Shown here: positions 1 to 64,000 of the stretch, in pieces
How the letters are laid out: every line of letters begins with the position of its first letter
How positions within the stretch are numbered: position 1 is the stretch's first letter
Assembly: GCA_034190875.2 (NCBI GenBank)
Contig: CM067354.1
Coordinates: forward strand, 74,746,966 to 74,810,965
Length of the DNA stretch: 64,000 bases
Origin: Urechis unicinctus
Lineage: Eukaryota > Annelida > Polychaeta > Xenopneusta > Urechidae
Direction: 5' to 3'
Made by a program: the position numbers and the translations under genes
The notes under the pieces: generated by a model
Database searches by the model: none
Seen by the model: only the letters and a program-made list of their open reading frames with translations
Told to the model about the DNA's origin: nothing

Positions 1-420
1 GACCCCCATCAACTATTTCTAAACTTCAAAGGGTTCGGCAACATCAAAGAACACTCGTCACGTGGCCTGGCGGAGGTCAACATTATCACTTTAGACCGTT
101 ATGACTTTAGACCGCTACATTATGACACATGGTTCTACTCCACAGGGGGGAGCCTGGCCTAAGCCGTCAATCATGTCAACGAATACTTAGTTGCTAAATT
201 TTTATTTCGCTATAACATTAAAAATTCAAAGAAATCATTACTGAAAGATTATCCTTGTACATTATTAAAATGGTCAAACCAAAATATTTACAAACATTTT
301 GAAATAAAAAGTGCATTGTGGACATTGTGGTATATCCTTTCGTGGACCCAAGTCTGTAAAGGTTGGCTGATTGTCCACTAAAGGTCGCGTTCGTGCTAAT
401 ATATATATATATATACATGT
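1..420. other. unique AT-rich flank, no gene seen
   Basis: No reading frame, RNA gene or element is recognised. A short (AT)n run lies at about 400-416, directly before the start of the H1 repeat block. The only open frame (66 codons, minus strand) is of chance length and includes the AT run. Confidence 0.5.
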
Positions 421-1433
421 CCGCGAGTAAGGTTTCTGTGCTGGGGAGGAACGGATAACATAACCGTTTAAGGGATCACCTTACAATTATAACTTCATCA
501 AGTAACGATTTAATGTGTTGCAATGTTTCTTGTGCATCGTGCAGTCAATGTTTACAACTTGTAAATACTTCCACTGTATTTAGCACTTTCATTATACGTA
601 ATCTTTTTAAATCGCATAAGTAGCGGAGCTCACATTGTATGATTTCAGAGAATTGCTGTAGCTCCTATTATGTAATTATCACATAATGAGCGAAACAATC
701 GAAGAATCCGGCAATTCTCGGTGTTGTACGCATGCTGACCACATCCTTAGCAGAACCCAAATTTGTGATATTCTCTTACAAGGCAAGGTATTGCTGTTAT
801 CTCTATATACCTAGGGGTGGTTATTATGTAATTCATGATACTCGGGCATCACTTTGGGTTCATTGTCATAAATTGTTATGGTTCATTCCGTTGCAATTTG
901 GATTTTTTTGCAGTTCTAAACTTTTGTAAATGCCACATTAACTACAAGTCTTTGGCATAATGGAAACCCCGCATAAAATTTTAGCAAATGCCAACTCAAC
1001 TCGGTGGGGCAGACATTAAAGAGTGACGCTGTATCCCATTCAATGCAACGAATTCACTGACCCAATCAAATTGATGCAGTCTTAGTTATATCCATTTGTT
1101 GTTTCATATACATAATATACAACCATTTTCGAAAGTTGGGTCATTTTTCAAAAAAAAACGTTTCAAATATGCAACTTTCCTAATACATATCAGACAATAG
1201 TATTCGCTTTTTGAATCGATTTCGATTAAATATTGACGGTCAGCACAGGGTTTGCCAATCGGCAGCCCTTTCAATAAAACTTATCCGCATATACATGACA
1301 TGCGTTTATAATATTTCCTGCAGCTCCAGAGAGCATACATCTCGACACAATTGCTACGGCAATTAAGACGTGAGCACTGCCAGAGGGTACATGCTGTGAT
1401 TACAGGTTATTGCATACATAAATCTATAAAGGG
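420..1433 (+). repeat. diverged repeat H, copy H1
   Basis: Two blocks match the right end of the window in the same order and orientation. Positions 422-455 match 63,518-63,551 (shared core ctgtgctgggga). Positions 1,021-1,400 match 63,638-64,000; here the shared landmarks include agtgacgctgta, atgcagtcttagttatatcc, cgtttcaaatatgcaact, ccgcatatacatg, gcatacatctcga and acatgctgtgatt. The roughly 500 bases between the blocks in H1 are nearly absent from H2. Mismatches and small gaps are spread throughout, so the duplication is old. No protein-like frame is shared, and the nature of the repeat is unknown. Confidence 0.85.
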
Positions 1434-3615
1434 CATTTGTGCATGTCACCAGAAACACTGCAGTGTGAATGTTATGTGCGGAAAATCTCTCAGATTAAAT
1501 ACGGTGAATCTATGTTTTGGCTTCCACCGGTGAACTACGACAGTGCTGAATGTGTTTGTGGAAATAAATTAATAACATTAGCATAGAGTGTTGCCTGGTG
1601 TGACAATAAACATCCATACACATTATCATTAAGGTAAGAGTAGCACATTCATTATCGCCGATTTCATCGGGTAAGCATCGTTCTATTACATTGAGTTTAC
1701 TATAGTGATATTGGTAACTTTATAGCATATCGACATGCGCAACATCAAATGATTGGAAAGTTACGAGCTCATTGTTAATAGTTAGATTATTGTCCGATAG
1801 GTGGCACATTATGCGCCGCACGACGATGGGCTTTATAATATTGCTGCGTTTACAGAAACAATATAATAGATTGTGATTTGTTGCATCGGCAATACGTCAC
1901 CAACATAATATCGGTTTTTCTATGAGCTATTTCTGTATTGCTTTTAGCCAAAACCATCGCAAGTTGCAAACAATGCTGTGGTATTCGTCAATGATGATTA
2001 TCTTTTGCGATGCTTAGGTTTTCACCGCATCGTTATTCTTGTATGTGGTGCATATAGCACGTTTATATCAGAAATAGTACATGAAAACACATGGTCAAAA
2101 GGCAGTTATATCTAAGAGATTAGCATTTATTGTTACATATCGTTGCGTTATAATTTATCGACAAGTGGTACGGCGCAAGTACCTTGTATCAAGCAATATA
2201 ATTACGACATGGTTGTTTTTTAACAATCGATAAATTCTGTACAACATAGTAATATTTTCTTACTTAAAGGATTTGTAAGAGGGAGGTGATTACATGCGCA
2301 CTTATTATTCCCGGTGCTGTTTTTTCATGACTTAACATTTTATTGTTTTGCAGGAATATGTGACACTAAATAAAAACAATATAATACGCATGAATACAGT
2401 TTATGGCTGTGTAATGCTTTACACATTGACTGGCATGCGGTCATTGTATAGAATGCTTAAATGACAAGGGGACAAACGCTGGCTTCGTTTGTTTATTTAC
2501 CATACCCCTATTTCATTCCTGAGCCAAAGATGTGTATTGATGCAAACTTCCCGTAGTATGGCTTTTTAGGTATCCATAACTGTCAATTATTTATATATAT
2601 ATTTAGTTCTGTGTTAAATATAGAGAGTATATCATTTTTGTATAGGAACCTGGATGATGGTTTGGTACTCTGAAACTCTTTTCATGTGTCTGACCAGTGC
2701 TTAGCATTTTTTACAGTGCTGTTTGAATATGTTTCCACACGTAGACCAATTAAATATGCGGGTGGATATCACAAATGAATAGGATATATGAATTTTCGAT
2801 ACTATGACTGTACTATGACGAACGATGACAGCCTGACAAAGCTAGACAACCGACATTTATTTAGTATTTCCTGCAATAAATTTCGCAAGAAATTGTCCCA
2901 CTTGAGCCAATGTTACCTTTTCAATTATGGTATGAAATCGGTATTTACATTCAATGAACCTGAAAACCCCCCAAAAACCTCGAGTTAATGGTACTCTTCG
3001 TCAATGTTCTGAATTTGATTTGTTTATTTTTAAATAACCTATTATCGTTTTCAGGAATAATTTTATTCAACACCAAAAGTTCGTTTTGGAAGGGTTAAAA
3101 AAATGCGTTATTAACCACGTTTTAATTGCTCATAGCGGCATGAAGCCGTAAATAAATTGGTTGAATTCCATACAAACTGCTGTTCAGTGTCAACTAATGG
3201 GCCAAACACGCGCGTTTAGTCATATTGTAAAACAAAGGTAGTTACAAGTTACCTTAACAAATTACGAGGGTAAATTACAGAAAATGTTCCGGCAGGGGTT
3301 GGAAGGGACGCCATTGACAGGACGAAGGTAAAGTGGATGTGGTAAAGACTGCTGGTGGTGAAGAAAGATTACAGAAGTGTAGCTACGGGTAATCCGGGTG
3401 GTGTTTGCCGCTTGGAATGAGACTGCAGTGGGATCATTGTGGAGACTAGGGATCCCGTTATTCCAACTCAGCACGCTGAATACATGTACCGCTCACTAAC
3501 AACAACTAACTGGCACGCTTCTGGCGACTTTTGAGCCCAGGCATTGTTGGATAGACGACCGTAAATGTTGGTTTTGAGAGGTATTGTTATTCATGATTGC
3601 CTAAGAATTATCGTG
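1434..3615. other. unique AT-rich sequence, no gene seen
   Basis: About 2.2 kb with no recognised feature. Open frames reach only 60-70 codons on either strand and have no recognisable protein pattern. A short TA-rich stretch at about 2,591-2,604 is the only low-complexity run. Confidence 0.5.
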
Positions 3616-5000
3616 AGGTTCATCTTTCAAGGAACATTTCTATAACGGAGGTAAATGCTTTATAATTATGCTTATATTCAAACTATATAAACTGATGATG
3701 AGTAGGATAATTATTATTATGAGACGGATAATTTAAAAGGCACAATGACAGCAGCCTTTGAGTTTGCGTGAATAACTTAGAATTTATCACCTGTAGCGTT
3801 GCAGAAGGCGTGTCGTTCACCATGCATAACCTTTCCAACAAAACTTTCCGCTCCAATCCATCTTGTTGTAAGGCCTTTGACTAACCAATGTTTTGGTTTA
3901 ATTTATCAACATGATATATCAATAAACCGGGACCAGACAAATTCATGTTCATCCGATGCAAAAGAGAGGATAGGCTTCATAAATGTTTTATGAACATGAT
4001 TGGCTTTGCCAAAAGATTTTTTATGTTGATAGCCAATAAATACCTGCGACTGCTGAAATCCGCTGTGCCTTTCATTACATTTACTTTCGCGAAATGGGCC
4101 ACTGTATTATCGTTAACCGAACCACCAAAGGTCATTAATTCCTTTCTTAAGACCGCATTGGTCATCTAAAGTGGCATCTTTTAAGTATCACTGCTGTCCT
4201 TTCGACCATGTTAGGAATAATACATACCCTTATTCTATAATGGAGAGTCGTCGACCGCATGGATAAAGGACAGTTACTTTTTCAATTATTACACTGCTGG
4301 AGCCCCTGTTGTCGTAACACAGTATATGTGTTTCATCATGGCACATTAAGTTGCTACAAACCTGGTTTGGTTGGCACTAGCATTGTTTCAGAGCGCAATT
4401 GGTAAGATGCATTTAGAAATTACGTGTATACTTATTTTAGGTGTATTTACATCGCCATGAATAAGACAAGAGACTAGCAGAGAGTGTCGATGCAAGCAGG
4501 CACCGTTTTTAGTTTAGACTGTCTGGTGGTTAGATAAAGTATTAGCAACTTAACATCCTACAATGAAACAATCGTAAATTGCCTACTTCGTGGAATCGTG
4601 AGGCCGTCCATGTATATTTCCTTGAATGTCTTAAATATGGTGATGAGGCGGATAAATGCTGTGCTATGTTTTAGCAAATCGGAATTCTCATTGGGGTTAA
4701 AGGTTGGATATTGTTCGCATGGATATTATGAGCCATCCAGTATGTTTTTGGTGCTTAACATAGGTTTATTTAGGGTCAGTATTCCAGGGAAAAATATTAC
4801 AGACGCAAGGTGATGGGATCTAAAATTGCAAGAAAAGCTTTAAAACACTGCTAGCACCAGGTAGCAACAATACTTCGACTCATTTAAGCAGCGTAATCAA
4901 AATAACTTTCAGTTTGTCTTTGTTGTTATCAGTAGCTGTTGTTCGGCACAAAATTCGTTAAATGTATGAATTGCAATGAAATAATTCCGGTCCTTGGAGT
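3615..5000 (+). repeat. weakly matching duplicated segment I, copy I1
   Basis: Several short blocks resemble 8.1-9.06 kb in roughly the same order. The phrase tttgagtttgcgtg occurs at about 3,758 and 8,144. A 'gcattggtcatctaaagtggc' type block at about 4,154 resembles one at about 8,557. 'catcatggcacatt' at about 4,333 resembles 'catcaaggcacatt' at about 8,738. A block at about 4,558 resembles 8,880. One block (the 'ggaggtaaatgct' type at 3,647) is out of order relative to 8,326. The match is much weaker than in families F, G and H and could be partly chance. No gene is recognised inside. Confidence 0.35.
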
Positions 5001-5128
5001 CGCGGTTCTCAGTGAATAACTTGTACTGTTTATTTTGATGCATGCACACTTGTTTCTATCAACTAAGAAGGTTTGAAATGACATGCACATATTACAGCAA
5101 ACTCAGTGTTTTATTTCTTTTCGTATGG

Positions 5129-5416
5129 TCATAATTGACAGTATTTCGTTATAATTAGGAGTGTAGCATTCGAAATGACATCCTGCTGCTCTGCAAGGCA
5201 CAGTACTTTTATCATATAAATCACCTGCCGGGGAGTGTCGGACCCCAAGCCCCAGCCGACAGCATTGTACATTGAAAAAACCAATATCAGGCTGACCCAG
5301 AACTTCGTCACTAGTACATAGACGATCTTCAAAATTAAGCTGTTAACCAATCCACATGTATCGGTGTCTTTCTGTACAGCCATCTTAGAAGCATCATTAC
5401 ACCATGAACTACACAA
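5129..5416 (-). other. 95-codon open frame of unknown nature
   Basis: An ATG-to-stop frame of 95 codons in a patch that is GC-richer than its surroundings (5,220-5,290 contains a locally self-complementary GC-rich run). The predicted peptide has a hydrophobic middle, roughly residues 28-50, that could be one membrane segment. I recognise no family, and no sister copy is available to test conservation. A chance frame or a scrap of an old interspersed element are both possible. Confidence 0.15.
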
Positions 5417-6827
5417 TAGGTCATTATGATATGACGGTCAGCATAAGACAAATACTGTCGTTGGTGATTGATATGTGGGGTCATTTGTGCTTGTATGATG
5501 TCAGAAATGCAGGGTTATTGATAAGAAGCCGTTATTAAAATCACTGAGCGTGGTTAGCAATTAAATACAATTAATGAAGATGGTCGAAGACTAAAGAGAA
5601 AAGATTGGATGGGCTGACATGATTAATAAACTGCTACAAGAAAGCGTGAAAGAAAGCAAGCAGGTGCCAACAGCTAAATAAGGGATAAGGAATATGGATG
5701 GCGTCACTAAGCAAACATATTGTTTGGCCTGGCTTTAACCAATGCTGTCATTTCCCATAATCAGAAGCCTTTTAAACATCTTGTAGTTGCATTTTATCAG
5801 CTGAATAACATTTTGGTGGATTTAGAATCGTTTTCTTGTATTTATCATATGTATAAATACAGTAAGGCTGAGACAAATATCTTTACCATTGCCTTTCCAG
5901 TTGGTTTTAGCTTATGCCACGGATCATTAATTGCAGTACATACTGCGTCGTAAACCGAAGTGCCTAGCAATACATGCAGCATGACCAGCAGCATAACGTA
6001 CGTGCTTGATGCAGCATAAGCATGGACAGTAAAATCGATCAAATCGTCCGAACTGTTAGAATGCACATCTTTGTTACGCAACCGGAATAGCTTGAGTCAA
6101 GTGATGGTCCCCACCATGTTTTCTTTATCTGAGTAGCATGGTTCTTTTGTAAGATCACTTTGGATGCTGATTAGCGTAGGTTGGTCCTAACTACTAAACA
6201 ATAGCGCACAGTAGTAACTAAACTAACAAATACTACCCCCCCTCCCACACACACACCCATGCTTTTCGGAGCATTCCTCTTGACAGTTGCCTCCAACCAC
6301 TCGGTTGTGGTGTAGCTTTGGATATTGGTACACAACAAATAAGTAGAACAACATTCTAGGTATACATTAACGATATTTGTATACTTAGAATCTATAAATA
6401 TAAACTATTATTCAAAATTGTATTGTATATGATGTTTTATGTAAAGGGAAATAGCGTCTCTTGATTAATTAAGTATTCGAAAATATATCACTCTAGGATT
6501 TAGGTGCACATCGATAAATTTACTTGGCTCTTACCAATAATCACGTTGCAGGAGGCTGTGTCAATCAGCACCACTTTGTTTCTCCGAGTTACCTTTGGAC
6601 ATTGAGAAAACTCATCAGGGCATTTGTCATTAGCCTGCAAATGTAACCAAAATAAGAACATTAGAAAAAAAAGTGTCACTCCTAAAGTTAAAACTTTATA
6701 TCTTATGTCTTCTAACCATGATGCCTACCCAAAAGTTGCTCATTTATGCTGCAGTGTAGAGCAAAAATCAATATAAAATGTGTATGTATATGGCAATACG
6801 TGCATAAAACCGATGCCTCTTAACAAT
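5417..6827. other. unique sequence with a C/CA-rich tract
   Basis: No gene is recognised. A pyrimidine tract of C runs followed by CA repeats lies at about 6,234-6,260. A small GC-rich hairpin-like stretch around the word caaccactcggttgtgg lies at about 6,294. The remainder is AT-rich and featureless. Confidence 0.45.
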
Positions 6828-7055
6828 CTAACCTAACCCTGCCACCAACAATCCCAGTTCCCAGTCAAACACATCCTCTCGCCCATTCCTGATCGACCGG
6901 TCAGCGCTAAATGAGTTTGTTATAAGCCGGCAACACATAGCATATCCTCTACTCATGAATATGCATGAGTATGATAATGGCGCCGCCGGCGTCTTTGTAA
7001 ACTGTTCACGCATAATTTTATCGAATCGATAGTCTAACCAATCATGCAGGTACAT
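6828..7055. other. GC-richer patch with a perfect palindrome
   Basis: This 230-base patch is clearly richer in GC than its flanks. It contains an inverted repeat with arms TACTCATG (6,950-6,957) and CATGAGTA (6,964-6,971) around a 6-base loop, followed by the GC-rich word ggcgccgccggcg. A 75-codon frame on the minus strand covers it but matches nothing I know. It may be a remnant of an inserted element or a regulatory patch; the sequence does not decide. Confidence 0.4.
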
Positions 7056-8100
7056 TAAAAAACTGAAATGGACATAATAACGACCTAATTAAACTCTCAT
7101 CTCGTTCATGAGTCTCTACTATGGCATCATGCGCTGTCTACCTGTGATGCCCTCATTGATAGAGATTCAGACCGCTATTGATATGGTTTAAAACGTATAC
7201 AAAAATTGTCATTTAATGTTTCAATAGAAACTTACACATTAGACCAGGCATCGAATTAGACACGAAATCAAAGTTAAGCATACCTGGTGCAACAGAGTAC
7301 CCTAATTAAATATTACTCAAATATATATCAAAACAGAGGAGTCTGCCGAAAATAGGATTTGCCGATTTTTATTATGTATTCACGTACCAAAAATCATATT
7401 AATCATTTAACATTGCTATGGTAACTCAGAGATACTACAGCTGTCAATTCGCGAGAAACAAACCACGAGGTCACCAGGATACTATGCCATTTACAATAAT
7501 TGGGTTAAGTGTGTACATAACGTATCAGTCTATAACGAAGCATTGTGATAAATATCGCTCATAATTTTTGGGAACAAACTTGAGGAATGCGTTAAACTGT
7601 GGGAATGAAAGTGTAACCACGGTGCTGATAAGGGAGTTGCAGACGATGACATAGAAGGGACAAAACAAGCAGCCATGTTTGGGTACGTTGCAGGGATTGA
7701 CGTTTGACCACTGCAGGGATAACGGTGTGGAAATTAAGGGATTCGTCAATCGTGATGTCGTGCACACTATGATAATAATTGGTCAGTAAGCATACAGCAG
7801 CCGAGAAGCTGCTGTATATGTCGTATGCATTCCCAATTGCTGTCCTCACTGCTTATATCCCCCAGTTTGCGACGATCATATCAACTTGAACATCACGGAA
7901 ATTATACATTGCCAACCAATGTTATAGCACTTAGTTAAGAACATTAATTAAGAGGAAGCAGCAACATTTGGCGCGAAAAACCGGGGAATTATTGCCGTTT
8001 GGTTTTTTTTACTAGCCGACACTATGCCTCTGTTTCTGTCATTTGTATTTGATGACCCTATCAGCCTACAAACAGTTTATTTCCAATAGGATAAGCAATG
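7056..8100. other. unique AT-rich sequence, no gene seen
   Basis: Two overlapping minus-strand frames of 80 and 85 codons at 7,525-7,849 lie in different phases and lack any recognisable pattern, as expected by chance. Nothing else is seen. Confidence 0.45.
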
Positions 8101-9060
8101 TTGAAATACTCATATTAAAAACAACCAAGAAGAAGTAGCACCACTTTGAGTTTGCGTGGAAAGGTAGAGGTTGATCACCGTTTGGTGTTAAAGCCCCGTT
8201 CGCACTCCCGACACGTAAACTTCAACAACTCAATTCCCGCCACTGCTTAATTTTATTCTATTGCAAAATCCATGACATAACTTAATTTCGGTTCTTTCGA
8301 TAAAAGTTCTGCATAATATATCGACAGGAGGAAAATACTTTATTAACTTACAAGATGGATTAGGTTTTTACAAATTAAACATATGGAATTATAGTTGATA
8401 TTCGTTCATTTTCAGAAAACATGCGTGGCTTTGTGTTAACCCAAAGCCATTGCATTCTGCTCATTATCGCAATATTTACCTTTGCATCGATAGCGCTAAG
8501 AGCATGTGTAACCGTCCAGTAAAACACAAGTCATAACAGAGCATTATCAACACTGCATTAGCCATCTAATGTGGCGTTCATTTGATAATTCTAGGGTCAT
8601 TTCAATCACGCTATGCGGATTGAATAGTATTACTCTACTATGAAGACCCAATCATAGAATGGATGAAATACAGTTAATTATGCATTTAATAAGCTACTGC
8701 TATTAGCCTCTATATTTGTGCTACACCAAATGTACACCATCAAGGCACATTCAACTGATACATACCAGTAATGGTTTACGCAGGCGACGCTGCTGAGAGA
8801 AATGTAGCAAATATGATGCCAAAGCTGATCTTTATTATGTGTATATATTTCCTTTACAACTATGGTTAAATCTATAATACCATTGCACAATGAAGATATT
8901 TTAAAGTAAGAATCCAAGACGTCAATGTTACATAACGGACTTTAAAATGTAGGCCATATGTGGAAGCAATGCACAAGCTCTAACGGATTGCAGATTTTTT
9001 TGCGACTGAATGTCTTTGTACTTTCACAGCAATCATGCCGCAGATAATTACAGTCAACTA
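8100..9060 (+). repeat. weakly matching duplicated segment I, copy I2
   Basis: The partner of 3.6-5.0 kb, recognised from short blocks in broadly the same order (about 8,144, 8,557, 8,738 and 8,880). A further possible match links 9,220 ('cataatcaagcc' type) with 5,750 ('cataatcagaagcc' type), but the offset changes by about 1 kb, so the edges are uncertain. No coding content is seen. Confidence 0.35.
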
Positions 9061-9549
9061 GTTTCAAGAACAATGATTATAATTAGCACATCCTACAGTA
9101 CGACCATTACTCGTGATAATCCAGCGCTTTATTGTTTTACAGTTGTATCAGTTGGGCGGCTACGTGTGTGCCTCAATAAACACACCTAAAGTTGCATCAC
9201 AGTTGTCAATGGCGCGATATCATTTTCCTATAATCAAGCCTTCGAAACACCAAGATTATTGCTATAATTTTAAAGATATTTAAGCTAGAAATGGGTAACG
9301 ACTTACAGTAAACTGCCACATTAAGCAGTCAACAGCAATACTGTAACAATATCGCGTTTAGAAAAATAACAACAATAAACTATTATCCATTTTGTACATG
9401 TTTAGCGGGTTCAGGTCGATGACTGTCAGAAACTTTGCCACCAATCAGGTTAGAATTATAAAAAAATGTCATTGTTGTTCATGGGATTTCACTGCACAAA
9501 TTAAATAGATCTTTTCCACCAGAGCGAATCTTGCAATCCTTGCATCACT
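9061..9549. other. unique AT-rich sequence, no gene seen
   Basis: No open frame of note, no repeat and no RNA gene are recognised in this stretch. It ends where the composition becomes C-rich at the edge of the LTR-element fossil. Confidence 0.45.
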
Positions 9550-9959
9550 TCTAACCGCCACCAACGAGGTAGAGGAACATGTTGGCATATCCTATACTAT
9601 ATGCGTACACATACGTGCGGCATAGCACACTGTCTCGAAGAGCCAGCCTCTCCCATTGGACAATATAGGAATTGCTAGCCAAAGTAAAGGGCACGAAATT
9701 ACTTCTTCTATGGGAATACGAACCCTATTTGACCATCCGCAAATTTTCGGATCTCCCAACTGCCCCATATCTCTGCCCTCCGAAGTCCTTTACGGCACGA
9801 ACAGTCGGGAATGTCTATTACCCCAGCATCTTTGGATCTCACATCCCCGTATAACTTGCCAGTTGTTGTGAATTTTACTGCATCAACGAGCGTCAAACAG
9901 GAGCAACTTTCTCAACACGGACTCAGAGACACCAGGCTGCATTAGTATGTACCTTTCCA

Positions 9960-9979
9960 CCCCCCCCCCCCCCCCCCCC
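9960..9979. repeat. (C)20 homopolymer
   Basis: Twenty consecutive C, inside the C-rich left part of the LTR-element fossil. A similar 19-base C run lies at 52,466-52,484, in unrelated sequence. Confidence 0.95.
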
Positions 9980-10103
9980 TACGGCTCCACTATGTTCAAA
10001 GTAAAAATCTCCCAGTTCTTCTTAACACCTGCCCGACTGCCCTTCTGGGTGTTCCATATGGACAAACCATTGTAAGCACGACAAATGTCTTATTTAAAAA
10101 AAA

Positions 10104-10535
10104 CTTGGATGATATATCTCGCTAATTTCAGCTATGGGTTGAACATCATAACTTTTCAAGATCTAATAGAACAAATGTACCCATGAGTTCAACCTCATGG
10201 CTTATCTGGATCCCTCAAAAGTCCGATGAAATTACAAAAGCAAGCAGGTATGGCTTGGATGACATTTCTCACTGATTTCACCTATGGTTTAAGCATCGTA
10301 ACTTATCGAGATGTACTAGAAAATTCCTGAAACTCACGGGTTCGTGTGGGTATATCTTGAACAATATATCATAACAAAAATGTATCCATGTGTTCAACGT
10401 TATGGCTTATCTGGATCGCTCGGATGTCCGATGAGCTTACAGAAGCAAGCAGGTAAGGCTTGGGTGATATTTGCTACTAATTTCAGCTTCAGGTTGAACA
10501 TCATAACTTATCTAGATCTATTAGTAAATCCTCTG
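10104..10535 (+). repeat. tandem repeat of about 150-205 bases, under three copies
   Basis: Repeat starts lie at about 10,104, 10,253 and 10,459. Shared words are gcttggatgacat, aatttcagct, aacatcataactta, tcaacctcatggcttatctggat, and aagcaagcaggta. Neighbouring copies differ at roughly 15-20% of positions by eye, and the second unit is longer by about 55 bases. Read on the plus strand, units two and three give similar peptides (pattern GLSGSL..PM.LQKQAG), but nonsynonymous differences are common, so coding is not shown. The repeat lies within or at the edge of the LTR-element fossil. Confidence 0.8.
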
Positions 10536-11340
10536 CATATCTCTAAATCTGAAAGTAAATTCGACGACTCTCAGTGTTTCGCCCCTGGTAGTGCAATAAT
10601 TTTGCTCATCCACAGATAATGTGCAAACTTCACGGACTATGACTCGGCCGTAAATTACTCTGTTCCATGCCCTGTTGTATTTGACGATAAGCTTCATCCT
10701 GCTTGTGGCGTGTCATTTTACACGGCGGTTGTTTTATAGCCATTTCGTTTTTTCGAATATTCGATTTTTCAACAAGGGTAGTCCTGCCCATATTATGTGG
10801 TCCCATGGAAAATACGACGGATAATTCCGACAGCACATTATCCTGGATATGTCCGCTCGTTTCAGGACCTACGCTGCCTGTCTCGCGTACAGTGGCCTCT
10901 GCCCCTCCAATAGTTTCTAAGGCGGCGATAGGGCTATTGCGGTCTATATCAGAACTACATCCTGTCCACGTCGGTAACAGCGTTACCTCATAATGCCCGG
11001 TCACTCTCCTCAACCCATCTTTGACTCCAGTTTGCCTGCGTCCTCTAAATCACCCGTCAAGAGCCACATGTTCTCGTGAAACATTTGTATTTCTGCCCGC
11101 ATCATCTGTTCAGTTTCAGCTAGGCCCTTAACAGTCTCTTCCATGCTACCTTCTCCTCTGTCCTTCCTCCTACCAAGTGGCACTTTAACTGCATCAGCCT
11201 GGTCTGCTCAGACAAGTTATTCGCTACAGCTATGCTCTCAAATAGATGGCAGACCGTGGTCTCCACATACATATAACTCTTCTTCACCTAATACGACTGT
11301 CGCGCTATGAATTTGTATCACCGGTGTTTGCTCTATTATC

Positions 11341-13950
11341 TTTAACAATCCTTAATGACTATATAATCATCATATGATTTGTCCTTTGTAGCTTACACTA
11401 TCACATATAAAGTAAGCCACAAAATGTTAATATTATTTGATATTCGGCAGAGCAGCTTCATCGTAGCTTTCGCATCAATATCATGATTCCATGCTTCTAA
11501 TAATTAAAGAACCAATGAGCGCATCGACAATGCTTATACGTGGCATTGTGACATGCCTGGCTCCTATAAAACACTGAGGGGGTATTGCCCAGGTGTAAGC
11601 CGCTAAAGTATGATCCATTAAATGGCAAATGAAGTTGGATCACCACAGGCGTTGTGTGAGATTCTAAAACTATCTGTTATTGACTCATTTCCATTTGCTA
11701 TTCTTTGAAGTGCACAGTGACAATATTGACGACTGTTGCTTTGTACCGCTCTGATTCAAATGACGCTAAAAGCCCTGCTGTATTGACAATAACTTTGTTC
11801 ACAAAGAGTTACTAATAGACATTCTTCCCTCAGTCACCATATAACCCTATTGAAGTGACATTTAGAGGCATCTTTCACGAATTCCGCTTTTGTGTCCAAA
11901 TGGATCTTTAGCAAGGCTTGATAAATTAAGTCACCCCAATCACTGTATTGATATCGGCTCGTAGCGGAAAATGCATTGCACCTCGTTTGTACCCTATTAT
12001 TGCAATACACTTTTTTCAGCGTATGATGTACAGTACAGCACTCATACAGAAATTGCTTTAATAGATCACTAGGGTGTTAGATCATAATGATCATCCTAAT
12101 GTGTAAATGCAACAATCCACACCCATAATCGATGTGTTATAGATGTCGAAGAGTCAAAATCGATGTGGATGTAACTCGGTGAACGTAAAGTGTCTTTTAT
12201 GGTTATTGTTATTCAGCTGTTAATATCAAAACAATCGAGGAAAGCTCGGCCCTTTATTGATTGACGTCCATACAGTATCGACTTGTCCCTCAGCCTTTGT
12301 TACAATATCCCAATAATAGAAACAGGTATCAGTTGCTGAAGGCGCCACATGTAATGCGCAAAATATTATATGTACCATAATTAAATTGCTTAAAAACCAC
12401 AGGATTCGCAAACCTAATAGTGAATGTGAGCAGCAGATATATATCAAGAATATAGATTATTATCACTTGATCGATATTATGTTAATGATTCAGTTCTAGT
12501 AGTTATCTTTATCACCCACCTCTTAAAACAATGCAATTATTGCCTTATGGCTGCTTTAGTAGATGTAGGGCAGGCCATGAGATATTTGCATGTGCTGTGG
12601 CAGGATATGATGCCTGATAAGTGCATGTACATACAGCTAAAAGATCCAGCTAAGCATGTTCTACATCATTCACGTGGTTAAAGTTTGGCAAGTTTTGGCA
12701 ATCATAGCCTAAAAGATAAAGAAGAAACCATAACTATGAACCATAGGACATGTGCTGGCATACACGGGGTCAGGCATTTCCTGATAAACACATAGGCACC
12801 ATATATTATTTATATGCTTTACTATGTTCTGTTTTACATATACTTTGAAGGTAGAAGACCTGTGACGTATAATTAGCCTACTGGGAATGCTCTTAAGTTT
12901 GTGATAACGCACCTTGTTAAGGGTGCTTTCGGTGATTTGAAGAATATCATAAATGGTATCAACGACATCAGCGCAAGTGTAAACTTTGAAATGGCACACC
13001 TCTAATGAATGCATTGTTATTTACAATGTACATTGCACAAAAATAGGGCAGTGTATTGCATTGTATGCCCAACTGCTGCATCATAGACTGGATTTGCGCA
13101 ATCGTTTACCATTGTACTTAATTATAATTTATCCCATTAAATCAGGCATTGCAAGCGATGTCATGTTGAAGTATTTATTCCTAAAGTCAGAGTGGGATAT
13201 CATTGCATTACAGTAATACTAAGCGGGCAGTGTACATTTCTGGTTGTGTTTCTATTAGACAAGTCGATTGATTTGCTACCAAATCGACATGAACGCAGAC
13301 AGAAATAATCAGCCATCGTTCTCATTTACACACAACCTCATTATCTAAACAGACACCATGAAGCCTGATGCGAAAGCATAGGTAGATTGACTTGGTTAAT
13401 CTACGCTTACAGAGGGTGATATGTTGATATAGACACATTCATATTGATACACGAGTCGACCAACGAATAAAAGTGGAAGGAACAACCATGCTCTCACTGT
13501 TATATGGTGAACGGTTATATTTTACTTTATAATGGCATTTGCATAATGAGACCTTCCGAAGTGCAACTTGATAGCTGACCCCTTATAAATCATGCAAGAG
13601 AGGTCGTTCAATTGCTTCATAGCCTTGGTAGTTGGGGATGGGAGGTGAACACATCCAAAGACCCTCTGGATTATATCCATTGGCGTGGATGGCACACACA
13701 GTTAAGACTATGACAAGGCTTTCGTTTTATCTTTTAGTGGCTGATAAAAGGATAGTGACCTGCTTTGCGTTCGATATAATGAAATACAGATCTAGTATAG
13801 TTACCAACGCCCATTTACCATGATCAACAGTTATTAAACTTAACTGACCTTTCGCATCTGTAACCGCAATTCTTAAGCTCATACTGTAATATTATAGTGT
13901 ACAAAATAGACATTCTTTTTATTCATAGAACATTTAACCAGGATGAACGT
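11341..13950. other. unique AT-rich sequence, no gene seen
   Basis: About 2.6 kb with only chance-length frames (the longest is 101 codons, minus strand, 12,709-13,014, with no recognisable pattern). A small perfect hairpin, GTAGATT at 13,382-13,388 and AATCTAC at 13,398-13,404 around a 9-base loop, is the only local structure noted. Confidence 0.45.
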
Positions 13951-16721
13951 ATACGTAGATAATACACTATCGATAATAAATGTAATTTATATGGTGACTT
14001 ATACAACCATAGGTAGTGCACACGGGATGGACATGCTGTACAAACTGAATTTAATAGCGTAGCGCTTCTGATTTCCCTTGGTAGAGTGGTGTATGAATTA
14101 ATTTCAAAAAGCGATCGATGTAAACATAGTTCCAAGGCAACATCAGAGTTCCGCTTAACATTCGAGTTTAGAACACGTGGGAGGTCCAGGTCACTCGATA
14201 TGAATGTTGTATCCAATTGGCTAATACAACAGACATTTCCTAAAATCAAGCTATCCACAACCATTAGACAAAGACATCACTTGTTTGCATGTATCGAACC
14301 ACCAATTATATGCAGAACATATTGCAGTAATGAGCTAATGAGTTACCGCATGAGGATACCCATTTCCTGTATGTTGTATAGGACTACACACATAAATAAC
14401 ATTTTTATAGTGAAGCCTTACCGTGATCTGATAGGTAGGACATCCCTGTTTACACCGCATTGTCGATATAACCGGATCTTCTTGGTTCGTAAATCATGAC
14501 CAGCAATCACATCATTATGTTATATTATCGCTAGCCTCCTGGCTACCTAAAAGACCTTCTCATCGATAACAACAAAACGTGCGTACATTACGGTATAGTC
14601 GTGACATTAGCATTGTATATGAACTGTTAGATATAGTGCACACTACTAAATCTATTATGGTGATTGCACCATTGCCATGGGCATGATTATAATGCATATA
14701 CAACTCATAGTGTAAACGAAAAAACCTGGTTGATCGATCTGAAACATTGTTATGGAAGAATAGTTGGCATGACAATCCGACAGAAAATCAACATTCCGAA
14801 CATTCTGTAATCTTAGCGTTTCGTGTCAAAATGTGTTAATGGTTACTCTTAATTTATTTGTAATATGAATGTGGTCGAATCCAATGCAACATCATCAATC
14901 AATGTTATCTTTGAATTCTGAAGACAGGAAACCTAGTCGTGTGCATGACAGTTGTGACGAGCCTATCTGTATTATGTTGCTGTCATGCAATTATATGACT
15001 AACAGGAGCGTTACAAACGCCTAGTAAATACAGAAACATTATTATTACGGTAATACTTGTCACGACTTTACGGAAGTCATAGCGGTTGACTCCTTCATAG
15101 TTATGTTGATACCCATATCTGACTTCTGAAAGTACAGATCCTTGATGCAAGTTTCAACTGAAACTCATGTGACGTTCTGTTAAAGAATGCTTTTTATATT
15201 TCACCGATTTAATAATATAACCACCGAAATATTTCAATCACCCCGACTGATTTAAATCACAATAAGCGTACGTAGCGGTAGCAATAGAGATATACTATTC
15301 CACAATAATTTCGATTAAATGGCAGCAAGTGCGCCATACCTCACGAATCCAGCAAAACATTAATCCTTCAACAAGCGGACACAACTTTATGATTTATTTA
15401 CGCCTCCGTAGCCAGAACATATTCTAAGACAAAATCTGGTTATTGTTTATTTCCTTACAAACTGTGTAGGCAATGGCACAACGACCCACTATATCGATCA
15501 TGTCGCGGTTAACGTCGCACAAGCAGCTTGATATAACACCTGGAAAAGGTCAACATATTGTTGTCATGCGGATCTTTACACCATTTCTATTGTGCAACCA
15601 TGTATCTGCCAGGTCTATGAGTCACATACTTTGAGATAAGCGTTAAAGGATTATGGATCTTGGGTCGTAGTCTGCGCTCATTCCACACCAAAAAGGTCAA
15701 CGGGCAGATGGTATTTATACGCTGTACCGCAATAGAAGTGCAAATTGATCGGAAATTAGAGCCATGCAATTGCTTCATCATACAGTGAAACGATTATGGT
15801 CGTTAATCACCGGTTGCATTTCGTAAACTATGACATCGGGACCTGTGGAAAAGCACAAATTACTGTTGGCGGTGAAGTCCTCATGTATGCTTATGGTGCG
15901 GCAACCATGAGGTGTGCATGCATGAATTATGAAGTGGGTATTTTGTACTGCTCATGGATGATAAGTAGTTCGGGTGCAGTTGTTTATACAGTTTGTAGCA
16001 ATGTGTACATAGACTTCTTGCTGATGCAAAGCGACTGTTCGTTCTACGCAATGATCAATTCACCATTGATTAGTCACCTAACATATCATGCAATGATAGC
16101 TTGACTGTTCGTTAAATGACGGTATGCATGCTAAATTATACTTCATCATTTCAGCGATTAATTATCTAACGGAGCTGTTAGCCTCCATCAGCCTTGCGCA
16201 GCTTTGGTACTGGAGGCACTAGCCTTTACTTTGTAAATATGCTGTGACTAATCATATACATCGAACTAGCAGTAGCTTCTGCATTTGTCGGCGGGTAAAA
16301 ACCCAAGCAACGTTGCTTCTTAAATTACAGCGACAGGCTCTCCAGTTGTTTGTCCTTTATGACCAAATTGGCGTAAGCTGCATTATAGAACGGTCAGAAA
16401 TAGGGCATTGTGAATGTGAACGTCTAAAGGAAGGCATTCGTTATAAGACATATAACTACGCCACATTTAATATCAAAATTTTCGACCAATTGTTAAGCAC
16501 AACAGTGGTGTTATGGACATGCATTGGGGCATTTATCGCGGCTCATCAGAACTGTCAATCGCAATGCCAAGTATCACGGTCAAATGTCTGATGAACCGCA
16601 CCCCTTGGACCATTACTTTTGTTCAAAATATGCCAGACGATGGCGCACGATATATGCAGCCTATTTGCACGGCATTCTAGTCACATACCCTTGATGGCTC
16701 CGTTGGCTCAAATGTTACCTG

Positions 16722-16738
16722 GATATATATATATATAG
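16722..16738. repeat. short (TA)n run inside F1
   Basis: A run of alternating T and A inside an otherwise conserved F block. The corresponding place in F3 (45,593-45,603) and F5 (about 58,098) has only a few TA units, so the run expanded in F1. Confidence 0.8.
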
Positions 16739-19700
16739 GGACTAATAACAAACATAGTTTAATTTGTGACTTAGGTGTGTTTGTCAGTGATAGGATATAG
16801 GACACGATTATAGCTATCTCGAGACGAATAAATTTTAATTCCATCTCTGATCGTTGCATCTGCAGTCAAGCTCTAGTCATTGCAGAATATTTACGCTCAA
16901 CATATATGCCAGTTAAGCTCGAGGTCAACATGGTATGAGTCTCTCTTATTATACAACTAACTCAACCCGATGATGATATATACCTTACTTGCCACCGATC
17001 ATTTGGCATGCATACACAGCTTATAGATGGTACCGTCACCTAATGAATTTTGTGAAGTATTTTCTCCCTTTTCTAATGTTGGAATAGCAGGTCGCTTGAG
17101 TAGAGAAAATGCACAATTAAGTTGGAAACTGCATATTTTGTTGGGATAGAGAAGCGAGAACTATTTGATGCAGTTGCGTAATTTCATAACAAAACAAAAA
17201 CGTGACATGCATGCTAACAAAGCAAATACGATGTATCAGTGGAGAGCTCTTAGGTCCAATTAATTGCCATTGACAACTCGGTGACATGATAATAATATGT
17301 CAGTTGATCATGCAAGGGCAGCATTAGCAATGTCTAGTCTTTGATCACGGACGACTGGTGTAACCCCTAGTTCGACATAAATTGCTGTTCATCATTTCAG
17401 ATGCTTCTATAATGTTATATTGATTTTTCTTCTTGGTGACGTTAAATACGTCGCCAATGCATACCGTGTTGCTATGATGCAATATGAATAACAAAGAATG
17501 AGTATTGACTGGTGTGAATACCTGAATGACAAATGATACAATTTATGCTAATAGGTATGGCGTTCCGTACCGTTACATTCCGATTGCAAATGTGAAAATA
17601 GAGACCAGTATAATGAGTTTCTTATCATTGCTCTGTAGATAACCGACATTCTATCGTCACAGGCGCTTTCATAGCTCGATGCTAGGACATATGCCAACAT
17701 ATACTAGGCACATATAGTCATATATGTTGTGCCGGATATTTCTAAAACAAGACAATTCATGCGAACTTCACCGAAAGGTAGGAAATACTTCATTCATACA
17801 GACTTGCTATATCCATGCTGATAACAACATGTATAATACGTACAAGAATGTACAATAATTGTTGAATGTAAGATTGATGAACACACCCCTTTGTGTAGGT
17901 GAAACATTGGCCATCAAGCACCATCAAAGCAATTACATGGTAATGTAAATATATCGATCAGGTTGAAAGGTAACTCACGCCTGCGGACGACTATTTTGTG
18001 CAAACGACTCCACAACTTGACAAACATGTGTGACCGAACATGCTATCGCGGTGTGTCAGTAGAAATTAGCTAGATGTAATAAAAGCCTGTCTACTGACGG
18101 TAATCTGGGGTTTAAACGCTTGATGATGATATCAGAATGGTGCGACACGGCATTATTCAACTGTAAGTTGTGAATAAATAAAATGTCGGTAAATACTGAA
18201 TCAAACGTAAATAGATTTAGAGTTGTGGTTTATATGCAATACAAGGGTTCGAATCTAAGGAGGTTGGAGTATTTTGATGAGCTTGGCTGTTCATCGTCTG
18301 CTCTCTCATTCATCCCCGTCTAAATGTAACTATTGTTTCAGCGGTCATAGGATTTGCTTGTACTTGCATCATACATTTTATATGCCCTAATTTTTATGAG
18401 TAATATCCACAGCCATCAATCAGCTTGGTGATTGGAATGTGTTGAGGACGTTATCCTTGCTGGCTTAGCATAATCAGGATGTCAATCGCTTTATTGCGAT
18501 AGGTTGGCATCTTGAACGATATTGGCAAATTACATAAGACAAATATACTAATTCGATTGTTTAGCGACGGTTGTCCCGTGCGTATTGTACTTTGTGGTTA
18601 TGGTCGTAAAGCAAACTTGTTAAATAGCTAATAAGTGTTACGATCATTATATAAGTTGGATATATGGTTAATTGATTGCAATAACCCACCGAAATGCTAC
18701 ATTTACTAATGTAGAAACTTATCCATGAATTATGAGACCAATTAGTACCGCTCATTAATAATCGCACTCCAACAAAATGGCAGGGTGGGCTAATACTACA
18801 GTTGTGAGTCTATCTTAGACGCAAGGTTCTTATAGTACTCACTTAAATAGTCTCCAAAATGATTGTGTAGTGGTCAATGTTTCGACTGCCTCGGACCTAA
18901 ACAATTCGTTCTCTACAATCTTCTTTAGAACGAGTTACCAAAACATGACTAGCCCGGTCGTGCCATTAAGCAGCCTGATTCACTGGCCCGAATCGTAAAT
19001 GCACTAGCGCGATAAAAACTCAGCCTATCGCTCATATCAATAAGGCATTGTAATATCGTGATGTTATTCAATTACTACAATAAGGATCTTGTAATAAATT
19101 TAACCTTTGTTTTCATACTTCTAAAGCTCGTATAACTTTGATATGTAACTTCACCTGGTCACCCGATTAGCAGTTTCCCGACTTTACAATCAATGAGAAA
19201 AGGGAGTAGGATACTTGAAGTTATGGTTCTATCGCTTCTCGTTAGTTAAAGTTTTCCGCCACCAAGTTGGATGTAAATCTATTTCCTCAGGGCAATTGCT
19301 TGTTGGTTCAGGTCGAACTCACCTTGTGTAGTTAGCAAACCGCGGGCGTCGTTAATGTCCCAGGCAATATAGATTTATCTCGCAAATGCAGCTTAAGGCC
19401 ATGCAGACGTGACCTTATCCCAACGAGAGAGAAAAGAAGAACGAATGTTTAGCACATAATTCAAACATTCATGAAAGGTATTAATTGCTCGTAGTTTGAC
19501 TTGCTTGCCTAATATACGATAAAAATAACAAACATCTGTGACATATATTAAATGTCGCTAGAGGAAATAATTAAACAGCATACCTTCATCAGTGTGTCGA
19601 AGAAAATTAATCGCCTAGTCCGTAGTCGAACTTATGACATCAAGCAAGGGAATGACATTCGCAATGCAACCCATTAATTGTTGTTTTTGAAGAACCTTTC

Positions 19701-21232
19701 TTTGAGTTTGCCCTTGGAGAAAAGCTTGGCATTCGTTTATTGTCACGGCTGTAGATCCGCCTGACAAAACTGTCATTATGGTGTTGGCTTTTATACAATT
19801 GACAAAAGGCACACAATGTATACTTTATGCTAAGCATAGTTTGCAGGATTTGATAGGGTGCGCTTTAGTACATTCCTGATCCGTGTCAGATATTTACCAG
19901 CAAAATATAATCTTATGCAAGCCTATCAGTGAACGCAATCACCCTGTTAGTTATCGCGGCATTGGGTGTGCCTGTCGAGGTATTAAGTGAGTGGCGATTT
20001 AATGGATGATTGACATCCGCAACATAGCACGTAATTTGTCGTTAATGACGCATATGTGCTGTGTTCGGCACAGTAGTTTACAGTATAGTAGTATGAGCTG
20101 TTAAAGCTAACATATATTGGAATGAATTACAAAATGCAACAGGCGTTGATATAGAAAACGTTAATTTGTTTGGAATCCTTTATAGCACTGTGGCCTTAGC
20201 AGATGCAAAATGATATTAAGATCATGTTGGCTCTAGTCATTTATGTTGATCAACCTCATATCTGTGTGTAGCGACCTCTGACAATCTAATGCAGTATAAG
20301 ATAGGCCTTCGTTCCGGGGACGACAAACTGTAGGCATTAAAAGGAATGCCTCACATCCATTAACGACGTATTATTACTTTTGCAATTCTTATTTGCGATA
20401 ATATGCAAATGACTGATGCTTAGAAGCTGTTAGAAGATTGTTGCAGGTACATTTATTAACCATTCTTGTTACTCAAAAATATGTGGGCATTACCGACATA
20501 TATTAAGGTCTAAGACTTCGACATTAGTTATCTGGGGTTGTTACAGATGCTTATAATATTTAATGGCCATAGACAGATGATGTTTTCACAAAATCAATTA
20601 TTTCCAGCTGGTAACATCAACAGGTAGCCAACGCCATTTGAAATATCTAAATTGTACAGAGCAATAGCGATGTACTTAAGGTATTTAGAGCTTATGTCGC
20701 GAATGATAAAGTTTAAGACGGCGAATGACTTTGGAGTAAAAAACGTAATTTAATATTAGCCACCAACTTGCATGAGCTATAAATCATGTTAACATGGTTG
20801 ACATTTTGACAGTGGTCCATCTAATTTGAATGTTTTAATATAGGTAAGAACGTGGCGGGTAACACATTTCGGGGCTTTAGTGGCATGTATATTGCAAACG
20901 AATCCAGTTGCCGTGGGTTTGAAGTTTTTCGACACTACATCTATTAAGATTTCCGTACTTTTATGATGTACAACATATTTTTTCATTCATCTCGAAAACT
21001 GAACTTCGTGTTGGACGTTCAACATGATAGTAATAGATGAAAATCATCGCCATCATTGTACATCATGTTTTTCCTAAAGTTAATCATATTGTGTCTGTCT
21101 GACCAGTATTTCTGAGCTTTTGACAGGTATATTACTTATTAGTTAAGCTCGACATGATGGTAATATGCATAACATAGAAAAACCTCAGGGATACGAAGCA
21201 TAGCTCACATGGGAAATACATTAAGTTCCGCT

Positions 21233-21887
<655 letters not shown>

Positions 21888-22254
21888 GCGAATGTAATGG
21901 TGATAGGCAATGGCATGATAATATTCATTTACTGAATTGGTATCTGTGCCATAAAAGTAAGTTTCCCTTTAATTTAGAGAAGGTGGCCGTGATTGAAGTG
22001 CATAATTTATTCCATGTTAACATTAAATGATTTGTGTCAATGCAGCACTTAACTGATTGGTTTAAAGTGCACTAAGCTATAACGCTTGAGCTTATGGCAA
22101 GCAGTCAAAATATATGGTTACGCTTGCATTAAATCTACAGTTACGAGAAAGGCTTACATATGCGCAATACTTAAACTGACGTATATTTCGATGAAGTATT
22201 CAGTAAATTAATGTGATTAATCAAATCGCTGTGCTTGCGTCAAAAAGGAAGAGG

Positions 22255-22915
22255 GCAGGAATCGTTGAGCACAGCTGTGGTCCAGTGGTATAGAAGCTAC
22301 ATCCCAACGTGTTATGGATATACTAGCCATCAAGACGCAGCACAATCATCTAGGAAACATGTTTGCCAATGACGGCATGTTTCCGAACATGTGTTGCACA
22401 TGAGAGTATTTGTTGCACAATAAGCAGACGTTTGAAGTTATGCAAATGGCTAGTGTTCGTGTTGATTCATTTTATGAGGTTTTTATAATGCTTTGGAATG
22501 AGATTCATAATCTACACTCTATTTTGTGTTTTTTTTAACTATTTACCTACCACTAATTAAGGTATGCTTAACACGTTGCAAGCGTCATAATCAATGTAAT
22601 CAGGTTAGGTCAAGCTGGATTGCCAGAGTAGTAAGCCCACGCATATCATCTTGTGTGGGGACTTTTGATATTTGTAGCGCATGTGAGTGTTTTCACATTG
22701 AAGCTCTCTTACATAAAGTATTTGAAAAGATCTCCTTTTAACTGTAAAATAATGCAGGGTGCTATTTCGCACGTTCGATGTTCAACGAATGGAAACGTAA
22801 GCGCACGTGGCAGCTTCAGGTATGACTTATCTGGTGATGCCTTCAGGGTAGGACTTAAGAAACTCCCATATTCATGTCCAGGGCCTGCCATGTCCATTGT
22901 TCAGAGCTGATGCTT
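22255..22915 (+). other. F1 stretch without a clear match in sister copies
   Basis: Between the post-array block that matches 55,235-55,540 and the block that matches 50,150 onward, F1 carries about 650 bases that I could not align to F3 or F4. At 22,270-22,290 the words tggtccagtggtatag resemble the A box of a tRNA-like Pol III promoter, but no B box follows at tRNA spacing. Frames of 62-85 codons at 22,526-22,910 have no recognisable content. Confidence 0.35.
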
Positions 22916-24249
22916 GTGTGAGGCACTTAAAACATAATAAATATATTGAAACCCGCCAACTATAGCTTCCATACTATATTTGTCAGTCAGAAGGTTATGA
23001 CATCCAACGATCGATAGACTCACGTAACATTTCCCACTCAGAAAACCCAACAGCGCATAACAATTGGTCACCGAGAAACATAGCCTTCAGTTTAAAACAG
23101 ACTCCGCTTTCATAGTTTCTATAGACCGTCTTCAAAAACACATTAAGAGAGTTTTATCGCAAAAAAATGATAACACCGTTTATAAAAGCCTAGTTTATGT
23201 GTCAATGCTTTTCAGATCCCAGTTATATTAAATCAATGGAGTGAAGTAAATATCCTTTCCTACACGAACCACTTAATGGTGCCAAACGGTTGCAAACCTG
23301 TGGGGTAATAAACAATTAATTAGACCTATGCGAGGAACGCTATCAAAATCTCTTTTCACTCTTCGTCTAAGCCAACCAACAGACACTCACAATAGCTTGG
23401 CATGCTATAATACTGTACAATCACATAAAGCATGCATTGTTGGGCATGTTCAATAAATTGACATTTGGCTGTTTGAAGGCTCATTGAATATCTTCGCTTT
23501 CACAATGAATAACAATCGTGCATGCACCATGGCACTGATAAGGCCTAGTCAACCCCGGCTTCCCAATTAATTAAAAAATATACATACGGAAGCATTATTT
23601 GTAAATCATTCAAATAATACCAATCGCGGGCATGTGTGCTATGCAGCCGGCTTACAATCCGTTTAAAGGTGTTATCGTAATGACGGACGTTTCTATGTCA
23701 TAACCAACGTAAGACTGAGATATTGTATTAAGTATAACTTTTCTCCAATGTCACATTGGAGTAAACAATCGAACAACGATTTAATAGAAATGAAAGCATA
23801 ATACCAAAGAAGTTTAATTGTCACAAATAAGTATTCACTTTCGCAAGAGTAAAATATGTCAATTATAGTTCCTGCTGTGTATTAACAACAACTGTCAGAA
23901 TAGGCCAATCATGAAATTTCGATGTCGTTAGTACGGGGGATGAATATCGACTTGGTCGTATATGTTGAAGCATTGCAATAACAAGAATATATATAATTAA
24001 CTTTAAATAACCCCCTATAAATGAACTCTGTAAAATACATTGTTCATAAGACGTTTTGTTTGCCTTGAAGTATTTGCTTCCCGGAATCGTAAGTAGCTTC
24101 GATTTGACCTATTAGCCAAGTCAATGCACAGCCGAGGGAAGCGATGAATGACGATCACGTAAGGTTTGGCCTACTTAGACATGTCGAGCCCGCAGAAAGC
24201 CTACTCGCTAAGCTGACGCAGTAGAAAACATTCAAACTAAGCGTCCTTT

Positions 24250-25300
24250 TTACTGTTTGTTTTTACTGTGAATGCTTAAAATACTGCTACAGTCATTATC
24301 ACGAGGCCTAGTTAGAAATACTGAAACAATTTCGTGTGCGCAAATACAGCCGTTTCAGAGATATCAGCGAGGAGAGAACTTGTAGCAAAAATCTCGATAG
24401 GTACTCTAGAACACATGCCATTATACAAAGGTCAAAAAAGTGAAAACAAGTATTTTTACTGCCTATTTCATGCTACGATAATTGCTAGTTACAACCATGT
24501 AATACATATATTCTTAACTGCGGTAGTTATGGAGGAGATAGTTTCAGAAAATTGGGGAGAAAATCGACGAAAAATCGATCCCATAAGCCTCCAACACTGC
24601 GCGTGCGCGTCAAACTAGCTCGGTAGTTGTGTCCAAACTTGATCTATCATTTTCCAAAATGTCATGTTGATATGTCCAACCGTTCAGGAGGAAAGCCCGA
24701 AAAAATTAGGCAGGAGAAAGAAAAAACAATAAATAATAGTCTTTCGCAAGCTTCTTGTGAATATTTTGCTTCAGACCTTCTCCGTTGATTTCTGGTGTTC
24801 AACTTGCATCCTTCATGGGCCAATTGTATTTCAGCTGTTATCTGTGGTAGAAGAGGCAACGTTTAAACACCACCGTTGGAGGACGCCTTGTATCTTTGAT
24901 GGGACGAACGTTATTGACGATTGGGAGGTCAATAACAAGGATATGACCTGTCTTTGGTTATTGGTCGACAGATTCGGGCAAATTTTTTATGGACAGGGAG
25001 GAGGGTTGGGTGGGGCGCGGGGTGAATCGCTTCCCGTTGTATCGGATGCGTGCAATGTCATGGTTGTCAGGCCAGAGCTTGACCGGCTTAATAGGGATAC
25101 GGAGCATTGCATGAGTGTCTCCTGTTCATCGTTGTACATCCACTCGCATACTGATATGATAATTATAAGCCCTGCATGTCTGTCGCATACCGTAACACAA
25201 CACAAACGTCACATTATATCGAAATATTCAATAATATTTGGCATTGTTGTAATGCTCTAATTTGAGAAATTCCCTTGGACTGATTGACACAACTCGTCCT
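24250..25300 (+). other. GC-richer insertion in F1, unrecognised
   Basis: After 24,125 the F1 sequence stops matching F3/F4, and F2 starts near 25,700. The stretch in between has a higher GC content at 24,580-25,150, including a G-rich patch at about 24,995-25,020, and is not seen in the corresponding F3-to-F4 junction (51,300-51,520). It therefore looks inserted or differently retained. It holds open frames of 94 codons (24,334-24,618) and 167 codons (24,757-25,260). No terminal repeats were found. Confidence 0.5.
24757..25260 (+). CDS. 167-codon open frame, function unknown
   Basis: The longest ATG-to-stop frame in the window outside simple repeats. The predicted protein is mixed in character: a cysteine-containing start (VDFWCSTC), a central part with VEEATFKHHRWRTP and an acidic DDWEVNNKD, a glycine-rich GQGGGLGG patch near residues 78-85, and a hydrophobic last dozen residues. 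I recognise no domain. It sits in the GC-richer insertion of F1, with no neighbour that hints at a role. The frame is open partly because the local GC content is high; a 72-codon frame overlaps on the other strand. It could be a gene or exon, part of an unknown interspersed element, or chance. No promoter or polyadenylation context stands out. Confidence 0.25.
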   Translation: MNILLQTFSVDFWCSTCILHGPIVFQLLSVVEEATFKHHRWRTPCIFDGTNVIDDWEVNNKDMTCLWLLVDRFGQIFYGQGGGLGGARGESLPVVSDACNVMVVRPELDRLNRDTEHCMSVSCSSLYIHSHTDMIIISPACLSHTVTQHKRHIISKYSIIFGIVVML

Positions 25301-25700
25301 TCCTACAATCATTTTAGGATGCGATGCGTTTGCTGCAATTAAATAAAATAAATTCCGCTTTATTTCTCGATTATTGTGGCATAATGGGTTTCACAAGTTG
25401 AACCCTTAACAACGTTTTCATGCGATGCATGCAAACGTCACACGTCAGGCGACAATATGTTGATAATCGAATATACATGCATTACCTTTGCAAGTTAATT
25501 TGATGATGTTCATTTGGTGATTTGTGACAGTCATAAAACGTCATATTTTCTCAAAGTCGCACAAAGGACCCTTCAATTTCATTTATTTTCTTAAAGGAAG
25601 AAGCATGGATATATGGGTATTTGGAATAAAACGCGCAGAAATAATGATGTTACCATCGTTATGTGCCCTTATCTGAAATCGTATTGTTCACGCGTTTATC
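25300..25700. other. junction between F1 insertion and F2, no gene seen
   Basis: AT-rich sequence without recognised features; the F2 copy becomes alignable at about 25,715 (word acatcgattctgg, shared with about 51,512 and 56,043). Confidence 0.45.
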
Positions 25701-28560
25701 CATTGCAGCATAAGCTAAAACACATCGATTCTGGACACATAGACAAAGACATAACTAAGTTTCATCAAACCTACAAAATTACTGAAAAGAATTATATGCT
25801 GGATCTATTGCTATAATGTTGTAGAGTTACCGCATGACAATACCCATTTCATGAATGGGTGGTGGGAACATAAACGTAAGTAACATTTTTATTTTGATTG
25901 TTTCCCTGTTTACATCGCATTGTAGGTATAACTGGAACTCCATGATAACGGTTGGTCAATCACATAATAACGTAATATTTTTGCTAAATTCCGGGCCTCA
26001 GAAAGGCCTTACTTATAAGTAACAGCCAAACGTACGTACATTAGCACTTAACATTGACATTCGCAATATGTGTAAACTGTTAGATATATCACTTATAACA
26101 CAATAATGAAGCCAGTATGGTGACTTTGTATAGTCATAGGCGAGCTCAAATAGCACGATAACATCCTTATGAAGAAGAAAAAAGCTAATTATTCCGTCTG
26201 AAATAATGGTTATTGAAAACTACTCGGCAAGACTAACCGATAAAAAACTTTTCAAACATCCTGTCATCTAAGCGTGTCATGTCAAAATGTGTTGCTAATT
26301 AATTTGGAACTCATTGTGATGCGTATTATGAAAACTATTCGCATGCATGGTATTTTCCAGTATTTAAATTTCTTCTATGTATTATTGTGACGGACAGGAG
26401 CGCAATAACAGCGTATTATTTACATAAGCTTTTACAACGCAAAGTCGTCATTTTGTTCTCTGCCTAATCAGCCCGGTAATTTATTAAGGAGGACATCATA
26501 ATCATGGAGGACTGTCAATAACTAGCAGATTGCCCGACATTGCTAAGTAATAATTATGTATGGTACTATGTGTTACGCTACATCTCGTAAAAATTATAAA
26601 CCTCTCGCATTTACGGTCAACGGTTAGCTGAGAAACGTAAGACTGTGATATATTATATAACTAATTCTATCGGATGATGAAATATATATTATTCTACACA
26701 TATTTTATATCAATTTGGACGGTAAATTCGCTTGCTAATAGAACTGGAAAAGGCTAACATATTGCTAGATTCTACTTTTGGGCAACTAAGTATTTGTCCG
26801 ATCTACGAGTTACATACGCTTAGATAAGCATTATTGGATAGTAGCTCTTGATCCACGGTCTGCGGCCTATCCCACGTGACAAGGTTAGAAGACAACCTCG
26901 ACATTATATTATTTGGAACATGGCCGATCAAGCTGAGAATAGAACGCTGTGCGCAAGGGAATGGAACATTGATTTGAAGATTGCGCTCTGCCATCGCTTC
27001 ATCATAGTGGGTAATGTATATGTGATCGCGATAGATGCGGAGCGCAAAACCTGCAGTCCACGAACATATCGGATAATACTCCTACAGCTCAGTTTCTCGA
27101 TAATTCCATGAATCACTCCTTTGTTGAAAAGAAACCGTACCAGATGATTGCAAATAATCGATATGGTTTATTCGCACGGCAGTCTAATTGCACACCGGTA
27201 ATTGCTCAATTGGCTCAAATGTAACCTGGAAACATATCCCAGGGACTAATAACGATCATGTTTTAATTACTGAATTCAGTGTGCTCTTAGTGATAAGACT
27301 TTCTCTGACACGGTTACCGCTAGCAGTCGTCTAGATAACTGAGAAGCGCACGACTGATTGGATTTGTCTTCAAGTGATTTTGTAAACTGTTCCTTCTGTC
27401 CGCGAACATCAATTTAAGCACTTGCATAACTAGTCAATCAATCTTATTTTTGCCGGATTGTGTAATGGTTCATGTACAATAACATTTCATGATATTGGTT
27501 TTAAATCAGATGTACGTGAACGAAGTGTATTTGTATACCTATACGCAAATACGCATAAGGTGGTGTACGGCGCACAGAATAGGTGTGATCATGGACTAAA
27601 ATACATGATATAAGCTCACTAATCATCGGGTTCGGTGGTTAGTTGCTGTACTGTAGACTATCTAACATCAGTCAGGTACGTTTTCGTGAGAAAGTGAGTT
27701 TTCAATGTGTCCTTTCATTTTAATGTACAATGAGGCGCTAAGCATCATATAAAGTCCATTACCATACGCTTGATGCACACATTGGATTTGCCTACACTTC
27801 TATTTCACCTTGGTTTATACTATTGTTCACTTTGATATGTCGTAATTATTGAGAGGAATAATCAAAGTAAATCCATGTTGGCTAGAGAAAATAATCCAGC
27901 TGTCAATGGATCGTCGCGACAGATTGCGATCTTCAAATATATTTGATAATTGCAATGGTATAATGCAGGTAGTGATAACTGTAATAACAAAACTTGTTAG
28001 CAAATGTGAGTTAAGGTAGTATTCGTCAAACAAAATTGTTTAGTAGTTGATGGAGTTAACAACGTTTAATAATTTAAGATGTATGGTTATTACATGCGCT
28101 CTAACATAATCCACATTAATAATACGTGTATGGAAGATGAAAATAACCCATCTTGTTTACAAAATGCACTGAATAAAACAATTGTTTTATATACTAGCTT
28201 TAATGTACGTCGATATGTATTACAATTTCCCAAACTGACGTCCAAATCAAAGTATGATAAAACGATGCTTAAAGGATCATATCTAGGATGATTGCTTACT
28301 TAGACATATATCTATGACCTACATTAGACGTATCACATAATATAATGTTAAAAGATATGGATTTAGTAAAGGGCAACTTGATATAGGCTATATAATAACA
28401 TCGTTTTTTTGTGTGTACTAAACACTGCTCAGTTCAACATTGATCAGTTGCCAATATCACCTGACGTATTATACAATTGATTCAGCCAAAATTGCTGATG
28501 GTTTAAAATCATCCAATTGGTCCTCGTCGAACCTTTTATTCAAGCAATGAATTGGTTATT
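25700..28560 (+). repeat. F-family segment, copy F2 (left part only)
   Basis: Colinear with the left part of F1 and especially close to F5. Matches to F5 are: 25,715-26,330 with 56,043-56,600; 26,390-26,500 with 56,735-56,830; 26,700-27,010 with 57,370-57,690; 27,180-27,750 with 58,045-58,880; 27,775-28,300 with 59,990-60,360. F5 has an extra stretch (58,900-59,990) that includes the block seen in F1 at 17,880-18,300, so F2 has lost it. F2 stops near the F1 position 18,750, the same place as F5, and has no ACAT array. No conserved reading frame is seen. Confidence 0.85.
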
Positions 28561-28639
28561 TGGACCTTAGCTGATATACTCTCACGAATATATTTCTAAG
28601 TGTGATCAATGGTGCGGGAACGATGTACTGCGCACTTCT

Positions 28640-28710
28640 GGTTATACAGCATGTGTGTATGTGCATGTAGGTGTGTATGTTTGTGTTTGCGTTTGTGACA
28701 TTTCAACAAA
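28640..28710. repeat. degenerate (GT)n-rich tract
   Basis: A run of imperfect GT, GTAT and TTTG units (for example gtgtgtatgtgcatg). It lies between the end of F2 and the start of G1. A similar GT-rich run is at about 29,628-29,658. Confidence 0.7.
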
Positions 28711-28899
28711 TAGGGTGTTTGATATGATACTGTTCCTTGCAAAGCGCACTTATATGTATGCGGAATACACGGCCATTTTGTTATTGCAAACGGATATTCG
28801 TTCGGCAGCCGTGTTTTATCAGTGAAGGGGCGAGAGTGATACACACACATAAAACATTGGCCTGAAATATTGCACTGCTGCTGTACGAAGCTTCATTGT

Positions 28900-31000
28900 C
28901 AAATAGTTGGTTATATTGTTCAGTTTGATGCTGCCTTTTTACTATGCACACCTATCATGCGACCTTATTTTGCTAGTGGCGAATTTGGTAAGTAAGTAAA
29001 AGCTGGATTTAGTACGGTATGGTACGATTCAAATGTGGCATTCTGGTAAGTGTGCATGCGTGACAATAAACTTGTGTGTTCCCTCGCTCCAATGATTACT
29101 CAAATGAAGCGACTTTTCGTTGTTCTTCGTGATTGGTATTAAACTAGAAAATAACAACGTTTTCCTTCTTTTGTGCGTGTTCCGCGTGATGCATTAATAC
29201 GTCACCGCCTCTACAGACCGCATGAGAGCATTTAGTTTTGGTGCAAATGACCTCTTAGTGACCCTTATATCCTCACCGATAACCCCTCAGGGTAGATTAC
29301 ATTGTGGTGTCCTATACCCCTGAATAAACTCCTACCTCTCGCTAGCCCTCTGTCAAGGCCTATGCCTTTTAAACGTAAGCACTCCCTCTTAGTTCCTTTC
29401 TATCTCTCTCCCTCGGAGATGATCGGAAGCAACATTCAAACATGTGTGGTTGTCAGATGAATTGTTCAAAATTGTGTGCTTTGAAAGGTATAAATAGACC
29501 AAATTTGGAGCATGTTTGTATTGTGTTTATAATAATAACTCAAAGATTGTGCTTGATGATAACAAATAACTACGACAGCATGTTGAGGAAATAAATTTTC
29601 GACAAACGTTCGGAATTGATCGATGATATGTGTATTTGTGTGTTTGTGTGTGTTCTTGTGGCTTTAAAAGAAATAGGATGAAATATGCCTCGCATACATA
29701 TATCAAGGATGGGAAGTGACTAATTGATTGCCGAATTCTGCCTGTTAAAGGCCTTAAGTCCTTGTCGATTCAGTATCGCAAGCTGCACCCACTTGCGCCT
29801 GACATTCTTTGTTTATGAACAATGCATCCAATTTTTCCGCAAAACTTAACAATGGGAAGTTGCACCATGATGAGAATTGCCAATTTTCTCTAACAGCAAG
29901 CAGGTGCGAAATTGTGCTGCGCTTCGTTACGGCAGAGGTTCACACAGGTCAAGGGGTGCAGTGTGTAATAAAAGTGAGTCGGAGATTTCGGTCGCAAACA
30001 GAACGCAATGTATGGCCTCTATTGGCTTAAAGCTTGGAACAAATGAAGGTGAAATCGAGGTAGGTCCCATTAGATAAGGTTAACCCGTGCAATCGAATTT
30101 ATCCCTGCGAGATACGAGCAATAATATATTGCTTGTGTTTGATCCACCGCATTGCGCTTCAACGATATCGACTCAGATGCTGGTAATTTAGGTAGCCATA
30201 TAAAGTGAAAGGTGCATCGTTTATTTGCGATATCAGTGCGTCATTTACGGCATGACAAACATAATCGTTCGACTTGGAACACATCGCTAGAGGAGTCACA
30301 GAATATGTACTTCGAATTGAGTTCATGTATGTTAATGCTACAATGTCAAATACGACACCTGGTGTTTGCTGTCGTTATAATCGATTTACGGTTCGGCGGG
30401 TGTGGTTTGTTGCATCTAAATTACGCAGCATTCGTAGCCAAGTGGTAATGGTACCTCCACCGCACTAAATTAAATACTGTGGGCTGCAAAATTGTACTAG
30501 TAGTCAAAAGGTCATATTGGCAGCATGTTCATAAATGCAGCTGCAAACAGAAGGTATATGTGCTAACAGTGCACTCTTCCCGACGAGTAAGTGAAATATA
30601 AAGAGGATGCAGTTGGCCACAATAATTAGTCGTGTTGGGTCAATGTATGATAGATGCTTTGAAGTAGCACTAGCGTGCGACGACTGGTAAAAGTGGCTGA
30701 TTATAATTATTGTTACTATACGATGTAAACGTTTAGGCAACAAATCTTGATATTGATGGCTAAAGTTACATCAACGTATAATGAAGCAATCATCATTTGT
30801 ATTATCCAGCCAGCTTAGATTATATAGATCTGCTACGACCCCGAATCTCTTTCTTTGCAAAACTAGATATGAACAAAATAAAGCGATTATTTTAATACCA
30901 TAATTATACCAGATAAATGATGGGAGAGGGTAATATACTTTGTAACATATCACACCAAATGCCTCACCACACAATCTTTAATACACGCACGCTGCTATAA
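28900..31000 (+). repeat. diverged duplicated segment G, copy G1
   Basis: Colinear with 35,150-36,960. Matching blocks are: 29,000-29,090 with 35,245-35,330; 29,135-29,235 with 35,390-35,500; the pyrimidine-rich 29,280-29,431 with 35,590-35,732; 29,520-29,700 with 35,785-35,940; 29,730-30,070 with 35,955-36,220; 30,120-30,250 with 36,325-36,470; 30,540-30,720 with 36,570-36,750; 30,780-30,860 with 36,840-36,910. Identity is around 70-75% by eye except for one 39-base perfect match at 30,648-30,686. No gene is recognised; frames of 66-79 codons inside are not preserved in G2. Confidence 0.88.
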
Positions 31001-32299
31001 CTACACTGAACTATGTTTCTGCAAAATGACTGGCTAGGGATGCTGTATGTTACGTTTTTTTGTCTACGTGATACAGATGATTGGTCGATTCTGGCAGTAC
31101 GTCAGGGTAGAATATTGTGATACTTCTTATGATTCAAATGTCTGAATCAACGTTTCAGGACGACCCGCCGATCAAAATGCTCTTTGACACCTGCCGGACT
31201 AAAAGTTTTGGCTTTACAGAAGCAGGTAACTAATGTGCATGTTAGGAAATGATGAGACAATGTGTTTTTTTCTATGACAACAGGTATCAGCATAGCAGTT
31301 TGCAAGTTTCACATTCAATTGAAACATTGCGATCACTCAACATCTATTTGTTATAAGAATCTTTTGCTATTTTCGGATGCATCGTCATTTTTTATATTGC
31401 AAGGCCATGCATTTATATTGCTTCAGAGACTGTTTTAGACATATTTTCGTGATAACCTGATCAATATCATCGCGGATTATCTACTACAATAGGTTGCCCC
31501 TTAACTCGTACACTCGAGAGAGAGTGCACAGAGTAATAGGCATTGCCGTAGCAATTACTTTATCCTATTTCATTCAACTGCACTCAAGGATGGTGAAGAA
31601 TGGTCAATAAATAGCTTCCCGGAATATAAATGACCCGCATTTATCTGTTTCATATGCCAATATCGCACACTGCACTATAAAGTCTCATTGAGGTACTTAT
31701 CCACAGCTTACCAAGCCCTGTCACTGCTATACGAAAGCTTTCACTATTCGGCTCAGTGACCAACTTTGAAGCTTGGAACGATGGCTTCTATTCAGTTTTA
31801 TGATTTGTTAATTGGAAAGGTATATGCATATTTAGATAGAACATTTTTTAATTGATCCATTACATCAAAAGAGACGGTATCAGTATTTGTTCCTAAACGC
31901 ACCCTGCACATCATACTCGGTCGCACGTTGTACCGTGCACTTAGTAATCGCGACGGCGAGGACTCTTTTCAAATAAGGTCGTCCAAGAATGGTCAAGCCA
32001 CAAATTAATGCGTACAAAATCACTATTTCGTGCCCATATTTATTTGCCTATATTTGCTGAAAACCTATATTGTGGAATCATTTTCATTCGTAATGGATAA
32101 GTTGATAATGTTTATTAAGGATGTGATCATAATGAACATTTAGTGCGTGTTGCGATATAATTCAATCAAGTAGACAAATGAGTACTAAGTACAAATTGAG
32201 TTTTCAATAAAAGTCTAAATTTAATCAAATCTTTTGATTCTGCAAATATACTTGTTCAACACACATGGTTAAACATTATTTAGACCATTTGGATCAAAG
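31001..32299. other. unique AT-rich sequence, no gene seen
   Basis: No open frame above about 60 codons, no repeat match and no RNA gene are recognised. Confidence 0.45.
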
Positions 32300-32329
32300 T
32301 ATATATGCTATTAAGGAATGTATTGAGGT

Positions 32330-32424
<95 letters not shown>

Positions 32425-32469
32425 TATGCTAGTAAGGAATGAATTGAGGTGGATACATATATATATATC

Positions 32470-32532
<63 letters not shown>

Positions 32533-32629
32533 ATATATATATATTTAAATTTATAGATAAATATATATATGTATATATATGAACAATTATTGATATATAT
32601 ATATATATATATAAATATATATATATAAA

Positions 32630-32679
<50 letters not shown>

Positions 32680-32702
32680 TTATGTATTGATGAATATATA
32701 AA
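32300..32702. repeat. (TA)n arrays with a duplicated 36-base flank
   Basis: A pure TA run covers 32,332-32,420. A second, interrupted TA-rich array covers about 32,457-32,702. A 36-base sequence of the form atatatgcta.taaggaatg.attgaggt.gata precedes each array (32,301-32,335 and 32,421-32,455) with only a few differences. The first array and its leader were therefore duplicated as a unit of about 120 bases. Confidence 0.95.
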
Positions 32703-32711
32703 TATATACAT

Positions 32712-33400
32712 ATGTCAAAGAAATAGCGAGCTCTTATTGAACAATCTGAATACGAGCTCTAATCAGAGCTCAAAATTTCTTGACCGCAGGCAAAGGACTG
32801 ACGATCGATCAACTTTGGGTGCAGCAAACTTGTTAATCGGTTAAAACCGCGTTTGAACTCGAATAATGAACTCTTTTGGATGGAAAAGTTGGGACGGATG
32901 GTTATTTTTGGTAGAATGACATGTTCGCAATGAACATGGGGCGAGACATGCTCGCAAACGGGATTTAAGATGATTGGAACGAGATTTACGTTGAGCTGGT
33001 GACGAAATCCTTGTCACCCTTTTGCTTATGTATAAGTAGAATACAGCGGCATGAGGTTATTAGGCCATCATGAAAGGAATTACATTTGAATTTGTGTCGC
33101 TAGGGGGATGACTCAATTTACAATTGGTGGCTCACTGGTTGAGAGCCCGATGACATCGGTTCACCTGCGATGGAGGTTTTAAACTTTTTAATTAACTACA
33201 CAATTGCAACCAACTTCTAGAATTCATGTCGAATCGGAGTCAGATTACACATTCACTGAAGAGCAGATGCGATATCGGAGGGACTGTCGTAGTTCAATGA
33301 CGGAGTGTAGGGAGGCGTTGTGTGTACATAGTTATGCCGAATCATATGCATCGGTTGGAATTAATAACCTAGGATCACGCTAGACCTGTAGTTAATATAT
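32712..33400 (+). mobile_element. possible degraded LTR plus leader of an LTR retroelement
   Basis: Right after the TA array the composition changes to GC-richer, unique sequence. A candidate LTR starts with TGTCAAAG (about 32,713) and ends with TTTACA (about 33,123). A TATAAGTAG word lies at 33,030-33,038. Immediately after the candidate end comes attggtggctcactgg, where a tRNA primer-binding site would lie in an LTR element. An open stretch at about 33,195-33,380 could be the beginning of a gag-like frame. No second LTR or target duplication was found. An alternative reading is an unrelated GC-rich unique patch. If real, it is a partial and broken fossil. Confidence 0.25.
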
Positions 33401-33519
33401 AATTCCAGTGAGTAGCGTTTCAATCCGTGTCTGATAGTAGCATTTTATGTCGGGTTAAGGCACGTATTGTTTTTTGGATAATTGTTGCACTTATCGCAGC
33501 GCAATCCTTGATGTCCGAA

Positions 33520-33960
33520 ACTTTCTAATTATAGAAAACACGCCACTTGTGTAGGACAAAACGTTGGCATCGAGCATCAACTAAACCATGCAATTGACAT
33601 AGCTGACATGCCATCTTTCAAATTCTATTGGCAGCTTTATTTTTGTGGCACAATGATTTGACAAACAAGTATGACCTAAATAACTAAATACTTCTAACGT
33701 AGTTTTTTTTGTCCACTGACGGATACGAAACAAAAATGTTTGAAGACAATATAAGCACAAACTCTATTACTGTTATGAGGGAAAATATTACGGAATCTAA
33801 TGTGAACAATCACTTATTAGCTAATAAATGGTTTGAAGGTGGATAATTCTGATGAGCGTGGCAATTTATCATCGCCACTCTCATCCATCGCCGTCTATAG
33901 ATATCACCTCCTGTGCTGAAATCGGCGGCGAACCCTTGTGTGTTCTCGCGGAACTTCCAG
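33520..33960 (+). repeat. F-family fragment
   Basis: Matches the F block of 17,880-18,320 in F1, 51,750 in F4 and 59,575-60,000 in F5. Shared words include ttgtgtagg near 33,549 (17,891 in F1), acaagtatgacc near 33,665 (acatgtgtgacc in F1), and gatgagcgtggca with catcgccgtcta near 33,851-33,898 (59,917-59,963 in F5). Only this part of the unit is present, between the TA-rich region and G2. Confidence 0.65.
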
Positions 33961-34000
33961 AACCTTCAGGCGATGCCTTCATTTCTGAGACTGATAACAT

Positions 34001-35149
34001 GGCAATCAGTTATAGTTCTTTGCCTGATCAATGAGGTTAAAAGAACGCACTAAGCCAGCAATAGCTCTTTTGGACAGGGTGGCAATTGCTGCGATATATG
34101 GAAATTATATTTACAAAAGCAAGTCTATAAGGTTTAGCAGTACATATGGCATGGCATTAAGGCCGAATAATAAAACAGCAATATTATTTATATATGGAGT
34201 GGAATCGGAGAGATATTATGAGAAGCTGTCCCCAGAGGAATACCACTTTAGCAGTCCTCTTCTTGATCTACATTACTGCTAAACAGCTCGCGGGGTAACG
34301 TCGATTAAACTTTTGCTGGCACAAATTATGTTATAAGCATAACTTGCATATCTTGAGTGGTCTGATTTTGACGCACTGAAATCGTACAGTGAGCGTTTTT
34401 GACGATGGATGTTCCCGCTAGGTGGTACTGGTGATGGCGAGATCATTTGAACTAAAGGGATTTATGCATGCAATTTCCTGCTATCACAGCATGTATCGCA
34501 ATATAATAAGGATGTATGCGCTCTGAAGCAGCCTTAATTACAATAGTTGCATGTCGTCTCTTTGTTTAAAAAGATCCACGACCAAAAGACCCAATCGAAA
34601 ATGCCGAACAGTCAGTTTTAATTGTTTTGCGGCAATCAGCATATTATTTAATATAACAGCTTTCTCTAAATCATTCTTTAACTTCTTACAAGTATTTGGT
34701 AAACGAGACTCACATCCCGGCGTATTCTCTAGTGACATCTTTATATATAGCACCTTATACGTTGGCCGAAATAGGTTATAGCAGTACACAATTGTCCATA
34801 TCCTAATGGCACAACAACACGAAATCACAACAAAGTGTCCAATGAATTGCAACATGCCACTTCATTTGAAATGTACTCGGACTATGCGTAACGAATCAAA
34901 TAATGGCCCTATATTTTTCAATAGATAAATCTGTTTAGGTAACAGCAATTGGTTACGTCAATAATGTTCCTTGTGGCATCACACACGCAATCCGTCATGA
35001 ACTCTGATTTGTAACCATTATCTGCGTTTCTATCATAATGTAGTAAGATACAACCAAGTGAGGAATGTGCGATTTTCTCAGTGTTGAACATTAACCGTAT
35101 CAAGAGCCAGTATTCGTTTGCAGACTGATCATAACTGACATTCTAAAGT
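34001..35149. other. unique sequence between F fragment and G2, no gene assigned
   Basis: Two plus-strand frames (60 codons at 33,852-34,034 and 83 codons at 34,031-34,282) overlap by the four bases ATGA. A minus-strand frame of 105 codons lies at 34,538-34,855. None has a recognisable domain. The first lies in F-family DNA and has no counterpart in F5, so it is likely chance. The 105-codon frame is lysine- and leucine-rich in its second half but has no sister copy to test it against. Confidence 0.35.
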
Positions 35150-36960
35150 TTCTATCCAGCCATAAAAATGCAATGATGAGATGCTTTTCCTTTTTAACAT
35201 GCATACTTATTTTGCGAACTCGGCTTGCAAGCTGAGGATTTGTTGAGCAAGTAAAAACTGGATCTAGTACGTTATGGTACGCTTAAGACGTGTTATTCTG
35301 GTTAGTGCCCATGCATGACAACACACTTGGTCGATGTGTTTTAGCTTGCGACTTTGATTTACTTCATATCCAGCGTACTTTCCCGTTGATCTCCATGATT
35401 GGTATCCAACCGGAAAACAGCACTCGTTTAGCCTTCTCTTGGGCGTGTTCAACGTGATGTATTGATCCGTCGCCACCTTCATAGACCTCATAAGAACACG
35501 TCGTATGGTGCAAATGACCTTTTTATGGCCCTGATATATCCGCACAGATCATCAATCAGGGCCAAATACCATTCAGTGGATTATTTGCCGGAGTTGAGTG
35601 CAGTGTGGTGTCTTATGCTCTTTGATAACTTCCGACATCCCTCTCTCCGTCTGTCGCTGTCTATGCCTCTTGTTTTCTCTCAAACACCCCCTCGGCTATT
35701 CTTTCTCAACCTTGGAGATGATCGGAAGCATTAAATGAAAATGTATTGCCACGTAAACCAATGGAGGGGCATGCTTTTGTAAGTGATAACTCAAAGATTG
35801 TTCTTGGTGAAAGCAAATAACCATGATAACGCATTTTAGGAAAATGTTTACCAAATTGATCGATAAAATGCGTTCGTGTGTGATTAAGGCTTTGGACGAA
35901 ATGTGGTGAAATACGCCTCATATACATATATCACTGAGGTACAGCGATTGCTTGATGTATTCCGCCCGTTAGAGGACTTAAGTCCTTGCCGCTTTAATTT
36001 TGCAAGTTGTAACCTCTGACTCCTGACAGCCTTCGTCTCCAAACATTTATGAACCCTGTATCCAGATCGTGTGAAATGCCGCAAAACTTTACAATACATC
36101 GCTGCACCATGATGAAATATATTGCCGATTTTCTCAAAATTGTGCCGCGCTTATTTGCGGTCGATGTTCGTTCTATGCTAGACATTCATGTAGATCGAAA
36201 GCCTGCTATTAAATCGTATTGACAAGGTTCAGTGAGTTACATGTCCGAGGGTTCGTTCTATTATATCATTGACACAGTAAGCACGCAATGTCGGGCAATG
36301 AAACGTACCCTTACGAGATACTAACCAATATATATTGCAAGTGTTTGATCCACAACGAACCTCGTTACACTTAAACGATCTCGGCCCCGATGCTGGCATT
36401 GCATGTAGTCATACAAAGTAAAAGGTGCGTCATTTATGTGCGATGTCAATGTGTTATATACGACAGGGCAAACGACTATATCACTAGAAAGGAAAATAAT
36501 TTACTTTTTCCCAAGCCCATATAGGCAACATGTGCTTAATTGTCAAAACACCAGGCAGACGCCTCAAAACCAACGTATGTGCTGACAGTGCACGATTATC
36601 GACATAATTAGTAGTGGCAACGTTTGAGCAACTAAAATAAATAGACGACACAGTCAGCCATGTTAATAAATAGTCGTCCTTGATCAATGCTTGATAGATG
36701 CTTTGAAGTAGCACTAGCGTGCGACGACTGATAAAATTAATACGTACGGCAGATTCTACAAATCGTTATTATAACATGCATCCTTAAAATTAGTCAACGA
36801 ATCCTGATATCGACGGAAACGTTTGAACAAGGTATAAGCTAGCGATCACCATTCGTATTATCCATCAGGCTGTAATTGAAAAAGATCAGCTACGACCCTG
36901 AACTCCCTTCAATTTAAATACAAAAATAGTATACAGTTAGAGGGGGAGTAATTGCCACCA
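35150..36960 (+). repeat. diverged duplicated segment G, copy G2
   Basis: The partner of G1 (28,900-31,000), in the same orientation, about 6.1-6.3 kb downstream. G2 is shorter because of several deletions relative to G1, for example between 36,470 and 36,570. It carries the 39-base perfect match at 36,692-36,730. The frames of 90 and 93 codons at 35,264-35,734 lie on opposite strands over the same sequence and are not open in G1. Confidence 0.88.
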
Positions 36961-39900
36961 TATGTATCAAGAGACTTTCGTCACCAGCAAAATAGTATGA
37001 ATCTCATAAATGTACCAGTACACCGTAGTAAGCATCTAGCAATTTGTTCTAGTTTAACTATAACGTTCTGCTTGTGAACCGCGAAATGTCATATGAGTGT
37101 ACAATAAAAAACGCGATATGAATTATGTTGTTCTATCGATAAGCAGCAATATGTTGTTGATAAAAGGACGAGTTTACATTCTGTGTCAAAATTAATAGAT
37201 ACTAAGCATTGAACAATTGCGCCTGTTACTGAGGCAATATCTATTAGTGGTCTGCGTTGCAGTTATCGGCAACATAATTATCTAATCATTCCACGATTAA
37301 TAATTTTGAATCATGGCTTATTTTGGTAGTAACATTATGAAGTATTAGCAGAATTATGGACATTGTCTCTACAGTGTGCATTGCAGCATATCGTGCTAAA
37401 ACTTTTCAATTGGTGAAGAAATTATACCCAAAGAACCTTAATCATAATTAGAAACAGGCGACCACACTATAAATCGCTGTTCTTCTATCAAATTAAGAAC
37501 AACCTTAATTGACAACATGTAGGCCTCCTCTTCTTGGAAAACATAATACTGTAGTATCCAGGAGCTGTTCAATAATTTGCTCATTTATCATGTACTGCAA
37601 AAACGGTTGGGAGCTATTTTAAACATCCAATTAGATTCAGCCCTCAAGCTACAGAAGCTTACGGATAAGTACAAGAACAGAAACTGGTGAATGTTCTAGC
37701 CTGACCCACGTTTGATTGTCTATTGCATGACTGCATGAAATAGATTGTTCAACAGTTATTTGCCACTATTTATTTTTTATTCGAACCATACTGTTAATAT
37801 GGTAGCTTTCCGAAAAAAACATAACCACAGATCACTACACATACAAGTTGCATGGCAGATATGTGAGTGAGTTCAAATGATAAAAGTACAATCTTTGGCA
37901 CGCAGTCTTACATTAAAGAAGCGTTTTGGCGCTGCAATTTGCAAATAACATTGCATTTTCCGATGTAACGATATTGTTTGACTTGTTCGTTGCGAGTATA
38001 AATCTACATCTATTCCATTATTTACCAAGTATTTACTAAGCTTCCATGATCACCTTACCCTCAATCAGTAGAGACAGTTTTCGGCTAGGGGCAAAAAAAG
38101 TGATCATGTCGAACGCTGCAAGATTATCAGCTATAGTCTTGTGTCAGTTAAATGCATTTTAATGTCAGAAAATACATAATTGGCAGCTCGATGACGACAT
38201 TCTGACATAAAACAAAGCATTTGATGTTGAGCTGTAACAAGCATAAAGGCCCATAAGAGTGGTGATCCATAAAACCCCCTAATCACTGTCAATGAACGGC
38301 AGATATTGATACATAGGTATAGCAAAGTTATACACGACAGCAGTGAATATCATGCAAGCGATTTATCCTTGATATATAAATTACCAGGTACCTGATTTAA
38401 TATAAGAAATCCGGGGCAACAATGTGCTATATCACGCCTTATCGTAAGCCCTGGTACGGGATTTAGCACCGCATATAGTTTATCAACTCAATGGTTTTTA
38501 GCCCTAAGAGTCAATATGTGTGAGTATGTAACGACCATGCAGTGTATATAACCGCTATAACACATGGTCTCTCGCGCCCCATGGAAGTTTTGGTCTATGA
38601 GTCTATGCATTGCTAAAAGACGGGGGTTAAAGGTTAATAAAGCAAGGAACATTCCAAATGAAAATATATTTGAATGTCACCGAAGGAAATGCAAAACGCA
38701 AATGACAAGTGTAAAAAACCTAACGTAGAATAAATGTTTTAGTTACTGTTGATTTTAGTGAAGCAATGGGACTTGATTTGAGAATAACATGCGGAGGACA
38801 TGTTCTAATCAATGGCGTAATCATAGTGACAACATATTAACAGAGGGGCTGCATGACCGTTATTTCGTTTGGATATTGCGTAGCTATAATTTTTATAATC
38901 TGATTATAAGTGATTAACTGCCATTAAACCCTGGCATGTAAGCGCAATACACTGTAAACACATGGCTAATTTTGTATATACGATTTTCCTAAGATAGAAT
39001 GACATATCTCTGCTAGCGTTTATTAGCCTATAATGGAGCTACTTCCATTACAATTGACATTGCTGCACATCAGGTGCAGCCTCCCCACTAACGCTGATAT
39101 CAATGTTGATGTTCATAACCTAATTGTGATTGCATATATGAGTTGTGAACCATAGGGGAGCCGCATACTCGTGGTGGCCAGAAGCAGTGAAATGCCTACT
39201 AGAATGAATCTGTGTATGGGCCACTGCAATAAGTGCTTAAAGAGGTGTAATTAGTTTCCTGCCGCAGCTGGCAATGCATACGGTGCTTGGGGTAACTTAA
39301 TCTGTCAGGAAACGTCAAATGTCCATTTGGCGACTGCGGTGGAATTCTTAAGTGATACTTCAGACAGTCTCTTCAATGAGCCTATTGGGTTTTGGCAAAA
39401 AGAATGTACATCAGTGACTTGTTGATTTGGTTATCCTTATGTAGTAGGTATGTTTGTGTCAATAGAATAAAAGAGGTAGAGAAAACAATAGCGTCAAAGT
39501 GCGTCAAATCATACAATTGCAAATAATAATGAGTTGTGTGATATAGGGGCAGCCACGACCATATATAATCGGTTTCACAGTGCTCAAGAAGCTTGTGTAT
39601 TGATGCCAATGAATGGATAATACATTAAAATGTACGGAGAATAGCGTCCCGTGAGTAACGGAAGCATATATGTGACTAAGATTTAACAAACAACATCGAA
39701 AGACCTGGCCATTTCTTACAATCATGATGATTGTGTTCATGCTGTTTGAAATGTCAGATAAATACGCAAAGGTCCACGACTTTGTAACATTGGTTCACAA
39801 GCTGGCCGTACACCGATATGCCTTTCCAAATAACTAATACTACTTAAAACGTTTTCCGATTAAAATACCATTTCTTTATTCTTACAAGTGCTACAATGTG

Positions 39901-39970
39901 CTACGAATGATAAATCATATCATGAGTATATTTTCTGATAATTAATGATCATATAGCGTGCACTGGTGAT
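36961..39970. other. unique AT-rich sequence, no gene seen
   Basis: Three kilobases without a recognised repeat, RNA gene or protein pattern. The longest frames are 64-78 codons, as expected by chance at this base composition. Confidence 0.45.
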
Positions 39971-39976
39971 ACCAAT

Positions 39977-40545
39977 TTAGTGATGTACCGCAATGAGAGG
40001 TTGACGAAAATTCGTCGACAATACGACTGTTAATAACAGTCCATACTCCCATACACAAATACACCATATACAAATACACGGTGTGCTTAATACAAATGAA
40101 TGCATTGGTAATTTTGTGTCTAAGTTTATATTATGTGACCTGGAAGTTGCTTTCAATTTACTTAAACTGCTTGGTTCAGTCAGCATCATATCCGTCTTTG
40201 TCGCATTTATTGTCAGCCTGAACTGCTTGATGGTAGGTCTTAGGTCCTTTTTCAAATCGCTAGTTCACTATTGGTTTGTCCAACCAGGATCAAGTCATCT
40301 AAGTATCTTATGTTCTCCATACGAAAGTATTCCTATTACACCATGGAATATAAAGGGTATCTGTTGTTACACCTGTCGCACACAATATCAACAACAGATA
40401 TCCTTGTATGATCCCTCGTAAAGGCTTTATGTCACGTGTATTCTTCATGAAACAATGACGAACAAAGCTTTCATTAGCAAATAGTATTCTTAAAGTATGG
40501 CTAGGCTGGATTCCAAATCTTACAAACGTCTCCCATTCGAGTTCA
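39977..40545 (-). pseudogene. decayed LINE (non-LTR) reverse transcriptase fragment
   Basis: Three consecutive reverse transcriptase motifs of the non-LTR type lie in order on the minus strand. First, a finger/palm stretch at about 40,541-40,400 reads like 'W..fvrfGIqP' and ends in RGIIQG, the family's (R/K)G(I/V)xQG box (40,403-40,420). Second, RYLDDLILVG at about 40,279-40,308 is the YxDD active-site box. Third, FRLTINATKTDMM at about 40,185-40,224 corresponds to the 'GL.iN..KT..m' box. The first and second, and the second and third, lie in different frames. There are stops between them and upstream of the first, so the copy is dead. The endonuclease, 3' UTR and tail are not seen. The exact clade (RTE-, CR1- or other-like) cannot be told from this fragment. 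Confidence 0.72.
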
Positions 40546-40898
40546 TGTTAGATAACCACAGCCAACGCAACGAGTTATTACGATTTCATGAATACATACA
40601 TTTGATCTTATATGAATATATATTTAACTATATATGAATTTTAAGAACATTGGTACTGAATCACGCATATCACCCATAGGTGACATCTTAAGTACAAGGC
40701 ACTTTGAAATACTTGCGTCGATCAAACGATGTTCTAATTGAGGCGCATTAGCTGATCACAGCCTCGAAAATAAGCCTTAATTGTATGGCAACCCATCTGT
40801 TAACTTAAACCGTGCACCTGCTTGCTTCAGCACTCATGTGAATATATCTCCTGCTTATTTATGGTGATTATCAACAAAATCCCATTCGAAATGAATAC

Positions 40899-41065
40899 GT
40901 GTATAATTTTTCAGATGCACCCTACCCGATTGCGCACTCAAGCAAAGCTTTTTCCCTGGGAAGAGCTCAAAACGCAACGCTACTGCAATATGGCGCCTTA
41001 CTCTTGGGCGTCGGCGGTGTTGCTTTAAATAGAGGTGATGGCTGGATCTGTGGTTGTATTTTTGT
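40899..41065 (+). mobile_element. possible LTR-element RNase H remnant
   Basis: A GC-richer stretch on the plus strand reads PIAHSSKAFS followed, about 13 residues on, by GALLLGVGG. This resembles the 'PIAyaSraLs.aE.nY...ekEaLaiv.gv' stretch of Ty3/gypsy-type RNase H. Only about 45 residues are involved, the key downstream parts are absent, and the frame is flanked by unrelated AT-rich sequence. It would be a small, old and broken fossil. The resemblance is by eye, and a chance match is possible. Confidence 0.35.
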
Positions 41066-41099
41066 GGTTATGATTCATTTAATTGTGAGCCCAACCATG

Positions 41100-42902
41100 T
41101 GAATAAGACTTTCAATGGATACATTAATGATTAGTTCAATGCATTCAGCAAAGCTTATATATAGCGGTGCTAGAACTAATGTGACGCAAATTAAGTGTGT
41201 GTTGTTGTCATAACCGGGCTCGCTGCATTCGTCGGTCAGTGTATAACCGAAGTTGAACCTTATTCATCCCAGCATATGCAGGGTTTAATACTCATTGGAT
41301 TAGTGCAATAACGCATAACTTTTGTAACCGATGTAGTCAAACCATAAAAACGATACAGAGCTTTATGACCGTGCATTATCTCATTATGTTTCGTTATTTA
41401 ATGGAAATGGCACCAAGTGCGACCCGTTTCCAATATTGCGGTCAATCCAATAATTCATTCTACGTTAATGGTGATTATGCGAAAGCATGGAACAGAGCTA
41501 CAATAAGCAGAATGATTCATAACACTGTTTCTTTCAAAACATAGATTCGGAAAGGAATTCCACTGATAGGCAATACTTCTTATCGTTATTTGGGTTGTTA
41601 CAGTTATGTTTAAAGCCACTTAATGAGATCAGCTGATTTACCTTCGCATTTTCACAAATCAGCAATTAGTTGGCATCAGATGTTTTTACATGGAAATAAA
41701 TTGAATGCGTTCGTGTGTATTATTGTATCAATTAAGCCAAATATGATTAGAAACAACCATATGACGAGCAAACTTTCAAGCAAAGCAGCGGCTTTGAGTG
41801 CAATGACCTCGTTAGGTAAAACAGTAATTAGATATTATTTCGAAATTGACAAAATATAGTAGGCCATTTAACTAGCTTCCTGCTCATATGAGTTTTGAGT
41901 AATTACATATATCTTAAAGAGTTTCGTTTAGACTTTAATTAGTTATTCTAATGGGAATATAATATAGAATATATATTATCAATTTTATGTTCAGGATCTT
42001 CATTATTTGATAATGTTGATTAACCAGTTTTGTTTGTAGTTACATTTCAGGACGGTTGGCTATTTGGATGGCTAAATTGTGCCACAACAAATGCATTATT
42101 AAAGTCAATAATTTGAAAAATAGCAAATTGACATTACCAATTTGTTAAAATGCCTATTCTAATCAACGGTAGAAATTCGACTTGTCCAGTCCGATAATTA
42201 ATGAATAAAAGGGCCATCATTGCTTGTAAAGCGTATTTGCAAATGCATTATAAGATGTTGCATTAGCAACGCAGCTGCGACTTGATGTTGCTTTGACGGA
42301 AAGAGGTCCATGCATAGGGAACCGAAAGCCGATATTAGCAAAAGCAATAACATGCAAAATTCTTGATATAGTAGTCGTACAGTGAACAGCATATACCACT
42401 CTCATGGTAATACGCACCATTCAACTCACTGATATATGGACAACATTGCGTTGTAGCATAATGTAAATCTCTCCTGATTGTTTACGTGAACACTACAACT
42501 ATGCTCATTTGAAGCAATGGACAAACCTAATGTCACAACTACTGAATATATGACTGCTGCTGCGTTTATAGCGCATTTCGGGTAAATCCTCCTACACAGC
42601 ATCACGTGTCAGATATTAGTTGCCATTGTTAGTCTGTATGTCTGGCAGTCACGTAAACAATATCCAGTTGCCCCTAACAATTTGTCAAATACAATTGCGT
42701 TCTGCTTTACCGAAATTCTGCAGAAACGATAATGTTCTTTAGAGGCAGCTTAAATAAATGTATATGTGGTGAGGGTATTTCTTGTTTCTCTTCTGTAGTG
42801 GCCTGAGCAGTATACTCAGATATATCAAGACTGCGTACGAGATATATTTATTGACTACGATACCAACACCGTGTTATAACCGGTCTTATGCTGTATATAT
42901 TG
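41100..42902. other. unique AT-rich sequence, no gene seen
   Basis: Open frames reach at most 78 codons (41,623-41,859, plus strand), with no recognisable content. No repeat partner was found in the window. Confidence 0.45.
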
Positions 42903-43082
42903 GTGTCACGTCCACCCGCTTCGGATCCTGGGGGTAAGCTCCCGAAACTTGGACGCTCCTTCAATATATACCCAATCCCATGTCCCCTCATAAGATCAGC
43001 TCTACCTGTTATTGGCTGACCAATCACAGGCGGCCACTATACTGGCCGATTACAACGAGGCCTATACATATTATGTCACAGT
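42903..43082. other. GC-rich patch with facing CCAAT boxes
   Basis: A 180-base GC-richer patch between AT-rich sequence and a TA array. It starts tgtcacgtccaccc and ends ttatgtcaca. It contains ATTGG-ctga-CCAAT (about 43,012-43,025) followed by a 6-base-arm inverted repeat CGGCCA/TGGCCG (about 43,032-43,049). Starts of TGTCAC and ends in ACA are common in Ty3/gypsy solo LTRs, so a shrunken LTR fossil is one reading; a promoter-like patch or a short SINE is another. Confidence 0.35.
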
Positions 43083-43139
43083 GGAGTATACCTTTAAGGG
43101 CATGATGTGCAGTTTAAAAATAAACGGATAAAACCATAC

Positions 43140-43340
43140 AACATATATATGTATATATATATACATATATTTATATATATATATCTGTATATATATATAT
43201 ATATTAATATGTATATATATATTCATATATATATATATATATTTATATATATACATATATCTATATAATAAAAAATATCCATAAGATATATATACATGTA
43301 TATATACATATATATATATGTGTATATGTATATATATTAA

Positions 43341-43402
<62 letters not shown>

Positions 43403-43435
43403 TCATCGATACATTTATATACATATATGTGCACA
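43140..43435. repeat. TA-rich array with GTATA/CATATA variants
   Basis: An imperfect TA array with many gtatata, catatat and ttatatat variants up to about 43,335, then a purer (TA)n run at 43,345-43,395, then degenerate TA again. Confidence 0.95.
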
Positions 43436-43731
43436 TATATTGATTGTTTATCAATTTATTGAATTGTGATGTTCATTGTCGCGGACGGCTGGCTGCACAT
43501 TCAGTTTTCATGGCTATGTTTGTTCTCCATGGTAATGGGATATTCAAACGCCGCCAATATACAGCTCTAACAGTACCGACGGCCTGTACCAGAATAGGCC
43601 TTCTGAGCATTAATCAGTGACCAAAAACAGTTAGATAACCATCCACGACAATCGTACGTTCGATAGAATCTAGATATTTAAGGGTCACAGCTAGCGTATC
43701 ACCACCGAATTATTTTCCAAATTCCTAAAGA
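43436..43731. other. unique sequence between two TA arrays
   Basis: About 295 bases of mixed sequence without a recognised feature or repeat partner in the window. Confidence 0.45.
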
Positions 43732-43786
43732 TAGATATATATGTATATATATATATATAGATATATATAGATATATATATATATAT

Positions 43787-43819
<33 letters not shown>

Positions 43820-43824
43820 TATAT

Positions 43825-43881
<57 letters not shown>

Positions 43882-43897
43882 ATATCTATATATATAT

Positions 43898-43968
<71 letters not shown>
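43732..43968. repeat. (TA)n array with GATATA variants
   Basis: A TA array with regular 'gatata' interruptions. It ends less than 100 bases before the first alignable block of F3 (about 44,045). Confidence 0.97.
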
Positions 43969-43969
<1 letters not shown>

Positions 43970-46900
43970 GCGTGAATACCGCGTAAAATACACGTCGAGT
44001 TGGGGGGCTGCCTGCTTTTATTAAAGTAAGCTGACTAAAGTGATAAGGTCTCAAAACTGTGGTCCTTTTACACTATATTGAATGATGCACATCCATGCAA
44101 ACTATGAAACAATCGCACTATTGCGATTGAACCAGACATCCTGACCTAAAGTAGAAACATCATTGAGCTACTGATCAATACATAGTTCATTAGCTTATTG
44201 ATTTTATCTGGAACATTGGCAAATACGTTGAATACTACTTTTTCTGTGGTCGATCCTATGGTCAGAGTAATTACAATTTACGCGTTGAAGTCTGCTGGTG
44301 GTCACATGACCATACCAGCTGAGCCTTTCCCGGTCTGACCATCAAATTACCACGGAATGCCAGTCTCCGTTATTCCAAAAGGCAATGCTAAGGGTCTTAT
44401 AGAATGCATGCATGGAAGTCGCAGTGTGAATGGTTTTTTGCCAAATATGAATATCGAAAAGAAATATGATGAAACGATTCGTGATTTGCATTACAGAGCC
44501 ACAACAGTTGCAATTTCGGTGATAATAATCTGGCGCAGTGTAATAGTACATGTGACAAGAGACACATCAAAAGGTGAAACACCTGTTACGGCAGTGTATC
44601 CAATTCTTCGATTGTCGAAATTGTGTTGATTGATATAAACAAACATATAAAAAAGATGACCAACTGGCAGCATTCATGATTCGAAGAATCATAAAACGTA
44701 CTGTGGGTCTCCCAAGTACTGGTATAATTCATCAAACCGCTTACCAATTATAACGAATCTAGCTTTATCAACTACCACACGTTGCAATGGTGGAAGTCGA
44801 TATACAATGATATCATAACAATGCTGACCATATCGCAAAATAAATCATATTATCCGTGAGATGTATCAAGATACATAAACTAGTGCCTCAAAAACCTTCA
44901 ATTTACATATGCTGTGATACTGTGCCACTATACCGTATATCAACTAAACAAATCGTAAGGGAATAGCAAAACTATTACTCCTTTGTATTAGACAGTGCCA
45001 ATTACCCATAGCTGGCATACTTTGAACTGAACTACATTTTCATGATTAAACTTAATTACAAGAAATCATTTTTACATTTCGAGAATATTGGTGCAGCAAA
45101 TCTCAACCGTCTTGGGGTGAAAGTTGTAGTACAAATGCAATGGTAAAGGCCTTTTTGTTAAAACAGTATGTTGGCTACTCACTAAGCATGGATCTAGTTG
45201 GTACATACTCATTGCCAGTGACGAACGTCACACAAGCAGCTTATTATAAAACGGTCTACATATTGCTTGTATTCGCATCCTGGCAGGGTTGCTATTGGGC
45301 AACTGCGTATCTATTAGGTCTTTGGCAATTGTCTATTAGGCAATTGTGGTGATACATTTTGTAATTACTATTCGTCAGAAAGTAAAACTGTCATTGATGC
45401 CGCGAATTCTCGTTGATCTTCATTAAAGTCATCAGAGAATATTTTGTTAATGGATATAGATTTAATAAAAGAGTCTTTACAAATAGCCATTACAACATAT
45501 ATTATCACAGTGAAACACGGTGGACCAATATGTAGGCGGCTTGTTTGCGCAGCAGTCTAGTCATGTATCTGTAACGGCTCAATTGTAACCGGGATATATA
45601 TCCAAGGGACTAATAACGAACACATTTCAATTGGTGACTTAAGTGTGCTTGTCAGTGATAAAACATTATCCGACACGGTTACCACTAGCAGTCGTCAAGA
45701 TTACCTGTGTCTTGGGGAGAATTTATTTTAATTCCATCGCTGATCCGGGCATTTGCCGTCAACCTAGCCATAGAAGAACATTTATTCAGAATCTATATGC
45801 CAGTTAAGCTCGCGGCTTACATTGTGCATGATAAACATGGTATGCGGTGAATTGCAAATAAGTTTTCTTGGTCCGTGGCTACTTCATCTTATAAACAAAA
45901 CCATTCTTCACAATTACGAGAACCGGCAATCGTATGTTTCTCTCTTATTATATAACTAACTCAACCTGATGATAAACAGACCTTATTTGTGCCGGAATAT
46001 TTTGCTTACATGAACAGCTTGTATAAAGATTCGTCATGTACTGATTATTCTCAATTTGTAAAATTGGCAGACGCAGGTCATTTGATGTTAATGGTTTTGC
46101 TGATTGTTTCAAAGAAAATAAGGTTTAATTCCTGGTTGAATTTGAAACCACATTAATTTGTTGGTATAGATAAAATAGCTTATGTGGAAGCGGCGGCACA
46201 ATGAAACAAGTAAAAAAGGACAGTGGTGAGCTGTTATATTATAGGCTGTCTGTCGGAAGTCGGGTACGTTTCGTTGCAGAAATCAAACCAGTGCGAGACA
46301 TTCATTACGCCTTCTATGAAAATGACCAGTTATGTATTGATGGGCCAACTCGCTTTGGGGAACTAGGTGATGACTTGATATTAATAATATGTCAATGGAT
46401 CATGCAAGGGCAACATTAATAATGTCCGTACTAGGCTTATATCACAGACAACTGCGACATCCGAGTTCGACATAAATGGTTATGCATAAGTTCAGATACT
46501 TATATAATATGACTATAATACTTCTCCCTAGTGAATATAAATGTGTTAGCTGTGATGTTTTGTTTTGATGTGTGAATACCTGAGTAACAAATGAGATATG
46601 CCATGACGTTTACGATTTATGCTGAGGATATGGCTTCCAGTAACCTGTTATTGTGATGCAATGTATATAACAAGGCATGAGTAATAGCAGGTTTGAATAT
46701 CGTAACAACTGACGTGATAAGGTTACCGTTGCGGCAACTGTTTGTCCGGTTATATGCAATGTTCGCATACAAACACATATCATAAACCGAAGTTTACGAG
46801 TAATGCTTATTTATAATACTTCCTGTACCTCAACAAATGGCGCAACCGGAAAGTAGAGACCTGCATACACTATAAATCTTCTGAATAGATCCTTGTGGGC

Positions 46901-47496
46901 GGTCATATTAATAAGGCAATGTAATGTGATTATTAAAGTTTGGACCTGTTAACAGGTTAAATACATTGTTTTCGTACTTCTAAGGCTTTTATGATTATGA
47001 TAAGTAAATTCCCAGTCACACTATGAGGCAATGTCTCTTATTATAATAAACAAGAGAATGGAGTCGGATAATTGAAGCGATGGTGCAAACGCTTCTATTT
47101 TGTTCAATTTCCGCCACCAAATTCTAAGAAATCTCGTTCCCCTAAGACTATTGCTCCTTTGTTTAGGCCGAATTAGCCTACTCTAGGCGGCGTTAAGGTC
47201 CCAGGCAATATAAATTTACCTCGTCTGTGCAACTTAAAGCAATGCAGACGTGACGACACAGAAATTTAGATCGCTTTGAATTTACTATGGAATTTTGCTG
47301 ATTAACTCACTTCCAAATATTTATTGCACTGATATCAATGATGGTCACGGAAAACAAATGATAAGCAAATAATTCAAAAATTCCGGAAAAGTATGTCACG
47401 CATTTGCTTCCTAAACGAATTACTTTTATCCTATAAAACTGACATCAATGTTCGCAGTTTGACTCGCTTGTTTTATATAGGATAAAATATAGTACA

Positions 47497-47748
47497 GTGC
47501 AAGTTTTTGTTCATGAAGAACCCTTGGATCAAAGCCTGTCATTCTTATTCATTATTCCAACTGCTTTAAGTCCGGATCCCAGAACTCTCATTATGATGCT
47601 TGTTCTTTCTCATGTTATAAATAAAAAAAGCTCATATACAGAGAGAGAAAATGCTTGCACGATTACAGATCCAATTACTATCGATGTATATCTTGTGAAA
47701 AGCACAGTTTGCCACAATTTGAAGGGATGGGTTTTGGCGGAGGTGTAA
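47497..47748 (+). other. 83-codon frame in F3 sharing its end with F4
   Basis: The last 39 codons align in the same phase and to the same stop codon as the frame in F4 ending at 53,724. Both carry YTE then ITIDVY (F3 TIDVYLVKSTVC, F4 TIDVYYVLSIVC), with about half of residues identical. Upstream the two frames differ in phase or content, and the F1 counterpart (19,670-19,860) is interrupted. The DNA identity is similar to that of flanking noncoding sequence, so this is most likely shared descent of noncoding DNA rather than a gene. Confidence 0.15.
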
Positions 47749-49586
47749 TCCAAGGTTCAAAGAAGTGAATGGATGATTCAAAGAAGAGTATCTCGATGCC
47801 GTGCCAAACCTCGGCAGTAACCTGTTTTTTATTTCTGTACTGCCATTAAGGATTTGCAATAGCTAGTACTTAGGTGTATCTTTATTGTACATTACTGGTC
47901 AGTGTCAGATACTAGCCAGGAACGGATAAACTTTTGCTACAGTCCTTTGTAAGTGTTTTAACGAGCGCAATCGCCCTCTCAATTTCCCCGGCATTACCTG
48001 TGCCTGTCCAGGTATAAAGCGAGTAGGGCTTTAATGCGTGGGTTGCATCCTCAACACATCACACATTTGGTGCAAAGCCTGTCATTTCTATCAAAATTCT
48101 TCAAGTGACCATGTAACAAATATATTGGATTATATTCCTCCGTGATGCAGAACGATCAACATGGCGTTTGCACACATTCAGCCGGTAACATTCAGACACA
48201 ACCATGTTAACACGAACTAGGCTAGCATTTTTACTTGCGATACCCACAATGCTTTTGCTGTCACGATTATTTGATGAAACCTTGTACATGTATTTCTGTC
48301 CTCGGCTAATTGCTGTGTTTTCAGTTCAGTAGTAAGAAGCATGTTGCTCATGAGCTATTAGCGCTAGAATATATTGGCATGAAAGCAAAATTATAACAGG
48401 CGTTGATATAGAACACGCATTGTTTTAATGCTTTTCATTTTCTAGCAAGTTTGTTTGGATTCCATAATAGCACATTGGTCATAGCTGATGCAAAATAATC
48501 CTATTAAATTGATGTCGGCTAAAATTGATCTAGTTTTTCGTGTAGTAAAGTTGATGAATTCATACCTTTGTATGTATCAACCACTGACAACATTAGTATT
48601 AAAAGTGTTAATGTTGCATAGTTTGCGGAGACTAAAAACACTAACTCAAATGCCACATCTCTTGACGTCGTATCATTGCTTTTGAAAAGCGGATTTACTG
48701 TTTGCTCGAATGTGCAAATATCTGACACTTAGCAGCAGATTGGGGATTGTTGCGAGTTATTCTTTATTGACAGTTCTTGTTGCTTGAATCGATCAATAAA
48801 ACCGCATTCCCCGTTGGTCAGCACGATGGATTGGACTGAAGCTGGCATGCATTTGTGGCAATTAGCAGCACTAGGATACAAAGGGTCAAAAAATTTGACA
48901 TTAGTTATCTGGGATTTGTACAGATGGTAATAAAACATTGGCATACACATATGATGTGATCGCAAGATAAAGTCGTCCTAGCAGGTAACATTGATAGGTA
49001 ACATATACAGTTTAGAATATCCAAGCTATAAAGAGCACTAGCCATGTATATAACGCATTGCGAGCACTTGTAGCGCATGATAAAATATTTGGTTTGCATT
49101 CGGACAGGGGTCCATCTAATGTTAACGTGTTAATATAGGTTAATACATGGCCGGTAACACATTTCGAGCTCCAGTGGCATGTATATTGCTAATTAATGCA
49201 CTTACTGTAAGTTTGAAGAATTTTTACGCTAAAGATATGTTCGTGCCCGTATGATGTAGGGGCAACATATTTTGTTCGCCACATAAATGCCTCCGAAGCT
49301 CACATTCGGCTCATGCTTTCCTTTGTGGTACATCATATGGGTATAGCCCATTTACGATCGTTGTAAATTAGGCCAATGTTTATTACTTGTTTAGGTAGCT
49401 TAAGATCAAAAAGAGTACATTTCCGGTATACATCTTAGATAAACGTCATAGATATGAAATAATATTTCACTGGCTGAAGGATCACGGCTAGTTCAGTGTT
49501 CTATCATCCCACTTCATATTGATGAGTTTATAAATAAAAGTTTAGTATTCCGCAATCGCATCGTATATACATGCATATATACAAAT

Positions 49587-49992
49587 ATACATACATACAT
49601 ACATACATACATACATACATACATACATACATACATACATACATACATACATACATACATACATACATACATACAAACATACATACATACAGACATACAT
49701 ACATACATACATACATACATACATACATACATACATACATACATACACATACATACATACATACATACATACATACATACATACATACATACATACATAC
49801 ATACATACATACATACATACATACATACATACATACATACATACATACATACATACATACATACATACATACATACATACATACATACATACATACATAC
49901 ATACATACATACATACATACATACATACATACATACATACATACATACATACATACATACATACATACATACATACATACATACATACATGT
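49587..49992. repeat. (ACAT)n microsatellite in F3
   Basis: About 405 bases of nearly pure tetranucleotide, with only three interruptions (near 49,675, 49,691 and 49,746), all in the first half. It sits about 395 bases after the conserved 'tggcatgtatattgc' block, the same place as in F1 and F4. Long frames through it are repeat artefacts. Confidence 0.98.
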
Positions 49993-52465
49993 ACAAATAT
50001 TTCATGTCAACATCACAATCGAACGGTAAACGTTTGTATCCCTCTTAGCTTTACATACAGCCACATGACACCTTTGGGTATGACTTTTGTGATGATCATT
50101 CCTGAATGGGATTTAAATAACTCCGATATTTGTTAACAGTATTCAGAGCTGCTACATGAGACTTGGTCAATTGGTTTGAGGTACATGCAACTTAAGTTTA
50201 CCAATAAATTTAAACCACCCATTTTGGACTTCTATACTATGTTTTAGATCAGAACGTTATGACATGCATCGATCGATTGGTAATCGAGGACAAAGCCGTC
50301 TGTGTTTAACAAAATTCGCTTTCTATAGTTACTCTAAACCGTCTTCAAGAGCTCATTACACGAGTTGGATCGCTGAAATAACAATAACGCTTATATCTAG
50401 CTTCTGTGTCAGCGCTTCAAAGATGACTTGAATTAACGTAGTGGCATCAAGTAAATATCCCTTTCCACCCATGCGACCGAATTATGCCAAACGGTTGCAA
50501 ACAAGGACGCACCGCTTAGGGTCTTGTATAGTTAATTAGACATATGCTAGAAAGGCCATCGAAATCATCAATGCCCTGTTCTCTGTTCACCCAAGCCAGC
50601 CAGAAAAATACTAACAATACTTGGTGTGGTAGAATATTGTGCAGTCACATAACGCATGAATTGCTAGGCATGTCCAATATATCGACATTTGTATTGTGCT
50701 GTTTGATGGCTTAGTCACATATCTGCTTCCCGATCTATAAAGACATGCATGCAGTAGCATCGGCTGTGAATCGTGAGAATAATACAGATCGGAACCTTGT
50801 CTGCCATGCAGCCGGCTTAAATTCGGTCTGAAGGAGAGGATGTCACGATAATCATGATAACGAACGTTCCTATGTCGTACTCTACTTGTTAAGACTAAGA
50901 TATCTTGTTCAGAATAGCTTTTTGCTAAATCGATATGTTGACATTTGTAATACATACCTATTGATTGTGCATGTCCAATCCATATTTGATTGATATGTTA
51001 GGTTTGTAAGCGTCGCAATTGGCACGTCGGGGTTACCAGCTAATAATAACCAAGGCATAATACCTAGGTAGATTTATTGTCACAAAATAGTAGTAACTTA
51101 TGCCTGAATACACCGACCCGGAATTATCTCCTATCATGGAGCTCATAAATTGAAGTAATTTAAATGCAAGAATATGTAATTATCTTTTAAATGACCCCTT
51201 ATGAATAAAATGCGTGGTTTATAAGACACACTGCTTGCTTGAAAATGTTAACTTCTCGGAATCGATGATAGCTTCTATTTTTTCTTATCAGTTACTATTG
51301 CACATCTGAGCCATTCCAAATATTCATTACGTTATCATGATTGTCACATTACAGCACAGTGGACTCAATTTAAAAATGATAATGCAGATGATGACTTCAA
51401 ACTACTGGAATGTTCATCCGTTAACTGATTTGATTAACAATGCGTTCACTTATTGAAGCATAACAAAAAATGAAGCTTTACGAAATCCATATTTTGATAT
51501 GCAGCATCGATTCTTGACGCATAGACAAAGTTTAGACTACATTTAATCTGTCTAACCACATGTCAGAACCGGATTATATGCAGAACCTATTGCAGTAATG
51601 TGGTGGAGTTACCGCATGATGATACCCATTTCCTGAATGGGTTGTTGGGCCATAAATTAAGTAACTTTTTTATTTTGAAAGCTAACAATTATAATGCGTG
51701 CAAGAATGTCAAATATTTGTTGAACATAACAATGATGAAAACATCTCTTATTGCAGGCGAAAGCGTGTGCCATCAAACATCTTAAATGCAATAACATGGT
51801 AATGTTAACATATCGATCGGGTAAAAAGCTAACTTACGCCTGCCAGCAACTGTTTCGCACAAACGACTCCGCAACTTGACGAACAAGTGTGACCGACAAT
51901 CCCAAAGCTTCACTGTGTGCCCGTGGCAATAAGCTAGAAGGAATAAGAAATGTTCGGCAAACTCAGGTTATAACGCATGATGAGGCTATCAGCATTGTAC
52001 GACATGGCATCATTCTTCTTTCCAAGGCTTGCTTAATCCAAATAGTTAGTTGTGAATGACTAAAATGGCGTTAAATACTGAATGTATAATAAATTGATTT
52101 ATAGTTGAGATTTATTAGCAACACGAGACTTTGAACTTAAAGAGTGTAGGCCCATTAAATGAGCTTTGAGGTAATCGTCTGCGCTCATATCCATTACCTT
52201 ATCGATGCATCGTTCATTGTTGCAACGAAAATATGATTTGCTACCACCATTGCTCATTTGATATGCCCTAATTGCTGAAACGGTTAACCAACTCATCCGA
52301 GCAGCTTGGCCAGTTTGTTGCCCTTCATGGCAAAATCCATACTGACTAGACAAGAGCAATCAAAGTGGAGCCAAATACAGCGGGATCAGATAAAACAAAC
52401 CTAATTCAATGGGCCCATACAGAATGTAACCCAATAACAGTCAACTTCTGTGAATCGCACTACAA

Positions 52466-52484
52466 CCCCCCCCCCCCCCCCCCC
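52466..52484. repeat. (C)19 homopolymer in F4
   Basis: Nineteen consecutive C shortly before the block at 52,490. The corresponding place in F1 (about 18,790-18,840) has no C run, so it arose in F4. Confidence 0.93.
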
Positions 52485-53493
52485 AACCACCAGTCATTGG
52501 AATAGTCTCCACAATGTTTGTGGCGTGGTCAATGTGTAACATAATAACGACTATTTTCGGATCCCTTGGAAAAGTGATGCAATGTTATGTAAGCTGCATA
52601 CGGTTAATTGCATTGCATATTAAAATCATTAGGTAATTTGCATATATGTTGCTGGAATATAATTAAGCTTGCACAGAATATAACCGCTTTAAAGAGTTAA
52701 CTACTTTACATTGTCTAGCAGCATGACAAAGCAACATATCATTAGAATGTTGCCTTGCAAAAGTTCATGGGCCTCATTTGTCGTTATTGTCATCTGTTTT
52801 TCTCAAATATTGAAACAAATAATTGTACAGAGCTTACGTACAACGAACTGCAGAAGCTTAGTCCCAGCCTTTTCTCTCATATTAATAAGGCAATTCAATA
52901 ATGTGATGTAACAACATTATTGCAGTTGGAAAATTTTGATAAATGAAAAATCATTGTTTTCATACGTCTATAGCTTCTATGATTTTGATATGTAAATTCC
53001 GAGTTTACCTGGTCACACTACCAGGCAATTCTCTCGCTCATTATCGACGGGACAATGGAGTACGCTACTTGAAGCGATGGTTTTAACGCTTCATGAAAGT
53101 TCAATCCGGTTTTCCACCAACTAACGCGACGATATGAAGTTCCGCCGAGGACAATTGCTTATTTGTTAAGGTCAAACATTCCTTGTATATTTATTGCACT
53201 GATATCAAATGAGGTAATGGTAAACAGATGTACACCAATTAATTCAAACATTCTAAAAAGAATTAAATGCAGTTGCTTCAGAATCGCATTCAATCCTCTC
53301 AGATATAGCTGACATTAATGCTCGTAGTTCCAAATAGGATAAGAATAACTTGCCTCTGCGGCAGATATTAATAATAGCTAGAGCAACTAATTGAATAACA
53401 TACATTTATAAGGAAAGTGAAGAAAGGTAATCGGCCTGTCCGCTATCGCACTCATGACATCAAGCAATGGAAGCTATTTTGGATGACTGACAT

Positions 53494-53724
53494 TTGCAAT
53501 GCAACCTTCTCTGGGTTTTGCTGCTCTTTGAGCAACGCCTGGCATTCACGTTCGTGGCTTTCCACAACTGTAAATCCGGATGCCTAAACTGTCATTATGG
53601 TGTTTGCTCTTATACAGAGGACAAAAATTATTGCACGATTGCAATTTATATTACTATCGATGTGTACTATGTGCTAAGCATAGTTTGCAACAATATGATG
53701 GGGTGCGCTTTAGCGAGGGTGTAA
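53494..53724 (+). other. 76-codon frame in F4 sharing its end with F3
   Basis: The sister of the F3 frame that ends at 47,748, with the same phase and stop over the last 39 codons. The predicted peptide is cysteine-containing (CKSGCLNCHYGVC), a pattern partly visible in the broken F1 counterpart. There is no signal peptide or known domain. The evidence for coding is weak. Confidence 0.15.
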
Positions 53725-54325
53725 TTGGTTGAGTAAAACAGTGAACAAAAAAATTAATGGAGCGATGCAATTCTGGTTTTTCGAGCGCTTGTCGCGTATG
53801 ATGCAATTGCGAACGGTGAATGACTTTCGAGTGAAAAGCATACTTGGATATTAGCAATCATTTTGCATAAGCTATCAATCACGTTAGTGTGGTTGTTATT
53901 TAGACAGGGTTCCATATAATTTAAACGTGCTGATATAGTTTAAGACGTGACCGGCAACACATTCCGGGCTCTAGTGGCATATATCTTGCAAATAAATACA
54001 GTTACTGTTGGTTTGACGCTTTTCGACACTACATCTATATATCATTCACGGTTTGGATGATGATGAAGTAGACGACGTACAACTCCTTAGAATTCACATA
54101 CTTGTTGATAAATCACTCATCTCGTTTTATGACGCAACCTATTTAGACCAAAGTAAAAAACTGTTTACGCAGCTTAAGTCAAAGAGTTATATAGATAAAC
54201 ATAAGCGTTATATAATTGTAGGTCACCGGTAGAAGGACAACTGCTAGTGTAGTGTTATGACCTCTCCGTTGATATTGATGGGTATATCAACTGATAAATA
54301 TAGCATTCACTATTCGGCCCGTGCA

Positions 54326-55168
54326 AACATACATACATATATACACAAGTACATATATACACACATACATATATACATATATACATATATACATATATAC
54401 ATACATACAGACAGCACATACATACATACATACATACATGACATACATACATACATCCATACATACATACATACATACATACATACATACATACATACAT
54501 ACATACATACATACATACATACATACATACATACATACATACATACATACATACATACATACATACATACATACATACATACATACATACATACATACAC
54601 ATACATACATACATACACATACATACCATACATACATACATACATACATACATACATACATACATACATACATACATACATACACATACATACACATACA
54701 TACATACATACATACATACATACATACATACATACATACATACATACATACATACATACATACATACACATACATAGACATATACATACATACATACATA
54801 CATACACACATACATGTACATACATACATGTGGTCGGTAACATACATTAGTCAGCACGATGGATACATACACACATACATACATACAAACATACATACAT
54901 ACATACATACATACATACATACATACATACATACATACATACATACATACATACATACATACATACATACATACATACATACATACATACATACATACAT
55001 ACATACATACATACATACATACATACATACATACATACATACATACATACGTACATACCATACATACACAGACATACATACATACATCCACACATACATA
55101 CATACATACATACATACACATACATACGTACATTTATTTTACATACATACATACACAGACGTATACAT
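54326..55168. repeat. (ACAT)n microsatellite in F4, two sub-arrays
   Basis: Two ACAT arrays (54,326-54,830 and 54,863-55,168) separated by about 33 bases of non-repeat sequence (gtggtcggtaac...cagcacgatgg). There are scattered interruptions, and TA-rich variants at both outer ends. It lies at the same position in the unit as the F1 and F3 arrays. Frames of up to 292 codons through it are artefacts of the repeat. Confidence 0.98.
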
Positions 55169-55810
55169 TACCAAATAACTAAGGGGATGGCGCGAAAAAA
55201 ACACTTGTCACAATAAAGAACATTGGTTGTTTTATGATAATATTCATTGCCTGAATAGGTTTCTGTGCCATAAAGTTACATAAATTTTTCATTTATATCT
55301 CATCACATGTTTTGGGTCACTGCAGTTCCTACTCTGTCGGTTCGCAGTGTACAAAGTAATAATGCTTGAAAATTTATGACAAGCAGTCCTAATAGAGGGT
55401 AACATTCGTACTAATTCAATGGATACGGGGATGTCGCAATACTCAAGCTGGCGTATATTTGCCTCACGTAGTGCCATTCCGTTAATTAATGGTGGTTGGG
55501 AAGATCGCTGTGCTTGCGTTGGAGAGGAAGATTGTATGGCATTTTGCGCATAACTCTGCAACGTTGGTTGGAAAATAAGAAGACGCTTAAATTTATACAG
55601 ATGGACAATTTTTGTGGTGATCAATTGCCTGATACTTATACTTAATACTTGACTGCAAGAAGAAGCCGATCATGCATTGGCAATGGCGTCAATAATTGGG
55701 AATAGTATCAACTTTGCACTCATGATAGAGCTCATAGGTAGTACATGCAAGAATATATGTCGAGTTGGAGAATGATTGCTATTACGTAAGTAAACCTACT
55801 GAATGGCTAC

Positions 55811-58800
55811 CAAGTGTAACGCCAAAATGTGGTCCCTTTACACCATATTGATCGATGATCATAAATGTAAGCAATGAAATAATCGTTCTCACGAATGAAC
55901 AATTTTGATTGTATCTATCGTTACCAGACATATTCATATGAGCTAGAAACCTCATTAAGCTATTGGTCAACACGTAGAGTGGTTAAGCTTATTGATATTA
56001 TCTTGAACCTTGCAATTGATATATTATATATTATATTTGCCACATCGATTCTTGACTGATAGACAAAGGCATCACTAACATATATCTACCTTACAAAATT
56101 ACTGAAATGGATTATATGCAGAACCTATTTTCTCAATTGGTTGTAAGACCACACAAGTGATTTTACCTCCTGTTTACATCACATTGTCGGTATAAATGGA
56201 GCTCCTTTACATTTGGCTTGAGTGAATTCAGCAATAAAGTTCGTAAATCACATCATCATGTGATATTTTCACTAAATCTCCGGCCTTTGAAACACCCTAC
56301 TTATAAGTAACAACCGAACTTACATCGTACATTCGCACATGGAATTGGTATTCGCAATATATTTGAACTGTTAGACATTTGACCTGGTACGCACTAATAA
56401 AGCCAGTTTGGTGATTCTAGTATAGTTCTGGGTGAACACATAACCATCCTAATGAAAAAGAATAATAACTACTTGATCTATCATAAATCCTTGTTATATA
56501 AAACTACATATATAATTTCCAAACTTCCTGTCATCTTAGCGCATCATGTCAAAATGTGTTGCTAGTTACTTCTCAACTCCATTGTAAAATATTCATGGTC
56601 GTATCCCGCACTTCACGATATGATCGGTGTAATAGTGATGCATTTTATAACATGTTTGATTAACGTTTCTTATGCATAAACTTGGCGCGTTAACGAGGAA
56701 TCGATCCGTATTTAAATGGCTTATATGTAATCATATGACAGACGGGAGCGCAATGATAGCAGTCGTCACTCTATTGTCTGCCAAAATCACTCCGGGAATT
56801 GATCAACGAAGACTAACATATTGTCCGGCATTTCCCCCGGTTAATAATGATTACGTTTGCAACATAATCATTGCTCGTGATGGCACAGTTAAATATCATT
56901 CGTGCAACTACCTGAAATAACATTATAATATTTACCAAACGTGGTCGTCATATCATCGGAGTATCTAGCAAAGAGTGATGACTGCAATTCGATCTATTCC
57001 CTCATAATTGAGGGCGGCATCGATCTGTAACGAACTAATGCAGTAAATACCTGTGGCAGCATTGTGCACGCTTGGCAGCACATTATGTTAGCTAATCAAT
57101 AGTGTAAGTTGACACAAGATACATGCACCACAGTCTGCGTCAGCATGGCACAATATTTAATCCATGCAAGACTAGCAATCAATCAATACGGAGCAATATA
57201 GCGAATATGCTAAGCTTTTGCGTACAATCGAATTTCGTAACAAGCATTTGTTAGGTTAAAGCACCCAAAAAATTAGACATATCATCCGCAAGACATAATA
57301 AGATAAAGGCATACTTACAATGGTAATATCAGTATACTAGTAAAATAGTACCGATGGCGAGCATGATTACCATGCTGTCGGCCGAAATTCGGACGGTAAA
57401 ATCGCTTGCTTATAGGACTGGTAAAGACTGACATATTACCTGACAGTGCTGTATTGAGCAGCCACGTATTTGTCAGATCTACGAGATACATACGCTTAGA
57501 TAATCGTTATTGGATATTAGATCTTGATCCACGGTCTGCGGCCTATTCCACGTGACAAGGTAAGACGACAACATCGACATTATATTATTCGGAACATGGC
57601 AGATTCAGATAGGATTGATACGCTGTGCCGCCATAGAATGACACGTTGATCGGAAGATTGTGCTGTACAATTGCTTCATCCTAGCGGGTAGAGCAACGTT
57701 GTGACAATTGTTGGTTAAGCAGCGCAGGATTGAGTTATGGAAGATAAATCCGCATTATAATATGTAACCTATAATAGGTTCTTTGCCCCTCGGTACACGA
57801 GTCATCAATCACTATGTGGATGTAGATAATATAGGTGAGTGAGTAAGTTTACCCTTGAACGTATCCGATGTACCATTCTTTTCACTGTGTTATCCGAGCC
57901 TCTGATGAAGAAAAGTTTGCTAGTAGTTACACATCAACTTAGACGATGATCGTGTAATCCATAGCAAAACACAAAATTCTAGCCAAGCACAATAGAGTCA
58001 CGAATCAATTCCAGACGTTTGTACATTATGGATATGTCACGACCAGGCAGTCTAGACGCACTCTGGTAATTGCTCCATTGGATCAAACGTAACCTGGATA
58101 CATATATCAGGGACATATTTCGAGCAAATTGCAATATGTGTCTTCAGTGTGTTTGTCAGTGATAAGACACTCTCTGACACGGTCATCGCTAGCAGTCGTC
58201 AAGATTACAGCTGTCTTGGGACCAATACATTTTAATTCCATCCATAATTGTTACATTTGCAGTCAAATTCAAGCAGTTGTAGGAAATTTATACCCAATAT
58301 ATAGCAGTTTATCTTGAAGTTAGCAATTGTACATGATAAAAATCACATGCAGCGAGTTTCATAACACGTGGTTTATGAATGTATCGTCATAAATGTTTAC
58401 ATTGTACATGGTAAGTTACATCTCGACAAAACAATGTCAAGCTGAGAAGCGCACGACTCCCTCCTATTACATAACAAGCCTAATCTTACATATACAGTTT
58501 GTATCTGGCATCTAATGATCTTGTCAACCGATCATTGTTTTTTCCTTGGCTGGATTACTTACAGTTTCATGTACGGTAACATTTGAAAAAAACATCAAAT
58601 GTTGGAATCAAAAAGCAAATTCAAATTAAAGCAGATGCACATGAACACAGTTTAAGTATATAACTGAACGCTGATGCGTTTACGATAAACGGCGCACATA
58701 ATATGCTGGGTTACAAATACGTGACATGTTATCAAACTCACTAATCATCGTGTTAAGTGTTAAGTTATTGACTAGAGGCTGTCTTACGTCATTCAAGGAA

Positions 58801-60440
58801 GTTTTCTTGACCAAATAGGAACCCATGCACGTTATTCAATGTGTCTTTCATTCACATGTACAATGAGGCGTTAAACCCCGCAGCAGTAAACTCGGTGTTG
58901 GCGTGACATAAATGTTGAGTTACTCTTATTATTGATGCCTCGTCGCCTTGAATGTAAATGTAATGATAATGTGTAACTTGTTGTTGTGATACAATGTTTA
59001 TTATTAAATGGATGTTTGATGGCGAGAATATTTTAATAAGTTATGAGCTCAAACTAACTTTGTTGCATATTTCCGTATGGTGATATTCTATGTTTGCATA
59101 TCAACAAAATCCCTAATATTGCCAACGAGGCATTTATTACCGTATATTTGATGGTAAAGACCTTATGGCGCCTTGATAAAAATGCGTGAATTGTGTTGAG
59201 AAATGCCATCATGTTAAAAAATGAATAAGTTGCTCAATCATTCCCTTGCATGTATCCAACAGTACATCTAGGAGGGTGCTTTCATTAATTTGCGTTGTAT
59301 GCTTATTACTCGTTGCCAAGTCATATGCCAGTATATATAAGAAACAAAACATATGTGTACGCATGTGTGTCTAACAAGCTGAATATATTACTGCAACCTG
59401 AGCATTTATGCATCATTCTACCCAATTTAAAAAATTGGCCATGGATGCACACTGACATTATATATCTGCACAATAACACGTATAATACGTGGTTAAATAT
59501 TAAATGTTTGCACATTTTGACATTAAATTGATGATATATACACAAGCAAGCAGCAATAATGGTGCAGGTGGAAGCATTCGCATCAAGCAATTACGTTACT
59601 ATGATAACATATCGATCGGACAAAATCTTATTTTTACACTTTTCATCAACTAGTTTAGCTGAATGTAACCCTCTGCTTGGCAAACATGTAATATCGAACA
59701 TGTACATGGCACCTTGTTCCATAAGCTAGATACAACGCAATCCCGTCCACATAAGGTTAACTCAGATTAAAACTCGCGCTGAAGATATCAACGCTGCACG
59801 ACACGGCATCATACTTATTCCACACGGCAGATCTTGAATGATTAAAATGGCAGTGAACACTGAATCTAACGTAAATAAATTTATTAGAAGGATCCGATCT
59901 AGGGCGGACACGTTTGATGAGTGCAGCCACTCATCATCTGCGCTCGCATCCATCACCGTCTACATATAACATTTTATGCTGCAATAGGCATAAACCCCAT
60001 TTCCATGCACTTGGTGCACCTCTATTTTACCCTGGTTAGTCCTATTGTTCATGCTTATATGCCTGATAGCTGGGGCAAATAAACTAAGCCATCAGCATTT
60101 TTACTGCTTATTGCCTAATCCATATCGTCAATAGATCGTCGCGAATTTTTGTGATAAACGGTTTGTTAAATGCACATGTATAATCGGACTTGGTTACACA
60201 TGTAAGGACCCAATATGTTTTCAAAATGCACTCGATTTAACACAACTTATGTACGTCAATATGTATAACAGTTGCTAAAAATAAAGAAGTAAACTCGGTA
60301 GCCTAAAACGATTATTAAAGGATCATATTGTGTATGACCGCTACCTTCAAAGATAACATTTATCGATGTCAATGTTACCCTTAGCTAAGCTCCATACATC
60401 ATTTATTTATGGTTTGAGTGGAAATAGTGGAATTATTAGA
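55811..60440 (+). repeat. F-family segment, copy F5 (left part only)
   Basis: Opens with 55,820-56,025 (44,045-44,220 in F3), then the start block at 56,043. It runs parallel to F2 as far as 60,360 and additionally keeps 59,570-59,960, the part seen in F1 at 17,900-18,320 and at 33,580-33,930. It ends at the F1 position of about 18,750, like F2, and is followed after about 200 bases by a (TA)n array. The block at 57,465-57,605 is unusually close (about 90% by eye) to F2 26,790-26,930. Confidence 0.87.
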
Positions 60441-60639
60441 CAAAAGCTGGTAAATTAAATTCCATAAATGTGCAATGCCAATGAACACACGTCGGCATGG
60501 TGTAACGGAGCAGTAATAAACAATTTAGAGTAGTGATGAATAGAGCGGAATCGATATGTTAATCATTATGTGCCCTAGTAGCCACCCTCGCATGTAATCT
60601 ACATGCACATTGACTAAAACACAAAGTAGAACAAAAAGT

Positions 60640-60652
60640 ATATATATAAAAA

Positions 60653-60734
<82 letters not shown>

Positions 60735-60749
60735 TATATATATATAGTA

Positions 60750-60842
<93 letters not shown>

Positions 60843-60848
60843 ATATAG
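60640..60848. repeat. (TA)n array right of F5
   Basis: About 200 bases of TA dinucleotide with a few 'ctatata' and 'gtatct' breaks. A 150-codon minus-strand frame runs through it because TA repeats can be read without stops in one phase; only its first 75 codons lie outside the array, and they have no recognised content. Confidence 0.97.
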
Positions 60849-63517
60849 CACGGTAAATATCCTACGCACTCCATAAATGCATCAAACATAGAAGACGGCA
60901 TGTTAAAATAAAATAGGTATTCATTGTTTAGAAATTTACGACTGAGAGCGGGTTCTAGGATCTTGACATATACAGATGAACTCATCACCAAATTGTCAGC
61001 GCACTGAAATTGCTGCATTGCTAAAAATTTATCTGGGTTGGGAGTTTCCGCCCCTGTTCTGTTCACAATCTATGTCTGTGTTTGAATCTAAGCTAATTAT
61101 CATGTAATTGAACTGATCGTACGATTTTCGAGTGAATTCCATAAGATGTTGCAGAGAGAAAATTATTGTCATGATCCACTACTTCCTAAGTATGTTTCTT
61201 AATATCCTCAATAGCATGTGACTTCTTGCACTACTCCATCCTCGCCTAAATTTCACTTATCGTTTTGCTTATTTATCCGGAGATTTTTATAAACAATCCT
61301 TCGTATTGCCATTAATGGTGCTAGAAAAATATGCAGTGGTACGGAACCTGAGTCTTACCAAATAAAATTGCAATCAAATCACCGATGGCTGCGCCTTATG
61401 TTGTCAGAGTAAAAGTTAGTGCGATCACTGTAAGAAAGTGTCAGCTTTATCTTTTTGCGGCTATGACGGCAAAACTTAGTGACTTGTATGGTGCAACAAA
61501 GCAAGCGATTTACTTGCAAAGAGGAAAAAGTTCAATCTACTAGCTCAGGGTGTTGTATGTGATAGACAATGTGCAATGCGCACATTATACGGGTCAGTAA
61601 ATTTGTCACAATTGCTGGTCTCAAGAAATGTTTTGCTAATTGGTATAAATGGCTTTAGCCAATCACTGTGAAATCGTCTCGGCAATAACACAGTGTACTG
61701 TTATATACACAATAGTAAAGCTGCCATAAAACGATTGGACAATTTCATTAAACCAACAGAGAATATTCGTATAAGGACTGTCATATCTTGTCAGTAATTA
61801 TGTGAGCGTTACGGCTCTGTATAATTCGTAATAACGGATCTAACATACAGCAGTAACCATAAGAGAGTTATAATGTGACCCGCATAGATCAGTATTTATG
61901 CAGTTCACTTCATTATGTAGACAAAATACATTACCATAGAGTTAACAACTTAATCTGGCTTAGGCCATTGTACAAATACGTTTATAAGCATATTATAATA
62001 TTACAATATGATGATTTAACAGCCACATGCTTTTATTTTATCCACGGAAAGGCGTTCATTAAGGTTAATATTATTGGGCAAAGATCGATATTCCTTCGTG
62101 CGATACAAATGGCATTTTTCTCATCAATTATATTAAAACCCTTAATAATAGCAAAGTATGCATTACAAAAAGTAGTTAAATTAAGTTTACATATTCACTT
62201 CAAAACCTCACACCTCATTAAGTGACGCTTAATCATGCAACAAAATCAAGTAGTTCACTCAATACTATTAACCACCAAATGTGCAAAGTGACCAATTTCG
62301 TTATCGATGAAAACGCAACTAGAATTTTGTTAAAGAATCATTGTGCTCCTCCCATATATTAATATAAAACACGCTTTATTGCGTCCGAACTCCAATTGTT
62401 AAGACCATGACATACGGTGCACATGATCCATTCATTGACACTCTTTCACCTAACGTATCAGTAGAAATCAAGTGTAAGTTGCGACTGTACCAGGATATAT
62501 GTATAAGTTAATTGACACGCAAGTTCAAGTTGTCAGTCCTTGTCATTTTCTTGGTTAAATAATGTTTTAAATCATTTATTTCTATCTGTGACCTGATCAT
62601 TGATAACATATCAAATTATGTATTGTTGTGTCTCATATATAAGATAAATTACTTTCAGTAACGGTTTTATGATATGAGGGTCGGCCTCCTAGATTATGTG
62701 CGGAATCCAAGAATGGAACATGACACACTACCAACAAGAGATCTACTACCCTGCATAGTGACAATGGCCGTGGGGTAGTATTGTGCATAACAATAGCTAA
62801 GGAAGCTGAGTTCCGTGCGTTTTATACTTAGATATGTACAGTTGATATATAAACAGAGCCGCAAATATGATGCGTTTTCTGCTACATTACCGTTACAATT
62901 ATAAAAAATGGTGACGTTGTCTACCAGTGTAACATTTGCATATGAATTCCGTCTATATACCGTCGTTGATTTGTATAATGAAGGAATCCGATTATCATTC
63001 ATTAATTTAAGTTTTAATCCGCGAATGCGCTGTGCAACGCCTGGTCATGAGCGGGAATGCTGTTCAATTACTTGGCGTCGTAGTTACATTTCCATATTTT
63101 TGCCACATTCATATCGCTGTTGGTTTTGCACAACAAACGCGCTCATATGCCCACGATTCTGTAAAATCTAATATTTCTTAGTACATGGATCGTCTGATTT
63201 CTAGGTATAAACAACCATCGTAGAGCAGGTAATGAGAAAACCAACGGTAAACCTACCCTGTAAAAAGAGCCAATATTAAATTTCTATAACTTTTAGTTAT
63301 TATCATAAGGTGCATTCAGATGTCCCTGGTAAATCACTGCGCCAAATGAAGGCTCGTGCGCAGGACGGATTTAACCAAAACCAACTAGTAATAATATTCG
63401 GCCTAATCGTATTTCGTCGATTCGAATGACGACAGTATTGTGTTGTATTTTTCCTAGTAAGTCGTGGGTTTCAGGGCCAGAACAACACATCAATGCAGCT
63501 AAATGTAACTATAAGTC
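60849..63517. other. unique AT-rich sequence, no gene assigned
   Basis: Open frames of 116 codons (61,875-62,225, plus) and 102 codons (62,694-63,002, minus, overlapped by an 87-codon plus frame) are the longest. The 116-codon frame is rich in isoleucine, leucine and lysine, as AT-rich chance frames are. No domain, repeat partner or RNA gene is seen. Confidence 0.4.
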
Positions 63518-64000
63518 CGTGAGAAAAGGTACTGTGCTGGGGAAGGACGCTTAACTTTAGTGTTCTAGGTATCACCTTTTGACTATTACTCAAATGATCA
63601 TACCATTTCAATTTAAATTTTCGTAGGTAGGCATCGGAGAGTGACGCTGTATTCTATCCAATCCATCGAATTCACTGACTCAATTTAGTAAATGCAGTCT
63701 TAGTTATATCCACTTGTAAATCACATGCTACCATTATCGAACCGTTGGTCATTTACCAAACGTTTCAAATATGCAACTGTCATAATACATCCCAGACAAG
63801 AGTATTAGCTTTTTGGATCAACTGCGATAAAATATTGAAGGTCGAAGTGTTCGCCATTGTGCCCTCCGTTCATTAATACTTGTCCGCATATACATGGCAT
63901 GCGATTGTAGTATCTCCTGCTGCGCCACAGCGCATACATCTCGATAAAATTGCGCTAGCAATTCAGACATGAGCACTGTCGTTGGATACATGCTGTGATT
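63518..64000 (+). repeat. diverged repeat H, copy H2 (cut by window end)
   Basis: Matches H1: 63,518-63,551 with 422-455, then after a large relative deletion 63,638-64,000 with 1,021-1,400. The match is still running at the last base of the window, so the copy continues outside. Confidence 0.85.

What the first reader, a model, noticed from the sequence alone, without database searches (positions are those of the whole stretch)
13950..60440. A family of colinear, same-strand, roughly 10-kb gene-less segments (F) repeated at least five times
F1, F2, F3, F4, F5 and a fragment at 33.5 kb share many blocks in a fixed order. F3, F4 and F5 run head to tail without a gap, and F1-F2 nearly so. They are too long and too gene-less for a usual transposon and too diverged and indel-ridden for a young segmental duplication. 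This could be an ancient tandem array that is decaying, a macrosatellite, or a very large noncoding mobile element.
Basis: partly seen in the sequence, partly recalled or inferred. Interest (0 to 1): 0.75.

Follow-up and report, generated by a model that had tools for sequence, protein, structure and literature searches.

The report
Decaying local array of noncoding duplications
The repeated gene-less segments are real: they look like old, decayed copies from one spot on one chromosome where DNA without recognisable genes has been duplicated locally again and again, not like a mobile element that spread through the genome.

Summary
F1-F5 share blocks on the same strand and in the same order (46 of 46 non-simple self-matches direct; 0 matches in 5 Markov-simulated windows; 104 of 104 block pairs in concordant order). 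Units span 4.5-11.5 kb, not a uniform 10 kb. They belong to a larger domain: in four answered genome searches with F1/F2 pieces, matches lie at C13:74.337-74.980 Mb (643 kb) of a 1.19-Gb genome; elsewhere only one 45-bp match and one dispersed short element. In 260 kb of that domain 65% of readable bases align to another place there, in layers of different age (K2P 0.002 to 0.31). I found no Pfam match below E 0.001 in 270 ORFs, no tRNA, no Rfam RNA, no strong conserved hairpin, no convincing coding signal, and no shared constraint between two pairs of copies (odds ratio 1.15, p=0.35, 2840 sites). Best reading: an ancient tandem array of noncoding DNA that keeps duplicating locally and otherwise decays neutrally. 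A mobile element is not supported; a classical macrosatellite fails on identity and regularity. Known kind, moderate interest.

The parts
14304..25700 (+). F1, the most complete unit (about 11.4 kb to the start of F2)
   Evidence: Direct matches to F2, F3, F4, F5 in concordant order; relative about 70 kb upstream, K2P 0.24
25721..30972 (+). F2
   Evidence: 6 blocks to F5, 15/15 block pairs in order, 75% identity; 51 of 52 genome matches of window 25700-31000 local, the query itself included
33773..36902 (+). Broken fragment: 150 bp like F1/F5 at 33773-33926 and a copy of the second half of F2 at 35172-36902
44054..51488 (+). F3 (about 7.4 kb)
   Evidence: 11 blocks to F1, 55/55 block pairs in order, 70.5% identity; 81% colinear relative at +33.8 kb, outside the window
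51489..55800 (+). F4 (about 4.5 kb; lacks about 3.4 kb found in F1 between 14.4 and 17.8 kb)
   Evidence: F1 14305-14414 and 17826-18392 match the adjoining 51573-51679 and 51684-52273
55800..60450 (+). F5
   Evidence: 6 blocks to F2 and 5 to F1, all in order; 84% relative of F4-F5 at +32.7 kb
21232..21887 (.). (TACA)n array in F1
   Evidence: place corresponds to 49567 and 54327
49567..49990 (.). (ATAC)n array in F3
54327..55155 (.). (ACAT)n array in F4
26779..26896 (+). Block of F2 that still finds the most distant copies (C13:74.337-74.485 Mb)
   Evidence: no reading frame shared by all copies
3251..13694 (+).
   Evidence: 71-74% colinear relatives at about -108 to -112 kb and -66 kb

Best explanation
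A locus-bound, ancient tandem array of noncoding DNA. An early head-to-tail array of units, roughly 10 kb long if F1 is a guide, formed at one place on the chromosome. Since then blocks holding parts of units, single units or several units have been copied locally many times (offsets of 4 to over 100 kb), mostly in direct orientation in the 260 kb examined and elsewhere also inverted, most likely by unequal exchange between paralogous units and by replication-based template switching. Between such events the copies diverge neutrally by substitutions, indels and insertions, which gives the present mosaic. Shown: locality of the pieces searched, direction, order, corresponding junction, age layers, absence of a convincing coding or shared-constraint signal. 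Inferred: the original unit length, the duplication mechanism, and that no function holds the array together.
For: Locality: 13 of 13, 51 of 52, 9 of 9 and 28 of 52 matches of four F1/F2 queries lie at C13:74.337-74.980 Mb, the query itself included; the 24 outside matches of the last query all fall on window 18882-19022. Direction: 362 of 368 non-simple matches direct in the 260 kb. Order and junctions. Age layers: K2P 0.002 (4 kb offset), 0.03 (12 kb), 0.13 (33 kb), 0.15 (40 kb), 0.24 (70 kb), 0.31 (F1 against F3-F5). Nearby copies are kin: of 14 copies of one block, the five at 74.337-74.485 Mb and the nine at 74.65-74.97 Mb separate with 100/100 support. Noncoding: indels divisible by three 285 of 1954; mean synonymous fraction 0.21 over 3177 open windows (no simulated control was run); Pfam: none of 150 window ORFs (the longest of 460) and none of 120 flank ORFs (the longest of 1268) matches below E 0.001; the five weaker hits are at 0.0019 to 0.0086. 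No shared constraint; also rho 0.08, p 0.42 over 116 bins.
Against: Identity along the younger pair varies more than counting noise: 100-bp bins spread 0.04-0.09 where I reckon 0.035, so gene conversion or patchy constraint is possible. A 118-bp block is found in the most distant copies while most of its flanks are not, and five distant copies share a 49-aa open frame over it. In the distant copies 24 overlapping open windows have a median nonsynonymous/synonymous ratio of 0.51. 42 of 628 consensus-fold tests have z below -3 and none above 3, though energies are small. 27,000 of the 260,000 bases read N, so genes there would be missed. No RNA data were available and F3-F5 did not complete as genome queries.
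Confidence: 0.8

Rival explanations
1. A cluster of tandemly duplicated genes with short, fast-evolving exons; the shared blocks are introns, untranslated parts and spacers, and exons were missed because they are short, decayed or in unread stretches.
For: Nested local duplication over hundreds of kb is typical of gene clusters (general knowledge). 27,000 of 260,000 bases read N. Open windows of the distant copies have a median nonsynonymous/synonymous ratio of 0.51, and five of them share a 49-aa frame.
Against: No excess of indels divisible by three (285 of 1954) and no clear synonymous excess; no reading frame common to all copies of the most widespread block; no Pfam match below E 0.001 in 270 ORFs; longest non-simple ORF in the window 175 aa, somewhat above the 130 aa or so that I reckon for random sequence of this composition.
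Confidence: 0.12
2. A functional noncoding locus: a repeated long noncoding RNA, small-RNA precursor or chromatin-organising array, like mammalian DXZ4 or FIRRE, kept as an array by selection on repetition, not on sequence.
For: The array has stayed at one place through several age layers. DXZ4 is reported to diverge rapidly in sequence (PMC3491370, listing and start of abstract).
Against: No consensus hairpin below -15 kcal/mol in 628 non-microsatellite window-strand tests; no Rfam match in the window; no shared constraint found. None of these excludes selection on repetition alone.
Confidence: 0.06
3. A very large noncoding mobile element that inserted repeatedly.
For: Long gene-less units present many times.
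Against: Matches of the pieces searched are confined to 643 kb of one chromosome apart from a 45-bp match and a short dispersed element; units of very different length; corresponding F1/F2 and F3/F4 junctions.
Confidence: 0.02

Closest known systems
Macrosatellites (RS447, D4Z4, DXZ4, SST1, TAF11-Like, ZAV)
   Same: Units of several kb in tandem, tending to be specific to one or two chromosomal locations (definition from passages of PMC3018141)
   Different: Monomers there are near-identical (99.3-99.7% in TAF11-Like; 97-100% within the chromosome 4 SST1 array; same passages); here a median of 75%, units of 4.5-11.5 kb, mosaic, with inverted copies in the wider domain
Low-copy repeats / segmental duplication blocks such as LCR22
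   Same: Nested local duplications of varied length and age, partly inverted (general knowledge); LCR22 hosts a family of noncoding RNA genes, FAM230 (PMC6162681, listing and start of abstract)
   Different: No gene recognised here; most copies are far below the 90% over 1 kb by which segmental duplications are annotated (PMC3018141 passage)
Tandem gene clusters born by unequal crossing over (general knowledge)
   Same: Layered local expansion
   Different: No convincing coding signal or domain found

Membership tests
Macrosatellite | Repeat unit of several kb, head to tail, same orientation | tested here: met
   within the window; inverted copies exist elsewhere in the domain
Macrosatellite | Specific to one or two chromosomal locations | tested here: met
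   for pieces of F1 and F2; F3-F5 not answered as queries
Macrosatellite | Regular, near-identical monomers | tested here: not met
   median identity 75% over 362 direct matches; units 4.5-11.5 kb
Macrosatellite | Copy number varies between individuals | not testable with these tools
   one assembly only
Segmental duplication (at least 1 kb, at least 90%) | Identity of at least 90% over at least 1 kb | tested here: not met
   not met by F1-F5; met by some neighbouring pairs: 99.5% over 4.0 kb and 92.6% over 2.4 kb, 98.1% over 2.45 kb inverted
Transposable element | Copies dispersed over the genome | tested here: not met
   that search skips very common words and scores only the best candidates, a stated limit
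Transposable element | Common sharp ends with target-site duplications | not tested
   unit lengths vary, but no search for ends or target-site duplications was made
Tandem gene cluster | Conserved coding exons | tested here: not met
   weak contrary hints; N stretches could not be read

The most novel reading that the evidence does not exclude
The domain is a functional noncoding array whose repetition, not its sequence, is selected: a long-lived, single-locus array of several hundred kb acting as a chromatin boundary or noncoding-RNA source, a counterpart of DXZ4/FIRRE in what is probably an invertebrate, that renews itself by local duplication while its sequence drifts.
Probability: 0.06. 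Interest if true: 0.75.

Novelty: new member of a known kind. Interest (0 to 1): 0.35.

Why it matters
It is a clear record of how noncoding DNA behaves at a place that duplicates again and again over a long time: five or six age layers, direct and inverted, without recognisable genes or detectable shared constraint. Such loci test whether local duplication hubs need genes to persist. They can also mislead repeat annotation, since most copies are too old for segmental-duplication calls and too local for transposon libraries.

Tried and rejected
Mobile element: rejected on genome distribution. Coding array: reading frames, codon test, indel lengths and Pfam gave no convincing signal; the contrary hints are reported. 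Structured RNA: 42 of 628 non-microsatellite consensus-fold tests have z below -3 and 18 below -4, none above 3, but the energies are small (lowest -14.3 kcal/mol) and the largest negative z-scores come with energies of -2 to -9, where the spread of the shuffles is small; rejected as evidence of structure. The 138 other tests overlap microsatellites and were dropped before this count. Conserved islands as functional elements: depth of old copies does not predict identity in a young pair, and substitutions in two separate pairs are not associated. Control: 20 kb of C12 was meant as an ordinary stretch, but it carries its own palindrome and satellite (92 self-matches), more than any 20-kb part of the window (0 to 9), so repeats are not peculiar to this locus and it is no clean negative control. 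The genome search with that control did not complete. The organism was not identified; a search for a mitochondrial marker family was unanswered. Seven paper searches: searches listed macrosatellite, satellite or low-copy-repeat work; searches listed nothing that I used. I make no claim that this locus is absent from print.

Full report
Setting. The window is G000:C13:74746966-74810965 of a 1.19-Gb genome in 926 contigs; C13 is 79.6 Mb long, so the domain described below lies about 4.6-5.2 Mb from one end. GC is 37% over the window and CpG observed/expected is 0.7-1.2 in 2-kb bins. I take it for an invertebrate animal, by inference only; the species was not identified.

Observation. Self-comparison of the window gives 58 matches, 46 of them not simple repeats, all 46 on the same strand; five Markov-simulated windows give none. 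The chain F1 plus start of F2 (15511-25897) aligns with F3 plus start of F4 (45224-51678) across the unit junction, so the head-to-tail arrangement is older than the copying that produced this pair. Unit lengths are about 11.5, 7.4 and 4.5 kb.

Wider domain. I fetched 196 kb of flanks and compared the 260 kb with itself. There are 368 non-simple matches, 362 direct; median identity of the direct ones is 75%, with 5th and 95th percentiles of 68% and 88%. With a more sensitive setting, 64.6% of readable bases, and 68.3% of the window, align to another place within the 260 kb in direct orientation; of 232 chains, 37 span at least 3.5 kb with at least 1.2 kb aligned. Frequent offsets are about 4, 12, 33, 40, 70 and 108 kb. 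Corrected distances for chosen layers are 0.002, 0.03, 0.13, 0.15 and 0.24, and 0.31 for F1 against F3-F5. These are minimum estimates, since only alignable, ungapped columns count.

Genome distribution. Window 14000-16000: 13 of 13 matches on C13 at 74.65-74.97 Mb. Window 25700-31000: 51 of 52 at C13:74.336-74.980 Mb, 13 of those 51 on the minus strand; the other is 45 bp on C12. Window 26712-27018: 9 of 9 on C13 at 74.337-74.966 Mb. Window 17800-21000: 28 of 52 at C13:74.694-74.979 Mb; the other 24 lie on 12 contigs (two of them elsewhere on C13) and all fall on window 18882-19022, a dispersed short element. All counts include the query's own place. The search scores only the best candidates and skips very common words, so the counts are lower bounds. 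Searches with window 900-10000, 55800-60500 and the C12 control did not complete, so F3-F5 were judged through their alignments to F1 and F2 only.

Inverted part. Several minus-strand matches pair up symmetrically around about C13:74.903-74.905 Mb: 74839084 with 74966169, 74839726 with 74965527, and 74867621 with 74942529. Not every minus-strand match fits this axis: copies near 74.978-74.980 Mb pair with 74.833-74.834 Mb about a point near 74.906 Mb. L030 and L032 are 98.1% identical over 2.45 kb in inverted orientation, and L004 and L006 93-96%. A second set at 74.337-74.485 Mb also holds inverted copies: L033 against L034 is 95.2% over 3.1 kb. A tree of 14 copies of the most widespread block separates the five at 74.337-74.485 Mb from the nine at 74.65-74.97 Mb with full support and pairs 74.839 with 74.966 and 74.870 with 74.936, as local copying predicts.

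Genes. The longest non-simple stop-free frame in the window is 175 aa. The 150 longest of 460 window frames of at least 45 aa and the 120 longest of 1268 flank frames gave no Pfam match below E 0.001 (best 0.0019). In 1954 gaps of paralogous alignments 285 (14.6%) are multiples of three; 3177 open 90-base windows, of 48660 looked at, have a mean synonymous fraction of 0.21, about what I would expect without coding constraint, though I ran no simulated control. The most widespread block has no frame common to all its copies, but five distant copies share a 49-aa open frame over it. In four of those distant copies 24 open windows show a nonsynonymous/synonymous ratio with a median of 0.51 and a lowest value of 0.36; they overlap one another and were picked for being open, and I give them little weight, but they are the nearest thing to a coding hint. 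There is no Rfam match and no tRNA in the window. Of 628 non-microsatellite consensus-fold tests none is below -15 kcal/mol, although 42 have z below -3.

Constraint. For 2840 columns present in two separate pairs of copies (F1 and its relative about 70 kb upstream; F3-F5 and their relatives about 33 kb downstream), a match in one pair does not predict a match in the other: odds ratio 1.15, p 0.35; binned correlations are -0.11, -0.06 and 0.32, none significant. Depth of old copies does not predict identity in the younger pair (rho 0.08, p 0.42, 116 bins). The tests cover alignable blocks only, so a weak or scattered constraint cannot be excluded.

Reading. The pattern is that of a place where noncoding DNA has been tandemly duplicated, re-duplicated in blocks of varied length and partly inverted, for as long as the oldest alignable copies allow one to see, and where copies otherwise decay. 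The mechanism (unequal exchange between paralogues, template switching) is inferred from the arrangement; it was not shown. It resembles a macrosatellite in unit size and locality (definition from passages of PMC3018141) but not in regularity or identity, and it resembles low-copy-repeat blocks without an evident gene. It is a new member of a known kind. The one control stretch, on C12, turned out to be repeat-rich in its own way, so I cannot say how unusual such a locus is in this genome. What keeps a gene-less place duplicating is open.

Noticed in passing
L039:1516-10000 (C12:30.0115-30.0200 Mb): The intended control stretch is a palindrome: 8.5 kb matching its own reverse complement at 98.5%, with an internal tandem array of units of about 290 bp. 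It may be real or an assembly fold-back; it reaches the end of the fetched stretch.
   Followed up: no
window 18882-19022: A short dispersed element: 24 matches of about 50-140 bases outside the array on 12 contigs, 72-90% identity; possibly a short interspersed element.
   Followed up: partly
L014:5515-9503 and the directly following copy (C13:74.6555-74.6635 Mb): A 4-kb direct tandem duplication at 99.5% identity inside the old array: the domain recently duplicated, unless it is an assembly error.
   Followed up: partly
C13, around 74.903-74.905 Mb: Several minus-strand matches pair symmetrically about this point (74.839 with 74.966, 74.868 with 74.942), suggesting a large inverted duplication with a wide spacer; not all minus-strand matches fit.
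   Followed up: partly
L020:1386-2468 and 2390-3001: Two overlapping long frames (361 and 204 aa) in a stretch with hardly any paralogous partner in the 260 kb; no Pfam match above its cut-off. Possibly an inserted repetitive element.
   Followed up: no
window 10104-10529: Imperfect short repeats with offsets of 150, 205 and 355 bases.
   Followed up: no
window 1020-1401 and 63638-64000: The two ends of the window are 76% alike over about 380 bases, another sign that the domain extends beyond the window.
   Followed up: partly
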